NCBI RefSeq assembly: GCF_008329525.1
Contig: NZ_NPKQ01000001.1
Span: forward strand, 868,001-932,000
DNA from: Tardiphaga sp. P9-11
Lineage (GTDB): Bacteria > Pseudomonadota > Alphaproteobacteria > Rhizobiales > Xanthobacteraceae
Direction: 5' to 3'
Length of the DNA: 64,000 bases
Shown: positions 1 through 64,000 of the stretch, one piece after another
Position numbering within the stretch: position 1 is the first letter of the stretch
Layout: every line of letters begins with the position of its first letter
Notes under the pieces: model-generated
What the model was told of the DNA's origin: nothing
The model's input: only the letters and a program-made list of their open reading frames with translations
Databases searched by the model: none
Translations under genes and position numbers: made by a program

Positions 1-263
1 CCCTGTGTGGCGCAATCGAGTGCGCCCGCCGCAAGCGCCTGGGTCATCGGCGAGGTGCCCTGAAACTGGGTCCATTCGATATTGTAGGTCTTGCCGAGAT
101 TGGTGAATTCGGTCGGGCGCTTCATCATCCAGTATTTGGATTCTTCGGCTGGAATGGTCCAGCCGACCTTGATCGTGGGAATCGTTTGCGCCTGCGCCGC
201 GCCCGACAGCGCCCCCGCCGCGACAGCCGTCGCCATCAGCCACTTCGAAGAACCCAGCTTCAT
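1..263 (-). CDS. NMT1-type ABC transporter substrate-binding protein (N-terminal part)
   Basis: The minus-strand frame opens at the ATG at 263-261 and runs off the window edge, so only the first 87 residues are visible. The start follows a GAGTGAGCGGGC stretch that can serve as ribosome binding site. The N-terminus is a classic Sec signal (Lys at 3, hydrophobic Ala-rich core, AQA cleavage near residue 25), followed by IKVGWTIPAEESKYW and later GTSPMTQALAAGALDCAT. This is the pattern of periplasmic binding proteins of the nitrate/taurine/aliphatic sulfonate type, which deliver small solutes to an ABC permease. The permease and ATPase would lie outside the window. Substrate unknown. Confidence 0.75.
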   Translation of the reverse strand, partial: MKLGSSKWLMATAVAAGALSGAAQAQTIPTIKVGWTIPAEESKYWMMKRPTEFTNLGKTYNIEWTQFQGTSPMTQALAAGALDCATQ

Positions 264-280
264 GCCCGCTCACTCCGTTT

Positions 281-327
281 GATGATGGCCAGACACGGCC
301 ATGAATGGATGATGGCCGGACTCGGCC
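281..327. repeat. Two tandem 20-bp near-identical dyads in the leader of the binding-protein gene
   Basis: Units at 281-300 (GATGATGGCCAGACACGGCC) and 308-327 (GATGATGGCCGGACTCGGCC) match at 18 of 20 bases with a 27-bp period. Each contains a TGGCC-N6-GGCCA dyad. The first unit ends 17 nt upstream of the start codon of the minus-strand binding-protein gene, so the array lies in its leader or promoter. It could bind a regulator twice or form hairpins in the mRNA. The function is inferred only from position and symmetry. Confidence 0.5.
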
Positions 328-513
328 ACTTGGAAAGCCCCGCTGCCTTGAAGCCTTTCATGCTTCAAATATTCTGGCAAGCGCGGTCCATGCTCAACAT
401 TCATTCGTGCTGTGGCGCAACAATTAGCAGTCTTGCCAGCGATAATATCACCGTTGCTGCGGGTGCGGGCGCAGCGTAGATAGCTCGCAGATGGCACTTT
501 TGAAGTGATGGCG

Positions 514-987
514 ATGCGAGAAGATAGTGGCGTAGTGCTGAGGGCTGCTCGCGCGGGAGACGGTCAGGTAGTGTTCGACGTGACGCGGCGATCGGTCGAG
601 GGCCTCGCGACGCGCGACTATTCAGCCGAGCAGATTGCGGGCTGGATGGGAGACCGCACGCCCGCCTTCTACGAGACCCTGATTGCCAATGGCCGCATGC
701 TCGTGGCCGAGCGCGACGGAAACGTCGTGGCGTTCGTGGACGCTGATCCCGGCGAAGTCACGCGTCTTTTCATTCTGCCGGAAGCAACGGGGTTGGGGTT
801 GGGCGCCAAGCTGCTGAACATTGGCGTCGATCAGGCCCGATCCGGACATGTCGGCCCCGTCCGGCTGGAAGCCACACTCAATGCCGAGGGATTCTATCGT
901 CGGCACGGCTTCAAGTCAGTGGGGCGAGGGACCTTCTCTCACGGGCTCGGTGGCGATCCCATCGAGATCGTGCATATGGAGCTGTAG
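514..987 (+). CDS. GNAT family N-acetyltransferase
   Basis: About 157 residues, the usual GNAT length. The central segment TRLFILPEATGLGLGAKLL is a conserved motif A strand-turn-helix (Q/R-x-x-G-x-G/A type acetyl-CoA pyrophosphate loop). It is followed by the motif B region with an EGFYRRHGFKSVG stretch, the common Y-x-x-x-G-F end of the fold. It should transfer an acetyl group from acetyl-CoA to an amine on an unknown substrate in the cytoplasm. The ATG at 514 is preferred because GAAG at 502-505 sits 8 nt upstream; a GTG at 505 and an ATG at 508 are in frame. It is a monocistronic-looking gene between divergent neighbours. Confidence 0.75.
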   Translation: MREDSGVVLRAARAGDGQVVFDVTRRSVEGLATRDYSAEQIAGWMGDRTPAFYETLIANGRMLVAERDGNVVAFVDADPGEVTRLFILPEATGLGLGAKLLNIGVDQARSGHVGPVRLEATLNAEGFYRRHGFKSVGRGTFSHGLGGDPIEIVHMEL

Positions 988-1082
988 CAATCGTCTGCTC
1001 AGAACACAGAGCAGCAGCTTCCGGAACAGAGCCAGACTTGTCGAGCGCGTATGGCGCTACGTGCGAATGTAAGGAATTCAGA

Positions 1083-1979
1083 ATGGTGCAAGCAACAAGC
1101 GGCAAAGAGAAGCTCGGTTATCTTGGCCTCGGCCTGATGGGAATGCCGATGACGAAACGGCTGCTCGGCGCCGGCTACGATGTGGCCGTCTGGAATCGTT
1201 CGCCCGGCAAGGCCAATGCGCTGGTGGACGCCGGCGCGAAAGCGGCCGCTAGCCCGCGCGATGTCGTCGCCCATGCCAGCATCATTTTCATGTGTCTCAC
1301 CGATGCATCGGCGGTGGAAGAGGTTGTGTTCGGCAACAACGGCCTGTCCGGCACCGATGGCAAGGGCAAGCTCGTCGTCGATTTCTCCTCGATCCATCCG
1401 GACAAGACGAGGTCCATTGCGGCACGGTTGAAGGCGGCCAACGGGATGGGCTGGATCGATGCGCCGGTGTCCGGCGGCACCAAGGGTGCGGAGGAAGCCA
1501 CGCTCGCCATCATGGCCGGCGGCGAGGTCGCCGATGTCGAACGTATCAGGCCCTATATTCTGGCGATGGCGCGTAACTTCACCCATATGGGTCCCACCGG
1601 CGCCGGACAGATGACAAAACTCTGCAACCAGGTCATCGTCGGCTGCGCCATGGCGGTGCTGGCCGAAGCGACGCGACTTGCCGTGAATGCTGGTATCGAC
1701 GCCAAGCGTCTGCCGGAAGCACTCGCCGGCGGCTTTGCAGACTCTATCCCGCTGCAATTGTTCGTGCCGCGCATGGCGCAAGGTATTCACTCGCCGCCGC
1801 TCGGGCATATTCATACCATGCTGAAGGATCTCGATACGGTGGTCGATGTGGCGCAGGACACCTCGACGCCGGTACCGATGGCTGCGCTCGCGGCGCAGAT
1901 TTTCCGCATGGGCAAGGCGGTGCGCGGCGCCGATGCGGACGCGCTCGAGATTTACAAGCTGTCGGCCCCCAGAGAGTGA
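1083..1979 (+). CDS. NAD(P)-dependent 3-hydroxyisobutyrate dehydrogenase-family oxidoreductase (LtnD-like)
   Basis: 298 residues starting at the ATG after an AAGGA ribosome binding site. The N-terminus has the dinucleotide-binding GLGLMGMPM. The substrate loop DAPVSGGTKGAEEATL follows near residue 125, and GAGQMTKLCNQVIVG carries the conserved catalytic lysine. These are the signature elements of beta-hydroxyacid dehydrogenases (3-hydroxyisobutyrate, tartronate semialdehyde, L-threonate dehydrogenases). The next gene, 10 nt downstream, resembles D-erythronate dehydrogenase DenD. In described C4 sugar-acid pathways a dehydrogenase of this family (LtnD) and DenD both feed the OtnK/OtnC/OtnI steps. 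That makes an L-threonate-like substrate plausible, but this is inferred from context. Confidence 0.85.
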   Translation: MVQATSGKEKLGYLGLGLMGMPMTKRLLGAGYDVAVWNRSPGKANALVDAGAKAAASPRDVVAHASIIFMCLTDASAVEEVVFGNNGLSGTDGKGKLVVDFSSIHPDKTRSIAARLKAANGMGWIDAPVSGGTKGAEEATLAIMAGGEVADVERIRPYILAMARNFTHMGPTGAGQMTKLCNQVIVGCAMAVLAEATRLAVNAGIDAKRLPEALAGGFADSIPLQLFVPRMAQGIHSPPLGHIHTMLKDLDTVVDVAQDTSTPVPMAALAAQIFRMGKAVRGADADALEIYKLSAPRE

Positions 1980-1989
1980 AGATCAGGGA

Positions 1990-2958
1990 ATGAAGATTCT
2001 GGTGATTGGCGCGGCCGGCATGATCGGCCGCAAGCTCTGCGAGCGGTTGCTGAAGGACGGTCATGTCGGTGGCGGCGAAATCGGCGATCTGGCGATGGCC
2101 GATGCGGTCCCCGGCGATCTGGTCGGCGCGCGCAGCATCATGGTCGATCTCGCGAAACCGGATGCGCCAGCAGTCCTGTTGGCGTCAAAGCCGGACCTGA
2201 TCTTCCATCTTGCTGCGGTCGTCTCCGGTGAAGCCGAGCAGAATTTCGACAAAGGCTACGCGGTCAATCTCGACGGCACGCGCAATCTGTTCGAGGCGGT
2301 CCGCGCGATGGGTGACGGGTATCGGCCTCGCATCGTCTACACCTCGTCAATCGCGACCTTCGGTGCGCCCTATAACGGGCCGATCGCCGACGATTTCTTT
2401 CACACGCCGCTGTCGAGCTACGGTACGCAGAAGGCAATCTGTGAATTGCTGTTGGCGGACTATACGCGGCGCGGCTTCTTCGACGGCATCGGAATTCGCC
2501 TGCCGAACATTTGCGTGCGGCCGGGCAAGCCTAACGCGGCTGCTTCGGGCTTCTTCTCCAATATCATCCGGGAGCCACTGGCCGGACGCGAGGCGGTGCT
2601 GCCGGTGTCCGACGATGTCGGGCAGACACATGCCAGTCCGCGCGCGACGACGGAATTCCTGCTTCATGGCGCGACGCTCGACAGCGCCAAGCTCGGTGCG
2701 CGCCGCACACTGATGATGCCAGGCGTGCGTGCGTCCGTTGCCGAGATGATTGCGGCGCTACGCCGCGTAGCAGGTGACAGTGTTGTGACACGCATTAAGC
2801 GCGTGCCCGATCCCGCCGTGATGGCGATTGTCGCGGGGTGGCCCACGATGTTCGATACCAAACGGGCGCTGGCGCTGGGTTTCCAGGCGGAACCAAGCTT
2901 CGATTCCATCATTCGTGCTCATATCGAGGATGACCTCGATGGCGTCTTCGGGCGCTAG
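1990..2958 (+). CDS. denD: NAD-dependent epimerase/dehydratase family protein, D-erythronate dehydrogenase-like
   Basis: 322 residues of the extended short-chain dehydrogenase fold. It has a GAAGMIGRKL glycine-rich NAD loop at residues 8-17, IFHLAAVVSGEAE, the YTSSIATFG serine strand, and the Y-x-x-x-K pair in SSYGTQKAICE. The RLPNICVRPGKPNAAASGF segment is typical of DenD-type proteins that oxidise D-erythronate to 2-keto-erythronate. The start at 1990 follows a CAGGGA site and lies 10 nt after the preceding dehydrogenase stop, so the two are co-transcribed. The downstream NUDIX gene is 15 nt away and may share the transcript. The OtnK/OtnC/OtnI partners are not in the window. Confidence 0.8.
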   Translation: MKILVIGAAGMIGRKLCERLLKDGHVGGGEIGDLAMADAVPGDLVGARSIMVDLAKPDAPAVLLASKPDLIFHLAAVVSGEAEQNFDKGYAVNLDGTRNLFEAVRAMGDGYRPRIVYTSSIATFGAPYNGPIADDFFHTPLSSYGTQKAICELLLADYTRRGFFDGIGIRLPNICVRPGKPNAAASGFFSNIIREPLAGREAVLPVSDDVGQTHASPRATTEFLLHGATLDSAKLGARRTLMMPGVRASVAEMIAALRRVAGDSVVTRIKRVPDPAVMAIVAGWPTMFDTKRALALGFQAEPSFDSIIRAHIEDDLDGVFGR

Positions 2959-2973
2959 CGGTTAAGAACAGTC

Positions 2974-3495
2974 ATGGCGCACGATATCATCATGGCGGCG
3001 GGAGGCATTGTTGTGCAGCGGGGCGAAACGCCGCTGTTCGCCGTTGTCTGCCTGCGCAAGCGCGGCGACTGGGTACTTCCGAAAGGCAAGCTCGACGACG
3101 GCGAGACGCCGCGCGATGCAGCCGAGCGCGAGGTGCTGGAAGAGACCGGCCACAGTGCGTCGGTGCATGACTATCTCGGCGCGCTGGCCTATCCGCTTGG
3201 TGAACGCACCAAGGTCGTGCATTTCTGGCATATGGAGGCCGCGCCGCTGCCATCTCGCAAGCTGATGAAGGATATCAGCGAAGTCGCGTGGCTGCCGTTC
3301 GACGCTGCGCTGGCGCGGCTGACGCGTAGCCACGAACACGCGTTCCTGGCACAGGTCGGGCCGATGGCGCTGGCGGCCGCACGGACTGATGCGGTCGTGG
3401 CCGGCGAGCCGGCTAGGCCGATCACCGCGGGGCCTGTTAGCGAGAAACGCGCAAAGGGTTTCTTTGAGAAGATCAAGGACTGGCTGAACGGCTAG
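2974..3495 (+). CDS. NUDIX hydrolase
   Basis: 173 residues. A complete Nudix box runs from about residue 36: G-KLDDG-E, seven residues, then REVLEETGH, matching G-x5-E-x7-REUxEExG. The only deviation is His in place of the last hydrophobic residue. The box binds Mg2+ and cleaves a nucleoside-diphosphate-linked or related pyrophosphate. The N-terminus AAGGIVVQRGETPLFAVV resembles diadenosine polyphosphate and RppH-like members. The C-terminal 50 residues are Ala-rich and end in a basic KRAKGFFEKIKDWLNG tail. Substrate cannot be read from the sequence. It lies 15 nt after denD and converges on the chemoreceptor-like gene. Confidence 0.85.
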   Translation: MAHDIIMAAGGIVVQRGETPLFAVVCLRKRGDWVLPKGKLDDGETPRDAAEREVLEETGHSASVHDYLGALAYPLGERTKVVHFWHMEAAPLPSRKLMKDISEVAWLPFDAALARLTRSHEHAFLAQVGPMALAAARTDAVVAGEPARPITAGPVSEKRAKGFFEKIKDWLNG

Positions 3496-3505
3496 TGCCG
3501 TCGTC

Positions 3506-4588
3506 CTAAGCGCCGCGCATGATCACGCCGTACCAGCCGAGACCTTTGTAAGTCTCATAACCCGGTGTGGCATGAAAGGCGACCAGGCCTCCCGAACGGT
3601 CGTGATAGAAGCCGCTGCGGCGTCCGTTCAGGGCCAGCAGGATGCGTTCGGTGAGCAGGCCCTGACCGTCAGAGGAAGCGATCACGCGCAAATTTGAATC
3701 CACCAACAGTACGCGGGTCTTGTCGTCATCGACGCGTACGCCTTCGACAATGGCGCGGGCCTGGGCTTCCCAGTTGAAATGAATCGCGAGCACGCCGATG
3801 GCGCGGCCATTGGCCTTGCCGCCTTCGCGCACACTGGCGCAATAGGTCGCGACCTGCGCGTTATCCAGAAGCGGCTGACGCTCGACGTCGCCGGCGGTGT
3901 AATCGTCGCCGGAGCGTAGCGTGCGTGCGTCGCGAAACCATGCGGTGCCGGCGATGTTCTGGCCACGAACATTGAACCGGTCGCCGCGGCCGCTGGCGAT
4001 GACATTGCCGTTGAGATCGCACAGCCAGAGATCGAGATAGACGGTGTAGGCGCCGAGAATCACGGCGAACCGCTCGGAGACATGAGCGACGGTGGCGTCA
4101 TCAGGCGATGCCGCGCAATCGACCGCAGCGGAGTCGGTGGCCCACCAGCGAACATCGCAGGTGCGCTCATAGAGATTTCGATCGATCAGCTCGATGGCGT
4201 TGAGGGACAGGTCGACCATGCGTTCGCCGCGCGAGCGTTCGGTCATCTTCTCGATCGACGACATCAGGCTGCCGGTGCGCGCGGTGAGCTGAGATTCCAG
4301 ATCGCGCGCAATGGTCTCGACCTGCTGGCCGACATTGCGCACTTCCTGCGCCACGACGGCGAAGCCGGCGCCTTGCGCGCCGGCGCGCGAACTTTCGATC
4401 AGCGCGTTCAGCGCCAGCATCTTCATCTGGTTGGTGATGTGCTGGATCGACCGGGTCTTCTCGCAGGCGATCTCGTTGACCTCGGCGGTCAATCGTCCGA
4501 TCAGCGCGGAGATATCGGAGCTGTCGTCGGTCTCTTCAGGCGCATTGGCATGCGCAGAACTGCTGCTGCGATTCATCGCCAAGACCAT
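3506..4588 (-). CDS. Soluble chemoreceptor-like protein: N-terminal MCP signalling tip, C-terminal Cache-like sensor
   Basis: 360 residues. No signal peptide or membrane segment is visible. Residues about 25-110 contain the MCP hairpin-tip signature: KMLALNALIESSRAG, then AQGAGFAVVAQEVRNVGQQV, the region that normally binds CheA/CheW. The C-terminal 220 residues hold YLDLWLCDLNGNVIASGRG, a WFRDA motif, and then a second unit with VLLVDSNLRVIASSDG. This is the double PAS-like pattern of a dCache sensor. The order is reversed relative to ordinary receptors, where the sensor is N-terminal and periplasmic, so this protein probably senses a cytosolic signal. A perfect CtrA-type site lies 56 nt upstream of the start. 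Confidence 0.75.
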   Translation of the reverse strand: MVLAMNRSSSSAHANAPEETDDSSDISALIGRLTAEVNEIACEKTRSIQHITNQMKMLALNALIESSRAGAQGAGFAVVAQEVRNVGQQVETIARDLESQLTARTGSLMSSIEKMTERSRGERMVDLSLNAIELIDRNLYERTCDVRWWATDSAAVDCAASPDDATVAHVSERFAVILGAYTVYLDLWLCDLNGNVIASGRGDRFNVRGQNIAGTAWFRDARTLRSGDDYTAGDVERQPLLDNAQVATYCASVREGGKANGRAIGVLAIHFNWEAQARAIVEGVRVDDDKTRVLLVDSNLRVIASSDGQGLLTERILLALNGRRSGFYHDRSGGLVAFHATPGYETYKGLGWYGVIMRGA

Positions 4589-4893
4589 TGTCGCGTCCCC
4601 ACTAACAGCAATCGGTTACCTCTCGTTTATCGCTGCGCTATGGTTAATCGCGGCTTAATTTTCCGCGTGGTGGGTTACGGCGCTCTGCACGAATAAGCGG
4701 CAGGACTGCGCAGTAGGCACCGTCTCATTCTCATTGCGTCGATCACGCGGGGCGCATTCGCAGGGCGGTGCCCTAACGGTCAAATTAGGGCGTCATTAGG
4801 GATGCTTACGCGCGCGCTCCTCGATTGTGTGACGGACAACGTGATATCAACCACACCCGTGCAGGCTCAAAGCTTCATAGCTGAGCCATTGTG
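4589..4893. other. 305-nt divergent intergenic region
   Basis: This is the shared upstream region of the chemoreceptor-like gene (minus) and a small unknown gene (plus). Apart from the CtrA-type site at 4644-4658 I see no strong promoter hexamers, terminator or structured RNA. No credible reading frame with a ribosome binding site is present. Confidence 0.5.
4644..4658. promoter_or_regulatory. Candidate CtrA binding site, TTAA-N7-TTAA
   Basis: The sequence TTAATCGCGGCTTAA is an exact match to the full CtrA consensus TTAA-N7-TTAA, a rare string in this GC-rich DNA. It lies 56 nt upstream of the minus-strand chemoreceptor-like start at 4588 and 236 nt upstream of the small plus-strand gene at 4894. 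CtrA controls motility and chemotaxis genes in many alphaproteobacteria, which fits the neighbouring gene. Binding has not been tested here. Confidence 0.55.
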
Positions 4894-5208
4894 ATGAGTG
4901 TTCTCGAAGACCTGACCGGTGCGACCACGTCGGAGCTATCCGACGAATTGATCTTCCTGATCGCCTCGGCGTCCAGCCCGGAGCAGCGCAAACATGCGGC
5001 CGAGCTGTTCCGGTATTTCGCCAAACAGCTCGAATTCGAGGCGTATCGGCGCGGGCAGCAGAGCATGGCCGTTCCACGACTTCCGTCACCGGCCATAATC
5101 ATCGACGCGGCGCCCGAACCGGACGAGGCGCCGGCGATCCAGCCGTCGGATGACCCGTGCGGGGACCTGTCCGTCAGCCTGATCCCGCAGGTGCGCTGGC
5201 AGGATTGA
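4894..5208 (+). CDS. Hypothetical protein, 104 aa
   Basis: Not recognised. A GTG at 4891 and an ATG at 4894 are adjacent possible starts; the ATG is used here. Residues 1-60 are acidic and helical in character (SELSDELIFLIASASSPEQR, then an EAYRRG stretch) and could form a small helical domain. The remaining 45 residues are Pro/Ala/Asp-rich and probably disordered. No signal peptide, cysteine cluster or known motif is seen. Codon use (strong G/C in third positions) supports real coding. It stands alone on the plus strand, with about 100 nt to the next small gene. Confidence 0.5.
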   Translation: MSVLEDLTGATTSELSDELIFLIASASSPEQRKHAAELFRYFAKQLEFEAYRRGQQSMAVPRLPSPAIIIDAAPEPDEAPAIQPSDDPCGDLSVSLIPQVRWQD

Positions 5209-5325
5209 CGGCGGCGCGGCAGTTTTACATCAGATCCGTTGCTTCCTACCGATTGGCTTAACTATTCGCTGGCCAAATGCTCCCGAGTGATTCGAGCGTT
5301 CCCATAGTGAAAAGCGGGCGTCCCA

Positions 5326-5526
5326 GTGAGCGTAGTTATTCCTTTCCCCATGCGTGCGGTGGCCCCCCAGGCCGATGAGTGCGAAATTGATCTGCTGAGC
5401 GCTGTCGATCTGGCGATCCGCGATCTCCGTGAAATCTCCCAGACCGCCAACGACATCGCGCAGGCACGTGCGCGTGAATGCCTGGCCATGCTGGAAAGCG
5501 CCTATGCCGGCGCGCTGCACCGCTGA
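5326..5526 (+). CDS. Hypothetical protein, 66 aa
   Basis: Not recognised. The frame opens with GTG at 5326, and an internal ATG at 5350 is an alternative start. Residues 20-60 form a likely amphipathic helix rich in Ala, Arg and Glu (DLAIRDLREISQTANDIAQA, then ARECLAMLESA). It is soluble, with no signal peptide. It is followed after 32 nt by another small gene on the same strand, so the two may be co-transcribed. Confidence that it is expressed is moderate. Confidence 0.4.
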   Translation: MSVVIPFPMRAVAPQADECEIDLLSAVDLAIRDLREISQTANDIAQARARECLAMLESAYAGALHR

Positions 5527-5558
5527 CGCATTCTGATTCAGAGAAGAGAAAATCAGCG

Positions 5559-5855
5559 ATGCTGTTTCTGGTGATCTCGAATCCGCGCGCGGATCGGCCG
5601 TCCGATATGGCGGCCACGCGTCAGAGCTTCTGGCCGTGGATGGCCCGCTATCAGGCCTCCGGTATCTGCCAGCACATCTATCCCCGCGTCGGCCGCGGCG
5701 CGGTGGCCGTGTTCAAGGTCGATGGCAATGACGTCCTGCATCGCATCCTGAACGAATGGGCCGATATCATTCCGGCCCAATTCGAGGTCTATCCGCTGGT
5801 CGATCTCGACGCGACGACCATACTGCTGGCCGCGCAGGTCGCAGCTTCAGAATAG
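5559..5855 (+). CDS. Hypothetical protein, 98 aa, ferredoxin-like-fold character
   Basis: The ATG at 5559 follows a GAGAAGAGAAAATCAGCG leader with a purine-rich ribosome binding site. The frame continues upstream without stop to 5478, but that part overlaps the preceding gene. The alternation of strand and helix (MLFLVISNP, a WMARYQASG helix, GAVAVFKVDG, DVLHRILNEWADIIP, FEVYPLVDL) resembles small alpha+beta barrel proteins of the muconolactone-isomerase or DUF3303 kind. That assignment is tentative and no catalytic residue can be named. Confidence 0.5.
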   Translation: MLFLVISNPRADRPSDMAATRQSFWPWMARYQASGICQHIYPRVGRGAVAVFKVDGNDVLHRILNEWADIIPAQFEVYPLVDLDATTILLAAQVAASE

Positions 5856-5978
5856 CGTCGTCAGTTGTAGTTCCCAATCGGCCTTTTTCGCGCGGAAACC
5901 ATCGGTTCGCACCATGGACTCGGCAAATCCGCGTCGCTATATGCGTGATCTCTCCCTTACCAGTATCGGGCACTTTTC

Positions 5979-7850
5979 ATGACGACCACTGACACCGCTG
6001 CACCCGTTTCCCAGCCGTTCCAGGCCGAAGTCGCCGAATTGCTGAACCTGATGGTTCACTCGGTCTATTCCGAGACCGACATCTTTCTGCGTGAACTGAT
6101 TTCCAACGCGTCCGACGCTTGCGACAAGCTGCGCTATGAGGCGATCGCGAATCCCTCGCTGATATCCGACGGCCAGTCGCCCAACATCACCATCGTACCC
6201 GATAAGGAAGCCAATACGCTGTCGATCGTCGATACCGGTATCGGCATGGACCGCCAGGAGCTGATCGACAATCTCGGCACCATTGCGAAATCCGGCACCA
6301 AGTCGTTCCTGTCGCGGCTGACCGAGGCCAAGGACGGCTCGAACCTGATCGGCCAGTTCGGCGTCGGCTTCTATGCGGCCTTCATGGTCGCCGAAAAGAT
6401 CGTGGTCACCAGCCATCGCGCAGGCACCCACGATGCCTTCACCTGGACCTCGACCGGCGGCGCCGGTTTTGAGATCGGCCAGGTCGCGGACGCTGCAAGC
6501 GTGCCGACCGGCACGTCCATTGTGCTGCATCTGAAAGAAGACGCGAAGAATTATCTCGAGACCTATGAGATCGAGCGCATCGTCGGCGCCTATTCGGACA
6601 ACATTCAGTTTCCGATCATGCTCAAGGACGGCGATGCCGAGCCGCGGCAGATCAATTCGGCCAGCGCGCTGTGGCAGCGTTCCAAGTCCGAACTAACGCC
6701 GGAAGATTACAGCGCGGCCTACAAGTCCATTGCGCATGCCTATGACGAGCCGGCGATGACGCTGCATTACCGCGCCGAGGGTCGTTACTCCTATGCGGTG
6801 CTGCTGTTCGCGCCGTCGCAGAAGCCGTTCGACCTGTTCGAGCCGAACCGCAAGGGCCATGTGAAGCTCTATGTGCGCCGCGTCTTTATCACCGACGATG
6901 CGGACCTGCTGCCGTCCTATCTACGTTTCATCCGCGGCGTGATCGATGCCGAGGACCTCCCACTGAACCTCTCCCGCGAGATGCTGCAGAACAATCCGCA
7001 GCTGGCGCAGATCAGGAAGGCCGTGGCGACGCGCGTGATCGGCGAGCTGGAGACGCTGAGCGAGAAGGACGCCGAGACCTTCGCCAAGATCTGGGACGCC
7101 TTCGGCCCGGTGATCAAGGAAGGCATCTATGAAGACTTCGAGCGCCGCGAGAAGCTGCTCGCGCTGTCGCGCTTCACCACGACCTCGGGTGAGAAGCGCT
7201 CGCTGAAGGACTATGTCGCGGACCTGAAGCCGAACCAGACCGAGATCTATTATCTGGCCGGTGACAGCCTCGATCGTCTGAAGTCGAATCCGAAACTCGA
7301 AGCCGCCAAGTCGCGCGGCATCGAAGTACTGCTGCTGACCGATGCCGTCGATGCGTTCTGGTCGTCGGCCCCGCTCGACTTCGACGGCAAGCCGTTGAAG
7401 TCGCTGAGCCAGGGCGAGGTCAATCTCGATCTCATCCCGCGCATCGACGACGAAGCGACCAAGGACGAGCCGAAGACCGAGACCGACGAGGCTGCGACCA
7501 TCGCCATCATCAAGGATGCGCTTGGCGAGCGTGTCTCCGATGTGAAGGTCTCGACGCGTCTGACGACCTCGGCTTCGTGCCTGGTCGCCGGCGGTGCCGG
7601 CCCGGACCGCGAGCTCGAACGCATGCTGGCGATGCAGAACCGCGGTTCGGTCACCAAACCGATCCTCGAAATCAATCTGCGCCATCCGCTGGTGGCCAAG
7701 ATCGCCGGCGCCGACAAGGCGACCGGCGGCGAGGCGTCGGACATCTCGTTCCTGCTGCTCGAGCAGGCGCAGATTCTCGATGGCGAATTGCCGGAAGATC
7801 CTGCGGCGTTTGCAAGCCGTCTCAACCGGCTGGTCCTGCGCGGTTTGTAA
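5979..7850 (+). CDS. htpG: Chaperone HtpG (Hsp90)
   Basis: 623 residues, the usual size for bacterial Hsp90. The N-terminal GHKL ATPase domain is complete: [14 protein letters not shown] holds the catalytic Glu and ATP-binding Asn, DTGIGM is the second motif, and [15 protein letters not shown] is the lid/glycine motif. The middle domain contains [18 protein letters not shown] and [11 protein letters not shown], the conserved Arg-bearing loop. The C-terminal dimerisation domain lies after about residue 500. It is a cytosolic ATP-dependent chaperone. A strong stem-loop at 7867-7889 follows the stop codon, so htpG is probably a single-gene transcript. Confidence 0.97.
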
Positions 7851-7866
7851 TCGCCGATCATTCACG

Positions 7867-7893
7867 GCGCGGGGCATTCGTCCCCGCGCTTTT
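7867..7893 (+). terminator. Rho-independent terminator of htpG
   Basis: GCGCGGGG at 7867-7874 pairs with CCCCGCGC at 7882-7889 around a 7-nt loop, followed by TTTT at 7890-7893. It lies 17 nt after the htpG stop and 21 nt before the next small gene's start, so that gene needs its own promoter or read-through. Confidence 0.75.
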
Positions 7894-7913
7894 GATGCCA
7901 AGGAACTCCACCC

Positions 7914-8135
7914 ATGAGCACTGTTTTCGAGAAACTCATCGCGAAATATGCCGAGCGTGGCGATTTCGAGCGTTTGACGGCCTACAAGACCGACCGCATG
8001 GCCATCCTGAAGAGTATTCAGGATGGCACTTACGAGAAGATGCACCTTATTTCCGACGCCGATCCGGTGTCGATGGTCGCCGAAATCGAGCGGGAACTGG
8101 CCTGTATCGAAGCGGCGTTGAAGAAGCAGCATTAG
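7914..8135 (+). CDS. Conserved-looking small protein, 73 aa
   Basis: Not recognised as a named family. It starts at ATG 7914 after AAGGAACTCCACCC, a good ribosome binding site. The sequence is strongly charged and helical (FEKLIAKYAERGDFERLTAY, then a C-terminal EIERELACIEAALKKQH coiled-coil-like helix). It has no signal peptide. It follows htpG across the htpG terminator, so co-expression is uncertain. Confidence 0.55.
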   Translation: MSTVFEKLIAKYAERGDFERLTAYKTDRMAILKSIQDGTYEKMHLISDADPVSMVAEIERELACIEAALKKQH

Positions 8136-8282
8136 CCGAGTGCGTTGCAGCACGTGCGAGACGGGTTGCGCTCCGTGATGACGCAAAGCTGATCTGCAAA
8201 TTCTGTCTAGGCCGAAAGATTATCTGGTTCGGCCTCCGCTTCTAAAATAGCGTGCGCCCAAATTAAAATCTGGGAGGCATTG

Positions 8283-9491
8283 ATGAAATTTGGACTGTTG
8301 TCGACGGCTGCTTTGTGCAGTCTTCTCTTCGCGACATCCGCTTTTGCGCAGCAAGGCGCAAACCAGGCGGTCAAGATCGGCATTCTCAACGACCAGTCCG
8401 GTGTTTACGCTGACTACGGCGGCAAATATTCGGTCGAAGCCGCCAAGATGGCGATCGAGGATTTCGGCGGGGAAGTGCTCGGCAAGAAGATCGAACTGAT
8501 CACCGCCGATCACCAGAACAAGCCTGATCTCGCCGTCTCGATCGCGCGCCGCTGGTATGACGTCGAAGGCGTCGACATGATCACCGAACTCACCACCTCC
8601 TCGGTGGCGCTCGCGGTACAGGAACTCTCGGCACAGGAAAAGAAGATCGACATCGTGGTGGGCGCGGCCTCATCGCGGGTGACCGGCGATGCCTGTACGC
8701 CCTATGGCTTTCACTGGTCGTTCGATACGCGAGCATTGGGTGTCGGCACCGGTGGCGCGCTGACAGAGGCCGGTGGTGACACCTGGTTCTTCCTCACGGC
8801 TGACTACGCCTTCGGTTATTCGCTGGAGAAGGACACCGGCGACATCGTGAAATCGAAGGGCGGCAAGGTGCTCGGTGCCGTCAGGCATCCGCTGAACTCG
8901 TCTGACTTCTCGTCGTTCTTGCTGCAGGCTCAGGCTTCCAAGGCCAAGGTCATCGGCCTGGCCAATGCTGGTCTCGATACAACGAATGCCGTGAAGCAGG
9001 CCGCCGAATTCGGCATCGTCGCCGGCGGTCAGAAGCTCGCCGGTCTCCTACTCACGCTCGCCGAAGTGAACGGCCTCGGGTTGCAGGCCGCCCAGGGCCT
9101 AGTGCTGACGGAATCGTTCTATTGGGACCGCGACGACAAATCGCGTGAATTCGCCGATCGCTTCTTCAAGCGCACCCAGCGTATGCCCAACATGATCCAG
9201 GCTGGCACCTATTCGTCGACGCTGTCTTATCTGAAGGCGGTGAAGGCGGCCGGCACGAAGGATTCCGAAGCGGTGGTGAAGAAGCTGAAGGAGCTTCCGG
9301 TCGATGACGCCTTCGCGCAGGGCGGCAAGGTGCTCGCCAATGGCCGTATGGTGAAGGACCTCTATCTGTTCGAGGTCAAGAAGCCGTCGGAATCCAAGAA
9401 GCCCTGGGACTACTACAAGCAGCTTGCTGTGGTCCCCGGCGACAAGGCCTATCCGAGCGCCAAGGATAGCGGCTGCCCGCTGATGAAGTAA
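8283..9491 (+). CDS. Branched-chain amino acid-type ABC transporter substrate-binding protein
   Basis: 402 residues from the ATG at 8283, preceded by GGGAGG. It has a Sec signal peptide (MKFGLLSTAALCSLLFATSA, cleavage at FAQ near residue 23). The mature start AVKIGILNDQSGVYADYGG is the typical opening of periplasmic binding protein type I (LivJ/AmiC-like). Later landmarks are a DHQNKPD loop and the ADYAFGYSLEKDTGDIV strand-helix. It should bind a small ligand in the periplasm. No permease or ATPase genes adjoin it, so it either shares components encoded elsewhere or serves as an orphan receptor. It converges on the AttH-like gene across a long hairpin. Confidence 0.85.
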   Translation: MKFGLLSTAALCSLLFATSAFAQQGANQAVKIGILNDQSGVYADYGGKYSVEAAKMAIEDFGGEVLGKKIELITADHQNKPDLAVSIARRWYDVEGVDMITELTTSSVALAVQELSAQEKKIDIVVGAASSRVTGDACTPYGFHWSFDTRALGVGTGGALTEAGGDTWFFLTADYAFGYSLEKDTGDIVKSKGGKVLGAVRHPLNSSDFSSFLLQAQASKAKVIGLANAGLDTTNAVKQAAEFGIVAGGQKLAGLLLTLAEVNGLGLQAAQGLVLTESFYWDRDDKSREFADRFFKRTQRMPNMIQAGTYSSTLSYLKAVKAAGTKDSEAVVKKLKELPVDDAFAQGGKVLANGRMVKDLYLFEVKKPSESKKPWDYYKQLAVVPGDKAYPSAKDSGCPLMK

Positions 9492-9498
9492 GCTTCGC

Positions 9499-9536
9499 TT
9501 CTTAACCTCTCCCCGCTTGCGGGGAGAGGTTAAGAA
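9499..9536. terminator. 16-bp perfect hairpin between convergent genes
   Basis: The arm TTCTTAACCTCTCCCC at 9499-9514 is perfectly complementary to 9521-9536 around a GCTTGC loop. It sits 8 nt after the stop of the binding-protein gene and 11 nt before the end of the convergent AttH-like gene. It could end transcription in both directions, although U-tracts are short. The sequence type (CTCTCCCCGC with its complement) also looks like a dispersed intergenic repeat. Confidence 0.6.
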
Positions 9537-9546
9537 AACAGCGTCT

Positions 9547-10632
9547 TCAATATCCCGTCATCTCCAGATAACCAACGCCACTATGGCTTCCCGTGAAGCT
9601 CACCGGCCCTTCCCAGTACGGGAAGCTCGTCGTCATCCAGCTCTTGGCATTCAGCGGCGAGGTTGCGATCTGTAATCCGCGCGATGCGATCGATACCTTC
9701 CATGACGTAGGGATCCTGCGACCGGCGATCTCTGTCATGACAGTCGGCGTCATATCTATGGTGCCTGAGGCAAGCTGTTCTGATTTTCCGTCCGCGGTGA
9801 TCCAGTTGCCGGCAAAATAATGTGCGCCATCTTTTTGCCTGAGACGAAACAGCATCAGCTTCGCATTGTCAGGCAGATGCAGTGAGAACCAGTCCCAGCC
9901 GGTCTGGTCCGATGCGAGCGGCTGGCTCGAATATTCCCTGTCCATCCAGGCGTGGCCGGTGACGGCGATCTCCTTGCCGTCGACGGCTAGCATGCCTTGC
10001 GCGGTGAAGTACGGCTGGCTGTAATAATACGACGCCTGTCCGCGTTCCGACTTACGGCTGTAGCCGTTGTCGCCCTGCAGTACGAGTGGCTGCCTGGCAT
10101 CGAGGCGCAGGCGGTAGCTGAAATCCGCTGACGATGCCGACACATCGAGCGGCGCAACTGTCTTGTCGTCGAAGTTCTCAAGCTCGCGCATTTCCCATGC
10201 ATCGATCCATGCACGGAACGGCGTTATCGTGACACCGGTTTGACCGACGCCGCCGCGGGCAAAGGTTTCGGTCGCATGATGCGTCGTCGCCGATGTCACC
10301 GCTGCATGGCCCATCCAGATCTGCGGCGTCGCCCAGCCGTCGCCTTCTGCGCCCGCCGCCATCGCCTGACGAAACAGCGTCCACTGTGCGCCATAGGCAT
10401 TGCCTGATGCGTCCGCGAGATTGGCGGTGAGGTACCACCACTCGATGCGGAAGTCCGAATGCGGGCCGTGATCGGCCGGAAAGGCGAGGGGGCGTCCGGG
10501 CACGACGCTGGCAAAGCCTTCGGCGTCGCGGCCGAGGCCGGCAAAGCCTTGGGCGAATGCGCGTGAACCGCCGAGGCCGAGCAATGCGGCGGCGCCGATC
10601 AAGCTACGACGTGTGAGCAAGCTATCGTTCAT
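9547..10632 (-). CDS. AttH-like secreted lipocalin-domain protein (carotenoid 1,2-hydratase superfamily)
   Basis: 361 residues. The N-terminus has twin arginines in TRRSLIGAAALLGLGG and an AFAQ cleavage site, suggesting Tat or Sec export. The body contains PADHGPHSDFRIEWWYLTAN, WTLFRQAM, and later HAWMDREYSSQPL and GWDWFSLHL. These are the recurring motifs of AttH/CrtC-type double lipocalin proteins. CrtC members hydrate carotenoids, while AttH members travel with an ABC exporter. The gene overlaps the upstream FtsX-type permease by 11 nt and the ATPase precedes that, so it belongs to an AttEFGH-like three-gene operon. A role with a lipid or envelope ligand is inference. Confidence 0.8.
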   Translation of the reverse strand: MNDSLLTRRSLIGAAALLGLGGSRAFAQGFAGLGRDAEGFASVVPGRPLAFPADHGPHSDFRIEWWYLTANLADASGNAYGAQWTLFRQAMAAGAEGDGWATPQIWMGHAAVTSATTHHATETFARGGVGQTGVTITPFRAWIDAWEMRELENFDDKTVAPLDVSASSADFSYRLRLDARQPLVLQGDNGYSRKSERGQASYYYSQPYFTAQGMLAVDGKEIAVTGHAWMDREYSSQPLASDQTGWDWFSLHLPDNAKLMLFRLRQKDGAHYFAGNWITADGKSEQLASGTIDMTPTVMTEIAGRRIPTSWKVSIASRGLQIATSPLNAKSWMTTSFPYWEGPVSFTGSHSGVGYLEMTGY

Positions 10633-13084
10633 TGGCGAACACCTTCACCAGCGTGGTTGGTTGCATGCGCAGCAGCTTCATGATCGGCAGCAGAGCTGCG
10701 AGCAGCGAGGCCAGAATGGCGACGCAGAGCAGCTGGATGAGTTGCAACGGAAACACATGGAATGGCAGGCGCCAGCCAAATGCCTTCACATTGACGATAG
10801 CGATGAGACACCAAGCCACCAGGAGGCCGAGTGGCAGCGCCAGCAGTGAGGTAATCAAGGCGACCGACAGCGTCTTTAGTAATTCGATGCCGGCCAGACG
10901 CCGGCGCGTGATACCGATGGCCCAGAGCGGCGCCAGCTGGGGCAGGCGCGAATTGCTCAATGTGAGCAGGCTGGTGAGCAGCGCAACTCCGGCGACGCCG
11001 AGCGTGAAGGCGTTGAGCGCGGCCGTCACCGCGAAGGTGCGATTGAAGATCGCCTGTGACTCCGATTTCACCGTCGTCTGATCGGCGAGATTGCGACCAT
11101 CAAGGCCGAAGCGGGTACGAATGGCTGTGATCAGCGCCGGCACATCCCCAGGCGTCACGCGCAGGCCCATGCGGGTCTGCGAAATGTCAGGGAAATGTTT
11201 GACCAGTGCATCCACGTTGACGCCGATCTGTCCTTTCGGATTACCGTAATCCGCATAGATCGCCACGACGTCGAGCGGCCAGTTGCCGGTCGGCGTCGGC
11301 ACGTCGAGATGGTCACCGAGTTTGAGCTTCATGCGCAGCGAGAGTTGTTCGCTGATAAGCGCCCCGTCGCCGGTGCGCACGCGATCCCATGCATTGCTGG
11401 TGGAATCCAGCAGTGGCCATTGATCGCGATAGGTGGCGTGATCGGCGAAGCCGAGAAGCTCGATCGGCGCACCGTTGAACTGCACGTCGGTGCGGCTGCC
11501 GGGCAGAACTGCCTGCACGTCGGGGCGGGTCTTCAGCCAGGTCTTGATCTCGCTTGCCTGCTTCTCGCTCGCCGCGTTCAGATAGATCTCGGACGCCAGC
11601 CGCCCGTCGAGCCATCCCGTAAAGGTGCGGCTGAAACTCTCCACCATGGTGCCGACGCCGACATTGACGGCGAGCGCCAGCAGCAGTGCCATCAGCGCCA
11701 GCGACAGGCCGGAAAGCTGCAGTCGGCTGTCGGCCCAGAACCATGTGATGAGCGGGCGTCGCGTGCTGCGTTCACCGCCGGCAAGGACGATGCCGAGGAT
11801 GACCGGCAATGCGAGCGCCGCGCCGAGCAACAATGCGGCAAGCACGAAGAAGCCGGCAATCAGTGAATCGCCAAGCCAGAGCGCGAGCCCGGCAGCGATG
11901 AACACGAGCAATGCGCCCGTGCCTTGCAGCCGCAGCCAGCGATGCTGTGCCTGTTGCCAGGCATAGGGTTGCGCGGTGGCGAGTAGGGGGAGACGGACAG
12001 CTTTCAGCAGGCTCGATGTTGCCGCCAGCAGCGCGCCGATGATGGAAATCGCGAGACCAGCGAACCACCATTCGGGCTTTAGTGTAAGTTGCCCCGGGAT
12101 TTGCGCGCCATAGAGCCCGCGCAGGCTGGCCGCAACATCGGGCAGCAGCGATGCGGCAATGAAATAGCCGCAGACGAGACCGATGACGCCGGCGATCAGT
12201 GCAATGCTGACAAGCTCCAGCACCAGCACGCTGTTGAGCTGTCGCGCCGAGACGCCGCAGGCGCGTAGCGTGCGCAGCATGGGTAGTCGTTGTTCGAAGC
12301 CGAGGCCGACGGCGGAATTGACGATGAACAGGCCGACGAAGAAGGACAGCAGGCCGAAGGCGGTGAGGTTGAGATGAAAGCTGTCCGTGAGACGCTCCAG
12401 ATCGGTCTCTGCATCCGGCTGCACCAATCGCAACTGATTGCCGGTGACGCTCTCGAGCGATGCGCGAGGACCCTTGGTGCTGCCGATCAGCAGGCGCGAG
12501 ATCTGGTTCGGCATCTTCATCAGCTTCTGCGCAATACCGATATCGACGACCACCACACCGGGCGCGAGCTGCGGCTGCAGTTTCAGCGGCGGTAGCGGTG
12601 TGCCGTCACTGAGCGCAGGCGTTGCGCCTTCGGTGAGGCCGAGGCTGGCCAGCGTTTCCAGTGCAATCAACGCCTGACCGGGCGGCGTGAGAAACGCCTG
12701 CGCGCCGGTCCTGCCGATTTCCGTCGCAGCGCTGGCTTCGATAGGCATCGTGACAGGCTCGATACCAAGCAGGCGCACCGAGCGGCCGCCGATTTGCGCG
12801 CGGCCTTCGACGACGGGCGAGACCGGCCAGCTGGCGCGGCGCAGATCGACGAAGAGTTGCTGTGCAAACGCACCGCCGCTGGTGGCGACCAGCATCGGCG
12901 TGCGTGTGCCGCCGAACGCCGCCGCGGCGCGGTCATAGCTAGTGCGGGCCTGCTGGTTCAGCGCCTGTATGCCGCTCCAAAGCGCGGTAGCAGCGATCAG
13001 GCCGATCAGGAGCGTCGCGAACTGCATCGGATGCCGGCGCCAGTGGCTGAGCAGCACGGCGAGGATCCAGAGCGCGCGTTTCAC
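10622..13084 (-). CDS. ABC transporter permease, FtsX/MacB-like, duplicated domain
   Basis: 820 residues. An N-terminal membrane helix (residues 20-42, FATLLIGLIAATALWSGIQA) precedes a long periplasmic region. A first FtsX membrane block lies near residues 230-330 (LTAFGLLSFFVGLFIVNSAV). Then come further helices around 380-480, a second periplasmic domain, and a final FtsX block near 690-810 (LGVAGVALLTSLLTLSN, LLALPLGLLVAWCLIAIVNV). This duplicated FtsX architecture is typical of lipoprotein- or lipid-handling type VII ABC systems. It overlaps the ATPase gene by 4 nt upstream and the AttH-like gene by 11 nt downstream, indicating translational coupling of one complex. Confidence 0.85.
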   Translation of the reverse strand: MKRALWILAVLLSHWRRHPMQFATLLIGLIAATALWSGIQALNQQARTSYDRAAAAFGGTRTPMLVATSGGAFAQQLFVDLRRASWPVSPVVEGRAQIGGRSVRLLGIEPVTMPIEASAATEIGRTGAQAFLTPPGQALIALETLASLGLTEGATPALSDGTPLPPLKLQPQLAPGVVVVDIGIAQKLMKMPNQISRLLIGSTKGPRASLESVTGNQLRLVQPDAETDLERLTDSFHLNLTAFGLLSFFVGLFIVNSAVGLGFEQRLPMLRTLRACGVSARQLNSVLVLELVSIALIAGVIGLVCGYFIAASLLPDVAASLRGLYGAQIPGQLTLKPEWWFAGLAISIIGALLAATSSLLKAVRLPLLATAQPYAWQQAQHRWLRLQGTGALLVFIAAGLALWLGDSLIAGFFVLAALLLGAALALPVILGIVLAGGERSTRRPLITWFWADSRLQLSGLSLALMALLLALAVNVGVGTMVESFSRTFTGWLDGRLASEIYLNAASEKQASEIKTWLKTRPDVQAVLPGSRTDVQFNGAPIELLGFADHATYRDQWPLLDSTSNAWDRVRTGDGALISEQLSLRMKLKLGDHLDVPTPTGNWPLDVVAIYADYGNPKGQIGVNVDALVKHFPDISQTRMGLRVTPGDVPALITAIRTRFGLDGRNLADQTTVKSESQAIFNRTFAVTAALNAFTLGVAGVALLTSLLTLSNSRLPQLAPLWAIGITRRRLAGIELLKTLSVALITSLLALPLGLLVAWCLIAIVNVKAFGWRLPFHVFPLQLIQLLCVAILASLLAALLPIMKLLRMQPTTLVKVFANER

Positions 13085-13734
13085 GCGATCAGTCCGGCAT
13101 GGAGGTGGACGTGGCGATCCAGCGTGGCGGCGAGACGCACGCTATGGGTCACCATCAGGAAACCACAGCCGGTGCGCGCGACCAGATCGCGCGCGAGCTT
13201 TAAGACTTCGTCAGCCGTGTCCTCGTCGAGATTGCCGGTGGGTTCATCGGCAAGCAGCAGCAGCGGTTTCGAGGCCAGCGCACGGCCGATGGCGACGCGC
13301 TGCTGCTGGCCGCCGGAGAGCTGTTCGGGATAGCGCTTGAGCAACGCGCCGAGGCCGAGGCGTTCGATGAGCTCGCTTTGCCAGGCCGCGTCATGCTTGC
13401 CGGAAATGCGCGACTGAAATGCCAGATTATCGGCGACCGACAGCGACGGGATGAGGTTGAACTGCTGGAATACGAGGCCGAGTCGGTGCCGGCGCAGGGC
13501 CGCGCGCGCGGAATCGGTCAGGCCGGTGATGGTGATCTCGCCAAGCTGAATGGCTCCACTGTCAGCTTCATCCAGACCGGCGATCAGATGCAGTAGCGTG
13601 CTCTTGCCGCTGCCGGATTCGCCGGTCAGCGCCACGCTTTCACCTGCGGCGATGTCGAGATCGACGCCGCGCAGCACCGCGACTAGTTCCTGGGCCGAGC
13701 GATAGGATTTGGTGAGATGGCGAACCGTGAGCAT
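13081..13734 (-). CDS. ABC transporter ATP-binding protein, LolD/MacB type
   Basis: 217 residues with all ATPase elements: Walker A GESGSGKST near residue 38, Q-loop FQQFNLIPSLSVADN, signature LSGGQQQRVAIGRAL, Walker B LLLLADEPTGNLD and an H-loop MVTHS. The NLDEDTADEVL and short LolD-like length place it in the family that powers FtsX-type permeases. It is first in the three-gene minus-strand operon and its stop overlaps the permease start. Substrate unknown; the secreted lipocalin partner suggests an envelope-associated hydrophobic compound. Confidence 0.9.
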   Translation of the reverse strand: MLTVRHLTKSYRSAQELVAVLRGVDLDIAAGESVALTGESGSGKSTLLHLIAGLDEADSGAIQLGEITITGLTDSARAALRRHRLGLVFQQFNLIPSLSVADNLAFQSRISGKHDAAWQSELIERLGLGALLKRYPEQLSGGQQQRVAIGRALASKPLLLLADEPTGNLDEDTADEVLKLARDLVARTGCGFLMVTHSVRLAATLDRHVHLHAGLIA

Positions 13735-13782
13735 GCGGAGCCATCATAACAGAAGCACATCGCCTGCGCGATGACGCCGACG

Positions 13783-14997
13783 TTACCGCTTACGTTCCGA
13801 CACCAGCGCCAGCAGCACGGTCGCCGCCATGAAACAGGCAGAGGCGCCGAACACCCAATGCGGCAATGCGTGGTCCATGAACCAGCCGAATAGAATCGGG
13901 CTGATAATGCCGCCGAAATTGAACCCGGTGGAGACGATGCCGAAGGCGCGGCCGGCAGCCCCGGGCGGGGCAGCCTCGCGCACCAGCATGTCGCGCGACG
14001 GCGTCAGCACGCCGCCGAGGAAGCCGGCGGTGGCCATGGCCGCGACGATCACCGGCGTCGGCAAGGTGAACACTGCGATGGCGCAGATGATGATAGCATT
14101 GACGGTGAAACACACCGCGGCAACGCGGCTGTGATGCCGGGTGCGATCGGCGAGCCAGCCGCCGGCCAGCACGCCGATCGCGCTGGCGGCGAGGAAGGCG
14201 GTCAGCGCGATATTCGCCGATGACAGCGTGGCGCCGTAGCCGTTCATCAGCGCGACGATGCCGAAACTGTTGATGCCGTTCTGCGACAGTGACAGCAGCG
14301 TGAAGAACAGCGTCAACATCAGGATCGCCGGGGTCATCATGCTGACCTTCGGCGACTCGGCGCCATTGGCGGCGTCGCCATCAGCCATCGCGCCGGCATC
14401 GGGGATACCGACCACGACCAGCATCAGTGCTATGACCACGCCGATCCCGCCGGCCACGATCAACGCGCCGCGACCGCCGATGCCGACCAGCAGCGCAGCC
14501 ATCAGCGGAGGCGCGACGGCGCCGCCAACAAAGCCGGCAAAGGTATGGATCGAAAATGCGCGGCCCATCTTCGACTCGTCCATATGGGCGGCGAGGATGG
14601 CGTAATCGGCCGGGTGATAGACGCTGTTGGCGAGGCCGAGCAGCGCGGCGCAGATAATCAGCGCGGGATAGCTCAGCAACAGGCCGAGCGCGATCAGTGC
14701 GCAGCCGCCGAGCATGACGCCGAGGATCAGGATCTTGCGCGCGCCGATGCGATCGACGAGATAGCCGATCGGTGCCTGGGTGAGGCCGGACACAACGGCG
14801 AAGGTGGTCAGCGCGAAACCGAGTTCGATATAGCCAACGCCGAGCCGATCCTTCAGGAACGGGAACAGCATCGGCAGCACGAAGATGTGGAAGTGACTGA
14901 CCCAATGCGCGGTGGAGATCGCCGTCAGCGTGCGCGTCGCCGAAGGGGCGTGGTCGCGCGACGCCAAATGCGAGGTCGAGGCCGGAATATCGACCAT
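13783..14997 (-). CDS. MFS transporter
   Basis: 404 residues with about 12 hydrophobic segments. The N-terminal half contains the loop 2-3 MFS signature as GYLVDRIGARKILILGVML and a conserved TQAPIG segment. The second half repeats it as GGWLADRTRHHSRV. HWVSHFHIFVLPMLFPFLKD near the N-terminus resembles Fsr-like and related efflux members. The ATG at 14997 is preferred because GGTGG lies 8 nt upstream; an in-frame GTG at 15009 would add four residues. It should be a secondary transporter of the inner membrane with unknown substrate. It is divergent from the ATP-grasp gene. Confidence 0.85.
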   Translation of the reverse strand: MVDIPASTSHLASRDHAPSATRTLTAISTAHWVSHFHIFVLPMLFPFLKDRLGVGYIELGFALTTFAVVSGLTQAPIGYLVDRIGARKILILGVMLGGCALIALGLLLSYPALIICAALLGLANSVYHPADYAILAAHMDESKMGRAFSIHTFAGFVGGAVAPPLMAALLVGIGGRGALIVAGGIGVVIALMLVVVGIPDAGAMADGDAANGAESPKVSMMTPAILMLTLFFTLLSLSQNGINSFGIVALMNGYGATLSSANIALTAFLAASAIGVLAGGWLADRTRHHSRVAAVCFTVNAIIICAIAVFTLPTPVIVAAMATAGFLGGVLTPSRDMLVREAAPPGAAGRAFGIVSTGFNFGGIISPILFGWFMDHALPHWVFGASACFMAATVLLALVSERKR

Positions 14998-15172
14998 ATG
15001 CGTTTCCACCCAAGGCGGCTGACGGCCGCTTGTTGCAGCCTCGAAAAGATGCGTTATGCCTACGTTCGCAGCAGGTTAAAGTCCATGAGCGCTGCGACAT
15101 GCAGGAGTTGCGGCTCATGCAGGGCGGCATCCGGACGCGCGACGGCGGTCTGATAATGCGACATGATTGGGC

Positions 15173-16426
15173 ATGATGACGGGGCGCCCGAATTTTAGGC
15201 CGCTGCGCATCCTGCTGTCGGAAGGTACCAGCACCTCCGCGCGGGAAGCGGTCACCGTGCTCGGGCTCGCCGGCCATGTGGTGGATGTCTGCGATCCCGC
15301 AACGGCCGGGCTGGCGCGGTTCTCGCGATTTGCCCGGTCCTATCATCGCTGCCCGGGAATGCGCGACGATCCCGGCGGCTTCCTGCGCTTCATCGAAGGC
15401 TTGCTGGCGGAGCGCCGCTATGACGTGCTGCTGCCGATCCACGAGCAGGGCTTTCTGTTCGCGAAGGTACAGGCGCGGCTGGCGGCGCGGACGGGCCTCG
15501 CGCTGCCGTCCTTCGAGAATTACCGGACGGCGCATAGCAAGGCAGGCTTCAGCCGGATGCTAAGTCAGCTTGGTCTGCCGCAGCCGGAGACGTGGATCGT
15601 CTCCAGCGCCGATGCGCTCCGGGATGCTGTTCGTTATCCATGCGTCATCAAGACGGCGATCGGCACCGCCGGCCGTGGCGTCTGGATGGTGCGCGACGAT
15701 GCTGACCTTGCGGCGACAACGGTGGAACTGGAGTCCGGCAACGGCTTTGCCGGCGAGGTACTTGTGCAGGCGCTTGTCGCGGGCGCAACCGAGAAGGCGC
15801 AGGGCGTGTTCTGTCATGGCGAGTTGATCGGCTTTCACGCCTATCGCCAAATCATGGAGGGCGCCGGCGGCGGCGATGCCATCAAACGCAGTGCAAGACG
15901 CGATCGCGTGCGCGACGATCTCGCGGCCATTGGCCGGCATCTCGCCTGGCACGGCGCGCTGTCGATCGATTTCATCATGCCCCATGACGGCAGCGGACCG
16001 CTCTATGTTGATTGCAATCCGCGACTGGTGGAGCCGATGGCGGCGTATCTCGCCGGCGTCGATCTGGTCGACCCCTTGCTGCGTGTCTCGCTCGGCGAAA
16101 CGCCGGAAGTCGCGCCAGCGACGCGCGAAGGTGTCATCACGCATCAGGCGATGCAGGCGTTGCTCGGCGGGGCGCAGCGCGGTGGTGCTAGGCGCGATCT
16201 GTTGCGCATCTGCCGCGATATCTGGTGCCAACGTGGCGACTATGGCGGCAGTACGGAAGAACTCACGCCGGTGCACATGGACTGGATCAGCTCCATACCG
16301 CTGGTGATGACCGCGTTGTTGCTGCTGGTGTCGCCGAGGCTGTCGCATGTGCTGGTGAAGCGGGGGTGGGGCGCGCATCTGCTAGATGCCAGGACGGTTG
16401 CGGTCATCGAAAGCGAGACATTCTAG
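15173..16426 (+). CDS. ATP-grasp family protein
   Basis: About 417 residues. The N-terminal pre-ATP-grasp domain (LRILLSEGTSTSAREAVTVL) is followed by the ATP-grasp body. YPCVIKTAIGTAGRGVWMV holds the ATP-binding lysine and glycine-rich loop, GEVLVQALVAG is the hinge, and LYVDCNPRLVEPM carries the Mg-binding Asn. It resembles carboxylate-amine ligases of the PylC/carbamoyl-phosphate-synthase-like group that activate a carboxylate as acyl phosphate. A hydrophobic stretch near residue 365 (LVMTALLLLVSPRL) is unusual for the fold and may associate with membrane. ATG 15173 or 15176 are equivalent starts. The substrate is unknown. Confidence 0.75.
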   Translation: MMTGRPNFRPLRILLSEGTSTSAREAVTVLGLAGHVVDVCDPATAGLARFSRFARSYHRCPGMRDDPGGFLRFIEGLLAERRYDVLLPIHEQGFLFAKVQARLAARTGLALPSFENYRTAHSKAGFSRMLSQLGLPQPETWIVSSADALRDAVRYPCVIKTAIGTAGRGVWMVRDDADLAATTVELESGNGFAGEVLVQALVAGATEKAQGVFCHGELIGFHAYRQIMEGAGGGDAIKRSARRDRVRDDLAAIGRHLAWHGALSIDFIMPHDGSGPLYVDCNPRLVEPMAAYLAGVDLVDPLLRVSLGETPEVAPATREGVITHQAMQALLGGAQRGGARRDLLRICRDIWCQRGDYGGSTEELTPVHMDWISSIPLVMTALLLLVSPRLSHVLVKRGWGAHLLDARTVAVIESETF

Positions 16427-16444
16427 CAGCCACGAACGCACGGA

Positions 16445-16458
16445 TTGATGTGTATCAA
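16445..16458. promoter_or_regulatory. FNR/FixK box upstream of the FixK-like regulator
   Basis: TTGATGTGTATCAA is a perfect TTGAT-N4-ATCAA dyad, the FNR/FixK consensus. Its centre is 73 nt upstream of the regulator's ATG at 16525. Class II activation would place the transcription start near 16492. This suggests autoregulation or control by another FixK/FNR protein. Confidence 0.8.
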
Positions 16459-16524
16459 TGCGCGTCGGTGTTGCCCGGCTACCCTAAAGTGCCCGCAACC
16501 CTGCGAGGTCGACAGAAACCCGGG

Positions 16525-17241
16525 ATGCGTATGACAAAGCTGATGGCTGCATCGTCTTTCGCGACGCCCTGTGCGAATGCGGCTGCGCAGCCGGTCGGCT
16601 TTCTGGAGCGTCTGGGGGGCACGGATCAGCGCCAGTTGATGGCCCTCGGTGAACGGGTGGCGTACGCGGCCCAGGACATTCTGTTCAAGCAGGGCATGCC
16701 CGCCGGCAGGTGCTTCAGCGTGGTCGAGGGGCTGGTTTGCCTTTACAGAACCGAACTCAACAGCCGCCGCCAGATCACCGGCTTCGCGCTGCCGGGCGAT
16801 ATCCTGGAGATCGCTACGCAGGGACACCATGACGTGTCGGCCGCAGCCATCGGCCCTGCGCTGGTCTGGGAAATCCCGCGTGAAAAATTCGCGCTATTCG
16901 CCAGCCACCGGCCCTATGTCCTGAGCGAGATAGTCACGCTGATGGCGGCCGAGATCGCTGACGCGCATGACAAGATGTTCTCACTCGGTCGCCGCGCGGC
17001 CGAAGAAAAGCTCACCGTGTTTCTGACGTCCTGGCGCGATCGGCTGGTGCGGCTTGGGCGCGATGTCGATCTGCTGCCGGTGCCGATGAGCCGGCGGGAT
17101 ATCGCCGATCATCTCGGTCTCACCGTCGAGACGGTGTGCCGGACGCTGGCCAAACTCGAACGGCGCGGCGTCCTCGAAATCTTGCCCGGGCGAATCCGGC
17201 TGCTGGATAGCGAAGCTGCTGCAGCTCCCGCTTTCGCCTGA
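16525..17241 (+). CDS. Crp/Fnr family transcriptional regulator, FixK-like
   Basis: 238 residues: N-terminal cyclic-nucleotide-type beta roll (residues 40-130) and a C-terminal winged helix (PMSRRDIADHLGLTVETVCRTLAKLERRG). There is no FNR-type Cys cluster at the N-terminus (one Cys at 16 only), so it should not carry an oxygen-labile 4Fe-4S cluster. That is typical of FixK. The recognition helix has E-T-V-C-R (Glu202, Cys205, Arg206), matching the E-x-x-S-R contact motif for TTGA half-sites with Cys replacing Ser. Matching boxes precede this gene, fixN and fixG, so it is the obvious local activator of the cbb3 genes. fixLJ is not present nearby. Confidence 0.85.
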   Translation: MRMTKLMAASSFATPCANAAAQPVGFLERLGGTDQRQLMALGERVAYAAQDILFKQGMPAGRCFSVVEGLVCLYRTELNSRRQITGFALPGDILEIATQGHHDVSAAAIGPALVWEIPREKFALFASHRPYVLSEIVTLMAAEIADAHDKMFSLGRRAAEEKLTVFLTSWRDRLVRLGRDVDLLPVPMSRRDIADHLGLTVETVCRTLAKLERRGVLEILPGRIRLLDSEAAAAPAFA

Positions 17242-17274
17242 AGCGTCGCGCGCGCACGGCGTTCTCCTGTTTTT

Positions 17275-17288
17275 TTGATTTCAATCAA
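17275..17288. promoter_or_regulatory. FNR/FixK box upstream of fixN
   Basis: TTGATTTCAATCAA is a perfect TTGAT-N4-ATCAA dyad. It ends 53 nt upstream of the fixN ATG at 17342, placing the expected start of transcription near 17322 for class II activation. It is the expected oxygen-limitation control site for the fixNOQP operon. Confidence 0.9.
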
Positions 17289-17341
17289 TTCGCCGAGTGC
17301 AGCGCCGTGATTGATGGAGGCGTGTTCGGGGAAGAATCATC

Positions 17342-19003
17342 ATGACGAAGCAGACTGACAGCGTGAAGTGGATGACGATCGGCGAGGCCGGTCTGACCAT
17401 GATCCTCGCGGCAACTGTGTTTCTCTCCATCATCGCCGCAGCCAAGGCAGAGGATACAGCCTACGCCTTTCATGTGACGCTGGCGGGTTTCGCGAGCCTC
17501 GCTTCCATCTTTGTCATCCTCAATCGCTATTTCGGGCGCGGCGATCTGCCGCCGCAGGAGATCGGCGGGCGCCCGAATTACAATTTCGGTCCGATCAAAT
17601 TCGCCGCGGCGGCGTCTGTGTTCTGGGGCATCGCCGGCTTCACGGTGGGCCTGCTGATCGCCATGCAACTCGCTTGGCCGGATCTGAATTTCAACCTGCC
17701 CTGGACTAGTTTCGGTCGCTTGCGACCGCTGCATACGTCGGCTGTCGTGTTCGCCTTCGGCGGCAATGGGCTGATCGCGACATCATTCTTCGTGGTGCAA
17801 AAGACTTGTCGTGCTCGTCTCGCCGGCGATTTGTCGCCGTGGTTCGTGGTGCTCGGCTATAATTTCTTCATCGTCATTGCCGGTACCGGTTATCTGCTGG
17901 GTGTTACGCAGTCCAAGGAATATGCCGAACCGGAATGGTATGCCGATCTCTGGCTGACCATCGTGTGGGTGACCTATCTGCTGGTGTTCCTGATGACGCT
18001 GGTCAAGCGCAAGGAACCGCACATCTTCGTCGCCAACTGGTTCTATCTCGCTTTCATTGTCACCATTGCGGTGCTGCATCTCGGCAACAACCCGGCGCTG
18101 CCCGTCTCGGTCTTCGGCTCCAAGTCCTATGTCGCCTGGGGAGGCGTGCAGGATGCGATGTTCCAGTGGTGGTATGGCCACAACGCGGTGGGCTTCTTCC
18201 TCACCGCGGGCTTCCTCGCCATCATGTATTACTTCATCCCGAAGCGCGCCGAGCGGCCGGTCTATTCCTATCGCCTGTCTATCGTGCATTTCTGGGCGAT
18301 CATCTTCCTCTACATCTGGGCTGGCCCGCATCATCTGCACTACTCGGCATTGCCCGACTGGACGCAGACGCTCGGCATGACCTTCTCGATCATGCTGTGG
18401 ATGCCCTCCTGGGGCGGCATGATCAACGGCCTGATGACTCTGTCCGGCGCGTGGGACAAGCTGCGCACCGATCCTGTGCTGCGCATGCTGGTGGTGTCGG
18501 TGGCGTTCTACGGTATGGCGACCTTCGAAGGTCCGCTGATGTCGATCAAGGTGGTCAACTCGCTCAGCCATTACACCGACTGGACCATCGGCCATGTGCA
18601 TTCCGGTGCGCTCGGCTGGGTCGGCTTCGTGTCCTTCGGCGCGCTGTACTGCCTGGTGCCGTGGCTGTGGAATCGCAAAGGGCTCTACAGCCTGAAGCTC
18701 GTCGAGTGGCACTTCTGGATCGCGACGCTGGGCATCGTTCTCTACATCTCGGCGATGTGGGTGTCGGGCATCCTGCAAGGCCTGATGTGGCGCGCCTACA
18801 CATCGCTGGGCTTCCTTGAATATTCCTTCATCGAAAGCGTCGAGGCGATGCATCCATTCTACATCATCCGCGCAGCTGGTGGCGGATTGTTCTTGATCGG
18901 CGCGCTGATCATGGCCTGGAATTTGTGGATGACCGTGCGCGTCGGTGAAGCCGAAGAGGGCGCACTGTCGACCCCCGGCGCCACGTTGCAGCCGGCTGAG
19001 TGA
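17342..19003 (+). CDS. fixN: Cytochrome cbb3 oxidase subunit I (FixN/CcoN)
   Basis: 553 residues with about 14 membrane helices. Haem-copper oxidase landmarks are visible: [19 protein letters not shown] (haem b ligand His), [21 protein letters not shown] (Cu_B His and the cross-linked Tyr region), [14 protein letters not shown] (Cu_B His pair) and [12 protein letters not shown] (haem ligands). This is the catalytic subunit of the high-affinity cbb3 terminal oxidase, reducing O2 at low oxygen tension in the inner membrane. It is the first gene of fixNOQP, 9 nt ahead of fixO, and has a perfect FixK box upstream. Confidence 0.98.
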
Positions 19004-19012
19004 GGATCAATC

Positions 19013-19747
19013 ATGTCTTTCTGGAGCCGGCACCAAATCTTCGAGAAGAATTCGATCGTCCTGATCGTGGGGATCACTCTCGTCATCGCCATCGGCGGCA
19101 TCGTTGAGATCGCGCCGCTGTTTTATCTCAAGAGCACCATCGAGGCTGTCGACGGCATGCGGCCTTACACGCCGCTCGAACTGGCGGGACGCAACGTCTA
19201 TGTGCGTGAGGGGTGCTATCTCTGTCATTCGCAGATGGTGCGGCCGCTGCGCGACGAGGTCGAGCGCTACGGACATTACTCGCTGGCGGCGGAGAGCATG
19301 TATGACCATCCGTTCCAGTGGGGCTCGAAGCGCACCGGCCCGGATCTCGCCCGTGTCGGTGCCAAATATTCCGACGAGTGGCACGTCACGCATTTGAGCA
19401 ATCCACGCTCCATCGTGCCGCAATCGGTGATGCCGTCCTACAAGTTCCTAGCCGAGGCGTCCGTCAGCACCCAGAATATCGCCGATCATCTGCGCACCAA
19501 TCGCGCTGTTGGCGTGCCCTATACGGACGAGCAGATCGCCAATGCGGTGGCCGACCTGAAGACCCAGGCCGATCCGGACAATGGCGACACCGATGCCCTG
19601 CTCAAGCGCTACCCGAAGTCGGTAGCGCGCAACTTCGATGGCCAGCCCGGCATGCCCACCGAGATGGATGCACTGGTCGCCTATTTGCAGATGCTGGGCA
19701 CCCTCGTCGACTTCAAGCTCTACAACGAAAAAGCAAACCTCCGCTGA
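19013..19747 (+). CDS. fixO: Cytochrome cbb3 oxidase subunit II (FixO/CcoO), monohaem cytochrome c
   Basis: 244 residues. One N-terminal membrane anchor (residues 14-38, [20 protein letters not shown]) precedes a periplasmic cytochrome c domain. The domain has CYLCH (haem c) in [16 protein letters not shown] and a distal Met in [12 protein letters not shown]. It relays electrons from FixP to the FixN active site. The sequence [18 protein letters not shown] is a CcoO hallmark. The gene is directly downstream of fixN and 12 nt ahead of fixQ. Confidence 0.97.
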
Positions 19748-19759
19748 GGAGATGGAAGT

Positions 19760-19924
19760 ATGCGCGCAATCCTGACCGTCGAGAACTTCGCGTCGAACCT
19801 CGTCCTCACATTCTGGACGCCGGTGTTCGTCGGAATCTTTATCGCAATTCTGACTTACGCATTGTGGCCCCGCAACAAGGCGATGTTTGACGCGGCATCG
19901 CGTCAGCCGTTGCGAGAGGATTGA
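19760..19924 (+). CDS. fixQ: Cytochrome cbb3 oxidase small subunit (FixQ/CcoQ)
   Basis: A 54-residue frame opens at the ATG at 19760 after GAGGAGATGGAAGT. A single membrane helix (residues 19-37, WTPVFVGIFIAILTYALWP) is followed by a short charged tail (RNKAMFDAASRQPLRED). Size, topology, the WP end of the helix and the position between fixO and fixP identify CcoQ, which stabilises the oxidase complex. The stop lies 7 nt before the fixP start. Confidence 0.93.
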   Translation: MRAILTVENFASNLVLTFWTPVFVGIFIAILTYALWPRNKAMFDAASRQPLRED

Positions 19925-19931
19925 TCAGATC

Positions 19932-20807
19932 ATGAGCGATCATCAAGTCGAAGTCGACAAGCCCACCGGCAAGACCACCACAGGTCATTCCTGGGATGGC
20001 ATCAAGGAGCTCAACACGCCGCTGCCGCGCTGGTGGGTGATGACCTTCTATCTCACCATTATCTGGGCGATCGGTTATTGGGTCGTGTATCCGACCTGGC
20101 CGATGATCTGGGGCTACAGCAAGGGCATCGCGGGTTACTCGTCACGCGCGGATGTTGCCGTCGGTCTCGCCAATCTCGAAAAGATCCGTGGGGGCAAGAT
20201 GGCGGCGCTGGGCGCTGCGCCACTTGCCGACATCGAGAAGGATCCGGCGTTGCTGGCGCTGGCGCGTGCCAGGGGCCGCGTCGTGTTCGGCGACAACTGC
20301 GCGCCGTGCCACGGCACTGGTGCGGCCGGAGCCAAGGGCTTTCCCAACCTGAACGATGACGACTGGCTGTGGGGTGGTACGCTTGAGCAGATCGAGAAGA
20401 CGATCCAGTTCGGCGCGCGGTCCGGCCATGCTGAGACCCATGAGGGAGCGATGCTCGCCTTCGGCCGCGATGGCATGTTGAAGAAGCCGGAGATCGAGAC
20501 CGTTGCCAACTATGTGCGGTCGCTATCAGGCCTGCCGGCGGCAAAGGGTTATGACGCCAATGCCGGCCATAAGCTGTTCGCCGACAACTGTGCCTCGTGC
20601 CACGGCGATGCCGGCAAGGGCAATCCGGAGATGGGCGCCCCGAACCTGACTGACAACATCTGGCTTTACGGGTCGGACGAGGCGACGATCGTCGAGACCA
20701 TCAGCAATGGCCGCAACGGCGTGATGCCAGCCTGGATCGGACGCCTCGATCCGGCAACCATCAAGGCGCTGACGGTCTATGTGCATTCACTGGGGGGTGG
20801 ACAATAA
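19932..20807 (+). CDS. fixP: Cytochrome cbb3 oxidase subunit III (FixP/CcoP), dihaem cytochrome c
   Basis: 291 residues. The N-terminal cytosolic segment ends in HSWDGIKELNTPLPRWWV, a CcoP hallmark. A membrane helix (residues 36-58) and two periplasmic cytochrome c domains follow, with CAPCH and CASCH haem c motifs. Met ligands lie in each half, including GVMPAW near the C-terminus. It accepts electrons from the bc1 complex or soluble cytochrome c and passes them to FixO. The ATG at 19932 is preferred; an in-frame upstream extension overlaps fixQ. It is the last gene of the fixNOQP operon, followed by a FixK box for fixG. Confidence 0.97.
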   Translation: MSDHQVEVDKPTGKTTTGHSWDGIKELNTPLPRWWVMTFYLTIIWAIGYWVVYPTWPMIWGYSKGIAGYSSRADVAVGLANLEKIRGGKMAALGAAPLADIEKDPALLALARARGRVVFGDNCAPCHGTGAAGAKGFPNLNDDDWLWGGTLEQIEKTIQFGARSGHAETHEGAMLAFGRDGMLKKPEIETVANYVRSLSGLPAAKGYDANAGHKLFADNCASCHGDAGKGNPEMGAPNLTDNIWLYGSDEATIVETISNGRNGVMPAWIGRLDPATIKALTVYVHSLGGGQ

Positions 20808-20841
20808 GTCATAGTCGCGCGGGGGCGAATCCGCGATGCCT

Positions 20842-20855
20842 TTGACGTACATCAA
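20842..20855. promoter_or_regulatory. FNR/FixK box upstream of fixG
   Basis: TTGACGTACATCAA matches TTGA-N6-TCAA with one deviation from the TTGAT-N4-ATCAA form. It ends 51 nt upstream of the fixG ATG at 20907, the same geometry as the fixN box. It indicates separate, coordinated FixK control of the fixGH-S operon. Confidence 0.8.
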
Positions 20856-20906
20856 TTGCAGCGCACCGGCGAAGTCTAGGGTCATTCCAGAGACGAGAGT
20901 GACTCC

Positions 20907-22355
20907 ATGAACAAGCCTGTCGCGCCAGAGGAATTCGACTACGGCCCGCTTTATGCGGCGCAGAAGAAGGTCTATCCGCAGAAGGTTTCCGGCACGTTCC
21001 GCCGCATCAAATGGGGGCTGATGGCGGTCTGCCTCGGCATCTATTATTTGCTGCCGTTCGTGCGCTGGAATCGCGGCCTAGGTGCGCCCGATCAGGCGGT
21101 TCTGGTCGATCTCCCGAACAGCCGGTTCTATTTCTTCATCATCGAGCTGTGGCCGCAGGAGGTCTATTTCTTCACAGGCCTGCTGATTCTGGCCGCGCTG
21201 ACCCTATTCCTGATGAATGCCGTCGGCGGTCGTGTCTGGTGCGGCTATCTCTGTCCCCAGACGGTCTGGACCGATTTGTTTTTCGCCGTCGAGCGCCTAA
21301 TCGAAGGTGATCGGCGTGAACGGATGAAGAAGGAGGCCGAGGGTCTTACGCTGCAGCGTATCGTCGAACTGACGATGAAGCACTCCATCTGGCTTCTGAT
21401 CGCGTGGTGGACCGGCGGCGCCTGGGTACTCTATTTCAACGACGCGCCGACGCTGGTGACGCAACTCGTGACGTTCCAGGCGCCCGCGCTGGCTTATATC
21501 TGGATCGCGATCCTGACTGCGACGACCTACACGCTCGCGGGCTGGATGCGTGAGCAGGTTTGTCTCTATATGTGCCCGTGGCCGCGCATCCAGGCGGCGC
21601 TGACGGATGAGTGGGCGCTCAATGTCACCTACAGGGCTGATCGCGGCGAGCAGCGTACGTCACTGAAGAAGGCCAATGAGTTGCGTGCGCTCGGCCAGCC
21701 CGCCGGCGATTGCATTGATTGCTTCCAATGCGTGGCCGTCTGCCCGACCGGTATCGACATTCGCAATGGGCCGCAACTGGATTGCATCCAGTGCGGACTG
21801 TGCATCGACGCCTGCGATACCGTGATGAGCAAGATCGATCGTCCGACGCGGCTGATCGGCTATGACACTGACATCAACATTGCCAGACGCAAGGCGGGCA
21901 AGGCCGAGATCACGCGTATCATCCGGCCGCGCACAATCGTGTATGCCGGCCTCATCGCCGTCGTCGGTCTCGTCATGCTCTATGCGCTGCTGACCCGTTC
22001 GCTGCTCGATATCAATGTGCTGCATGATCGCAATCCGGTCGCCGTACGTCTGAGCGACGGTTCGATCCGCAATGCCTATACGGTACGCTTGCTGAACAAG
22101 CGCGGCACCGGGCGTGTGGTCATGCTCGATGTCAGCGGCCCGGTGAATGCCACTATCCATGTGGTGGGCAACGATGCGGTGTCAACGGACCGGCCGGAGA
22201 TCGTGCTGGGCCGCGACCAGACCACGGAGCTGCGCGTGCTGGTGACGGCACCCGCCGCAAGCAATCCCGACAGGTCGATCCCGCTGGTGATGCGCGTCAG
22301 CGATGCCGCCCATGGCGACGTGGCATCGGCCACCGATCATTTCGTTGCACCGTGA
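20907..22355 (+). CDS. fixG: FixG/CcoG, cbb3 oxidase accessory iron-sulfur membrane protein
   Basis: 482 residues. Five or so membrane helices carry the polyferredoxin-like YFFTGLLILAALTLFLMNAV, VWCGYLCPQTVW and VCLYMCPWPRIQAAL segments. A cytosolic 2x4Fe-4S ferredoxin domain follows: CIDCFQCVAVCPTGIDIRNG and CIQCGLCIDACDTVM. A final helix precedes a periplasmic Ig-like C-terminal domain. CcoG reduces Cu(II) for insertion into the cbb3 active site. The gene has its own FixK box and its stop nearly touches fixH. Confidence 0.97.
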   Translation: MNKPVAPEEFDYGPLYAAQKKVYPQKVSGTFRRIKWGLMAVCLGIYYLLPFVRWNRGLGAPDQAVLVDLPNSRFYFFIIELWPQEVYFFTGLLILAALTLFLMNAVGGRVWCGYLCPQTVWTDLFFAVERLIEGDRRERMKKEAEGLTLQRIVELTMKHSIWLLIAWWTGGAWVLYFNDAPTLVTQLVTFQAPALAYIWIAILTATTYTLAGWMREQVCLYMCPWPRIQAALTDEWALNVTYRADRGEQRTSLKKANELRALGQPAGDCIDCFQCVAVCPTGIDIRNGPQLDCIQCGLCIDACDTVMSKIDRPTRLIGYDTDINIARRKAGKAEITRIIRPRTIVYAGLIAVVGLVMLYALLTRSLLDINVLHDRNPVAVRLSDGSIRNAYTVRLLNKRGTGRVVMLDVSGPVNATIHVVGNDAVSTDRPEIVLGRDQTTELRVLVTAPAASNPDRSIPLVMRVSDAAHGDVASATDHFVAP

Positions 22356-22366
22356 AGGAGAACCGC

Positions 22367-22867
22367 ATGAATAGTGCTGTTGTCGGAGCTCGTCCCATCA
22401 CCGGCCGGTTCGTTCTGATCTGCCTGATCCTGTTTTTCGGCATGATCATCGCCGTGAACGTCATCATGATGAAATTTGCGCTGGAGACGCTGCCGGGCGT
22501 CGAAGTCGACAGCCCTTATGCGGCCAGTCTCGCTTACGGGAACGAGATCGCGGCTGCTCGAGGGCAGAGCAGTCGCGGATGGAAGGTCAGCGCGCATGTC
22601 GAGCGCGACGCTGCAGGCGATGCCACCGTCCGCGTCCAAGCGCAGGATCGCAACGGCAATCCGATCACGGGACTGAGTTTCACCGGGCGGCTGGAGCGGC
22701 CGGCGGATCGTCGTGCCGACCGGTCGGTTGAGCTGGTCGACATGGGCGACGCAATCTATCGCGGCAAGGTCACCGAACTTGCGCCGGGTCTCTGGGATCT
22801 GGTGCTTGACGGTGAGGCGGGTGGGGAACGGATGTTCCTGTCGAAGAACCGACTCGTGCTGAAATAG
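22367..22867 (+). CDS. fixH: FixH/CcoH, cbb3 oxidase assembly protein
   Basis: 166 residues from the ATG at 22367, with AAGGAG about 9 nt upstream. A GTG at 22352 in the same frame overlaps the fixG stop and is less likely. One N-terminal membrane helix (residues 15-36, ITGRFVLICLILFFGMIIAV) is followed by VNVIMMKFALETLPGVEV and a periplasmic beta-rich domain typical of FixH. It is an assembly factor that interacts with oxidase subunits. It is followed after 8 nt by fixS rather than fixI. Confidence 0.92.
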   Translation: MNSAVVGARPITGRFVLICLILFFGMIIAVNVIMMKFALETLPGVEVDSPYAASLAYGNEIAAARGQSSRGWKVSAHVERDAAGDATVRVQAQDRNGNPITGLSFTGRLERPADRRADRSVELVDMGDAIYRGKVTELAPGLWDLVLDGEAGGERMFLSKNRLVLK

Positions 22868-22875
22868 GCCCGGAC

Positions 22876-23046
22876 ATGCAGTCCCTCATCATCCTCGTGC
22901 CGCTGGCACTCGCGCTCGGGCTGCTTGGCCTCTGGGCCTTCTTGTGGTCGCTGAAAAGCGGGCAGTATGAGGATCTGGAAGGCGCAGGATGGCGCGCCAT
23001 CCTCGATGATGATTCCCCGACGAAGAAGCCCGGCGACCCCGTCTGA
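22876..23046 (+). CDS. fixS: FixS/CcoS, cbb3 oxidase maturation small protein
   Basis: A 56-residue frame. The N-terminal membrane helix (residues 3-24, SLIILVPLALALGLLGLWAF) is followed by LWSLKSGQYEDLEGAGWRAI and an acidic, Pro-rich tail. The S-G-Q-Y-E-D-L-E-G-A motif directly after the helix is the CcoS signature. CcoS is required for haem/copper cofactor insertion into cbb3 oxidase. It lies 8 nt after fixH where fixI (a P-type copper ATPase gene of about 2.2 kb) would normally intervene. Confidence 0.93.
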   Translation: MQSLIILVPLALALGLLGLWAFLWSLKSGQYEDLEGAGWRAILDDDSPTKKPGDPV

Positions 23047-23230
23047 ACCGTTCGCCGTTTATTTTCTCGCCGTTACAACTTTATCGTCATGCCTTTGCCG
23101 CGTGTTGCCCCTGCAGTGGGCCGGCTGGCGTCTGCTGTGCGCCCGGCGCATACTGCCGGGAACGGATTTTGCACGTCTTCGCCCGGTCAAGACCGGCGCG
23201 ATACGCCCCAGCAGAGAGAAATGAAGCACT

Positions 23231-24811
23231 ATGTATGATGTGATCGTCGTCGGTGGTGGATCTGCCGGCGCTGCGGTGGCTGCCAGACTCTCCGAAAATC
23301 CGGCCACCCGCGTGCTGCTGCTCGAAGCCGGTCTCGACTGGCGCGCGGCCGACGCGCCGTGGGAAGTCACCACGCCGAATCCGATCCCGATCATTCACCA
23401 ACGCGAATTCCAGGAGAAGTGGCAGTGGCCACAACTGCATTCGCGCCGCGTCGCGGGGCAGGACCAGCGCTTCTACTGGCGCGGCAAGGGCCTCGGTGGC
23501 TCCTCCATGATGAACGGACAGATCGCGATCCGCGGCGTTGCGGATGCATTCGACGAGTGGGCGTCGATGGGCTGCACCGGCTGGTCGGCCAAGGAGATCA
23601 TGCCGCTGTTCTCGGTGATTGAGGATGATCTTGACCTCGGCGACAGGCCCGGCCATGGCCGCGGTGGGCCGCTGCCGGTCTATCGTGCGCCGCCGGAGAC
23701 ATGGGGCCCGATCGACAAGGGTCTGCGCGATGCCGCATTGGCGTCAGGCTATGCGTGGTGCGACGACGTCAATGGTCCGGATGGCGAAGGCGTCGCCTGC
23801 TATCCGATCAACAGCCGCGATCTGCGGCGTATTTCGACCAATGAAGCCTATCTTGAGCCGGCGCGCGGCCGCACCAATCTCGAGATCCGCGGTCATGCGC
23901 TGGTCGATCGCGTTGTGATCAAGGATGGTCAGGCCACCGGTGTGATCGTGCACTTTGGGGGCCAGGGCACGCAGGAAATCAGCGCGCGCGAGATCGTGTT
24001 GTGCGGCGGCTCGATCCACAGCCCGGCGATCCTGCTACGCTCGGGCGTCGGCCCCGCGGCTGAGCTAAAGGCGATGGGTATTGCCGTTCAACGCGACCTG
24101 CCCGTCGGCCAGAACTTCTTCGATCATCCGCTGTTCCGCACCACCATCAAGCTGCATGACGACGTTGAACCGAAGGACAAGGATACGCGTCATACCAATT
24201 GCTGCGTCACCTATTCGTCCGGCCTCGACGATGGTCGGCGCGACATGATCCTGATCGCCTTCAATCATCGCGGTATTGGCAACCCCGGCGCGATCGGCGC
24301 GGGGCTGTATCGCGCTTATTCTCGCGGCACACTGAAGCTCGCGTCACCCGATGCGACGATCGATCCGATCGTTGAAGAGAACATGCTGTCGGATCCACGC
24401 GACATGGCGCGTATGGTCGACGCGGTGAAGCGACTTGCTGTAATCACCACGCAGCCGGCGCTTGCCGGTATAGCCGACTGGATTCGCCTTACCGATACGG
24501 ACCTCACACTGCCGCAGGCGGCAGCGCTGCCGTTGCATGAGCTGGAGGCTCTGCTGCGCCGTGACACCGGCGACATCCAGCACGCCTCGGGCACTTGCCG
24601 CATGACGGGCTTCGATATGACTGACGGCGTCGTCAATCCGGATGGCACGGTGAAGGGTATTGCAGGCCTGCGGGTGGCCGATGCTGCGATCATGCCGGCC
24701 GACTGTCGCGCCAACACCCACTTCACCGCGGTGGTGATCGGTGAAGCTATTGCGCGGATGATGATGCGCAAGCAGGACAGTGCCGCACCTGCCGTGGCGA
24801 TGGCGAAGTAA
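23231..24811 (+). CDS. GMC family FAD-dependent oxidoreductase
   Basis: 526 residues. The N-terminal Rossmann motif YDVIVVGGGSAGAAVAARLS binds FAD with an Ala-rich helix and a LLLEAG strand. The GMC signature 1 region is RFYWRGKGLGGSSMMNGQIA and the second signature is LCGGSIHSPAILLRSGVGP. The C-terminus has HASGTCRM and CRANTHFTAVVIGE, containing the catalytic His and the second His/Asn pair. Such enzymes oxidise alcohols (choline, alkyl or cyclic alcohols, sugars) with O2 or an electron acceptor. It is the first gene of a plus-strand run of catabolic-looking genes. Substrate not identifiable. Confidence 0.9.
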   Translation: MYDVIVVGGGSAGAAVAARLSENPATRVLLLEAGLDWRAADAPWEVTTPNPIPIIHQREFQEKWQWPQLHSRRVAGQDQRFYWRGKGLGGSSMMNGQIAIRGVADAFDEWASMGCTGWSAKEIMPLFSVIEDDLDLGDRPGHGRGGPLPVYRAPPETWGPIDKGLRDAALASGYAWCDDVNGPDGEGVACYPINSRDLRRISTNEAYLEPARGRTNLEIRGHALVDRVVIKDGQATGVIVHFGGQGTQEISAREIVLCGGSIHSPAILLRSGVGPAAELKAMGIAVQRDLPVGQNFFDHPLFRTTIKLHDDVEPKDKDTRHTNCCVTYSSGLDDGRRDMILIAFNHRGIGNPGAIGAGLYRAYSRGTLKLASPDATIDPIVEENMLSDPRDMARMVDAVKRLAVITTQPALAGIADWIRLTDTDLTLPQAAALPLHELEALLRRDTGDIQHASGTCRMTGFDMTDGVVNPDGTVKGIAGLRVADAAIMPADCRANTHFTAVVIGEAIARMMMRKQDSAAPAVAMAK

Positions 24812-24855
24812 GAATGCGCAACGTAAGCGCCCCAAGAATGAGCGAAGGACGATGC

Positions 24856-26019
24856 ATGTCAAAAAATACCGAAGCCCAGATCATCGAATGGCTGGCGTCA
24901 CAGAAGCAGCCGATGATCGATCTCCTGCGCGACGTCGTGAATATCGATTCCGGCTCCTTCGACAAGGAAGGCGTCGATGCCGTCGGCGCCCGCTTTGAGC
25001 AGCACTTCGCTGAATATGGCATCGAGACCTGGCGAGAGCCGCATGATGTCTATGGCGATGCGGTTCATGGGCTGATCGGCAAGCCCGGCAGTAATGAAAA
25101 GCCGGTCCTGCTGATGGGTCATCGCGATACAGTGTTTCCCAAGGGCGAAGTCGCCAAGCGGCCCTTCACCATCAAAGGCAATCTTGCCCATGGCCCGGGT
25201 GTCGCCGATATGAAGGCCGGCGTCGTCATCAACGTGTTCGTAGCCGCGGCGCTGAAGAAGTTCGATGCAGCGCCGTGCCCGATCAAGCTGTTGATCACCG
25301 GCGACGAGGAGATTGCATCGCGCTCGTCGCGGCCGATTATCGAGCGCGAGGGGCGTGCCGCTCGCGCTGTCTACAATTCCGAACCTGGCCGTCCGACCGG
25401 CAATATCACGACGGGCCGCAAGGGTGGCGTCTTCATGCGCTTCGAAGTCTTTGGCAAGGCCGCGCATTCCGGCAATAATTTCTCCGTCGGCATCAGCGCC
25501 ATCGGCGAACTCGCGCACAAGATCGTGCAGATCCATGCGCTGACCGATATGGACAAGGGCATCACGCTGAATGTCGGCCTGGTCTCGGGTGGCCAGTCGG
25601 TCAACACCACGGCGCCCCATGCCGAAGGCGAGATCGATTTCCGCTATATCGAGCCGGCCGACCGCGCGACCGTCATGGACGCGATCGAAAAGATCATCGC
25701 GACATCGACCGTGCCGGGCACGACGGCGAAGCTGCATATCAACGGCGAATTCCTGCCATTGGTGCAGGACGCAGCCGCCAAGGCGATGTTCGATGTATAT
25801 CAAGCCGCAGCAGTGGATTCCGGCCTTGCTACCCTGACCGGTGAATTTGCCGGCGGCTGTGCGGATTCAGGTTTCACCGCCAGCGTCGGCACGCCGACGC
25901 TCTGCGGCCTCGGCCCCGTCGGCGGCAATGTCCATACCGACCTGGAGTGGCTGGATATCGAAAGTATTGTTCCACGTGCGCAGACGCTGGCGCGGGCGAT
26001 CCTGCGCACGGAGATTTGA
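24856..26019 (+). CDS. M20 family metallohydrolase (CPG2/ArgE-like)
   Basis: 387 residues from the ATG at 24856, with GAAGGA upstream; in-frame ATGs at 24814 and 24838 are alternatives. Metal-site motifs are complete: GHRDTV (His, Asp), GPGVADMKAG (bridging Asp), ITGDEEIAS (catalytic Glu and metal Glu), NSEPGR and a C-terminal GNVHTDLEW His. The middle dimerisation domain contains GKAAHSGNN. This pattern is that of glutamate carboxypeptidase-like aminoacylases and carbamoylases, cleaving an amide or peptide bond of an N-acyl or N-carbamoyl amino acid. It may be a downstream hydrolase of the local catabolic route. Confidence 0.88.
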   Translation: MSKNTEAQIIEWLASQKQPMIDLLRDVVNIDSGSFDKEGVDAVGARFEQHFAEYGIETWREPHDVYGDAVHGLIGKPGSNEKPVLLMGHRDTVFPKGEVAKRPFTIKGNLAHGPGVADMKAGVVINVFVAAALKKFDAAPCPIKLLITGDEEIASRSSRPIIEREGRAARAVYNSEPGRPTGNITTGRKGGVFMRFEVFGKAAHSGNNFSVGISAIGELAHKIVQIHALTDMDKGITLNVGLVSGGQSVNTTAPHAEGEIDFRYIEPADRATVMDAIEKIIATSTVPGTTAKLHINGEFLPLVQDAAAKAMFDVYQAAAVDSGLATLTGEFAGGCADSGFTASVGTPTLCGLGPVGGNVHTDLEWLDIESIVPRAQTLARAILRTEI

Positions 26020-26099
26020 CGAAAGGCAAAGCGTGGCATGGTTCTGGCACGGTGATGGTTGCTGACAACGCTATTGTTTGAAGAGACACTCGCCTGACC

Positions 26100-27821
26100 A
26101 TGACATCATCCCCTCCCGTTATCTCGGTTCCCATCCATCTCGAATCCGACGTCCTCGTGGTCGGCGCCGGTGGCGCCGGCATGTATGCCGCGCTGGAAGC
26201 GGCGAAGGGCGGCGCTTCGGTCATTCTCGCCGACCGCAGCCTGATCGGGCGCGGCGGTGCCACCGTGATGGCGCAGATGACGGTAGCCGCCGCCTTGGGC
26301 GAGCAGACGCCAGATCACTGGGAGCATCATTTCGCCGATACGCTCGCTGCAGGCCGCGGGCTCTGCGACGAGCGTCTCGCGGCATTGCTCTGCGAAGATG
26401 GTCCGCAGCGATTGCGCGAGATGGATGCGTGGAAGGTCGGCTGGGCGCGCGAAGACGGCCATATCAAACAGGCACAAGCGCCGGGCCATGACCGCCCGCG
26501 CTGCGCTTATGTGGATTTTCTGTCCACGGGTCCTGCAGTATCGAAGACGCTACGCACGCAGTTGAACAATGCGAGCGGCATTCGCCGCATCGGCGATCTC
26601 AGTATCGTCGATATCGCATTGCGCGACGGCGAGGCCTGCGGCGCAACCGCGTTGCATCTGCCGACCGGGCAGACGGTGACATTGGCTGCAAAGGCGGTGA
26701 TCATCGCGACCGGCGGTCTCACGGGACTTTATCGCCGCAACAGCGCCTCGTCGAATATGGGCGGCGATGGTTATGCGCTGGCATTGCGCGCCGGTGCCGA
26801 TCTGATCGACATGGAATTCGTGCAGTTCTTCCCGATCGGCCATCTCGCGCCGCGCCTCGTCGGCATGGATCCGATCATGTGGGATCCGTTTCGCTACAAG
26901 CTCGGTGGCAAGCTGCTCAACTCCGAAATGCGCGAATTCGAGATGGATTACGCCACCAAGGACGCGCGTAGCGATGGCACTTACAAGCTCACGCGCGATC
27001 TCGCGACCTATGCGATCACCAAGGAAGTCGAGGCCGGTCGGGGAAGTCCCGCCGGCGGCGCTTATCTCAGTTTCCAGCATGTGCCGGAGGCCGAGATACG
27101 CAAGGCGTTCGGCCCGGTGGTGGATCGTCTCGCCGAAAACGGCATCGATCTGGCGCAGCGTCCTGTCGAGGTTGCGCCGATCGCGCATTATCATATGGGC
27201 GGCATTCGCGTGGACGAGATGATGCAGACCGGCGTGCCCGGGCTCTATGCTTGCGGCGAAGCGGTCGGCGGCGCCAATGGGGCGAACCGGTTGTCGGGCA
27301 ATGCAATCACCGAAGCCTTTGTGTTCGGCGCGCGGGCCGGACGCAGCGCTGCGGAGCGCGCGAAGCAGGGCGCGTCGATGTGGACTGCCGATGCGGCGCA
27401 GCCGACGCTCGATCTACTGCGTAGCGCCAGCAAGCGCGATGCACCAAATCCCGCTGCGATTATCGTGAAGTTGCAGGCCGTGATGGCCGATGATGTCGGC
27501 CCGTTCCGGACCGATGTGAAATTGCGTTCGGCCATATCAGCCATTGCGCAGTTGAAGGCCGATATCGGCAATACACCATTTGCGTCTGCCAAAGCCTTCG
27601 ATCCCGTGCTGGCCGACTGGCTCGATCTCCGCAACATGCTCGCCGTCGCGCAATCCGTAGCCGTACCGGCACTCGCACGCACCGAAAGCCGCGGTGCGCA
27701 TCAGCGCGACGATCATCTTGGTCTCGATGAAGCCTGGAGCGTCAACCAGATCGTTACTGTGTCGGACGGCGACATAACTCTGCGCAAAGTGATGCCCACA
27801 ACCGGAAAGGCTGCCGCATGA
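26100..27821 (+). CDS. Fumarate reductase/succinate dehydrogenase-like flavoprotein
   Basis: 573 residues. The N-terminal DVLVVGAGGAGMYAALEAAK binds FAD, and ATGGLTGLYRRNSASSNMGG, FVQFFPIGHL and IAHYHMGGI are conserved in the FrdA/SdhA/AprA group. The latter includes the substrate-site HxMGG. The usual flavin-linking His of SdhA/FrdA (S-H-T-V-A-A-Q) is replaced by G-A-T-V-M-A-Q, so FAD is probably not covalent. It overlaps by 4 nt the next gene, which encodes only the 2Fe-2S half of an SdhB-like subunit. No membrane-anchor genes follow, so this is likely a soluble two-subunit redox enzyme acting on an unsaturated or hydroxy acid. Confidence 0.82.
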   Translation: MTSSPPVISVPIHLESDVLVVGAGGAGMYAALEAAKGGASVILADRSLIGRGGATVMAQMTVAAALGEQTPDHWEHHFADTLAAGRGLCDERLAALLCEDGPQRLREMDAWKVGWAREDGHIKQAQAPGHDRPRCAYVDFLSTGPAVSKTLRTQLNNASGIRRIGDLSIVDIALRDGEACGATALHLPTGQTVTLAAKAVIIATGGLTGLYRRNSASSNMGGDGYALALRAGADLIDMEFVQFFPIGHLAPRLVGMDPIMWDPFRYKLGGKLLNSEMREFEMDYATKDARSDGTYKLTRDLATYAITKEVEAGRGSPAGGAYLSFQHVPEAEIRKAFGPVVDRLAENGIDLAQRPVEVAPIAHYHMGGIRVDEMMQTGVPGLYACGEAVGGANGANRLSGNAITEAFVFGARAGRSAAERAKQGASMWTADAAQPTLDLLRSASKRDAPNPAAIIVKLQAVMADDVGPFRTDVKLRSAISAIAQLKADIGNTPFASAKAFDPVLADWLDLRNMLAVAQSVAVPALARTESRGAHQRDDHLGLDEAWSVNQIVTVSDGDITLRKVMPTTGKAAA

Positions 27822-28153
27822 AAGCGACACTCAGCATTCAGCGCGGTGCGCTCGGCGAAGCGCCGCGTCACGACGCGTTCGACATCCCCTTTGAACACGG
27901 CCAGTCGATCCTCGATGGGTTGCGCGCCATTCGCCGGAGCATGGATCCCTCGCTGGCGTTTCGCTTCTCCTGCATCAATGCGAATGCGTGCAAGGAATGT
28001 ATGATGCTGATCGATGGCAAGGTCGATTACGCCTGCACGGTTCGGCTTAAAGAGGGCATGACGACGCTGGCACCGCTGCCGAAGAAGGCGCTGATCCGCG
28101 ATCTCGTCACCGAGATCGCGCCGCCGGATGAACGCTTGATGTCGCGATCTTGA
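27818..28153 (+). CDS. SdhB/FrdB N-terminal-type 2Fe-2S protein, single cluster
   Basis: 111 residues. The beta-grasp pattern of the SdhB N-terminal domain is present (FDIPFEHGQSILDGLRAIRR, then SLAFRFSC). Four cysteines lie at 52, 58, 61 and 73 in C-x5-C-x2-C-x11-C spacing, followed by YACTV. Ordinary SdhB has C-x4-C-x2-C/D and a further C-terminal domain with 4Fe-4S and 3Fe-4S clusters, which is missing here. The start overlaps the flavoprotein stop (ATGA). It probably passes electrons from the FAD to an unknown partner. Confidence 0.78.
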   Translation: MKATLSIQRGALGEAPRHDAFDIPFEHGQSILDGLRAIRRSMDPSLAFRFSCINANACKECMMLIDGKVDYACTVRLKEGMTTLAPLPKKALIRDLVTEIAPPDERLMSRS

Positions 28154-28221
28154 AACGGTTGCTGCCTGCCGCGCGGTCAGACTGATTAATTTATAGTCGT
28201 TCTAATCTGAGGAAGCCGGCC

Positions 28222-28767
28222 TTATTCCGCCAAATCGGCCGATCCATCGCGGCTGCTGTTCGTTGCGACAATGCGCTGCATCATGGCGATAAACGCTGTC
28301 TGTTCCGCCTTGGTGAGGTTGCCCAGCGTTGCCTTATGCGCCTCGCGGGCGCCGGCTTCGATCTTGTCCAGCAATGCGACGCCGGCAGGTGTCAGCCGGC
28401 AGATGCGGGCGCGGCGGTCGTCATCGCTGACCGGGCGCTCGACCAGTTTGCGGACTTCGAGCCGTTTCAGCGCGCCGGTTGTTGTCGTGCGATCCAGAGC
28501 AATATCAGCGGCTAAGGTGGTCTGATCGGCTGTTCCGCGCGCCGCGAGTGCCGACAGTAGACTGTATTGCAGTGGGGTCATTTCGAAAGCGCTGCACGCC
28601 TCCTGGAATAGAGCGACATGGATCTGGTGCAACCGCCGGATCAAAAATCCCGGTCGCTGGGCCAGCGGCCAGGGCTTGTGGACGGGCTTGTCACGGCGCG
28701 GCTTCGCCTGGGGCAACGCAGTCTCTCCTTGTGTCGGCTGCTGCTCGTATGGTGCGAGCGCGCTCAA
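28222..28767 (-). CDS. MarR family transcriptional regulator
   Basis: About 181 residues if translation starts at the TTG at 28767; no in-frame ATG precedes the DNA-binding domain, so the start is uncertain. The winged-helix region is clear: LQYSLLSALAARGTADQ, TLAADIALDRTTTTGALKRL (recognition helix) and VSDDDRRARICRLTPAG (the basic wing with D-x-R-x-R). The first 40 residues are basic and probably disordered. MarR proteins usually repress and are released by an aromatic ligand. It is divergent from the amidohydrolase operon across a perfect 11-bp-arm palindrome, its likely operator. Confidence 0.85.
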   Translation of the reverse strand: MSALAPYEQQPTQGETALPQAKPRRDKPVHKPWPLAQRPGFLIRRLHQIHVALFQEACSAFEMTPLQYSLLSALAARGTADQTTLAADIALDRTTTTGALKRLEVRKLVERPVSDDDRRARICRLTPAGVALLDKIEAGAREAHKATLGNLTKAEQTAFIAMMQRIVATNSSRDGSADLAE

Positions 28768-28811
28768 AAACTACCGCATCGCAATGTTTATGGCACGGAC
28801 TTTGCTTTTGT

Positions 28812-28837
28812 AAAATACGAAGTATGCTTCGTATTTT
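28812..28837. promoter_or_regulatory. Palindromic operator between the MarR gene and amidohydrolase operon
   Basis: AAAATACGAAG at 28812-28822 and CTTCGTATTTT at 28827-28837 are perfect inverted repeats separated by 4 nt. The site lies nearly midway between the divergent starts (28767 and 28883). Length and symmetry fit a dimeric MarR operator. Repression of both directions is inferred. Confidence 0.8.
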
Positions 28838-28882
28838 GGTGGGCCTCTAAAATTGAGGTCGCCAAAGCGTAAGGAGATCGCC

Positions 28883-30160
28883 ATGTCTGTTACTGCCTCA
28901 TTCGACCTGCTGCTGCGCGGTGGTCGCGTTATCGATCCCGCAGCCGGCATCGATGGCATCAAGGATGTCGCCATTCGCAACGGCAAGATTGCCGCCGTGC
29001 AGTCCGACATTCTGCCGACCAGCGCGAAGGAAGTCGTCGATGTCTCCGGCAAGCTGGTGCTGCCGGGCATGATCGATACCCATGCGCATGTCTATCAGTA
29101 TGTCAGCGGTCGTTTCGGCATGCAGCCCGACATGGTCGGCGTGCAGTCCGGCGTCACCACGCTGATCGATCAGGGTGGCCCGTCCTGCATGACGTTGCCC
29201 GGCTTTCGTCATTTCATCGCTGAGCCCGCGAAATCTAGGGTCTACGCGTTTCTGTCCGCCTATCTCGTCGGCGGTCTCGAAGGGCACTTCTATCCCAACC
29301 TCTACAGCCCGGACGGCGTCGATATCGAGGCGACCACCAAGTCGGCGATCGCCAATCGCGATCTGGTGCGCGGCATCAAGGCTCATGCGGAAATCGGCGG
29401 CTTCGCGCGCTGGGGCATTCGCGTGATGGAGATGGCGGCGGAGATAGGCAAGCGCGCCGAGCTGCCGGTCTATGTGCATTTCGGCCAGCTCTGGGGCCTG
29501 CCGGAGTCAGGCAACAATGGCGAGGACGTCGATACGATTCTGGAGCGCGTGATTCCGCTGCTGAAGGAAGGCGACGTGCTGGCGCATCCGTTCACGCGCC
29601 ATCCCGGCGGTTTCGTCAATCGCGAAGGTGTGGTGCATCCGGTGATCCAGGCCGCGATCGATCGTGGCCTCAAGATCGATGTCGGCCATGGCAGCCACTT
29701 CTCCTATCGCCTCGCCAAGAAGGCGATCGCTGCTGGTATCGTGCCGAACACGCTCGGCGCCGATATTCATGGCTATAACACCGAGGTGCCTGCGCCTGCC
29801 GGCACGCCGGATGAGCACGAGGATGACGAGAACCATCCGTTCAAGGGCCAGGCCAAGTTCAGCCTGGTGCAGGCGATGAGTTCGATGATTTCGCTGGGCC
29901 TCACGCTCGAGCAGGTGGTGCCGATGGTGACGTCGAACCCGGCCAAGATGATCGGTCTGTCGGACAAGATCGGCTCGCTGAAGGTCGGCATGGACGCTGA
30001 TGTCTCGGTGTTGGTCGAGAAACCCGGCCGCTACGTCCTGCGCGACAACGAGAACACCGATGTGATTGCGAACGGCCTTCTGCAGCCGGCCTTCTGTCTG
30101 CGTGAAGGCGTTCGGTTTGAGCCGATCGCGCCGATCCTGCCTCAGGCCGTCGCGGCCTGA
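28883..30160 (+). CDS. Amidohydrolase/deacetylase family metallohydrolase
   Basis: 425 residues from ATG 28883 after a strong AAGGAGAT site. It is a TIM-barrel amidohydrolase: the N-terminal beta-sandwich FDLLLRGGRVIDPAAGIDGI, then LVLPGMIDTHAHVYQY with the H-x-H metal ligands. IKAHAEIGG supplies the bridging residue position, with YVHFGQ and LGADIHGYN further on. The C-terminus closes the sandwich with MDADVSVLVE. It resembles the EF_0837/AHA_3915 deacetylase-like and dihydroorotase-like group, which hydrolyse cyclic or acyclic amides. It is the first gene of the operon facing the MarR regulator and is followed by the Mo-hydroxylase. Confidence 0.86.
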   Translation: MSVTASFDLLLRGGRVIDPAAGIDGIKDVAIRNGKIAAVQSDILPTSAKEVVDVSGKLVLPGMIDTHAHVYQYVSGRFGMQPDMVGVQSGVTTLIDQGGPSCMTLPGFRHFIAEPAKSRVYAFLSAYLVGGLEGHFYPNLYSPDGVDIEATTKSAIANRDLVRGIKAHAEIGGFARWGIRVMEMAAEIGKRAELPVYVHFGQLWGLPESGNNGEDVDTILERVIPLLKEGDVLAHPFTRHPGGFVNREGVVHPVIQAAIDRGLKIDVGHGSHFSYRLAKKAIAAGIVPNTLGADIHGYNTEVPAPAGTPDEHEDDENHPFKGQAKFSLVQAMSSMISLGLTLEQVVPMVTSNPAKMIGLSDKIGSLKVGMDADVSVLVEKPGRYVLRDNENTDVIANGLLQPAFCLREGVRFEPIAPILPQAVAA

Positions 30161-30200
30161 GATCAAACGCATACTCGTGAGAGACGCCGGGGGTTCGTCG

Positions 30201-32582
30201 ATGCGCAATGAGCGCGATCTGTCTTCTGTTGCACCTGCGTCAAAGCAGGGCGTTGGCGCGCGCGTGCCGCGCAAGGAGGACGATCGCCTCATGCGCGGGC
30301 GCGGGCAATTCGTCGGCGATATCAGGCTGGCTGGATTACAGGACGTCGCTTTCGTCCGCAGTCCACTGGCGCATGCGCGGATCCGGGCGATCCATATTCC
30401 CGAGCGCTATCGCGATGTGGTGTTCACGTCCGCCGATCTTGTCGGTATCAAGCCGATTCGCGCGATCACCGGTCTTGCGGGCTTCAAGCCCTCCGACCAG
30501 CCGATTCTGGCAACCGACAAAATCCGACAGGTCGGCGAACTCGTCGCCATGTGCGTCGCGCCCACGCGCGCCGAGGCCGAGGATATCGCGGCCTCCGTCA
30601 CGCTCGATCTCGAAGAGTTGCCCGCCGTCTACGACATGCTGAAAGCGCGCGAACCCGGCTCGCCGCTTGTGCACGAGCCCTGGGGCGACAACATCTTTCT
30701 CGAAAGCTTCTTCGAGCTCGATATTTCCAGCGCGCTCGATGCCCCGATCAAAGTGACGCGCGAGATCTCGACCGCGCGACAATGCATGTCGCCGCTGGAA
30801 GGCCGGGGTGTCATCGCCACGTTCGATCATCGTCTCGATCAACTCACGCTTTATACGGGCAGTCAGATGCCGCACATTGTGCGCAACGGCCTGTCCGATT
30901 GCCTTGAGATGGATCAAGGACAGATCAGGATCGTCTCGCCCGATGTCGGCGGCGGCTTCGGTCACAAGGGCATCTTGCTGCCGGAAGAAGTCTGTCTTTC
31001 ATGGCTGACCATGAAGCGCGGTTTTCCGGTACGCTGGATCGAGGATCGCCGCGAGCATCTGGTCGCAAGCTCCAACTGCCGCGAACATCACTACAAGATC
31101 ACCGTTTATGCCGATCGCGACGGCACGCTGCGCGGCATCGATTGCGAAGCCACGGTCGATTCCGGTGCCTACTCGTCCTATCCGTTCTCGGCCTGCCTCG
31201 AGGCGGCGCAGGTGGTCAGCATCCTGCCCGGCCCCTATCAGATGCCGGCCTATCGCTGCCGGACCTATTCGGTCGCCACCAACAAATGTCCGATCCTGCC
31301 CTATCGGGGGGTCGCACGTACCGGTGTGTGTTTCGCGCTGGAGCTGATGCTTGATTTGGTCGCCGCGGAAGCGGGCCTTGAGCCCGGCGACGTCCGTCTG
31401 CGCAATCTGGTGCGGCCGGAGCAGATGCCGTTCGACAACATCACCAAGAAGCATTTCGACAGCGGCGATTATCCCGAAGCACTGCGCCGCGCTGTGGCGC
31501 AGATCGATATCGACGGCATTCGCGCGCGCCAGCGCAAAGGCGAGGAGGACGGGCGGCTGATCGGCGTCGGCCTGTCGATCTATTGCGAGCAGGCGGCGCA
31601 CGGCACCTCAGTCTATTCCGGCTGGGGCATTCCCATGGTGCCTGGCCACGAACAGGCCACCGCGCGACTGACGCCGGATGGCGGGCTTGAACTTAAGGTC
31701 GGTGTGCATTCGCACGGGCAGGGGCTTGAGACGACGCTGTCGCAAGTCGCGTTCGAAATGCTCGGCGTCGATGTCGGCAAGATCCGGGTCGTTCATGGCG
31801 ATACGGCGATGACGCCGTATTCGACCGGCACCTGGGGTTCGCGCTGCATGGTGATGGCCGGTGGCGCTGTGGCGACGGCCTGTCACGAGCTCGGCGAACG
31901 CGCCAAGAAGATCGGCGCCAAGCTGCTGCAGGTCGACGAAGCCAATGTCGTGCTGGTGGACGGCGAAATCCGTGGGCCCAACGGCAGCGTGACACTGAAG
32001 GAAATCGCGCACACCTGGTATCGCCGCCCGCAGGATCTGCCGGGCGATGTCGACCCAGGCGGGCTTGAAGCGACCTCCGGCTACAAGCCGCAGCGCGACA
32101 GCGGCACCTTCAGCTACGCTGCGCATGCGGTCACCGTCGCCATCGATCCTGATCTCGGCGATGTGGAAATTCTCGATTACGTCATCGTTGAAGACGGTGG
32201 TGTGCTGGTCAATCCGATGATCGTCGACGGCCAGATCTATGGCGGCCTCGCGCAAGGCATCGGCACGGCGCTCTATGAGGAAATGCCGTTCGATCGAGCC
32301 GGCCAGCCGCTCAATACCACGCTCGCGGATTACCTGCTGCCCGGCCCGACTGAAGTGCCGATGCCGTGGCTCGATCACATGGAGACGCCGTCGCCCTACA
32401 CCAAATTTGGCGTCAAGGGCATCGGTGAGGGCGGCGCCATCGCGCCGCCGGCCGCGATCGGCAATGCGGTCAACGATGCGCTGCGCAGGCTCGGCGTCGA
32501 AATGCTGCAATCGCCGATCACGCCGCGCCGCGTGCTCGAAGGCATTCTGGCCGCGCGCGATGCGAAGAGGACCGCCGCATGA
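30201..32582 (+). CDS. Xanthine dehydrogenase family molybdopterin-binding subunit
   Basis: 793 residues starting at ATG 30201; the frame is open further upstream but overlaps the amidohydrolase. It begins with VPRKEDDRLMRGRGQFVGDI, typical of CoxL-type large subunits. The active-site landmarks are VGGGFGHKG, the loop PYRGVARTG and the C-terminal GIGEGG with the catalytic Glu. The loop is not AYRCSFR, so this is not a genuine CO dehydrogenase with a Mo-Cu site. It should hydroxylate a carbon of an aldehyde or N-heterocycle using water. Its FAD and Fe-S subunits follow with 4-nt overlaps. Confidence 0.88.
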   Translation: MRNERDLSSVAPASKQGVGARVPRKEDDRLMRGRGQFVGDIRLAGLQDVAFVRSPLAHARIRAIHIPERYRDVVFTSADLVGIKPIRAITGLAGFKPSDQPILATDKIRQVGELVAMCVAPTRAEAEDIAASVTLDLEELPAVYDMLKAREPGSPLVHEPWGDNIFLESFFELDISSALDAPIKVTREISTARQCMSPLEGRGVIATFDHRLDQLTLYTGSQMPHIVRNGLSDCLEMDQGQIRIVSPDVGGGFGHKGILLPEEVCLSWLTMKRGFPVRWIEDRREHLVASSNCREHHYKITVYADRDGTLRGIDCEATVDSGAYSSYPFSACLEAAQVVSILPGPYQMPAYRCRTYSVATNKCPILPYRGVARTGVCFALELMLDLVAAEAGLEPGDVRLRNLVRPEQMPFDNITKKHFDSGDYPEALRRAVAQIDIDGIRARQRKGEEDGRLIGVGLSIYCEQAAHGTSVYSGWGIPMVPGHEQATARLTPDGGLELKVGVHSHGQGLETTLSQVAFEMLGVDVGKIRVVHGDTAMTPYSTGTWGSRCMVMAGGAVATACHELGERAKKIGAKLLQVDEANVVLVDGEIRGPNGSVTLKEIAHTWYRRPQDLPGDVDPGGLEATSGYKPQRDSGTFSYAAHAVTVAIDPDLGDVEILDYVIVEDGGVLVNPMIVDGQIYGGLAQGIGTALYEEMPFDRAGQPLNTTLADYLLPGPTEVPMPWLDHMETPSPYTKFGVKGIGEGGAIAPPAAIGNAVNDALRRLGVEMLQSPITPRRVLEGILAARDAKRTAA

Positions 32583-33415
32583 AGCCGGCACCTTTCGCCT
32601 ATGAGCGCCCGCGCGATATCGCCTCGGCTCTGGCAGTGATGACCGGTACCGAGGGCGTTGTTAAGATCATGGCCGGTGGCCAGTCGCTGGGGCCGATGCT
32701 GAATCTGCGTCTGGTGGCGCCTGACACAATCGTCGACATCACCGGGCTCGCTGAATTGAAGCATGTGGAAGTCACCGGTGATGAGCTGGTGATCGGTGCC
32801 TGCGTCACCCATGCCGATATCGAGGATGGCCGCATTCCCGACGTGACGCGCGGTGCGATGCAGCGCGTGGCGTCAGCTATCGCCTATCGCGCGGTGCGCA
32901 ACCGCGGCACCGTCGGCGGCTCGCTCAGCCATGCCGATCCCTCCGCCGATTGGGTCTCCACCTTCGCAGCGCTTGGCGCGACTTTGTCGCTGCGTAGCGC
33001 CAAGGGCGCGCGTCTGGTCGCGATGAAGGATTTCATGCTGGGTGCGCTGGAAAGCGTGCTGCAGTCCGGCGAGATGCTGGAAGCCGTGCGCGTACCGGTG
33101 ATGTCTCGCTCAGCGCGCTGGGGCTATGTGAAGAGCTGCCGCAAAACAGGTGAATTCGCCCACGCCATTGGTGCTGTGCTGATCGATCCCGAGGCAGGCA
33201 GCGCGCGTATCGTCATCGGCGCAGTCGAGGCCGCTCCCATCATCGTTGAGAATACCAACGAGATGTTCGGTGGGCGCATCACCGGCGATTTCAAGACGCG
33301 CTTCGATGCGCGCGTCGCCGACGCCCTGCTGTCGAAGGCCGGCATGAGCGATGCCGCGGACCGGCACATCCATGTCACGGTGCTGCGCCGCGCCGTTGCG
33401 GAGGCTGCGGCATGA
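32579..33415 (+). CDS. Xanthine dehydrogenase family FAD-binding subunit (CoxM-like)
   Basis: 278 residues, standard for CoxM-type subunits. The FAD-binding motifs are MAGGQSLGPMLNLRL near residue 34 (usually AGGQSL) and GTVGGSLSHADPSADW near residue 110. The C-terminal CO_deh_flav_C domain follows (RIVIGAVEAAPIIVENT). It passes electrons from the Fe-S clusters to the final acceptor. The start overlaps the stop of the molybdopterin subunit by 4 nt and its stop overlaps the next start by 4 nt, showing tight translational coupling. Confidence 0.92.
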   Translation: MKPAPFAYERPRDIASALAVMTGTEGVVKIMAGGQSLGPMLNLRLVAPDTIVDITGLAELKHVEVTGDELVIGACVTHADIEDGRIPDVTRGAMQRVASAIAYRAVRNRGTVGGSLSHADPSADWVSTFAALGATLSLRSAKGARLVAMKDFMLGALESVLQSGEMLEAVRVPVMSRSARWGYVKSCRKTGEFAHAIGAVLIDPEAGSARIVIGAVEAAPIIVENTNEMFGGRITGDFKTRFDARVADALLSKAGMSDAADRHIHVTVLRRAVAEAAA

Positions 33416-34614
33416 ATTCGGTCGAACTCACCGTCAACAAGCGCGTGGTCCAGAAGGTGGTCGAGCCGCGCACCAGCCTTGCTGACATGATGCGCGATAC
33501 GCTGGATCTCACCGGCACCCATCTCGGCTGCGAGCATGGCGTCTGCGGCGCCTGCACGATCCTGGTGGATGGCGTGCCGACGCGGTCCTGTATCACTTAT
33601 GCAGTGGCGTGCGATGGCGCTGACGTTACCACCATCGAAGGTCTCGATGACGACGAGATCGCTGGCGAATTGCGTGCGGCCTTCACGCGCGAACATGCCT
33701 TGCAATGCGGTTACTGTACCCCGGGGATGCTGGTCTCCGCACGCGATCTGGTGAAGCGCCTGCCGGATGCTGACGAGAAGCAGATCCGCATCGGCATGTC
33801 AGGCAATCTCTGCCGCTGCACCGGCTATGTCGGCATCGTCCGTGCCGTGCAGTCGGTGATCTCCGAACGCCGCGCGCGCGATATTGCGCCGGAGCCGGAT
33901 GGTGGCCGCAAGGTGCTGGGGCCGGCCGGGTCGGGGCACAATGCGTGTGTCAGCTTCCAGAAGCTGATGTCCGCGAAGCCTGCTGTATCCGAATCCGCTG
34001 CCGCCGGCGCACCACTGGACATTCCAGACTTCACGCCATCGACCACGATCGAGCAGCAATTCACGGTCGCGCATGCACCTGCAAAAGTCTTCGCCCTGTT
34101 CGACGACATCGCGGCCGTCGCATCCTGCCTGCCTGGGGCTACGCTGGTCGGCACGCCAAAGCCCGAGCGCGTCGAAGGCGCGATCCGCGTCAAGATTGGA
34201 CCCATCTCCGCGAACTTCAACGGTGCCGCGCGGGTCGAACGCGACGAAGCCAATCTTTCGGGGCGCATTCTCGGCGTTGGTAGCGACCAACGCAGCCGCT
34301 CCACGACCCAGGGAGCAATCCGCTACCGGCTCGTGCCGCTTGATAACGGCGCAGCGACGCGAGTCGAACTCACCATCGGTTACAGCCTCACCGGCATGCT
34401 GGCGCAGGTCGGCCGCAGCGGCCTCGTGCGCGACCTCGCAAGCCGGCTGGTCGCGGAATTCGCGGGCAATCTCGATCGTCGCCTAAGAGGCGATGTGATA
34501 TCGGCGCCGTCTGCGGCGGCCGATCTGAATGGTGTTTCGCTGATCCTCGGTCTCCTGCGTGAGCGCGCGACGAATTTTGTTCGCCGCCTCACCGGGCGTG
34601 GAGGATCGGCGTGA
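33412..34614 (+). CDS. Fusion of xanthine dehydrogenase-type 2Fe-2S subunit and CoxG-like SRPBCC domain
   Basis: 400 residues. Residues 1-155 are a complete CoxS small subunit: GCEHGVCGACTILVDGVPTR with a further Cys for the plant-type 2Fe-2S, then CGYCTPGML and CRCTGYVGI for the alpha-helical 2Fe-2S. A linker of about 50 residues leads to a CoxG/SRPBCC domain at about 205-360 (QFTVAHAPAKVFALFDDIAA, CLPGATLVG, KIGPISANFNGAARV). CoxG is usually a separate protein helping recruit CO dehydrogenase to the membrane. The C-terminal 35 residues are basic and hydrophobic (LILGLLRERATNFVRRLTGR), which would fit membrane association. Confidence 0.88.
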   Translation: MNSVELTVNKRVVQKVVEPRTSLADMMRDTLDLTGTHLGCEHGVCGACTILVDGVPTRSCITYAVACDGADVTTIEGLDDDEIAGELRAAFTREHALQCGYCTPGMLVSARDLVKRLPDADEKQIRIGMSGNLCRCTGYVGIVRAVQSVISERRARDIAPEPDGGRKVLGPAGSGHNACVSFQKLMSAKPAVSESAAAGAPLDIPDFTPSTTIEQQFTVAHAPAKVFALFDDIAAVASCLPGATLVGTPKPERVEGAIRVKIGPISANFNGAARVERDEANLSGRILGVGSDQRSRSTTQGAIRYRLVPLDNGAATRVELTIGYSLTGMLAQVGRSGLVRDLASRLVAEFAGNLDRRLRGDVISAPSAAADLNGVSLILGLLRERATNFVRRLTGRGGSA

Positions 34615-34693
34615 GAGATCGACGTTCGCTTGGACATGCGAACGGCGAGGTTTGGACTGCGCAAGCTTCATCAGCGTAACACTGGAGGACCAC

Positions 34694-35848
34694 ATGATAC
34701 GGACCATCAAGGCAGCTTCGGCGACAGCCCTGGCAATTGCTTTCCTGAGCAGCGCCGCGACTGCGCAAACCATCAAGATCGGCGTCAATGAGCCGCTGAC
34801 AGGAGCCTTCGCTGCATCGGGCACCTATGTCGTCAACGGCGCCAAGATCGCCGCCGACGAAATCAACGCCAAGGGCGGCTTGCTCGGCAAGAAGATCGAG
34901 CTCGTCATCGAGGACAACAAGAGCAACCCGACGGAAGCCGCTGCCGTCGCCGAGAAGCTGATCACTCGCGACAAGACGCCGGTGATGCTGGGCGCCTGGG
35001 GTTCCAGCCTCACCCTCGCCGTGATGCCGAAGCTGGTCGAATACGAAACCGCGATGGTCGTCGAGACCTCGTCGGCAAGCAAGATCACCACCTCGGGTAA
35101 CCCTTACGTGTTCCGCATCTCGCCGCCGTCCTTCGTGGAAGCGGCTGCGTTCAAGAACATCGTCGACAAGCTGGCGCTGAAGAAGGTGGATTTCCTCGTC
35201 ATCAACAATGACTGGGGCCGCGGCACCGCCGAGGACTTCAGCAAGATGATGAAGGAAAAGGGCATCACCATCGGTCTGGTCGAGACCATGGACCAGTCGG
35301 CGCAGGACATGAGCGCGCAGCTAGCCAAGATCAAGGCAACGGATTCGGAGACCGTGATTATCACGGCCGCGGTTGACCAGTTGACGTTGATCTTCAAGCA
35401 GGCTGCAGCGCTCGGCCTGAAGAAGCGGATCATCACCACCGGTGGTTCGCAGAACCCCGACCAGATCATCGCGCAGGCCGGTGCTGCTGCGAACGACACC
35501 ATGCATCTGACCACCTTCCTGCCCTGGATGCCGGAAAAGACGCCGAACCCGGAAGCCACCACCTATTTCATTGGTGAGTGGAAGAAGCGCGGCTTCGATT
35601 TCGCCGGCTGCACCGAGAGCTTCCGCGGCTATGATGGCATTCGCACCATTGCGGCCGCCATCGAAAAGGCCGGCAAGGCCGAGCCTGCAGCGATCAAGGA
35701 CGCGCTCTGGAAGATCGACGTCAAGGGTCTGAACGGCGACATCGTGTTCAAGAAGTCTGGTCCGGCAGGTTCGGAGAGCGGCCAGAGCTTCCCCAACGTC
35801 TATCTGATCGAAATCACGAGTGGCAAGATCGTGATGAAGGATCTGTGA
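34694..35848 (+). CDS. Branched-chain amino acid-type ABC transporter substrate-binding protein
   Basis: 384 residues from the ATG at 34694, preceded by GGAGGACCAC. Sec signal peptide: MIRTIKAASATALAIAFLSS with ATAQ cleavage near residue 24. The mature protein starts TIKIGVNEPLTGAFAASGTY and continues with AADEINAKGGLLGKKIELV, the standard opening of LivJ/HAAT-like periplasmic binding proteins. It is followed by livH, livM, livG and livF, making a complete importer directly downstream of the molybdenum hydroxylase genes. The ligand is probably the substrate of that pathway rather than leucine, but that is inference. Confidence 0.9.
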   Translation: MIRTIKAASATALAIAFLSSAATAQTIKIGVNEPLTGAFAASGTYVVNGAKIAADEINAKGGLLGKKIELVIEDNKSNPTEAAAVAEKLITRDKTPVMLGAWGSSLTLAVMPKLVEYETAMVVETSSASKITTSGNPYVFRISPPSFVEAAAFKNIVDKLALKKVDFLVINNDWGRGTAEDFSKMMKEKGITIGLVETMDQSAQDMSAQLAKIKATDSETVIITAAVDQLTLIFKQAAALGLKKRIITTGGSQNPDQIIAQAGAAANDTMHLTTFLPWMPEKTPNPEATTYFIGEWKKRGFDFAGCTESFRGYDGIRTIAAAIEKAGKAEPAAIKDALWKIDVKGLNGDIVFKKSGPAGSESGQSFPNVYLIEITSGKIVMKDL

Positions 35849-35900
35849 TCCAAGCTGGTCGTTCCGGGGCGTTCGCGCATCTTTGCGCGAGCGAGCCTCA

Positions 35901-35920
35901 GCCACTCCGGTTGGAGTGGC
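35901..35920 (+). other. 8-bp hairpin between binding-protein gene and livH
   Basis: GCCACTCC at 35901-35908 and GGAGTGGC at 35913-35920 form a perfect stem with a GGTT loop, 52 nt after the binding-protein stop. No U-tract follows. In transporter operons such hairpins often stabilise the upstream binding-protein mRNA so that it is made in excess of the permease; that role is inferred here. Confidence 0.45.
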
Positions 35921-35952
35921 GGGGAACCTCGAAGTGAGATTCACTACTGCGA

Positions 35953-36009
35953 GATTCCGGGTCTTCGCAGCAGCCGGCAAGCCGTCTGCCGCGAATCCCG
36001 GAATGACAT
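35953..36009. repeat. Dispersed GC-rich intergenic repeat, copy 1 (inverted relative to copy 2)
   Basis: The segment runs from GATTCCGGGTCTTCG to CCCGGAATGAC. Its reverse complement matches the segment at 53901-53960 over most of about 57 positions, including the TTCCGGG ends, the CAG(A/C)CGGC core and GCGAAGACCCGGAAT. Both copies are intergenic and internally palindromic, as expected for a REP/RPE-like mobile repeat common in this bacterial group. It ends about 15 nt before the livH start. Confidence 0.7.
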
Positions 36010-36023
36010 AAAAGGGAACATCC

Positions 36024-36896
36024 GTGGACCAGCTCCTGCAACACCTCGTCAACATGCTCGTGCTCGGCGGCACCTATGCGCTGCTCGGCATCGGTTTAAC
36101 GCTGATCTTCGGCATCATGAACGTGGTGAATTTTACCCACGGCATTCTTTACACGTTCGGCGCCTATATGATGTTCATCGTCGTGCATCAGCTCGGCTTG
36201 AACTTCTTTTTCGCGCTGCCGGTGGCGATCGTCGCCGGCTGGCTGCTGGGCGCGCTCATCGAAATCACGCTGCTGCGGCCGCTGCGCGGCGCCGATATCG
36301 ACACCACCATGCTGGTGATGATCGGCGCCTGGATCGCGATGCAGTCTGGCGCGCTGTGGATCTGGGGCGGCGTCGCCAAGTCGATCGACAATCCGTTTCC
36401 CGACGCACCGCTGGTGATCGGACCGGTGTCTGTGTCCTGGTTGCGGCTGTTCGTGCTGTTTGCGGCCGCGCTGCTGATCGTGCTGGCTTATTCGCTGATT
36501 AATCTCACCAAACTAGGCAAGGCGATGCGCGCGACCTTCCAGGATTCCGACACCGCCGCACTCATGGGCGTCAATGTCAGCCTGATCTACACCTCGACCT
36601 TTGCCATCGGCTCGAGCCTCGCCGCCGCTGCCGGCGCGCTGCTGGGCCCGGTCTATGTGGTGTTTCCGCAGATGGGCGATCTCGCTGCGGTGAAGGCCTT
36701 CGCCATCGTCATCCTTGGTGGCCTTGGCAATATCACCGGGGCCGTGATCGGCAGTTTCATTCTAGCGCTCGCTGAAGAACTCGGCGCCGGTTACGTTTCG
36801 TCGGGCTATCGCGATGCCATGGGCTTCCTGATCATCATCATGGTGCTGATCTTCAAACCCACCGGGCTGTTCGCACGGGCGGAGCGCGTCGGATGA
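36024..36896 (+). CDS. livH: Branched-chain amino acid-type ABC transporter permease LivH
   Basis: 290 residues starting with GTG at 36024, with AAAGGGAA upstream. About eight membrane helices are visible, including the N-terminal LGGTYALLGIGLTLIFGIMN and VNFTHG, which are LivH signatures. The cytosolic EAA-like coupling segment near the C-terminus reads ALMGVNVSLIYTSTFAIGSS. AVKAFAIVILGGLGNITGAV is a conserved LivH region. It forms half of the inner-membrane channel with LivM. Its stop overlaps the livM start by 4 nt. Confidence 0.93.
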   Translation: MDQLLQHLVNMLVLGGTYALLGIGLTLIFGIMNVVNFTHGILYTFGAYMMFIVVHQLGLNFFFALPVAIVAGWLLGALIEITLLRPLRGADIDTTMLVMIGAWIAMQSGALWIWGGVAKSIDNPFPDAPLVIGPVSVSWLRLFVLFAAALLIVLAYSLINLTKLGKAMRATFQDSDTAALMGVNVSLIYTSTFAIGSSLAAAAGALLGPVYVVFPQMGDLAAVKAFAIVILGGLGNITGAVIGSFILALAEELGAGYVSSGYRDAMGFLIIIMVLIFKPTGLFARAERVG

Positions 36897-37939
36897 AGCA
36901 GATCGTCACGCTCCTCTGTCTCGGCTTCTTCGTCTCCGTGCCCATGTGGCTGACGGATCCGTATCTGCTCAATGCGTTGATCACGACCGGCATCTTCATC
37001 ATCGGCGCAATGAGCCTCAACCTGCTGCTCGGCTTCACCGGACAGCTGAGTCTTGGCCATATCGCCTTCTTCGGTATCGGCGCCTATGTCAGTGCGCTGA
37101 CATCGTTGGGCTTCGATGTCCCGATCTACGGCGATTTCCACATCGTTCATGTGCCATGGCCGCCGATCGCAGGTTTCTTTCTGGCGATCCTCATCTCGGG
37201 CTTCTGCGGCTATCTGGTCGGGCGATTGTCCTTCAGTGTGCGCGGCGCTTACTTCGTCATCGTCACAATTTCGTTCGCTGAAGTCGTGCGACTCGTCGCG
37301 CTGAACTGGGTCGAACTCACGCAGGGACCGCTGGCGCTGACCAACATTCCGTCGATCACCATTGGTCTGCCGGGGCTTGGTTATCTCGTGCTGAAGACCA
37401 AGTTTCACAATTACTATCTTGTGCTCGCTGTCGCGACCCTCTCGTATTTTCTGATCTCGCGCCTCGTTCACTCGCATTACGGCCGCGCCATGCGCGGGTT
37501 GATGGAGAACGAGACGCTGGCCGTCGCCGTCGGCATCGACGTCACCAGGACGCTGACATTGGCTGCCGTGATCTCTGCGGCTATCGCCGGCGCTGCCGGA
37601 AGTCTTTATGCGCACTACATTCGCATTATCGATCCCGACGTCTTCGCCTTCATCTCGACGGTGACAATGGTGATCATGGTGGTGTCGGGCGGCAAGGGCT
37701 CGCTGGCCGGACCTGTGGTCGGCGGCATTATCTTCGGCCTGCTGCCGGTGTTCCTGCGGCCGATCATGCCGCCGGAGGCACAGTGGATCACCTATGGCGT
37801 GGTGCTAATTGTCATCCTGTTCGTGATGCCGCGCGGCATCGTGCCGTCGCTTGCCGCAAAACTCGGTTTGGCCCGTGCCGGCGGAACCAGACGGGCGTCC
37901 AGTGCCGTTTCCGAACGCACCGCCGAGGAGCATGCGTGA
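36893..37939 (+). CDS. livM: Branched-chain amino acid-type ABC transporter permease LivM
   Basis: 348 residues with about ten hydrophobic segments. Conserved LivM motifs are LNLLLGFTGQLSLGHIAFFG, where the G-Q-(L/I)-S-(L/F)-G-H core is diagnostic, and GRAMRGLMENETLAVAVGID, the cytosolic coupling loop. Near the C-terminus are GGKGSLAGPVVGG and IVLFVMPRGI-like segments. It pairs with LivH in the inner membrane. The tail of about 25 residues after the last helix is polar. Its stop overlaps livG by one nucleotide (TGATG). Confidence 0.93.
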   Translation: MKQIVTLLCLGFFVSVPMWLTDPYLLNALITTGIFIIGAMSLNLLLGFTGQLSLGHIAFFGIGAYVSALTSLGFDVPIYGDFHIVHVPWPPIAGFFLAILISGFCGYLVGRLSFSVRGAYFVIVTISFAEVVRLVALNWVELTQGPLALTNIPSITIGLPGLGYLVLKTKFHNYYLVLAVATLSYFLISRLVHSHYGRAMRGLMENETLAVAVGIDVTRTLTLAAVISAAIAGAAGSLYAHYIRIIDPDVFAFISTVTMVIMVVSGGKGSLAGPVVGGIIFGLLPVFLRPIMPPEAQWITYGVVLIVILFVMPRGIVPSLAAKLGLARAGGTRRASSAVSERTAEEHA

Positions 37940-38739
37940 TGGCCGAGACAGTCCTCAGCATCGAACACGTCGCCGTTCATTTCGGCGGCCTCGTCGCCAT
38001 CTCGGACATGAATTTCCATGTCGACAAAGGCGAAATCGTCAGCCTGATCGGGCCGAACGGCGCCGGCAAGACCACGGCCTTCAACGTCATGACCGGCTTT
38101 CTGACGCCCACCAAGGGCGCGGTGAAATACTGCGGCGCTGATCTCAAGGGCAAGAAGCCGCATGAGATCGCGGATCTCGGATTGATCCGTACCTTCCAGC
38201 GCACCAGCGTGTTTCCCAACGATACCGTCTACGACAATGTCCTGATCGGGCTGCATCGCCAGGGCAAGGTCGGGCTTGTCGAGGCGATCCTCGGATTGCC
38301 GCGCGCCCGCGCATCGGAGAAGGCGCAACGCGAACGCGCGGCCGAACTGGTGCGCTGGATTGGGCTGGACGCACGGGCCAACGATCTCGCAGGTTCGCTA
38401 TCTTATGGCGAGCAGCGCCTGGTCGGTGTTGCATTGGCGCTGGCAGCACAGCCGAAGATGCTGCTGCTGGACGAGCCGGTGTCCGGCATGAACGCATCGG
38501 AGACGCACACATTTGTGCAGTTGATCCGCAATATCCGGGATCGTGGTGTTACGATCCTGCTGGTCGAGCATGACATGCCGATGGTGATGAGCGTGTCGGA
38601 TCGCATCGTGGTGCTGAACTACGGCCGCATCATCGCCGAGGGACCGCCGGAGACGATCCGCAACGATCCCGCTGTCATCGAAGCCTATCTCGGGCAGGGC
38701 GCCAAGCAGATCGTCAAGCAGGAGGCCGTGCATGCTTGA
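37939..38739 (+). CDS. livG: Branched-chain amino acid-type ABC transporter ATPase LivG
   Basis: 266 residues from the ATG at 37939; a longer in-frame extension lies inside livM and is rejected. Motifs: Walker A GPNGAGKTT, the Liv-specific FNVMTGFLTPTKG, RTFQRTSVFPNDTVYDNV (Q-loop), signature LSYGEQRLVGVALAL, Walker B MLLLDEPVSGM and H-loop LLVEHDM. It drives import by ATP hydrolysis together with LivF. The signature has Tyr where Gly is canonical, which is common in LivG. Confidence 0.94.
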   Translation: MAETVLSIEHVAVHFGGLVAISDMNFHVDKGEIVSLIGPNGAGKTTAFNVMTGFLTPTKGAVKYCGADLKGKKPHEIADLGLIRTFQRTSVFPNDTVYDNVLIGLHRQGKVGLVEAILGLPRARASEKAQRERAAELVRWIGLDARANDLAGSLSYGEQRLVGVALALAAQPKMLLLDEPVSGMNASETHTFVQLIRNIRDRGVTILLVEHDMPMVMSVSDRIVVLNYGRIIAEGPPETIRNDPAVIEAYLGQGAKQIVKQEAVHA

Positions 38740-39436
38740 GATTCGCGATATGGTCTGCGGCTATGGCCAGATCACAGCCCTCAAAGGCGTGACGCTCTCC
38801 GTGAAGGCCGGGCAGTTAGTGGCTCTCATTGGCGCCAATGGCGCCGGCAAGAGCACTACGCTGCGTGCGATTTCAGGCCTTGTGCCCGCGCGCTCTGGTA
38901 GCATGCATTTCGATGGCGAGGACATCACCGGCGTCGGGCCGCAGCGCGTGCTCACCAAGGGCATCGCGCATTGTCCGGAAGGCCGTCGTGTGTTTCCGCA
39001 TATGACGGTGGCAGAGAATCTCGACATGGGCGCCTATCTTCGCTCCGACACATCTGAAGTCGCAGTCGATCGCGATCGCATCTACAGCGATTTTCCGCGT
39101 CTCGCCGAACGCCGTAAGCAGGCGGCTGGTACGCTGTCCGGCGGCGAGCAGCAGATGCTGGCGATCGGTCGCGCACTGATGTCACGGCCGCGGCTGGTGA
39201 TGTTCGACGAGCCGTCGCTTGGTCTCGCGCCGAACATCGTCGAGCGCACCTTTGCGATTATCCGTGCGATCCGCGATGCGGGCACGACCGTCTTGCTGGT
39301 CGAGCAGAATGCTTTCGCCGCGCTGGAGATGTGCGATCACGCCTATCTGCTGGAGTCCGGCCGTGTCGTGCTGTCCGGCGCGGGAGCGGAGCTGATCGAG
39401 AACGAGCATGTGCGACGGGCTTATCTTGGCGGATGA
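38732..39436 (+). CDS. livF: Branched-chain amino acid-type ABC transporter ATPase LivF
   Basis: 234 residues. Walker A GANGAGKST, Q-loop region GIAHCPEGRRVFPHMTVAEN (the E-G-R-R-(V/I)-F string is typical of LivF), signature LSGGEQQMLAIGRAL, Walker B LVMFDEPSLGLAPNIV and H-loop region LLVEQN with Gln in place of His. The start overlaps livG by 8 nt. It completes the five-component importer. The final residues overlap the start region of the Rieske gene. Confidence 0.94.
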   Translation: MLEIRDMVCGYGQITALKGVTLSVKAGQLVALIGANGAGKSTTLRAISGLVPARSGSMHFDGEDITGVGPQRVLTKGIAHCPEGRRVFPHMTVAENLDMGAYLRSDTSEVAVDRDRIYSDFPRLAERRKQAAGTLSGGEQQMLAIGRALMSRPRLVMFDEPSLGLAPNIVERTFAIIRAIRDAGTTVLLVEQNAFAALEMCDHAYLLESGRVVLSGAGAELIENEHVRRAYLGG

Positions 39437-39770
39437 CGGCGAACCCGCCCGGTGGGTCGCGGTCTGTTCGCGCGAGCGCCTGACTGAACAGATGATCGTC
39501 TGTGTCAACCTAGCTGGCATCGGTATTCTTATCGTGCAGGATGGTAAGACGATCTACGCCTGCGAGCGCGCCTGTCCCCATGAGCAGGCGGATCTCAGCC
39601 TTGGCCGCATCGCCGATGGCCGGCTGCACTGTCCGCGCCATCTCGCTTGGTTCAGCCTCGCCGACGGCAGCATGTCGCCGGGCTGGCCGAGCCGGGGTTT
39701 GCGACGCTATCCCGTGCGCGAAAACGATGCGCAAATCTGGGTCGACGTAGCAGCCATCGTCCCAAAGTAA
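39408..39770 (+). CDS. Rieske 2Fe-2S ferredoxin-like protein
   Basis: Up to 120 residues if it starts at ATG 39408, which lies inside livF; a TTG at 39426 is an alternative. The Rieske motif is CPH, 16 residues, then CPRH (C-x-H...C-x-x-H), with the typical surrounding ARWVAVCSRERL and WFSLADGSMSPGW. Size and lack of a membrane anchor indicate a soluble Rieske ferredoxin of the kind that feeds ring-hydroxylating oxygenases. No oxygenase alpha subunit or ferredoxin reductase is visible nearby. Coupling to livF suggests co-expression with the catabolic operon. Confidence 0.8.
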   Translation: MCDGLILADDGEPARWVAVCSRERLTEQMIVCVNLAGIGILIVQDGKTIYACERACPHEQADLSLGRIADGRLHCPRHLAWFSLADGSMSPGWPSRGLRRYPVRENDAQIWVDVAAIVPK

Positions 39771-39997
39771 CGAACCTCGCGGCAGTTACCCGGCTTCGGG
39801 CCTGTAAGCAGAGGTAGTTGGCGCTGCAGCATTCAATTGGTGCAGTTGCGGTATAATAATCATGCTTGCCCCCTCGTAAAGCGCGGATAATACTGCTGAA
39901 AAGTCAGACTCCTGAGTGTGTCTGGCGGTACACAAATGGGCGCAAGACCCATGCTTCTCGTCGATCTTTCAAGCGATCTCCGTCAAGGGCTAGGGAT

Positions 39998-41140
39998 GTG
40001 ACCATTATCGATTTCGGCAGGGCCATCCCGTCGTCGCAGGCGCGTGGCTGGCAGCAATGGCCTGGCCATGAAGACTTTTCGCTGCAGTTCTTGCGCGTGC
40101 TGCGCGCGGCGCAGGAAGGCGGAAGTACCGTTTCGGAATGTTTCCTGGCGGCGGAACGCATCAATCCGCGCGATGACGAGAGCTGGTATCGCGAATGGCA
40201 TAGTGCGGCTGATATCAACCGTGAGCGCGCCGCGGAGGCGCTGGCCAGCGGCCGCATCCCGACGGCGCTGAGCAACTGGCTGCGCGCAGCCAACTACTAT
40301 CGCACTGCTCAGGTCATGCTCGCCTGCAGCGATCCGCGGCAGGCCGCCGCCATTGCCTTGATGCAGGATTGCGCCCGACTTTACGTGCAGCATGCAACGC
40401 CTGCCGGCGAGGTCGTCGAGATCCCGTGGCGGGACGGGGTGTTGCAGGGATACTTCGTCCCTGCGCCGCCGGCGACGCGGCCGCTGCCGGTCGTTCTCTG
40501 CGTCGTCGGGCAGGGCCACTACAAGGAAGAGCATCTGCACAGGGTGCCCAGCTACGCGCTGGAACGCGGTCTCGCGCTGTTGCTTGTCGATTTACCCGGT
40601 CAATCCTATAGCCAGGAGATGGTCGGGTCGCCTTGTCGGTATGAGGTCGAAACGGCAATCAGCGGCTGGGTCGATTTCCTGGCCGATCGCAGCGATATCG
40701 ATCAGGAGCGAATTGCGATCTTCGGAGACGGCCTCGGAGCCGCCTTTGCGACGCGTGGCGCCAATCTCGACGACCGCTTTGCAGCAGCTGTTTGCGATGC
40801 CGGAATCTGGGAACTTCACGAGCGCGCGTTTATTGCCAGCCGCATTTCGGGCCGGGCTGGTCTGGGCTGTCCGAGTGAAATCGAGGGCTTCAACAGCGGC
40901 AGCGTTGCCGCCAATATCAAATGCCCGGTCCTGGTTGCGATGGGGGAGCGCGACTGGCTCGATGTCGATCACGTCACGGAATGTTGCCGCGTCATGAAAC
41001 AAAACGGCCTCGACATCGAACTGAAGATCTTCCGCGCGTCGGAAACGGTGGCCCCGCCCGCCCAGATAGATATTCCGACGGTGGGCAACGAGTTCATTTT
41101 CGACTGGATTATCGATCGTTTGAACTCGAGGACGAAGTAG
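39998..41140 (+). CDS. Alpha/beta-hydrolase-fold protein lacking the catalytic Ser and His
   Basis: 380 residues from the GTG at 39998 (AGGG just upstream; the frame stays open to 39866). The helical N-terminal third (WYREWHSAADINRERAAEAL, NWLRAANYYRTAQVML) and the hydrolase core (LPVVLCVVGQGHYKEEHLH, GLALLLVDLPGQ) match the FrsA/2,6-dihydroxypseudooxynicotine hydrolase group. The nucleophile elbow, normally G-x-S-x-G, reads GDGLG at residues 243-247, with Gly at the Ser position. The acid site GERDWLDVDH is present. The terminal His loop reads RASETVAPPAQID with no His. It is probably a non-hydrolytic binding or regulatory protein, or one with a different chemistry. Confidence 0.78.
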   Translation: MTIIDFGRAIPSSQARGWQQWPGHEDFSLQFLRVLRAAQEGGSTVSECFLAAERINPRDDESWYREWHSAADINRERAAEALASGRIPTALSNWLRAANYYRTAQVMLACSDPRQAAAIALMQDCARLYVQHATPAGEVVEIPWRDGVLQGYFVPAPPATRPLPVVLCVVGQGHYKEEHLHRVPSYALERGLALLLVDLPGQSYSQEMVGSPCRYEVETAISGWVDFLADRSDIDQERIAIFGDGLGAAFATRGANLDDRFAAAVCDAGIWELHERAFIASRISGRAGLGCPSEIEGFNSGSVAANIKCPVLVAMGERDWLDVDHVTECCRVMKQNGLDIELKIFRASETVAPPAQIDIPTVGNEFIFDWIIDRLNSRTK

Positions 41141-41185
41141 ACAGGTACGGCGTGGTCGATTGACCCACCGCTCATCCGGCGATGT

Positions 41186-41737
41186 TCAGCTCTCGACTTC
41201 CAGCATCAGTGTCGCCTTCTCAAGGCGATTCTTGAGTCGGGACATATGCTGTCCGATCTCCTTCAAGGCCTGCTCGTCGAAATCGCCGAGAATGAAATCT
41301 CCGAGCGACTCCCTGCGGGTCGATAGGGCGGAGATCTTCTTGCTGGCCTTGTCGGACAGCGACATCAGCACGACGCGGGCATCCTCGCGGGACGCGACGC
41401 GCCGCATGAAGCCATTCTTCTCGAGCATCTTGGATTGGGTGGTGACGAAAGAGGGGTCGACATGGAGCATTGCGGAGACGTCCTTGACCGGTACGCCGTT
41501 GCCGCGATCGAGGTCGCTGACGGCCATCAGGATCATCCATTGCGGTCCGCTGATGCCAAGCTCCTTGGCCCAGAATTGGCGGATTCCCTCAAGGTGAACG
41601 TTGATCGAAGCGATGTCCCAGATGAACTGTCGGATGACTTCCTGATTCTGGCCGGTCACCCAAATCGAAAGCTCGTTTTCGTTCCAGCCCGCAGATCCCC
41701 CACGCATAGTCGCTATTGTCCCGCCGGCCATTCCCAT
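41186..41737 (-). CDS. MarR family transcriptional regulator
   Basis: 183 residues if started at ATG 41737; ATGs at 41731 and 41707 and an upstream GTG at 41821 are in frame. The winged-helix region is present: GISGPQWMILMAVSDLD, VPVKDVSAMLHVDPSFVTTQ (recognition helix) and SREDARVVLMSLSDKA (wing with D-x-R). The N-terminal dimerisation helix lies at IRQFIWDIASINVHLEGI. It converges on the pseudohydrolase gene and is divergent from the porin with a 340-nt gap. Its target may be the porin or the hydrolase-like gene; the sequence does not decide this. Confidence 0.8.
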   Translation of the reverse strand: MGMAGGTIATMRGGSAGWNENELSIWVTGQNQEVIRQFIWDIASINVHLEGIRQFWAKELGISGPQWMILMAVSDLDRGNGVPVKDVSAMLHVDPSFVTTQSKMLEKNGFMRRVASREDARVVLMSLSDKASKKISALSTRRESLGDFILGDFDEQALKEIGQHMSRLKNRLEKATLMLEVES

Positions 41738-42079
41738 CGTCTCACACTTCTCAGAATTGTATAATTGTATCAGTGAATTGTGACGAGCAAACCACGATTT
41801 CGTGTGTTGCAGGGAAACCACACTGCATCGCGATAAAGTTACCTGAGTTCATAAAGTATTTTGCTTCTAAGAATTGCGCATGCATTGTCGATCACGGCGA
41901 TGGGGCAACCCTCGATCGTCCCGTTGAAGTAGTTCGCTTGAGTGCCTCGCGTTATGCGGGTGTTTCCGAAAGCGCGAAGTGCTTAGGCGGTTAGTTTGGG
42001 GACTTGGGGGACTAAATCTTCGGGCGTTCGTGCCTGGCAGATCCGGAACCTTCCCTTTTGGACAACTTGGAGGTTTAAC
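41738..42079. other. AT-rich divergent region upstream of the porin
   Basis: The 342-nt gap between the MarR start and porin ATG has clearly lower GC than its surroundings, especially 41755-41880. It should hold the porin promoter and a long untranslated leader. A GGAGG ribosome binding site lies at 42069-42073, immediately before the porin start. I found no clear inverted-repeat operator or short gene. Confidence 0.5.
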
Positions 42080-43603
42080 ATGACGATGATTAAGAGCCTT
42101 ATTCTCGGCTCGGCGGCGGGTCTGATCGCCATCGGCGGAGCTCAGGCAGCCGATCTTCCGGTAAAGGCCAAGGCAGTTGAATACGTAAAGATCTGCTCGC
42201 TCTACGGCGCAGGCTTCTACTACATCCCGGGCACCGATACCTGCATCAAGATCGGCGGCGCGATTCGTTTGGACACTGCTTTCAACGGCAGCACCTACGA
42301 CGTTCCGTTCTGGCAGGGTGGTGCCGGTGGCAACAATCTCTGGACCAAGAACTATTTCTCGACCCGTGAACGCGTCAACTTGACGACGGACACCCGCACC
42401 GCGACCGAATACGGCGTGGTTCGTACCTACGCGAACATCCAGTTCGACTTCCTCCAGGATCGTGAATCGATCGCTGGTGGTTACACCGAAGTCGACTATG
42501 CGTTCATCCAGTTCGCCGGCTTCACCTTCGGTAAGGCCGTCTCGCAGTTCGATCCCCAGTGGGCGCTTGCCAAGCCGTACATCTCGTCGGGCTTCAACGC
42601 TGGTTCGAACAACGCGACCGGTATCCCGCAGATCGCCTATACCGCTTCGTTCGGTAACGGCGTGTCGGGCACGATCTCGCTCGAGAACGCTTCGGCCTAT
42701 CGCAACGCCGGCCTCTGGAACACCAACTCGTTCATCGTCGGTCCGGGTGCAGCTTCGTTCACCGGCACGTTCTACGGTTCGGCGTCGAACACCTTCCTGG
42801 GCAACGCCTACGGCGGCAACCACATTCCTGACGTCGTCGGCAATATCCGCCTCGATCAGGCTTGGGGTACCCTGCACTTCGGCGCAGCAATGCACGCTGC
42901 AACCCCGGGCTTCTACGGCGCGAACGAAGCAACCGGCCATGCTGACGACAAGTACGGCTTTGCGGTTACCGGTGCGGTCGAATTCAAGAACCTGCCCACC
43001 GGCGCAGGCGACAGCTTGAAGATCGAAGCATCGTACGGCAAGGGTGCTGCCAAGTACGTCTTCGGTGGCACGACCGACACCATCGGTGGCGGCCGTTACG
43101 CCAAGGTTGACGGCAACAGCCTCGGCTTCGGCTACGTCCTCGACGGCGTCTACACCACCAATGGCCAGATCATCCAGAGCTCCGCTTGGGAAGTCAGCGC
43201 TTTCTATGAGCATTACTGGAACCCGGCATGGCGCACGTCGCTGTTCGGCAACTACAGCCACATCTCGTACGGCTCCGGCAACGACTTGATGATGGCGTCC
43301 TTCCAGGGCCTGACCACCGGTGGCCCGGGTGCCAGCTCGTCCACAACTGCTGCTTCTCGTGCAGGTGTGTTCGCTGGCACGGGTAACTTCGACCTGGGTC
43401 TCGCCCAGATCGGCACCCGTACCGCCTGGACCCCGGTTCAGAACCTGACCCTGTCGGCTCAGTTCACCTACAGCCGTCTGGATCAGAACCTGAACGGCAC
43501 GTACACCGTGACGAGCATGTCGGGCAAGCCTGCCGGTACCGTTCTCAACACGGCCGACCAGAACCTCTACAACGGTTCGGTGCAGATCCTGCGCTCCTTC
43601 TAA
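42080..43603 (+). CDS. Outer-membrane porin, Porin_2 (Omp2b-like) family
   Basis: 507 residues from the ATG after TTGGAGGTTTAAC. Sec signal peptide MTMIKSLILGSAAGLIAIGG with AQA cleavage. The mature N-terminus ADLPVKAKAVEYVKICSLYG, followed by GAGFYYIPGTDTCIKIGGAI with the two cysteines, is the signature of alphaproteobacterial Porin_2 proteins. The rest is a series of alternating aromatic beta strands ending in LRSF, with the expected C-terminal Phe. It forms a general diffusion channel for small hydrophilic solutes. Codon use is strongly biased, suggesting high expression. A strong terminator follows. Confidence 0.96.
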   Translation: MTMIKSLILGSAAGLIAIGGAQAADLPVKAKAVEYVKICSLYGAGFYYIPGTDTCIKIGGAIRLDTAFNGSTYDVPFWQGGAGGNNLWTKNYFSTRERVNLTTDTRTATEYGVVRTYANIQFDFLQDRESIAGGYTEVDYAFIQFAGFTFGKAVSQFDPQWALAKPYISSGFNAGSNNATGIPQIAYTASFGNGVSGTISLENASAYRNAGLWNTNSFIVGPGAASFTGTFYGSASNTFLGNAYGGNHIPDVVGNIRLDQAWGTLHFGAAMHAATPGFYGANEATGHADDKYGFAVTGAVEFKNLPTGAGDSLKIEASYGKGAAKYVFGGTTDTIGGGRYAKVDGNSLGFGYVLDGVYTTNGQIIQSSAWEVSAFYEHYWNPAWRTSLFGNYSHISYGSGNDLMMASFQGLTTGGPGASSSTTAASRAGVFAGTGNFDLGLAQIGTRTAWTPVQNLTLSAQFTYSRLDQNLNGTYTVTSMSGKPAGTVLNTADQNLYNGSVQILRSF

Positions 43604-43642
43604 TTCTGATCGTCTCACGACGACCAGTCTTTGAAACAAAGA

Positions 43643-43671
43643 CCCCCGGCAGGAAACTGCCGGGGGTTTTT
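43643..43671 (+). terminator. Rho-independent terminator of the porin gene
   Basis: CCCCCGGCAG at 43643-43652 pairs perfectly with CTGCCGGGGG at 43657-43666 around a GAAA tetraloop, followed by TTTTT. It lies 40 nt after the porin stop. Confidence 0.93.
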
Positions 43672-43802
43672 GCTTTCTGAAGCGACATCCTGGCTTGGCT
43701 AAGCGGCTGCGCCGGGCGTTCTCGACGCGAAGGAGGCGGGCGTCTATACCGGCGGTGTTGCCCCCGGCAATGCAAGCCGCAAAGCCCGAAGTCCTCAGGA
43801 TC

Positions 43803-45800
43803 ATGGCGTCTCCAGCTGAACTGTTTCAAAGCGCATTCACCGCCTTCCAGCATGGTCGCCTCCAGGAGGCCGAGCGGGGCTTCAGCAAGTTTCTGCGCAA
43901 AGAGCCGAAGCATTTTCCAGCACTGAATATTCTCGCCATCGTGCTGGTCGCGCTGAAGCGCCATGCGGAGGCTGAGCCGCATCTGAAAGCGGCCCTGCGC
44001 ATCGACGCGACGTCGGATGCCACTTTCTACAATTACGGGCTGGTGCTGAAGGCGCTGAACCGGCCGGACGAGGCGTTGCGGTGTTTCTCCGAATCGCTGG
44101 CGCTCAACCCCGGCAATGCCGAAACGCTGAATAATCGTGGCACCGTCCTCAACGACCTCCGGGACTACCCGGCTGCACTGGCGGATTTCGATCGCGCGCT
44201 TGCGCTCAATCCACGCTATGCCGGCGCCTTCTTCAACAAGAGCAAGTCGCTTGCCGAGTTGAAGCGCTATGCTGAGGCGCTGCATGCCTGTGAGGCGGCG
44301 CTCACCTTGCAGCCAGATCTGGCGGAAGCCTGGTTTGGCCGCGGCTACATCTTTGGCCAGATGCGGATGCCGGCTGAAGCGGTGGAGGCTTATGGCCGCG
44401 CGCGCCGGCTCAATCCGGACATGCCGCTGCTGAAAGGCAATCTGTTGCACCAGAAGATGTTGGTCTGCGACTGGCATGACACGAATGCTCTGATTGCCGA
44501 GATCGAGGCCGATCTTACTGCCGGCAAACTGGCCGCCGAGCCATTCGGCTGGCAGGGCGTCGCCACCTCGGAACGCAGCCTGCAACGCTGCGCCGAACTG
44601 ACCAACGCCTCGCGTTTTCCCATGCAAGCCCCATTGCTGCGTGCTTCGCCGACCGAGCCGGATGCAAAAATTCGCATCGGCTATCTGTCCGGTGAATTTC
44701 GACAGCAGGCGACCTCGCTGCTGCTCGTCGGCGTGCTTGAGCAGCACGACAGGAGCGCGTTCGAGATATTCGCCATCGACAACGGTTATGATGACGACAG
44801 CGATATACGGCGGCGCATCGAGCGTGCGGTTGATGGTATCGTCAAAATTTCCACACTGAGCGATCCGCAGGCGGTGGACGCTATTTGTGCGCAGCGCATC
44901 GACATTCTCGTCAATCTCAATGGCTATTTCGGCGAACAGCGCACCGGCGTATTCGCGCGCAGGGCTGCGCCGATCCAGGTCAACTATCTCGGTTTTCCCG
45001 GCACGCTCGGTGCCGGCTTCATGGATTACATCCTCGCCGACCAATATGTGCTGCCGCCCGAGCACCGGCAGTTCTATAGCGAGAAAGTCGCTTGGCTGCC
45101 GCATTGCTATCAGGCCAATGACGATCGCAAGGAGATCTCTGCGCGCGCATTCACGCGCGAGGAGGTCGGTTTGCCCCGGCAGGACTTTGTGTTTTGCTGC
45201 TTCAACAATGCCTACAAAATCACGCCGGACGTCTTCGACAGTTGGATGCGCATTCTCGCCGCCGTCGACGGTAGCGTTCTCTGGTTGTTGGAGGACAGCG
45301 CTGCCGCTGTGGCGAATCTGCGCCGCGAAGCGAAAGTGCGGGGCATCGACTCCGCGCGTCTGGTCTTTGCCGTGCGTATGTCGCCAGCCGAGCACCTGGC
45401 GCGACATCGTTGTGCGGATCTGTTTCTGGATACTTTGCCGTACAACGCGCATACGACAGCGAGCGACGCACTGTGGGCTGGATTGCCTGTGCTGACGTGT
45501 CGTGGACTAACCTTTGCAGGGCGCGTCGCCGCGAGTCTTCTGCAGAATCTGGGGCTGCCGGAGCTGATTGCGACAAATCGTGGTGACTATGAGCGCGTTG
45601 CGATCGAACTGGCGCAAAATCCCGAGCGGTTATTGGCGATCCGGGAGAAGTTGTCGGCCAATCGTCTGAAAATGCCGACCTTCGACACCGGGCGTCTGAC
45701 GCGTGATATCGAAGCGGCATTCCTCAAAATGACCGAGCGGGGCCGGGCAGGCCTCGCGCCGGGCCATATAACAGTCCCTGTTCGCGATAGCGGGCAATAA
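43803..45800 (+). CDS. TPR-repeat O-GlcNAc-transferase-like protein (GT41)
   Basis: 665 residues from ATG 43803; TTG 43695 and ATG 43770 are in-frame alternatives. Residues 1-235 form six or so TPR units (EAERGFSKFLRKEPKHFPAL, then units ending in ALRID, LALNP, LALNP, LTLQP, RRLNP). The GT41 catalytic region follows: RIGYLSGEFRQQATS, DILVNLNGYFGEQRTGVFA, RRAAPIQVNYLGFPGTLGAG, CFNNAYKITPDVFDSW (catalytic-loop Lys) and YNAHTTASDALWAG (UDP-binding H-T-T). Positions equivalent to human OGT His498 and His558 read as Gln302 and Asp367 by hand alignment. It probably glycosylates proteins in the cytosol; donor and target are unknown. Confidence 0.85.
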   Translation: MASPAELFQSAFTAFQHGRLQEAERGFSKFLRKEPKHFPALNILAIVLVALKRHAEAEPHLKAALRIDATSDATFYNYGLVLKALNRPDEALRCFSESLALNPGNAETLNNRGTVLNDLRDYPAALADFDRALALNPRYAGAFFNKSKSLAELKRYAEALHACEAALTLQPDLAEAWFGRGYIFGQMRMPAEAVEAYGRARRLNPDMPLLKGNLLHQKMLVCDWHDTNALIAEIEADLTAGKLAAEPFGWQGVATSERSLQRCAELTNASRFPMQAPLLRASPTEPDAKIRIGYLSGEFRQQATSLLLVGVLEQHDRSAFEIFAIDNGYDDDSDIRRRIERAVDGIVKISTLSDPQAVDAICAQRIDILVNLNGYFGEQRTGVFARRAAPIQVNYLGFPGTLGAGFMDYILADQYVLPPEHRQFYSEKVAWLPHCYQANDDRKEISARAFTREEVGLPRQDFVFCCFNNAYKITPDVFDSWMRILAAVDGSVLWLLEDSAAAVANLRREAKVRGIDSARLVFAVRMSPAEHLARHRCADLFLDTLPYNAHTTASDALWAGLPVLTCRGLTFAGRVAASLLQNLGLPELIATNRGDYERVAIELAQNPERLLAIREKLSANRLKMPTFDTGRLTRDIEAAFLKMTERGRAGLAPGHITVPVRDSGQ

Positions 45801-46273
45801 TAATTTTGATTGAGCAAATCAGGTATTGCACTCAACATTCTGGCTCATGTAATATTTTCGTGCGCAGCCGGCAAATTTTTGACGGCCCTAGGTCTTCAAG
45901 GAGACTCGCGCACTCTGCTGTAAATCTCCGAAACCACCGGCAATGCCCTGCCGGTGGTTTTTCGGTTTTTTGTGACCCAATTCGAGCAAGCGCGGCTGGT
46001 ACTCCATGCTTCATTGCCAACGCGGAAAGGGCGCGGGAACCGTGCCATAGAGGCACGCCCTTGAATCGGTCCAACCCCCTCTGAAAACGACGGAATTGCT
46101 GCTGATCACATTGGCAGCATGAGATGGAATCTGTCGCAGAGGCATCCAAATTGTGACCTGTTGCCCATCGTTGCATATCAGGACTGACGAGCTATCTGAC
46201 CGAAATTGCTAGAGATTTATTGCTTTTTGAGCAAGTTGTGGCTAAAAGCCGCTCATCGTGGAGAGTATGAATA
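45801..46273. other. 473-nt intergenic region with terminator
   Basis: It lies between the GT41 gene and a small conserved-looking gene on the same strand. The first part (45801-45930) is AT-rich and precedes a clear terminator at 45934-45962. A small hairpin CGTGCC/GGCACG lies at about 46042-46058. No convincing reading frame with a ribosome binding site is seen. The block 45801-45965 could be either the 3' untranslated region of the GT41 gene or a small independent RNA ending at the terminator. Confidence 0.45.
45934..45962 (+). terminator. Rho-independent terminator
   Basis: CCACCGGCA at 45934-45942 pairs with TGCCGGTGG at 45949-45957 around ATGCCC, followed by five Ts. Three As before the stem extend it into the T-run, so it may work in both directions. 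It lies 134 nt after the GT41 stop. Confidence 0.85.
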
Positions 46274-46480
46274 ATGGCGCATAACTACGCAATTAATGAG
46301 GACGTTCACCACCAGCTGCAGGGGCCGCAGGGCCGCTCCACCGTCAAGGAGCGCAGCATTTACACCATCACGTCTCGCCTTCCGATCGAAGCCGATGGTC
46401 GCCCGCGTTACCGGATCAAGAGCAAGTCCGAGAACGTCGAGCGTGTCGTGACCGAAGAACAGATCAGCCGCCTCGGTTGA
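46274..46480 (+). CDS. Small hypothetical protein, 68 aa
   Basis: ATG 46274 follows GGAGAG with 9-nt spacing. The protein is basic and compact: HHQLQGPQGRSTVKERSIYT, then IEADGRPRYRIKSKSENVER and TEEQISRLG. It has no signal peptide or cysteine. The layout resembles short housekeeping proteins of unknown function seen throughout this bacterial group, but I cannot name a family. A perfect 8-bp hairpin lies 4 nt after the stop, so it is probably a single-gene unit. Confidence 0.65.
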   Translation: MAHNYAINEDVHHQLQGPQGRSTVKERSIYTITSRLPIEADGRPRYRIKSKSENVERVVTEEQISRLG

Positions 46481-46484
46481 TCCC

Positions 46485-46504
46485 GATCGGAGTCTTCTCC
46501 GATC
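46485..46504 (+). terminator. Hairpin after the 68-aa gene
   Basis: GATCGGAG at 46485-46492 pairs with CTCCGATC at 46497-46504 around TCTT. It begins 4 nt after the stop codon. No U-tract follows, so it may act as an mRNA-stabilising structure rather than an efficient terminator. Confidence 0.5.
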
Positions 46505-46730
46505 ATATCTGCCGTTTGCTGTCGTCGCCGGGGCCTTGGACCCCGCGACGAAGCAGACCGCCGCAAAGACCCTAACCAGATTATATCTTGAAGCAGGAAG
46601 CTTGGCCGGGGCTGATCTCTGCCTGCGTCGCTGCGATGGTTGCGGCTAGGCGGATTCGCACCATATGCTCTGCCCCGAGGGCGGATACCGAAGGCCACAC
46701 ACGCGATCGTCGCGCCGCACCTCGGCAATA

Positions 46731-47657
46731 ATGATGTGGTCAGAGCGGGGCCGTCCCTTGATCGAAAAACTTGAACTGCTGTTGTCGCTGGCGAAGGAGC
46801 GGCATTTCGGCCGCGCCGCGGAAGCTTGCGGCGTGACGCAGCCTACGATGTCGACCAGCCTGAAGCAGCTCGAGGATATGCTCGGCGTGATGCTGGTGCA
46901 GCGCGGCTCGCGCTTCCAGGGCTTTACGCCGGAAGGTGAACGTGCGCTCGACTGGGCGCGGCGCATCGTCGGCGACGCCCGCGCTATGAAGCAGGAGATC
47001 AATGGCCTCAAGGACAGCCTGTCAGGCGAGATCCGTATCGCCGCGATTCCCACCGTGCTCGGCATGGTCGCCTCGCTGACGACGCCGTTCCGCGCACGGC
47101 ATCCTGATGTGCGCTTCCGCATCGTGTCCTGCACCTCGGCGGCGGTGCTCGGTCTGCTTGAAAATCTCGAAGTCGATGCGGGCCTCACCTACATCGAGAA
47201 CGAACCGCTCGGTAAAGTGCGTTCAATCCCGCTTTATAAAGAAAGCTATCGGCTGCTGACCTCGCCCGACAGCATGTTCGGCGATCGCAAGACGGTCACC
47301 TGGAGCGAAGTCGGCCAGGTGCCGCTGTGCCTGTTGACCCCCGATATGCAGAACCGCCGCATCATCGACCGCGCACTGAAGTCGGTGGGCGCCGAGGCGA
47401 TGCCGATGCTGACGTCGAATTCGATCATCGTGCTCTACACCCATGTGAAGACCGGCCGATGGGCCAGCGTGATGCCGGCCAAACTCGCGGAGACCCTGGG
47501 CCTCACGGCCAACGACTCCGTTCGCATGATCCCGATTGTCGATCCCGTGGTAAATTACGGCGTCGGCCTCGTGGTGCCCCAGCGCGATCCCATGACCCCG
47601 CTGGTGGCGACGCTGGTGCAGATCGCCCGGGAGGTTGCGCCGTCGCTGGAGGCGTAA
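46731..47657 (+). CDS. LysR family transcriptional regulator next to formate dehydrogenase
   Basis: 308 residues if started at ATG 46731; TTG 46758 gives the more usual LysR length of about 300. The N-terminal winged helix is typical: IEKLELLLSLAKERHFGRAA, ACGVTQPTMSTSLKQLEDML and GVMLVQRG. The periplasmic-binding-like effector domain follows (IRIAAIPTVLGMVASLT, EVDAGLTYIENEP, VNYGVGLVVPQRDP). It lies 179 nt upstream of, and on the same strand as, the fdsGBA-fdhD-fdsD operon, with a T-N11-A dyad in between. It is therefore the likely formate-responsive activator, by analogy with FdsR. Confidence 0.85.
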   Translation: MMWSERGRPLIEKLELLLSLAKERHFGRAAEACGVTQPTMSTSLKQLEDMLGVMLVQRGSRFQGFTPEGERALDWARRIVGDARAMKQEINGLKDSLSGEIRIAAIPTVLGMVASLTTPFRARHPDVRFRIVSCTSAAVLGLLENLEVDAGLTYIENEPLGKVRSIPLYKESYRLLTSPDSMFGDRKTVTWSEVGQVPLCLLTPDMQNRRIIDRALKSVGAEAMPMLTSNSIIVLYTHVKTGRWASVMPAKLAETLGLTANDSVRMIPIVDPVVNYGVGLVVPQRDPMTPLVATLVQIAREVAPSLEA

Positions 47658-47735
47658 GACCTTCGTTTTGGGCGCTGTAATTGCTGCGTTGCAACCAAGC
47701 TAACCATTTCAAATTCATCGATTTCGCCGGGGTGT

Positions 47736-47754
47736 CGATACCGTTTCCGTATCG
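47736..47754. promoter_or_regulatory. LysR-type T-N11-A dyad upstream of fdsG
   Basis: CGATAC at 47736-47741 and GTATCG at 47749-47754 form a perfect 6-bp inverted repeat that contains the LysR T-N11-A core (T47739, A47751). It lies 82 nt upstream of the fdsG start. It is the best candidate binding site for the adjacent LysR regulator. Confidence 0.6.
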
Positions 47755-47836
47755 CAGCATGAGACAGCTTTATTGATCTTTGGATCGATTCCAATTTTGA
47801 TTGGTTCTCCAGTCATAAGATCAATTGAGTACCGGG

Positions 47837-48328
47837 ATGAACGCAGCCTACGAGCCGAATGCTTATGAGCCTTGGAGTGCCGACCGAGGCACCGAGATCA
47901 TCGAGAGCCTGTCCCATGTGGAAGGCGGTGTGATCGTAATCCTGCATGCGATGCAGGAGGCCTTCGGTTATGTGCCAGAGTCGGCAATCCCGATGATCGC
48001 GCTGGCGCGTAACCTGTCGCGCGCCGAGGTCCATGGGGTGTTCACTTTCTACCATGACTTCCGGCATGAACCTGCTGGCAAGCATGTGCTGAAGATCTGC
48101 CGCGCCGAGGCGTGCCAGGCGGCCGGCGGCGATGCACTGGCGGCGCGCGCGGAAGCGAAATTGGGCGTAAAACTTGGAAACACGACGGCGGATCAGCGCG
48201 TTACATTGGAGCCGATCTATTGCCTCGGGCTCTGCGCCACGGCGCCATCGGCGATGCTCGATGGCCGTCTGGTCGGTCGCCTCGATGAGAAGCGCATTGA
48301 TGCGCTGGTCGCGGAGGCACAGCGATGA
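47837..48328 (+). CDS. fdsG: NAD-dependent formate dehydrogenase gamma subunit (NuoE-like 2Fe-2S)
   Basis: 163 residues from ATG 47837; a TTG at 47825 is in frame. The thioredoxin-like NuoE fold is evident: VIVILHAMQEAFGYVPESAI, RAEVHGVFTFYHDFR, then ICRAEACQAAGG with the first two Cys and a later EPIYCLGLCATAPSAMLDG with the other two. This gives a C-x4-C...C-x3-C 2Fe-2S site. It is a peripheral electron-transfer subunit working with FdsB. Its stop overlaps the fdsB start by 4 nt. Confidence 0.93.
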   Translation: MNAAYEPNAYEPWSADRGTEIIESLSHVEGGVIVILHAMQEAFGYVPESAIPMIALARNLSRAEVHGVFTFYHDFRHEPAGKHVLKICRAEACQAAGGDALAARAEAKLGVKLGNTTADQRVTLEPIYCLGLCATAPSAMLDGRLVGRLDEKRIDALVAEAQR

Positions 48329-49896
48329 CATCGTCTGATAAAACTTTGAAGATCTACATTCCGCGCGATGCGGCTGCCGTTTCCGTCGGTGCCGATGAAC
48401 TCGTTACTGCTTTCGAGAGCGTGGCCGCGACGCGCAAGCTCGCCATCGAGATTATTCGCCCCGGTTCGCGCGGCCTGTTGTGGCTGGAGCCGATGATCGA
48501 AGTCGCGACGCCGGAAGGCCGCATCGCTTTCGGACCGGTCGAAGAGAAAGACGTTGCGTCGGTGCTCGATGCGATGGTCGCAAACGGCCAGCATGCGCTG
48601 CGTCTTGGTGTCGCGGAGGAGCTTCCGTGGCTCAAGAAGCAGACGCGTTTGACCTTTGTGCGCTGCGGCGTCGTCGATCCCCGGTCAGTCGAGGATTACA
48701 TCGCGCATGGCGGCTACAAGGGGCTCACCCGCGCGCTGACGCTGGATAGCTCCGGCATCATAGCCGACGTCACCACGTCCGGCCTGCGTGGTCGCGGCGG
48801 CGCTGGCTTCCCGACCGGCATCAAGTGGAAGACGGTGGCCGATACCAAAGCCGATCGCAAATTCATCGTCTGCAACGCGGACGAGGGCGACAGCGGCACC
48901 TTCGCCGATCGCATGATCATGGAAGGCGATCCCTTCGTGGTGATCGAAGGCATGACCATTGCGGGCATCGCAGTGGGCGCCACCAAGGGCTACATCTATA
49001 TCCGTTCGGAATATCCGCATGCCGTCGAGGCGATGAGTGCGGGCATTCAGGCTGCGACGCGCGCCGGCTATCTCGGCGACAATATCCGTGGCTCAGCACA
49101 TGCGTTCGATCTCGAAGTGCGCGTCGGCGCCGGCGCCTATGTCTGCGGCGAGGAGACCTCGCTGCTGGAGTCACTCGAAGGCCGCCGCGGCATCGTCCGC
49201 GCCAAGCCGCCGCTGCCGGCGCATAAGGGCCTGTTCGGCAAGCCGACCGTCATCAACAACGTCCTGTCCTTCGCCGCGATCCCGTTCATTCTCGACAATG
49301 GCGCCAAGGCCTATGCGGATTACGGCATGGGCCGTTCGCGCGGCACGATGCCGATCCAGCTCGCCGGTAACGTCAAGTTCGGCGGGTTGTTCGAAGTCGC
49401 CTTCGGCATCACGCTGGGTGAACTGGTCGACGATATCGGCGGCGGCACCTTCACCGGAAGGCCAGTTCGCGCGGTGCAGGTCGGTGGTCCGCTCGGCGCG
49501 TATTTCCCGCGCGAATTGTTCGACACGCCGTTCGATTACGAAGCCTTTGCCAAGCGTGACGGGCTGATCGGGCATGGCGGCATCGTGGTGTTTGACGACA
49601 CCGTTGACATGTCGAAGCAGGCGCGCTTCGCGATGGAATTCTGCGCCATCGAATCCTGTGGCAAGTGCACGCCGTGCCGCATCGGTTCCACCCGCGGCGT
49701 CGAGACCATCGACAAGATCCGCCGCGGTGAGCGCGTCGCCGAGAACATCGCCGTGCTGCAGGATCTCTCTAACACCATGAAATTCGGCTCGCTCTGTGCG
49801 CTGGGCGGCTTCACGCCGTATCCGGTGATGAGTGCGCTGAAGCATTTCCCTGATGATTTCGGCCCGGCGCCCACGCGCCTTCAGGCCGCAGAGTAA
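48325..49896 (+). CDS. fdsB: NAD-dependent formate dehydrogenase beta subunit (NuoF-like, FMN/NAD)
   Basis: 523 residues. A thioredoxin-like N-terminal domain without cluster cysteines (residues 1-110) precedes the NuoF core. The core has LRGRGGAGFPTGIKWKTV for NADH, CNADEGDSGTFADRMIMEGD, GAGAYVCGEETSLLESLEG for FMN, and ESCGKCTPCRIGS plus a later Cys for the 4Fe-4S cluster. It reduces NAD+ with electrons from formate delivered through FdsA. It sits second in the operon, 11 nt ahead of fdsA. Confidence 0.95.
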   Translation: MTSSDKTLKIYIPRDAAAVSVGADELVTAFESVAATRKLAIEIIRPGSRGLLWLEPMIEVATPEGRIAFGPVEEKDVASVLDAMVANGQHALRLGVAEELPWLKKQTRLTFVRCGVVDPRSVEDYIAHGGYKGLTRALTLDSSGIIADVTTSGLRGRGGAGFPTGIKWKTVADTKADRKFIVCNADEGDSGTFADRMIMEGDPFVVIEGMTIAGIAVGATKGYIYIRSEYPHAVEAMSAGIQAATRAGYLGDNIRGSAHAFDLEVRVGAGAYVCGEETSLLESLEGRRGIVRAKPPLPAHKGLFGKPTVINNVLSFAAIPFILDNGAKAYADYGMGRSRGTMPIQLAGNVKFGGLFEVAFGITLGELVDDIGGGTFTGRPVRAVQVGGPLGAYFPRELFDTPFDYEAFAKRDGLIGHGGIVVFDDTVDMSKQARFAMEFCAIESCGKCTPCRIGSTRGVETIDKIRRGERVAENIAVLQDLSNTMKFGSLCALGGFTPYPVMSALKHFPDDFGPAPTRLQAAE

Positions 49897-49907
49897 AGGA
49901 GCAACAC

Positions 49908-52817
49908 ATGTCGCTCGTTCACGAAATCGATTTTGGTACGCCGCGCTCGAAGTCCGAAAAGATGGTCACGCTGACCATCGACGGGCAGAGCGTCTCGGTG
50001 CCCGAGGGCACCTCGATCATGCGCGCTGCGATGGAAATGGGCACGCAGATCCCGAAACTGTGCGCCACCGACATGGTGGACGCCTTCGGCTCCTGCCGTC
50101 TCTGTCTGGTGGAGATCGAGGGCCGTGCCGGCACGCCGTCCTCCTGCACCACGCCGGCGATGGAAGGCCTGGTGGTCCACACCCAGAATGAGCGGCTGGC
50201 GAAGCTGCGCAAGGGCGTGATGGAGCTCTACATCTCCGACCATCCGCTGGACTGCCTGACCTGCGCCGCCAACGGCGACTGCGAATTGCAGGACATGGCC
50301 GGTGCGGTCGGTCTGCGCGACGTGCGCTACGGCTATGACGGCGAGAACCATGTCTTCGCCAAGAACGGCCCGAAGCATACTCACAACTCGCCGGAAGCCT
50401 GCGAAAACGATCACTGGATGGCGAAGGACGAGTCGAATCCGTACTTCACCTATGACCCCTCGAAGTGCATCGTCTGCTCGCGCTGCGTCCGCGCTTGCGA
50501 AGAAGTACAAGGCACTTTCGCGCTGACGATCTCCGGCCGCGGTTTCGAGAGCCGCGTCTCGCCGGGAATGAGCGAGAGCTTCCTGGGTTCGGAATGCGTG
50601 TCTTGCGGCGCCTGCGTGCAGGCCTGCCCGACCGCGACGCTGACTGAGAAGGCCGTGATCGAGATCGGCCAGCCGGAGCACTCCGCCGTCACCACCTGCG
50701 CCTATTGCGGCGTCGGCTGTACCTTCAAGGCGGAAATGCGCGGCGAGGAGCTGGTGCGCATGGTGCCGTACAAGGACGGTAAGGCCAATCGCGGCCATTC
50801 CTGCGTCAAGGGCCGCTTCGCCTGGGGCTATGCGAACCACAAGGAGCGCATCCTCAATCCGATGATCCGCGAGAAGATCACTGATCCGTGGCAGGAAGTG
50901 TCGTGGGATGAGGCGTTCAATTTCGCCGCGAAGAAGTTCAAGGGCATCCAGGCCAAACATGGTCGAGATTCCATCGGCGGCATCACCTCGTCACGCTGCA
51001 CCAACGAAGAGGTCTTCGTGGTGCAGAAGCTGATCCGCGCCGGCTTCGGCAACAACAATGTCGATACCTGCGCCCGTGTCTGCCACTCGCCGACCGGCTA
51101 CGGCCTGTCCTCGACCTTCGGCACCTCGGCCGGCACCCAGGACTTCGATTCCGTGGAAGACACTGACGTCGTGATGATCATCGGCGCCAATCCGACCGAC
51201 GGTCATCCGGTGTTTGCGTCGCGCCTGAAGAAGCGTCTGCGCGCCGGCGCCAAGCTGATCGTCGTCGACCCGCGCAAAACCGATATCGTGCGCTCGGCAC
51301 ATATAGAGGCACAGCATCATCTGCCGTTGATGCCCGGCACCAACGTAGCTGTGCTTACTGCGCTGGCGCATGTCATCGTCACCGAAGGCCTCGCCGATGA
51401 AGCCTTCATCCGCGAGCGTTGCGACTGGAGCGAGTTCGAGGACTGGGCGGCCTTCGTCGCGCAGCCCAACCACAGCCCGGAAGCCACCGCCATCATGACT
51501 GGCGTCGATCCGAAGGAGCTGCGTGCCGCCGCGCGTCTGTTCGCCACCGGTGGCAACGGCGCGATCTATTACGGCCTCGGTGTTACCGAGCACAGCCAGG
51601 GCTCGACGACCGTCATCGCGATCGCCAACCTGGCGATGGTTACCGGCAATATCGGCCGTCCCGGCGTCGGCGTGAATCCGCTGCGTGGCCAGAACAATGT
51701 GCAGGGCTCCTGCGACATGGGCTCGTTCCCGCACGAACTGCCGGGCTACCGGCATATTTCGGGTGATGCGGTCCGCGAGACCTTCGAGTCGATGTGGAAC
51801 GTGAAGCTCAATCCCGAGCCGGGCCTGCGCATCCCGAACATGTTCGACGCAGCCACGGAAGGCACCTTCATGGGTCTCTATGTGCAGGGCGAAGACATCC
51901 TGCAGTCCGATCCGAATACCAAGCATGTCGTCGCGGCTCTGTCGGCGATGGAATGCGTCATCGTCCACGATCTCTTCCTGAACGAGACCGCAAACTACGC
52001 CCATGTGTTCTTCCCGGGCTCGACCTTCCTGGAGAAGAACGGCACCTTCACCAATGCCGAACGCCGCATCCAGCGCGTCCGCAAGGTGATGTCACCGAAG
52101 AATGGCCTGGAAGACTGGGAAGTGACCTTGGGATTCGCCAAGGCGCTCGGCTACGAGATGCACTACAATCATCCTTCGGAGATCATGGATGAGATCGCAG
52201 CGCTGACGCCGACCTTCGCCGGTGTCTCCTTTGCGAAGCTCGACGAAGTCGGCTCGGTGCAGTGGCCGTGCAACGAGAAGGCACCGCTGGGCACGCCGAT
52301 CATGCACATCGACGGCTTCGTGCGGGGCAAGGGCAAGTTCATGCTCACCGAATACATTGCCACCGACGAGCGTACCGGGCCGCGCTTTCCGCTGCTGCTC
52401 ACCACCGGCCGTATTCTCAGCCAGTACAATGTCGGCGCGCAGACGCGGCGCACCGAGAATGTGGTCTGGCATGAAGAGGATCGTCTGGAGCTGCATCCGC
52501 ACGACGCCGAGCTGCGCGGCATCCGCGATGGCGACTGGGTGAAGCTGCAGAGCCGTGCGGGCGAGACCACATTGCGCGCGCTGCTCACCGAACGCATGGC
52601 GCCGGGCGTGGTCTATACGACGTTCCACCACCCGACCACGCAGGCCAACGTCATCACCACCGAGTTCTCGGACTGGGCCACCAATTGTCCGGAATACAAG
52701 GTGACGGCGGTGCAGATCTCGCCCTCGAACGGTCCGTCCGAGTGGCAGAAGGAATATGACGAGCAGGCCCGCCAATCGCGCCGGATCGCCATGCCTGTTG
52801 TGGAAGCTGCGGAGTAG
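49908..52817 (+). CDS. fdsA: NAD-dependent formate dehydrogenase alpha subunit (Mo/W-bis-MGD)
   Basis: 969 residues starting at ATG after AAAGGAGCAACAC. N-terminal 2Fe-2S (FGSCRLCLVEIEG), His-liganded 4Fe-4S (HPLDCLTCAANGDCELQ), two ferredoxin clusters (CIVCSRCVRACEEVQG, CVSCGACVQACPTATL), then the 4Fe-4S of the FDH core (CAYCGVGCTFKAEMRG). The molybdopterin domain has DTCARVCHSPTGYGL, where a cysteine ligates the metal, so no selenocysteine is needed. The C-terminal MGD-binding domain closes with YTTFHHPTTQANVI. It oxidises formate to CO2 in the cytosol, as part of the soluble FdsABGD complex. Confidence 0.96.
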   Translation: MSLVHEIDFGTPRSKSEKMVTLTIDGQSVSVPEGTSIMRAAMEMGTQIPKLCATDMVDAFGSCRLCLVEIEGRAGTPSSCTTPAMEGLVVHTQNERLAKLRKGVMELYISDHPLDCLTCAANGDCELQDMAGAVGLRDVRYGYDGENHVFAKNGPKHTHNSPEACENDHWMAKDESNPYFTYDPSKCIVCSRCVRACEEVQGTFALTISGRGFESRVSPGMSESFLGSECVSCGACVQACPTATLTEKAVIEIGQPEHSAVTTCAYCGVGCTFKAEMRGEELVRMVPYKDGKANRGHSCVKGRFAWGYANHKERILNPMIREKITDPWQEVSWDEAFNFAAKKFKGIQAKHGRDSIGGITSSRCTNEEVFVVQKLIRAGFGNNNVDTCARVCHSPTGYGLSSTFGTSAGTQDFDSVEDTDVVMIIGANPTDGHPVFASRLKKRLRAGAKLIVVDPRKTDIVRSAHIEAQHHLPLMPGTNVAVLTALAHVIVTEGLADEAFIRERCDWSEFEDWAAFVAQPNHSPEATAIMTGVDPKELRAAARLFATGGNGAIYYGLGVTEHSQGSTTVIAIANLAMVTGNIGRPGVGVNPLRGQNNVQGSCDMGSFPHELPGYRHISGDAVRETFESMWNVKLNPEPGLRIPNMFDAATEGTFMGLYVQGEDILQSDPNTKHVVAALSAMECVIVHDLFLNETANYAHVFFPGSTFLEKNGTFTNAERRIQRVRKVMSPKNGLEDWEVTLGFAKALGYEMHYNHPSEIMDEIAALTPTFAGVSFAKLDEVGSVQWPCNEKAPLGTPIMHIDGFVRGKGKFMLTEYIATDERTGPRFPLLLTTGRILSQYNVGAQTRRTENVVWHEEDRLELHPHDAELRGIRDGDWVKLQSRAGETTLRALLTERMAPGVVYTTFHHPTTQANVITTEFSDWATNCPEYKVTAVQISPSNGPSEWQKEYDEQARQSRRIAMPVVEAAE

Positions 52818-52832
52818 GTCTGGAGGCCAGAC

Positions 52833-53687
52833 ATGCACGATCCGGTTCGCAAAGCCTCGCGAAAGATCTGGCGCCATTCCGGCGTCAGCGAGGGGCTGCG
52901 CGTGGTGCCGGAAGAGACTGCGCTGGCGATCACCTATAATGGCGGCACCTATGCCGTCATGATGGGGACGCCGCAGGACTATCGCGACTTCGCCTATGGC
53001 TTCAGCCTGAGCGAGGGCGTGGTCGCCTCGATCGACGAGATCGAGAGTTTCGAGGCCGTCGAGTTCGACGATGGCGTTGAGCTGCGGATGTGGCTTGCAG
53101 GCGAGAAGGCCGAGAGCATCAGCGCGCGGCGCCGGCAGGTCGCCGGGCCGACGGGCTGCGGTCTGTGCGGTATCGACTCGATCTCGGAAGCCGTTAAGCC
53201 GGCGGCCATCGTTGCGCCCGGCGGCACGTTCTCCTTCGACCAGATCATGGCGGCGATGGAGACGCTGTCGCCGCTGCAGAAGATCAACATCCAGACCCGC
53301 GCGGTTCACGCTGCCGCGTTCTGGACTGACGCAGATGGCATCGTCGCTTTGCGGGAAGATGTCGGCCGTCACAACGCGTTGGACAAGCTCGCCGGCGCGC
53401 TGGCGCAGACAAAGGTCGATGCCAGCCAGGGCATGGTGCTGCTGACCAGCCGCGTGTCTGTGGAGATGGTGCAGAAGACAGCCGCCATCGGCGCGCCGCT
53501 CATGGTGTCGGTGTCGGCGCCGACCGCACTGGCGATCCGTTTGGCCGACGCCGCGGGTATTACACTCGCCGCTATCGCGCGAGCGGACGGTTTTGAAGTT
53601 TTCACACATCCGCATCGCGTGCTTCCGCACGCGGTCGCGGATGCATCAGGACAAGAGCATGGACACCCACACATCGACGTCGCCTGA
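52833..53687 (+). CDS. fdhD: Formate dehydrogenase accessory sulfurtransferase FdhD (FdsC)
   Basis: 284 residues. The catalytic C-x-x-C is present in GPTGCGLCGIDSI near residue 107. The flanking FdhD motifs are YRDFAYGFSLSEGVV, VHAAAFW, REDVGRHNALDKL and LTSRVSVEMVQK. FdhD transfers sulfur from a cysteine desulfurase to the Mo cofactor before insertion into FdsA, which is needed for activity. It lies 15 nt after fdsA. Its 3' end overlaps the fdsD start by 29 nt in another frame. Confidence 0.95.
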   Translation: MHDPVRKASRKIWRHSGVSEGLRVVPEETALAITYNGGTYAVMMGTPQDYRDFAYGFSLSEGVVASIDEIESFEAVEFDDGVELRMWLAGEKAESISARRRQVAGPTGCGLCGIDSISEAVKPAAIVAPGGTFSFDQIMAAMETLSPLQKINIQTRAVHAAAFWTDADGIVALREDVGRHNALDKLAGALAQTKVDASQGMVLLTSRVSVEMVQKTAAIGAPLMVSVSAPTALAIRLADAAGITLAAIARADGFEVFTHPHRVLPHAVADASGQEHGHPHIDVA

Positions 53688-53886
53688 CCGGCTGATCTAC
53701 ATGGCCAACCAGATTGGCGATTTCTTCAACAGCCAGGGCCACGATCACGCCGTGGCCGGGATCGCCGAGCACATCAAGAAGTTCTGGGATCCGCGCATGC
53801 GCAAGAAGATCTTCGAGCATCTGGATGCTGGCGGCGCCGGGCTGAAGCCGAATGTGCTCCAGGCGATCGCGTTGCTGAAGAAGTAG
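53659..53886 (+). CDS. fdsD: Formate dehydrogenase delta subunit FdsD
   Basis: 75 residues from ATG 53659; ATG 53641 is an alternative. The sequence RLIYMANQIGDFFNSQGHDH, IAEHIKKFWDPRMRKKIFEH and GAGLKPNVLQAIALLKK is the well-conserved FdsD pattern (N-Q-I-A/G...F...WDPRM). The small delta subunit is needed for assembly of the NAD-dependent formate dehydrogenase. It ends the fdsGBA-fdhD-fdsD operon, the same order as in Cupriavidus and Rhodobacter. A palindromic repeat follows. Confidence 0.92.
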   Translation: MDTHTSTSPDRLIYMANQIGDFFNSQGHDHAVAGIAEHIKKFWDPRMRKKIFEHLDAGGAGLKPNVLQAIALLKK

Positions 53887-53900
53887 CCCAACCTACACTC

Positions 53901-54001
53901 GTCATTCCGGGCTTCGCCGCAGCCGGCATTGGCCGGCGTAAGCGAAGACCCGGAATCCCGTAGTGTTCAGCCATGTCGAACGCCCGCGCCCCGGAATGAC
54001 A
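53901..54001. repeat. Dispersed GC-rich intergenic repeat, copy 2, with outer inverted ends
   Basis: The element begins GTCATTCCGGG at 53901 and ends with CCGGAATGAC at 54001, so it has inverted ends. Its first 60 bases are the reverse-complement match of the repeat at 35953-36009. Internal hairpins include GCCGGCATTGGCCGGC. It fills the gap between the convergent fdsD and BolA-like genes and could double as a bidirectional transcription stop. Confidence 0.75.
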
Positions 54002-54023
54002 GTGTTGGGCGCCTGAACGAAGC

Positions 54024-54296
54024 CTAGCCCGCTTCTTTCGGCGTTTGCGGTTTCAGCGCCAGCGCATGGACCGTTCCGGCGAGTTCCGCCGTCAATAGTT
54101 CATTGATCATGCGATGACGGTCGATCCGGCTCTTCCCTTCGAAGGCCTCCGACACAATATTGACCCTGAAGTGGGTTTCACCCTCCGGGCGATGGCCCAT
54201 GTGACCGGCATGCAGATGCGATTCATCGGTCACGTCGAGGCGCTGGGGCGCGAAAGCCTCTGTCAGCTTCTTTGTGATGTTATCTTTCATGGTCAT
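54024..54296 (-). CDS. BolA family protein
   Basis: 90 residues; ATG 54296 or ATG 54290 may be the start. It has the small class II KH-like BolA fold: LDVTDESHLHAGHMGHRPEG with the S-x-x-H region, ETHFRVNIVSEAFEGKSRID, RHRMINELLTAEL and HALALKPQTP, with a conserved C-terminal H-A-L motif. BolA proteins pair with monothiol glutaredoxins through a shared 2Fe-2S cluster and influence iron and envelope regulation. It is divergent from the DnaJ-domain gene, a neighbour pair found in related bacteria. Confidence 0.9.
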   Translation of the reverse strand: MTMKDNITKKLTEAFAPQRLDVTDESHLHAGHMGHRPEGETHFRVNIVSEAFEGKSRIDRHRMINELLTAELAGTVHALALKPQTPKEAG

Positions 54297-54433
54297 GATG
54301 GCCGGCTTAGCGGTTTGCGCCGCTCATGGTCAATCACGATGTAGCGACCATATTGGTGCGGCGCAGTGCACCGAATGAGGTAATCGGAATGTCAAGACTT
54401 GAAGCTTTTTGCGTTGCGTTGTCATAGTCAGCT

Positions 54434-55087
54434 ATGCCCATCGACTCATCCAAATTCTTCGACAGCATCCGTATCAAGCCGAACAAGCTGAGCGCGAAGC
54501 AGCAAGCTGCTGCGCGCGAGGAAGCTATTATGTGCGAATGGCCCGAGTGCAAGAACAAGGGCCCACACCGTGCCCCGAAGGGCCGCGCGCAGGACAAGGA
54601 ATACTGGCACTTCTGCCTGAACCACGTCCGCGAATACAATCAGGGCTACAACTTCTTCCAGGGCATGGCGCCGGATGCGGTCGCCAAGTACCAGAAGGAC
54701 GCGCTGACCGGTCACCGTCCGACCTGGAAGATGGGCGCCAACGGCTCTCCGGAGAAAAAGGCCGGGCAGCCCGACCTCGACGGTGCGATCGATCCGTTCG
54801 CCATGTTCAACGAAATGAACGGCATGGGTATGGGCCGTGGCCGGGCCCGCAAGCCGCAGGCGCCGATCAAGGAAGAAACCCGCAAGATATTCAATGCGGA
54901 GCGCAAGGCGCTGCAGGTGATGGGTCTCGGCCCCAGCGCCACGCTGGACGACGTCAAGGCGACGTACAAGGCGCTGGTGAAGCAGCACCATCCCGACGCC
55001 AATGGCGGCGACCGCTCCACTGAGGACCGGTTGATCGAAATCATCAAGGCTTACAACTACTTGAAGACCGTGGTCCGGGGGGCATAA
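54434..55087 (+). CDS. DnaJ-domain protein with N-terminal Cys/His motif
   Basis: 217 residues. The C-terminal 65 residues are a J domain: ALQVMGLGPSATLDDVKATY, the HPD tripeptide in KQHHPDANGG, and LIEIIKAYNYLK. This would stimulate an Hsp70 partner. The N-terminal part carries MCEWPECKNKGPHRAPKG and FCLNHVREYN, giving C-x4-C...H...C-x2-H. That could bind zinc. The middle is Gly/Met-rich (GMGMGRGRARK). The J domain at the C-terminus rather than the N-terminus marks it as a class III, adaptor-type co-chaperone. Confidence 0.85.
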   Translation: MPIDSSKFFDSIRIKPNKLSAKQQAAAREEAIMCEWPECKNKGPHRAPKGRAQDKEYWHFCLNHVREYNQGYNFFQGMAPDAVAKYQKDALTGHRPTWKMGANGSPEKKAGQPDLDGAIDPFAMFNEMNGMGMGRGRARKPQAPIKEETRKIFNAERKALQVMGLGPSATLDDVKATYKALVKQHHPDANGGDRSTEDRLIEIIKAYNYLKTVVRGA

Positions 55088-55481
55088 GCGACGCTCCGGG
55101 TGTCGCCCCGGCGAAAGCCGGGACTCATAAGCCGTCGAGCCAAGTCCAGGCAGGACGTTGAGGCCTTTTTCCAACGAGGACGCCTGAGGTTATGGGCGCC
55201 GGCTTTCGCCGGGACGACAGGCGGGCGCCGAACCATTAAGCATAACCAGTCCACGCCCGCTTTATTTGCTTCTCCGCCAGATACCGCCGCAATTCCGCCC
55301 GGCCCGAGATCTTCAATCTCTGTTGACCATCGCTGGAATGGAACCTGCCGCTCACGGCCAGTTGCCTTGCGAGCAGGGGGCCTTAAGGCTAACATTTGCG
55401 TACGAATAAGGGCCAATTTGTCTTTATTCTGGGACTTCTGAACTTGGGGTGTCGGCGTCCTGCCGGCTGCGGAGCTTAGCT
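55088..55481. other. 394-nt intergenic region
   Basis: This stretch contains the inverted-end element at 55102-55218 and then about 260 nt leading to the L,D-transpeptidase start. No credible gene lies in it. The segment near 55395-55445 (AATTTGTCTTTATTCTGG) is AT-richer and probably carries the transpeptidase promoter. The GGAG at 55471-55474 is the ribosome binding site used to set that start. Confidence 0.5.
55102..55218. repeat. 117-bp element with long inverted ends
   Basis: The left end GTCGCCCCGGCGAAAGCCGG starts at 55102, and the right end CCGGCTTTCGCCGGGACGAC stops at 55218. They are complementary at 19 of 20 positions, and the similarity continues inward (CTCATAA versus TTATGGG). 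The element lies 15 nt downstream of the DnaJ-domain gene. It has the look of a non-coding miniature repeat. Such ends may fold into a long cruciform or end transcription. Confidence 0.7.
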
Positions 55482-56966
55482 TTGAAACATCGCTCGCTTG
55501 TTCGCGCGCTGCTGACGTCAGTCGTACTTGCGACAGGCGTGGTGCTGGCCGGCTGCAACGGCGAAGACATGTCGCTCGCCAGCAATGCGAAGGCCAACCA
55601 GCCCGTTCCTCCCAAGCTCGTTGCCGAGATGACTGAAAAGGACATGGACCTGCAGTCGCCGATGCTGGTCCGTGTGTTCAAGCAGGAAGCCGAACTCGAA
55701 GTCTGGAAGCAGAACCGCTCCGGCCAGTTCGCGCTCTTGAAAACCTATCCGATCTGCCGCTGGTCCGGCGATCTCGGCCCGAAGGTCAAGGAAGGCGATC
55801 GTCAGGCACCGGAAGGTTTCTATGCGATCACGCCGGCGCAGATGAACCCGCGCTCGGCCTACTATCTGTCATTCAATACCGGTTTCCCCAACGCCTTCGA
55901 CAAGTCGCTGGGACGCACCGGTTCGCAACTGATGGTGCATGGCGATTGCTCGTCGCGTGGCTGTTTTGCCATGACCGACGAACAGATCGCCGAGATCTAT
56001 TCGCTGGGGCGCGAGTCATTCTTCGGTGGGCAGCGTTCGTTCCAGTTCGCGGCGTTTCCGTTCAAGATGACGCCGGTCAACATGGCCAAGCATCGCAATA
56101 ACCCGAATATGCCGTTCTGGAAGATGATCAAGCAGGGCTATGATCATTTCGAAGTGACGCGGCAGGAGCCGAAGGTCGAGTTCTGCGAGAACAAGTATGT
56201 GTTCGATCCGGCCGCGCCTGCGGGATCGACCAAGCCGCTGGTGTTCAACGCCTCGGCCAAGTGCCCCGTCTATCAGGTGCCTGCCGAGATCGCCGATGCC
56301 GTCAGCGCGAAGCAGGCGCAGGACGATGCCAAGGTCGCCGAACTGGTTGCCAAGGGCACGCCGGTCGCGCAACGCCGTCCCGATATCGACGGTGGCATGA
56401 ACCGCGTCTTCGCCGCCAAGCTGCCTGATGCCTCCACTGGCCTGTCGGATCCGGAGCCGTCGGGTGTGCAGACCGCCGCCTATTCGCGTGCACCGGGCAC
56501 CATTCCGCCGCACGTCAATCCGCCGAAGGCGACGGCTGCGACGACAACCTCCTATTCGGCCTCGCTGTTCGCTGCATCGGAAGAGCCGGTCGTCGCAGCG
56601 CCCTCCACCCGCGTTGCTTCGGCCTCGTCGGATGGCGGCTTCTTCAGCAATCTCGCCAAGAAGGTCGGTATCGGCGGCTCGGACACGACAGCGACCACGA
56701 CGACTGCGGCGCCAGCCACCGCTGTGCCGACACCGGCCGCGAAGCCGAAGGCTCCAACCGCTGCCAAGGCTGCCCCTGCACCCGCCGTAGCCGCGAAGCC
56801 GGCCCCAGCGCCTGTCGTTGCCACCGCGCGCCCGCCGCTCAAGCCGACGCTGTCGGCCGAACCGTCCGCTCCGGCCTCCGGTGGCGGCGCCGGCATAGCG
56901 CTGTCAGGCGCTGCTCCCGTGGTTTCGGCGAATTCGTTCTCGGATCGCTTCTCGGCGACGCGCTAA
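55482..56966 (+). CDS. L,D-transpeptidase family lipoprotein (YafK-like)
   Basis: 494 residues from TTG 55482, chosen because GGAG lies 7 nt upstream and because it gives a textbook lipoprotein signal: basic KHR, hydrophobic core, lipobox VLAGC. A GTG at 55449 is an alternative. The YkuD-type catalytic site is QLMVHGDCSSRGCFAMTDEQ, with H-G...S-x-G-C as in YafK/DpaA members. After residue about 250 the protein becomes a long Ala/Pro/Thr-rich tail of low complexity. It should act on peptidoglycan cross-links or on lipoprotein attachment in the periplasm. Orthologues of YafK cleave the Lpp-peptidoglycan bond; which activity applies here is unknown. Confidence 0.85.
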   Translation: MKHRSLVRALLTSVVLATGVVLAGCNGEDMSLASNAKANQPVPPKLVAEMTEKDMDLQSPMLVRVFKQEAELEVWKQNRSGQFALLKTYPICRWSGDLGPKVKEGDRQAPEGFYAITPAQMNPRSAYYLSFNTGFPNAFDKSLGRTGSQLMVHGDCSSRGCFAMTDEQIAEIYSLGRESFFGGQRSFQFAAFPFKMTPVNMAKHRNNPNMPFWKMIKQGYDHFEVTRQEPKVEFCENKYVFDPAAPAGSTKPLVFNASAKCPVYQVPAEIADAVSAKQAQDDAKVAELVAKGTPVAQRRPDIDGGMNRVFAAKLPDASTGLSDPEPSGVQTAAYSRAPGTIPPHVNPPKATAATTTSYSASLFAASEEPVVAAPSTRVASASSDGGFFSNLAKKVGIGGSDTTATTTTAAPATAVPTPAAKPKAPTAAKAAPAPAVAAKPAPAPVVATARPPLKPTLSAEPSAPASGGGAGIALSGAAPVVSANSFSDRFSATR

Positions 56967-56995
56967 GCGCGCCTCGCTCCCCGCAGATATATCGC

Positions 56996-57703
56996 TCACG
57001 TGTGGTTGGCGCCGTTGTCGCTGACGCGTTTGACGATACTGACCTGACGCACGCCATCAAGCTCCTGCAGCTTCGAAGGATAGCTCGCGATATCCTGTGA
57101 CGACACCTTGCTGAGCAGGATCGAAAGCTGGTCGCTGCCTTGGGGATCGCGGCTCTCCACCAGGAAGCGTTTCACCTGGCCAGCTCGCAGCGACAATGTC
57201 TCGCGCAGCAATTCCGGTGTCAGGCCATTGTTCTCGACCTCCACCTTCAGCATGCAGGTCTGGTTGCGCGAGCGATAGGCTTCCTCAAGCGGCTTGATAC
57301 CGACGAGGATGATCAGGATGATCACCGTCGATGCACCGGCCGCGAGATACAATCCACCACCCACCGCAAGGCCGATCGCCGCCACCGTCCAGATGCTTGC
57401 CGCCGTGGTCAGCCCCTTGACGATTTCGCCGCGCGCCAGGATCGATCCCGCGCCGAGAAAGCCGATGCCGGACACGACCTGCGCTGCGATGCGCGATGGA
57501 TCGAGCACGACATTGGATTGCGTGAGCAGGATGTTCGAGAAGCCATATTGCGAGACCAGCATGATCAGGCAGGAGCCGACGCAGACCAGCATATGGGTGC
57601 GAATGCCCGCGGCCCACAGCAGCCGCTCGCGCTCGAAACCGATCAGGCTGCCAAGCGCGGCGGCGGAGATCAGTCGGATCAGCATTTCGGAATTGGACAT
57701 CAT
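56996..57703 (-). CDS. MgtC/SapB family membrane protein
   Basis: 235 residues from ATG 57703 (GGGGG 7 nt upstream); GTG 57709 is in frame. The N-terminal half has four or five membrane helices with MgtC signatures: AALGSLIGFERERLLWAAGI, RTHMLVCVGSCLIMLVSQYG, VVSGIGFLGAGSILARGEIV and GLTTAASIWTVAAIGLAVGG. The C-terminal cytosolic domain (from residue about 150) is ACT-like. MgtC proteins modulate F-ATPase or Mg2+ homeostasis, often under stress. It is convergent with the transpeptidase gene. Confidence 0.9.
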   Translation of the reverse strand: MMSNSEMLIRLISAAALGSLIGFERERLLWAAGIRTHMLVCVGSCLIMLVSQYGFSNILLTQSNVVLDPSRIAAQVVSGIGFLGAGSILARGEIVKGLTTAASIWTVAAIGLAVGGGLYLAAGASTVIILIILVGIKPLEEAYRSRNQTCMLKVEVENNGLTPELLRETLSLRAGQVKRFLVESRDPQGSDQLSILLSKVSSQDIASYPSKLQELDGVRQVSIVKRVSDNGANHT

Positions 57704-57844
57704 CGGCACGCCCCCTCATTCCTGCGGCCGTTCGTGTCGGCGCGATGAACAGGCTAATCCTCTGCGACGTGTTGTCCAATCGTCGTCGGCGCTCTCCAGC
57801 GCAGTGCTTTGCTGCGCGAATGCGTGGAACCAACAGCCCAAAAG

Positions 57845-57874
57845 AAAAATCCCTCCCGCAAGGGAGGGATTTCA
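57845..57874 (-). terminator. Rho-independent terminator of secA
   Basis: Read on the minus strand, AAATCCCTCCC and GGGAGGGATTT flank a TTGC loop and are followed by a T-rich run (TTCTTTT). It lies about 31 nt downstream of the secA stop at 57905. Confidence 0.88.
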
Positions 57875-57904
57875 GATGGTTTCGCGATCTACCCGGTGGT
57901 CTGC

Positions 57905-60751
57905 TTACGCATACCGCCCGTGGCAGTGCTTGAACTTCTTGCCGGAGCCGCAGGGGCAGTCCTCGTTGCGGCCGACCTTGCCCCAGGTGTCCTGGTTGTT
58001 CGGATCGCGGGCGACGGCCGGCTGCTGCTGGCCCATCGGGGTGAGCGCTGCATTGGCGAAGGCCATCTCGTCTTCGCCGGTGTTGTAGTCGAGCTTGTGG
58101 GCTTCCATGACAGGCAGTTCGGGTTGCACGTCCGGAGGCACGATTTCGACGCGCATCAATTGCGCGGTGACGGCTTCGCGCAGATTGGAGATCATGGCCT
58201 CGAACAGGTTGAAGGCTTCCGCCTTGTACTCCTGCAGCGGATCGCGCTGGCCGTAACCGCGCAGGCCGATGACCTGACGCAGGTGATCCAGCATCACCAG
58301 ATGCTCGCGCCACAGATGGTCGAGCGTCTGCAAGAGGATCGTCTTCTCGACATAACGCATCACGTCGGGGCCCCACTGGGCGACCTTCGCAGCCATGTGT
58401 TCGTCGGCCTTCTGCTCGATGCGGTTGAGCAGTTCCTCGTCGGCGATGCCTTCTTCCTTGGCCCATTCGTCGACCGGAAGATCGAGATCGAGCACGCGCT
58501 TGAGCTCTTCCTTCAGGCCGGCCACGTCCCACTGCTCGGCATACTGGTTTTCCGGCACGTGTTTGGTGACGAGGTCCTCGACGAAAGCGCGGCGCATGTC
58601 GTTGACGGTCTCGGCGACGCTGTCGTTCTGCATCAGATCGACGCGCTGCTCGAAGATCACCTTGCGCTGATCGTTCTGCACGTCGTCATATTTGAGCAGG
58701 TTCTTGCGGATGTCGAAGTTGCGCGCTTCGACCTTCTGCTGGGCCTTCTCAAGTGCCTTGTTGATCCACGGATGGATGATGGCCTCGCCTTCCTTGAGGC
58801 CAAGCCGCGTCAGCATCGTATCGAGACGATCCGAACCGAAAATGCGCATCAGGTCGTCTTCCAGCGATAGGAAGAACTTGGAGCGGCCGGGATCGCCCTG
58901 ACGACCGGAGCGGCCGCGGAGCTGGTTATCGATGCGGCGTGACTCATGGCGCTCGGAGCCCATGATGTAGAGGCCGCCGGGCTTCTCGACGGTCTTGGCC
59001 GGCTTGTTGCCCTTGGCGGGCTCGATCTCGACCACTTCCTTGGCGTTCAGCACGATCTCGCGGAACTTCTCGATCTCGGCCTTGATCTCGGCGATCTTGG
59101 CGGCCTTCTCGGCCTCGTCGGCGATGTCGGCGGTCTCGATCTGCGCGCGCATCTCCAGCGAGCCGCCGAGTTTGATGTCGGTGCCGCGGCCGGCCATGTT
59201 CGTGGCGATGGTGATGGCGCCGGGGACGCCGGCTTCGGCGACGATATAGGCTTCCTGCTCGTGGAAGCGCGCATTCAGCACCGCGAACAGTTTCGCTGGC
59301 TTGCCGGAACGCGCAGCCGCGTAGAGCTTGTCCATCGCCTTCGGGTTGGTGAAGTCGATCAGCTTGTAGCCGTGCTTCAGGAGATACTCGCCGAGCACTT
59401 CGGACTTCTCGATCGACGCCGTGCCGACCAGTACCGGCTGCATCCGCGCATTGGCGCGCTCGACCTCGGCCATGATGGCCGCATGCTTCTCGTCCTGGGT
59501 GCGATAGACCTCGTCGTCCTCGTCGAGGCGGCCGATACCGACATTGGTCGGCACTTCGACGACTTCGAGCTTGTAGATGTCGAACAGTTCGTCCGCTTCG
59601 GTCAACGCCGTGCCGGTCATGCCGGCCAGCTTCTTGTACATGCGGAAGTAGTTCTGGAACGTGATCGAGGCCAGCGTCTGGTTTTCCGGCTGGACCGTCA
59701 CATGTTCCTTGGCTTCCAGCGCCTGGTGCAGGCCTTCCGAATAACGGCGGCCCTGCATCATGCGGCCAGTGAACTCGTCGATAATGATCACTTCGTCGTC
59801 GCGGACGATGTAGTCCTTGTCGCGGGTGAACAGCGAGTGGGCGCGCAGCGCCTGATTGATGTGATGCACGACGGAGACGTTCTCGACGTCGTATAGCGTC
59901 TCGCCCTTGAGCTGGCCGGCGTCGCGCAGCAGGGTTTCGATCTTCTCCATGCCAGCTTCGGTCAGCGTCACGGTGCGCTGCTTCTCATCGACCTCGAAGT
60001 CGGTGATCTTTTCGAGCTTCGGCAGGAAGGTGTCGATGGTGTTGTAGAATTCCGAGCGGTCGTCGAGCGGCCCGGAAATGATCAGCGGCGTACGCGCTTC
60101 GTCGATCAGGATCGAGTCGACTTCGTCGACGATGGCATAGAAGTGCTTGCGCTGGACCATGTCCTCCAGCCGGTACTTCATGTTGTCGCGCAGATAATCG
60201 AAGCCGTATTCGTTGTTGGTGCCATAGGTGATGTCGCAGGCGTAGGCCGCCTGGCGCTCGGCATCGTCAAGGCCGTGCACGATCACGCCGGTGGTGAGGC
60301 CCAGGAACGAGTAGATCTGACCCATCCAGCCGCTATCGCGCTTGGCGAGGTAATCGTTGACGGTGACGACATGCACGCCCTGGCCGGCCAGCGCGTTGAG
60401 ATAGACGGCGAGGGTGGCAACCAGCGTCTTACCTTCGCCGGTCTTCATCTCGGCGATGTCGCCCTCATGCAGCACCATGCCGCCGATCAGCTGGACGTCG
60501 AAGTGACGCTGACCGAGGGTGCGCTTGGCGGCTTCGCGGACGGTGGCAAAAGCGGGAACCAGCAGGTCGTCGAGGCTCTTGCCTGCGGCAATCTGTTCCT
60601 TGAACTCGGTGGTGCGCGCTTTAAGCGCATCGTCGGACAGCGCCGAGACTTCCGGCTCCAGCGCGTTGATCGCGGCGACGCGCGATTGATATCCCTTGAC
60701 GCGGCGGTCGTTGGCAGAGCCGAAGAACTTGCGGGCGAGCGCGCCGATCAT
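57905..60751 (-). CDS. secA: Preprotein translocase ATPase SecA
   Basis: 948 residues from ATG 60751 (AGGA 9 nt upstream; a GTG lies 3 nt earlier). DEAD-motor motifs: [20 protein letters not shown] with Walker A, the [16 protein letters not shown] Walker B region, and [14 protein letters not shown] of nucleotide-binding domain 2. The [19 protein letters not shown] segment is the Arg finger region. The C-terminal zinc tail [14 protein letters not shown] completes the protein and binds SecB and lipids. SecA pushes unfolded preproteins through SecYEG. It is monocistronic, divergent from the parvulin gene. Confidence 0.98.
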
Positions 60752-61146
60752 CACGAAATCCTGTCTTTAGCAGTACGACCCGGAGGCCGTGGAAAGCAGT
60801 GCGGCCCGAGGGCCGTGGAATGGTGCAGCGGATCGCCCAGCTTCGTCATATCCAAAGTCTGTGGCGGATTGCCGTCTGGACCCCAATGGGGAGAGCCAAA
60901 AAAGCAAGACCCCGGGAGATGAGTGAGAGCAGGGCAATCAGGGGTTCAATGACCACGGCGCGGCCGAAATCGCGCCTTCGCCACCGGCCCGGTCGGGGAG
61001 AGATATGGCCCGTGTGGGGGGTTGTCAACGGCGCGAACCTGTCAAGGATTTCATCATTTTGACAGAGTTTTCGCGTTGCCAAGACGGTACGTTTGGGAGA
61101 GTGTCCGCCGTCCCCAACAGGCTCTTATCCGAGATAAGGATTTTCC
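60752..61146. other. 395-nt divergent intergenic region between secA and the parvulin gene
   Basis: This region is the shared upstream sequence of secA (minus) and the parvulin isomerase (plus). It holds the AAGGA ribosome binding site for the parvulin gene at 61136-61140. No terminator, RNA gene or reading frame with a ribosome binding site is evident. The TTTGACAG string at 61058-61065 is a possible -35 element for the parvulin gene, with no clear -10 partner. Confidence 0.45.
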
Positions 61147-62094
61147 ATGACCTTCGTATCGCCCGCTCTTAAGCCGGGCCTGCGCCCGGGCCGCACTCTG
61201 GCTGCCCTGACCGGCGCCGTTGCGGTGGCCTTCCTCACCAGTTTCCCGGTTTACGCGCAGGACGCCAATCCGGTCCTCGCCAAGGTCAACGGCCAGGAAA
61301 TCCGCCAGAGTGACGTCACCATTGCCGAGGAAGAGCTCGGCCCGAGCCTCGCCCAGATGGATCCGGCGACACGCAAGGACAACGTGTTGTCGTTCCTGAT
61401 CGACATGAAGATCGTCGCCAAGGCCGCCGAGGACAAGAAGATCGCCGACCGCGACGACTTCAAATCCAAGCTGGCCTTCGCCCGTAACCGCCTGCTCATG
61501 GACAACCTGCTGGCCGTCGAGGGCAAGGAAGCCATGACCGACGACAACATGAAGAAGGTCTATGAGGACGCGGCCAAACAGATCACCGGCGAAGCTGAAG
61601 TCCATGCCCGCCACATTCTGGTGGAGACCGAAGCCGAGGCCAAGACGGTCGCAGACGAGCTGAAGAAGGGCGCCGATTTCGCCGAGCTCGCCAAGAAGAA
61701 GTCGAAGGATCCGGGCGCGGCCGATGGCGGCGATCTCGGTTTCTTCACCAAGGACCAAATGGTGCCGGAATTCTCGGCGGTCGCTTTCACGCTGGAGCCG
61801 GGCAAGATCTCGGATCCCGTGAAGTCGCAGTTCGGCTGGCACATCATCAAGGTCGAGGAAAAGCGCAACCGCAAGGCGCCGGAATTCGATCAGGTGAAGC
61901 CGCAGATCGAGCAGTATGTGGTGCGCAAGGCGCAGGCCGACTACGTCACCAAGTTGCGTGAAGGCGCCAAGGTCGAGCGCATGGACCAGGCTGCTGCGAC
62001 GCCTGCCAAGCCTGCTGATGCTGCGGCACCTGCACCTGCCACCAAGGACGCGCCGAAGCCGGCCGACAGCAAGATGGCCCCGGCCAAGAAGTAA
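61147..62094 (+). CDS. Secreted parvulin-type peptidylprolyl isomerase (SurA/PrsA-like)
   Basis: 315 residues. A signal peptide with a long basic n-region (KPGLRPGRTLAALTGAVAVA, cleavage after VYAQ near residue 37) is followed by a SurA_N-type chaperone domain (NPVLAKVNGQEIRQSDVTIA). A parvulin domain follows at about residues 150-245 (EVHARHILVETEAEAKTVAD, GADFAELAKKKSKDPGAADG, GDLGFFTKDQMVPEF, SQFGWHIIKVEEKR). The C-terminal 40 residues are Ala/Pro/Lys-rich. It assists folding of exported outer-membrane proteins in the periplasm, a natural neighbour for secA. A strong terminator follows. Confidence 0.93.
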   Translation: MTFVSPALKPGLRPGRTLAALTGAVAVAFLTSFPVYAQDANPVLAKVNGQEIRQSDVTIAEEELGPSLAQMDPATRKDNVLSFLIDMKIVAKAAEDKKIADRDDFKSKLAFARNRLLMDNLLAVEGKEAMTDDNMKKVYEDAAKQITGEAEVHARHILVETEAEAKTVADELKKGADFAELAKKKSKDPGAADGGDLGFFTKDQMVPEFSAVAFTLEPGKISDPVKSQFGWHIIKVEEKRNRKAPEFDQVKPQIEQYVVRKAQADYVTKLREGAKVERMDQAAATPAKPADAAAPAPATKDAPKPADSKMAPAKK

Positions 62095-62110
62095 GTTCGG
62101 GAATTGAGAA

Positions 62111-62141
62111 GCCCGCCCTCTTTCGAGAGGGCGGGCTTTTT
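62111..62141 (+). terminator. Rho-independent terminator of the parvulin gene
   Basis: GCCCGCCCTC at 62111-62120 pairs with GAGGGCGGGC at 62127-62136 around TTTCGA, followed by five Ts. It starts 17 nt after the parvulin stop. Confidence 0.93.
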
Positions 62142-62188
62142 GCTGCCTGCGCGCGGTTTCAGGTCTGTGTCTCGGCGACACGCTGCCG

Positions 62189-62986
62189 CTACGTCACGTG
62201 GTAGCGCGGCGCCGGCTTCGAATGGCCAAACTTGGCGGAGAGGGCGCGGCGATCGGCCTCAAATCTGGTCCAGTCGTCGCCATCCTGCAGACCCGGAATG
62301 GTGACGCGTTCGCCCTGATCGAGACCGGCCAGCGCCGCATCCACCATGTCGTTCACATGCATGACGATGGCCTGATCCATATTCTGGTGCGGGAAGCCCG
62401 CGATATCCCAGAACTCCGTGGCCGTTGCACCCGGCAACACCGCCTGTACGCGGACTCCCTTGTCGGCCAGTTCATGCACCAGCGAATGGCTGAAACTGAG
62501 CACATAAGCCTTGCTCGCTCCGTAGACGCCATTGAGCACCTCCGCGGCAATGCCGACGATCGAGGAGATGTTGATGATCGTGCCTGTGTTGCGCGCAACG
62601 AAGCCGGGTACCGCGGCATAGGTCAGCCGTGTCAGCGCGGTGACGTTCAGCGTGATCATGTCTTCCATTTTGTCGACATCGGCATTGAGCAACGGTGCCA
62701 CCGCGCCGACGCCGGCATTGTTCACCAGCATTGTGATGCTCGCATCGTCGCGCAGTACAGCTTCGATCCTGGCAAGATCGGCCTTGTCGCCGAGATCGGC
62801 GGCCAGCGTGCGGATCGATCGTCCCGTCTCGCTGGTCAGCCGTTTGGCGAGTGCCGCGAGCTTGTCCTGATTGCGTGCCACCAGAATGAGATCATAGCCG
62901 CGCTTGGCCAGGCGGTCCGCATAGACGGCGCCAATGCCCGTCGAAGCGCCCGTAATCAGTCCCGTACCCTGATGTGAAACAGTCAT
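62189..62986 (-). CDS. Short-chain dehydrogenase/reductase (SDR)
   Basis: 265 residues from ATG 62986, preceded by AGGAGAACGACA; the frame stays open to 63058 but without a better site. Classical SDR motifs: GLITGASTGIGAVYADRLA for NAD(P), ADLGDKADL, LVNNAGVGAVA, the catalytic Ser in INISSIVG, and YGASKAYV (Y-x-x-x-K). LPGATATEFWD follows the active site. The VARNQDK after beta2 favours NADP. It is divergent from the GlxA-like regulator with a 122-nt gap, so that regulator may control it. Substrate unknown. Confidence 0.88.
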   Translation of the reverse strand: MTVSHQGTGLITGASTGIGAVYADRLAKRGYDLILVARNQDKLAALAKRLTSETGRSIRTLAADLGDKADLARIEAVLRDDASITMLVNNAGVGAVAPLLNADVDKMEDMITLNVTALTRLTYAAVPGFVARNTGTIINISSIVGIAAEVLNGVYGASKAYVLSFSHSLVHELADKGVRVQAVLPGATATEFWDIAGFPHQNMDQAIVMHVNDMVDAALAGLDQGERVTIPGLQDGDDWTRFEADRRALSAKFGHSKPAPRYHVT

Positions 62987-63108
62987 TGTCGTTCTCCTGA
63001 ATGCTCTCGGCCGTCGCAGCCGTGTCAGGAAACCTAGTCTTGCGCGTTCGCGTCTCAAATGTCATATAAACGACGTTTTAGGACGTATTGTCCCGCGGGA
63101 GTGTGCAT

Positions 63109-64000
63109 ATGCAGCGCATCGGCCTTGTTGTTTCCCCGGGGTGCTCGCCCATCAGCCTTGCGGCGATGTCGGTCTTTGAGCTGGCCAATATGCTGACCGA
63201 TCCACCCACCTACGATCTACATGTGTTGTCGGAGCGGGGCGGTCAGGTCGGCACCTCGCTGGGCATGAGTTTGACCACCGAACCGTTCAATGCGGCTGAT
63301 GCCTATGACACGCTGATCATTGCCGGCGGTCTGACGGTCGAATCCGCGACGCCGGGCCTGATCGATTTCGTGCGACAGGCGCCCAAACATGCGCGGCGTG
63401 TTGCGTCTATCTGTATCGGCGCCTTCGTGCTCGCCGAAGCCGGCATTCTCGATCAACGGCGCGCGACCACGCACTGGTTCTATGCGCGCGACATGCAGAA
63501 GCAATTTCCGAAAGTGAAGGTGGATGAAGACCGCATCTTCGTGAATGACGGTCCGGTCTGGACCTCGGCCGGCATGACCGCGGGCATCGATCTCGCACTG
63601 GCGATGGTCGAGGCCGATCTCGGCGAGGACGTCGTACGCAACATCGCGAAAAAGATGGTCGTGTATCACCGCCGCGCCGGCGGCCAGTCGCAGTTTTCCG
63701 CGCTGCTGGAGTTGGCGCCGAAGTCGGACCGTATCCAGAAGGCGCTCGCTTTCGCGCAGGACAACCTGCAGAAGCCGCTGACGGTGAATGATCTCGCCGA
63801 TGCCGCCAGTCTCAGCCCGCGCCAGTTCAGCCGCGCCTTTCATGCCGAGACCGGGCAGTCACCTGCAAAGGCCATCGAACATCTGCGACTGGAGGCCGCG
63901 CGGTTGATGATGGAGCAGAGCCGGCATCCCATCGACACCGTCGCGCAACTGACGGGGTTTGCCGATCGTGACCGCATGCGCCGCGCGTTTCTGCGCGCTT
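63109..64000 (+). CDS. GlxA/AraC family transcriptional regulator with DJ-1/PfpI domain (C-terminus cut by window)
   Basis: The frame opens at ATG 63109 and runs through the end; 297 residues are visible. Residues 1-165 are a DJ-1/PfpI (class I glutamine amidotransferase-like) domain: RIGLVVSPGCSPISLAAMSV, YDTLIIAGGLTVE and the nucleophile-elbow-like SICIGAFVLAEAG with Cys. Then come TTHWFYARDM and SAGMTAGIDLALAMVEADL. The C-terminal AraC double HTH begins near residue 205 (LTVNDLADAASLSPRQFSRA, then HPIDTVAQLTGFADRDRMRR). Such regulators activate catabolic or stress genes. It is divergent from the SDR gene, a probable target. Confidence 0.9.
   Translation, partial: MQRIGLVVSPGCSPISLAAMSVFELANMLTDPPTYDLHVLSERGGQVGTSLGMSLTTEPFNAADAYDTLIIAGGLTVESATPGLIDFVRQAPKHARRVASICIGAFVLAEAGILDQRRATTHWFYARDMQKQFPKVKVDEDRIFVNDGPVWTSAGMTAGIDLALAMVEADLGEDVVRNIAKKMVVYHRRAGGQSQFSALLELAPKSDRIQKALAFAQDNLQKPLTVNDLADAASLSPRQFSRAFHAETGQSPAKAIEHLRLEAARLMMEQSRHPIDTVAQLTGFADRDRMRRAFLRA

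Follow-up and report, generated by a model that had tools for sequence, protein, structure and literature searches.

The segment 28222-39770 of the window (the whole 64,000-nucleotide stretch of Tardiphaga sp. P9-11 DNA analysed here) is a conserved gene unit. It codes for a MarR regulator, the amidohydrolase AmdH, a three-subunit molybdenum hydroxylase with a CoxG fusion, a Liv-type importer and a Rieske ferredoxin. With moderate confidence, the unit is read as a substrate-induced catabolic module for import, hydroxylation beside a ring nitrogen, transfer of electrons to quinone and hydrolytic ring opening, probably of a nucleobase- or hydantoin-like compound. The Liv system would import a small N-heterocycle and the Qor-like hydroxylase would place a water-derived oxygen on a ring carbon next to nitrogen. 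Electrons may pass via FeS, aided by the fused CoxG domain, into the membrane quinone pool. AmdH would act second and hydrolyse the resulting cyclic amide or ureide, while MarR1, bound to a single palindrome, would repress the unit when the substrate is absent.

The order of the core genes is the same in all 11 congeners fetched with 20-kb flanks, so the locus is not a chance assembly. An orthologue of the hydroxylase subunit MoL is present in 16 of the 18 genus genomes and absent from the congener G010. From amdH to the Rieske gene, all on the + strand, neighbouring reading frames share 1-29 bases or leave gaps of about 40 bases (before MoL), 79 bases (before the binding protein gene) and 175 bases (before the first permease gene), a spacing that makes a single transcript plausible. 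The same gene set recurs in many other bacteria. Among 385 genomes, 19 carry AmdH and 16 of these have a MoL match of at least 61% on the AmdH fragment; the three exceptions (G338, G416 and G197) do not have this MoL beside AmdH. Of 18 AmdH-bearing plasmid records, 17 also have a MoL match of at least 65%.

The importer genes code for a periplasmic binding protein (SBP; 34694-35848; Peripla_BP_6), two permeases (36024-36896 and 36893-37939; BPD_transp_2) and two ATPases (37939-38739, ABC_tran and BCA_ABC_TP_C; 38732-39436, ABC_tran). The Rieske-type ferredoxin gene (39408-39770; Rieske), conserved in the genus, is the last of the unit. Among 28 loci of the AmdH lineage, an SBP relative of at least 45% was found in 10 and the Rieske ferredoxin was matched in 10.

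MarR1 (28222-28767, - strand; Pfam MarR) is divergent from and adjacent to AmdH in the 11 congeners with 20-kb flanks. The palindrome ATACGAAGyATGCTTCGTAT (28815-28834), a putative operator, lies between the two genes. It has one site in the window and none in 100 shuffles, and a search allowing up to 3 mismatches located it at one place in the 6.16-Mb genome, before the core. It is kept with few changes across 14 aligned loci and is absent from G010, a congener without the core. In Betaproteobacteria the scan gave three TGTGGTGCACCACA-like sites in L136, one in L105 and a looser palindrome in L098; no site of this type came up in L107, L211 and L216, and the scan found no palindrome at all in L082, L083, L086, L087, L210 and L218. 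In G401 and in two named Bradyrhizobium genomes, a second copy of the palindrome lies 95 nt before the gene of an NCS1-type permease, a link seen in these three related genomes. The best PDB match of this permease is the hydantoin permease Mhp1 (E 4.5e-9), its score being under the NCBI NCS1 cut-off (144.7 vs 353 bits).

The hydroxylase, of the xanthine oxidase family, is composed of the molybdopterin subunit MoL (30201-32582; MoCoBD_1/2), the FAD subunit MoM (32579-33415; FAD_binding_5) and MoS-CoxG (33412-34614; Pfam Fer2_2 and COXG), in which the 2Fe-2S subunit is fused to a CoxG domain. The solved structure nearest to MoL is quinoline 2-oxidoreductase, with 612.8 bits for QorL vs 548.9 for CODH. 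In the alignment the active-site loop reads YRGVAR in MoL, YRGVGF in QorL and YRCSFR in CutL, the latter being, we assume, the copper-Cys motif of CODH. MoL also carries a Glu at the aligned KGxGE position, presumably the catalytic residue. The L/M/S composition, the proximity to QorL and the Qor-like loop lead to the prediction of a Qor-type molybdenum hydroxylase of N-heterocycles. It is extremely unlikely that a CODH-, glyceraldehyde dehydrogenase- or xanthine dehydrogenase-type oxidation of CO, aldehyde or purine has been misread here as heterocycle catabolism. The best NCBIfam names for MoL are indeed CODH, glyceraldehyde dehydrogenase and XdhA, and CoxG is a CODH partner, but all scores are far under the curated cut-offs: 554 vs 950 (NF040766) and 460 vs 991 bits (TIGR02416) for the CoxL models, with the Cys of YRCSFR absent, 524 vs 790 bits for glyceraldehyde dehydrogenase, and 345 vs 780 and 264 vs 784 bits for xanthine dehydrogenase XdhA/PucD.

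The C-terminal domain of MoS has an SRPBCC fold in the predicted model and matches the crystal structure of Mycobacterium smegmatis CoxG (8uds; TM 0.91, target; 1.8 A). The full model matches CODH small subunits and 8uds, and its C-terminal helix 374-393, a candidate membrane anchor, is predicted with low confidence (pLDDT about 41-47). Passages in three papers describe CoxG as quinone-binding or membrane-recruiting (PMC13240472, PMC11962113, PMC4240915), and Sulfolobus CoxG is judged in a passage of one of them not to carry electrons (PMC11962113). The window enzyme resembles QorMSL of P. putida 86 and other N-heterocycle molybdenum hydroxylases in its three subunits and non-CODH loop, but differs by the CoxG fusion of the FeS subunit and by its partners, AmdH and the Liv importer. 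With the CoxG-associated CODHs of M. smegmatis and O. carboxidovorans it shares the CoxG domain and, as proposed in the passages cited, possibly the delivery of electrons to quinone, while it lacks the active-site Cys and falls outside the curated CODH models.

AmdH (28883-30160) is a PRK09237/cog3964-type metal amidohydrolase and the proposed ring opener. Its ORF opens at 28853, but the RBS and the alignment favour a start at 28883. The protein passes the curated NF006689/PRK09237 cut-off (430.8 vs 371 bits). Residues H67, H69, K166, H199, H235 and D294 are invariant in 10 of 10 aligned rows, and the HxH, Lys, His, His and Asp positions, which we take to be the metal ligands of the family, align to structure 2ogj. 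Fold searches rank cog3964 proteins first, followed by dihydroorotase, hydantoinase and allantoinase, a ranking that does not prove the substrate. The nearest solved relatives are the cog3964-type structures 8wzy, 8je0, 2ics (presumably EF0837) and 2ogj (presumably Atu3266), with about 21-29% identity. AmdH is thus alike the cog3964/PRK09237 amidohydrolases in family cut-off, fold and metal-ligand positions and differs from them by its distance to solved members and by a branch tied to the molybdenum hydroxylase. Characterised cog3964 members include an acetyl-mandelate esterase, so the cyclic amidase assignment of the preliminary description is not forced.

The neighbourhoods of more distant AmdH genes bear on the substrate class. 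DUF1116 is present in 16 of the 28 AmdH-lineage loci and PRTase in seven, while both are absent from the 57 control loci. Enrichment is weak and not clear for the AtzE-type amidase (5/28 vs 3/57), GGT (3/28 vs 1/57) and NMT1 importers (4/28 vs 3/57). Tardiphaga entered this comparison once, as the window. The 28 loci were picked for AmdH near MoL or for membership of that lineage, which makes the AmdH row of the comparison circular, and the Fisher values overstate the differences because related loci are not independent. Control loci average 17.7 kb against 19.8 kb for the AmdH-lineage loci, and neither set holds the AmdH-less sister loci L040, L041, L071, L091, L092, L094, L095, L097, L101 and L103. 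The tree of loci omitted eight that are listed, near-duplicates from Tardiphaga or Bradyrhizobium or contig fragments. A separate length filter retained only rows in which over 600 residues were aligned.

Loci of distant relatives resemble All/Hpx ureide catabolism (AllFGH oxamate transcarbamylase, HpxW-Z) by the addition of AllG (DUF1116), HpxZ, an amidase and sometimes GGT. One Caballeronia string reads AmdH-MoL-MoM-FeS-CoxG-DUF1116-hpxZ-amidase, and HpxZ is linked to the core in Azospirillum, Oxalicibacterium, an Elioraea MAG and Caballeronia M1242. In four plasmid loci the annotation of the genes around DUF1116, read from an incomplete gene table, names neither AllF nor AllH. None of these additional genes is in the Tardiphaga locus. 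DUF1116/AllG is absent from all 18 genus genomes, and HpxZ, found in 17 of them, is about 109 kb from the core in G000 and is also present in the core-less G010. The ureide hint comes therefore from relatives, and ureide catabolism was rejected as the Tardiphaga pathway itself. Cytokinin degradation was also rejected: CHASE-domain kinases lie beside two relatives (L084 and L086) and were unseen among the other scanned neighbour proteins, and no literature match was found. The gene set of riboflavin or lumichrome catabolism differs.

These neighbours also bear on a doubtful alternative in which AmdH is an esterase or N-deacylase and the module strips off an acyl group, either ahead of hydroxylation or following it, with no ring opened. 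The relatives with solved structures would suit this, Atu3266-like cog3964 proteins being presumably esterases or N-deacylases, as would the HSL-type alpha/beta hydrolase gene that separates AmdH from MoL on Methylobacterium and Geminicoccaceae plasmids and the M20 hydrolases of some sister F420 clusters. However, the pairing of AmdH with DUF1116, HpxZ/amidase and PRTase in relatives, and the NCS1-type permease under the same palindrome in Bradyrhizobium, fit a ureide or nucleobase-like substrate better than an ester.

Some sister clusters without AmdH nearby, including one on S. meliloti pSymA, have genes for F420 biosynthesis, for an F420-type oxidoreductase and for a CoA-transferase; F420/LLM oxidoreductase, CoA-transferase and 5-oxoprolinase-type genes are found in the sister lineages. 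It is possible, and put forward tentatively, that Alpha- and Betaproteobacteria share an undescribed module for import and hydroxylation of a nucleobase- or hydantoin-like heterocycle with two interchangeable solutions for ring opening. One would be the metal cyclic amidohydrolase of Tardiphaga and most relatives. The other would be reduction with the cofactor F420, relying on an LLM oxidoreductase, an F420 reductase and F420 biosynthesis of its own; hydrolysis of the M20 or 5-oxoprolinase type and CoA transfer would come next, for example in Sinorhizobium meliloti pSymA or Methyloligella.

The same sister genes would be appropriate for reducing and opening a lactam in a pyridine-type route, as in 3-hydroxypyridine degradation by Ensifer adhaerens HP1 (four-component HpdA), with pyridine hydroxylation, ring reduction or opening, and AmdH as an enamidase. 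The relationship of MoL to quinoline 2-oxidoreductase agrees with this route, and in text citing HpdA the enzyme has a CoxG homologue whose proposed role is that of a membrane anchor (PMC11962113). This likeness is by description, not by sequence, and the CoxG of the window enzyme is fused. The route is nevertheless unlikely, as no dihydroxypyridine dioxygenase, deformylase or maleamate amidase is among the family matches of the window locus.

The genes on either side of the core are accessory. Upstream, the block 23231-28153 (+ strand) codes for a GMC oxidoreductase (23231-24811), an M20 hydrolase (24814-26019), an SdhA-like flavoprotein (FAD2; 26100-27821) and a Fer2_3 2Fe-2S protein (27818-28153), each assigned by family match. 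Downstream are a pseudo alpha/beta hydrolase (39866-41140, + strand; DHPON-hydrolase/FrsA-like family match) and MarR2 (41186-41821, - strand; Pfam MarR); in 7 of 12 congeners these two and a porin are found next to the core. Every gene listed in the preliminary description, from GMC to the two MarR regulators, is there as an intact ORF and has a family match. Its term pseudo-hydrolase holds in one respect, GDGLG replacing the nucleophile-elbow GxSxG of the solved relative in the window and in the seven orthologues read.

The preliminary description assigned all of 23231-41140 to one pathway in which, after hydroxylation and ring opening, M20 would cleave the amide and the GMC oxidoreductase and flavoprotein would oxidise the opened chain. 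All blocks are contiguous in the window and four congeners, and in G011 Fer2, FAD2 and M20 are found upstream of the core at a distance of about 4-7 kb. This single pathway is nonetheless very unlikely. The joint conservation by which the description proposed to judge it does not extend to the GMC/M20/flavoprotein/2Fe-2S half: the block is next to the core in the window and in 4 of the 11 congeners with 20-kb flanks, the closest relatives only, while the other seven have the core but not the complete block at its side. M20 is found in 17 of the 18 genus genomes (at or above 80% identity in 16, at 49% in G005), including G010, which has neither hydroxylase orthologue nor operator, and FAD2 in 9 of the 18. 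The window scan located no MarR1 palindrome ahead of the GMC block. The amino-acylase and chain oxidation steps rest on these non-core genes, which are not conserved with the core. Of the N-heterocycle proposal there stands the part covered by the conserved unit, where the molybdenum hydroxylase, the cyclic-amidohydrolase-type enzyme and the importer under one regulator site are consistent with hydroxylation and opening; the full 18 kb is not one unit. The description recognised no named pathway in this combination, and a keyword search of open-licence literature, with queries not all on the whole combination, found none.

The unit from importer to ring opening is a tractable target, since its regulator, operator, binding protein and hydroxylase could each report the ligand. 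Its identification would give a function to one branch of the PRK09237 amidohydrolases, to the DUF1116 proteins in these operons and to FeS subunits fused to CoxG. Why Proteobacteria make F420 is posed as an open question in a passage of a 2021 review (PMC8498797), and the sister F420 clusters are relevant to it. If true, the existence of two solutions for ring opening would be a concrete reason why some of them do.

Every gene named in the preliminary description is confirmed by ORF and family calls. The run from amdH (start 28883) to the Rieske ferredoxin gene (end 39770) lies on the forward strand with short gaps or overlaps, and the gene of the regulator MarR1 (28222-28767) diverges from it. 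The genes of a GMC oxidoreductase, an M20 hydrolase, an SdhA-like flavoprotein (FAD2) and a 2Fe-2S protein (Fer2) form a separate forward-strand unit (23231-28153) that runs towards MarR1. The SdhB-like product of 27818-28153 has only 111 amino acids and the 2Fe-2S domain alone; its gene adjoins that of the flavoprotein, with which it would form an unassigned two-component oxidoreductase. In several congeners M20 lies beside the flavoprotein gene.

The order MarR1-AmdH-MoL-MoM-MoS/CoxG-SBP-two permeases-two ATPases-Rieske is kept in all 11 congeners with 20-kb stretches. Of 18 genus genomes, 16 have a MoL orthologue at least 86% identical (in G006 divided between two contigs); it was not found in G010 (99% complete) or G003 (81% complete). 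Mo hydroxylases are abundant in the genus, as 18 MoCoBD_1 matches in the 6.16-Mb host genome and 5-23 MoL-type matches per congener indicate. The rival proposal of one catabolic pathway spanning about 18 kb (23231-41140) fits the finding that the GMC/M20/FAD2/Fer2 block adjoins the core in the window and in 4/11 congeners and that Fer2/FAD2/M20 lie ~4-7 kb upstream of the core in G011. Against it, M20 occurs in 17/18 genus genomes (identity is 49% in G005 and at least 80% in the other 16), core-less G010 included, and FAD2 in 9/18, so the block has its own history. On the other side of the core, a linked trio codes for a pseudo alpha/beta hydrolase with GDGLG (39866-41140), MarR2 (41186-41821) and Porin_2 (41996-43603). 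Seven of 12 congeners (the 11 and L042) have it next to the core, and it is possibly an add-on for outer-membrane entry and ligand binding.

We give even chances to an outline for the core in which the substrate would be imported and hydroxylated beside a ring nitrogen, electrons would leave toward quinone, the ring would be opened hydrolytically and MarR repression of the unit would be lifted. The closest solved structure to MoL is quinoline 2-oxidoreductase; for each of the 13 NCBIfam families that it matches, MoL scores under the curated cut-off. It differs from CODH in missing the YRCSFR loop, the copper-cysteine motif of that enzyme. The FeS subunit model (pLDDT 73.2, pTM 0.47) resembles CODH small subunits and CoxG 8uds (TM 0.91 on target). 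CoxG is a separate gene following the FeS gene in five other loci (L096, L098, L105, L107, L136) and two plasmids, showing that the fusion is not universal; it was not seen after the FeS gene in L100, L104 and L106. In excerpts of two reports CoxG is a partner of CODH that binds quinone or recruits the enzyme to the membrane (PMC13240472, PMC4240915); in an excerpt of a third the Sulfolobus protein is a membrane anchor judged to be no electron carrier (PMC11962113), which counts against direct electron transfer by CoxG.

AmdH scores over the PRK09237 cut-off and its metal-ligand positions are invariant across ten aligned rows. The fold of its AlphaFold model (mean pLDDT 71.8, pTM 0.79) matches cog3964-type structures first, followed by dihydroorotase, hydantoinase and allantoinase. 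The leading matches are compatible with a rival reading of AmdH as an esterase or deacylase; those that follow are consistent with hydrolytic ring opening.

The gap between MarR1 and AmdH contains the palindrome ATACGAAGTATGCTTCGTAT, which has a single site in the window (none in 100 shuffles) and one place in the genome at ≤3 mismatches, where its reversed control has no matches. It is kept with few changes in 14 aligned loci (window, 11 congeners, G401 and G323), much of the flanks being variable. Its 18-base form, scanned across 20 genomes at ≤2 mismatches, was matched in 19, among them 13 of 14 genus genomes, and was not found in core-less G010. The few 2-mismatch matches elsewhere (one in the window's own genome) are at reversed-control level (0-2 forward, 0-1 reverse per genome). 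In G401, of the same family, and in two named Bradyrhizobium genomes, a permease gene is preceded at 95 nt by a second palindrome; these three genomes are related, and the link therefore counts as one event. The permease matches PF02133 but scores below NCBI's cut-off for NCS1; in the PDB its top match is the Mhp1 hydantoin permease, followed by cytosine permease. This second site is the strongest hint at a substrate class, for which nucleobase/hydantoin is a tentative assignment. The rival pyridine route could draw on the likeness of MoL to quinoline 2-oxidoreductase; the permease matches favour the nucleobase/hydantoin class.

Neighbour genes were compared between 28 AmdH-lineage loci and 57 loci whose MoL is more distantly related. 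The loci are not independent, and the respective counts are 16/28 and 0/57 for DUF1116, 7 and 0 for PRTase, 6 and 0 for both PhyH and HSL, 18 and 5 for MarR, 10 and 1 for Rieske, 10 and 0 for the orthologous Liv SBP and 2 and 0 for the NCS1-type permease. Contrasts are weaker for HpxZ (3, 0), AtzE-type amidase (5, 3), GGT (3, 1), 2OG oxygenase (4, 1) and NMT1 (4, 3). Caballeronia M1242 has the string AmdH-MoL-MoM-FeS-SRPBCC-DUF1116-hpxZ-amidase-PhyH, and Oxalicibacterium has TGTGGTGCACCACA-like sites before its AmdH-HpxZ-amidase-DUF1116 genes and before MoL. E. coli AllFGH is an oxamate transcarbamylase according to an excerpt of one report (PMC11326118), so the neighbour genes hint at ureido acids, oxalurate for example. 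DUF1116 is found in 0/18 Tardiphaga genomes; HpxZ lies ~109 kb from the core in the window's genome and is also present in core-less G010. A PRK06031-type phosphoribosyltransferase accompanies the Mo hydroxylase cluster in L082-L087 and L100, the L087 copy scoring over the model cut-off.

AmdH was found in 19 of 385 genomes of the class (E ≤ 1e-60, own genome counted). MoL at 61% identity or more is on the same fragment in 16 of these, usually adjacent (~8 kb off in G120), the exceptions being G338 (MoL at 33% only), G416 and G197. Likewise, 17/18 plasmid records with AmdH have a MoL (65% or more) no further than ~10 kb away, the exception being Massilia putida (AmdH 41.6%). Carriers include Bradyrhizobium, Methylobacterium, Azospirillum brasilense, Roseomonas, Reyranella, an Elioraea MAG, Oxalicibacterium, Pseudorhodoferax and Caballeronia; carrier plasmids are from Methylobacterium, Azospirillum, Paraburkholderia, Caballeronia, Pacificitalea and a Geminicoccaceae strain. 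A 68-row tree built with LG+G4 by quick search, with SH-aLRT as the sole support measure and a midpoint root, has a lineage of 46 rows (support 99); the fragments of 35 of these, window included, bear AmdH at 45% or more. AmdH, MoL and DUF1116 are adjacent in L182, L183, L184 and L102, where neither an FAD nor an FeS subunit of this hydroxylase type was detected nearby.

The enzyme kinds are already known. No description of their combination was found by keyword search of open-licence literature, a scope that makes this absence weak evidence.

MoL proteins 73-76% identical to that of the window occur in G018, G024, G100, Methyloligella, a proteobacterial MAG, Cupriavidus numazuensis and Sinorhizobium, and none of the fragments searched bears AmdH; G100 is not among the 19 AmdH-matching genomes of 385 (E ≤ 1e-60). 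F420-biosynthesis genes (CofD, FbiC or F420 ligase) lie near MoL in G018, G024, Methyloligella, the MAG and S. meliloti. In most of these clusters there is also an F420-type NADP oxidoreductase, together with an LLM luciferase-like oxidoreductase and CoA-transferase subunits; PxpABC-type lactamase genes or an M20 hydrolase occur in some. On S. meliloti R28 pSymA (L208, CP130049 47772-80072) the string reads Liv genes, npdG, cofD, cofC, a cofH-annotated gene, CoA-transferase and a TIGR03619 F420-dependent LLM, then ArgE/DapE deacylase, transhydrogenase, MoL, MoM, FeS and SBP. Of five tree rows with F420 markers, four (L040, L041, L091, L092) form one group (support 99) inside an 18-row lineage (support 92, open fork) that includes the AmdH loci of Tardiphaga, Bradyrhizobium and Methylobacterium; the fifth, L115 (MoL 50%), sits far away on a long branch. 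MoL relatives beside PxpABC (5-oxoprolinase-type) genes are seen in L095 (Rhodoplanes tepidamans), L071 (G100) and L092, an arrangement suggesting that ATP-dependent hydrolysis of a lactam could be another substitute for AmdH. We infer a swap of partners, by which one hydroxylase-import module would work with alternative ring-opening enzymes. In L208, L040, L041, L091 and L092 a close MoL relative sits among F420-biosynthesis, F420-dependent LLM oxidoreductase and CoA-transferase genes, joined in L208 by transhydrogenase genes, and this setting is a candidate reason for the presence of F420 in rhizobia.
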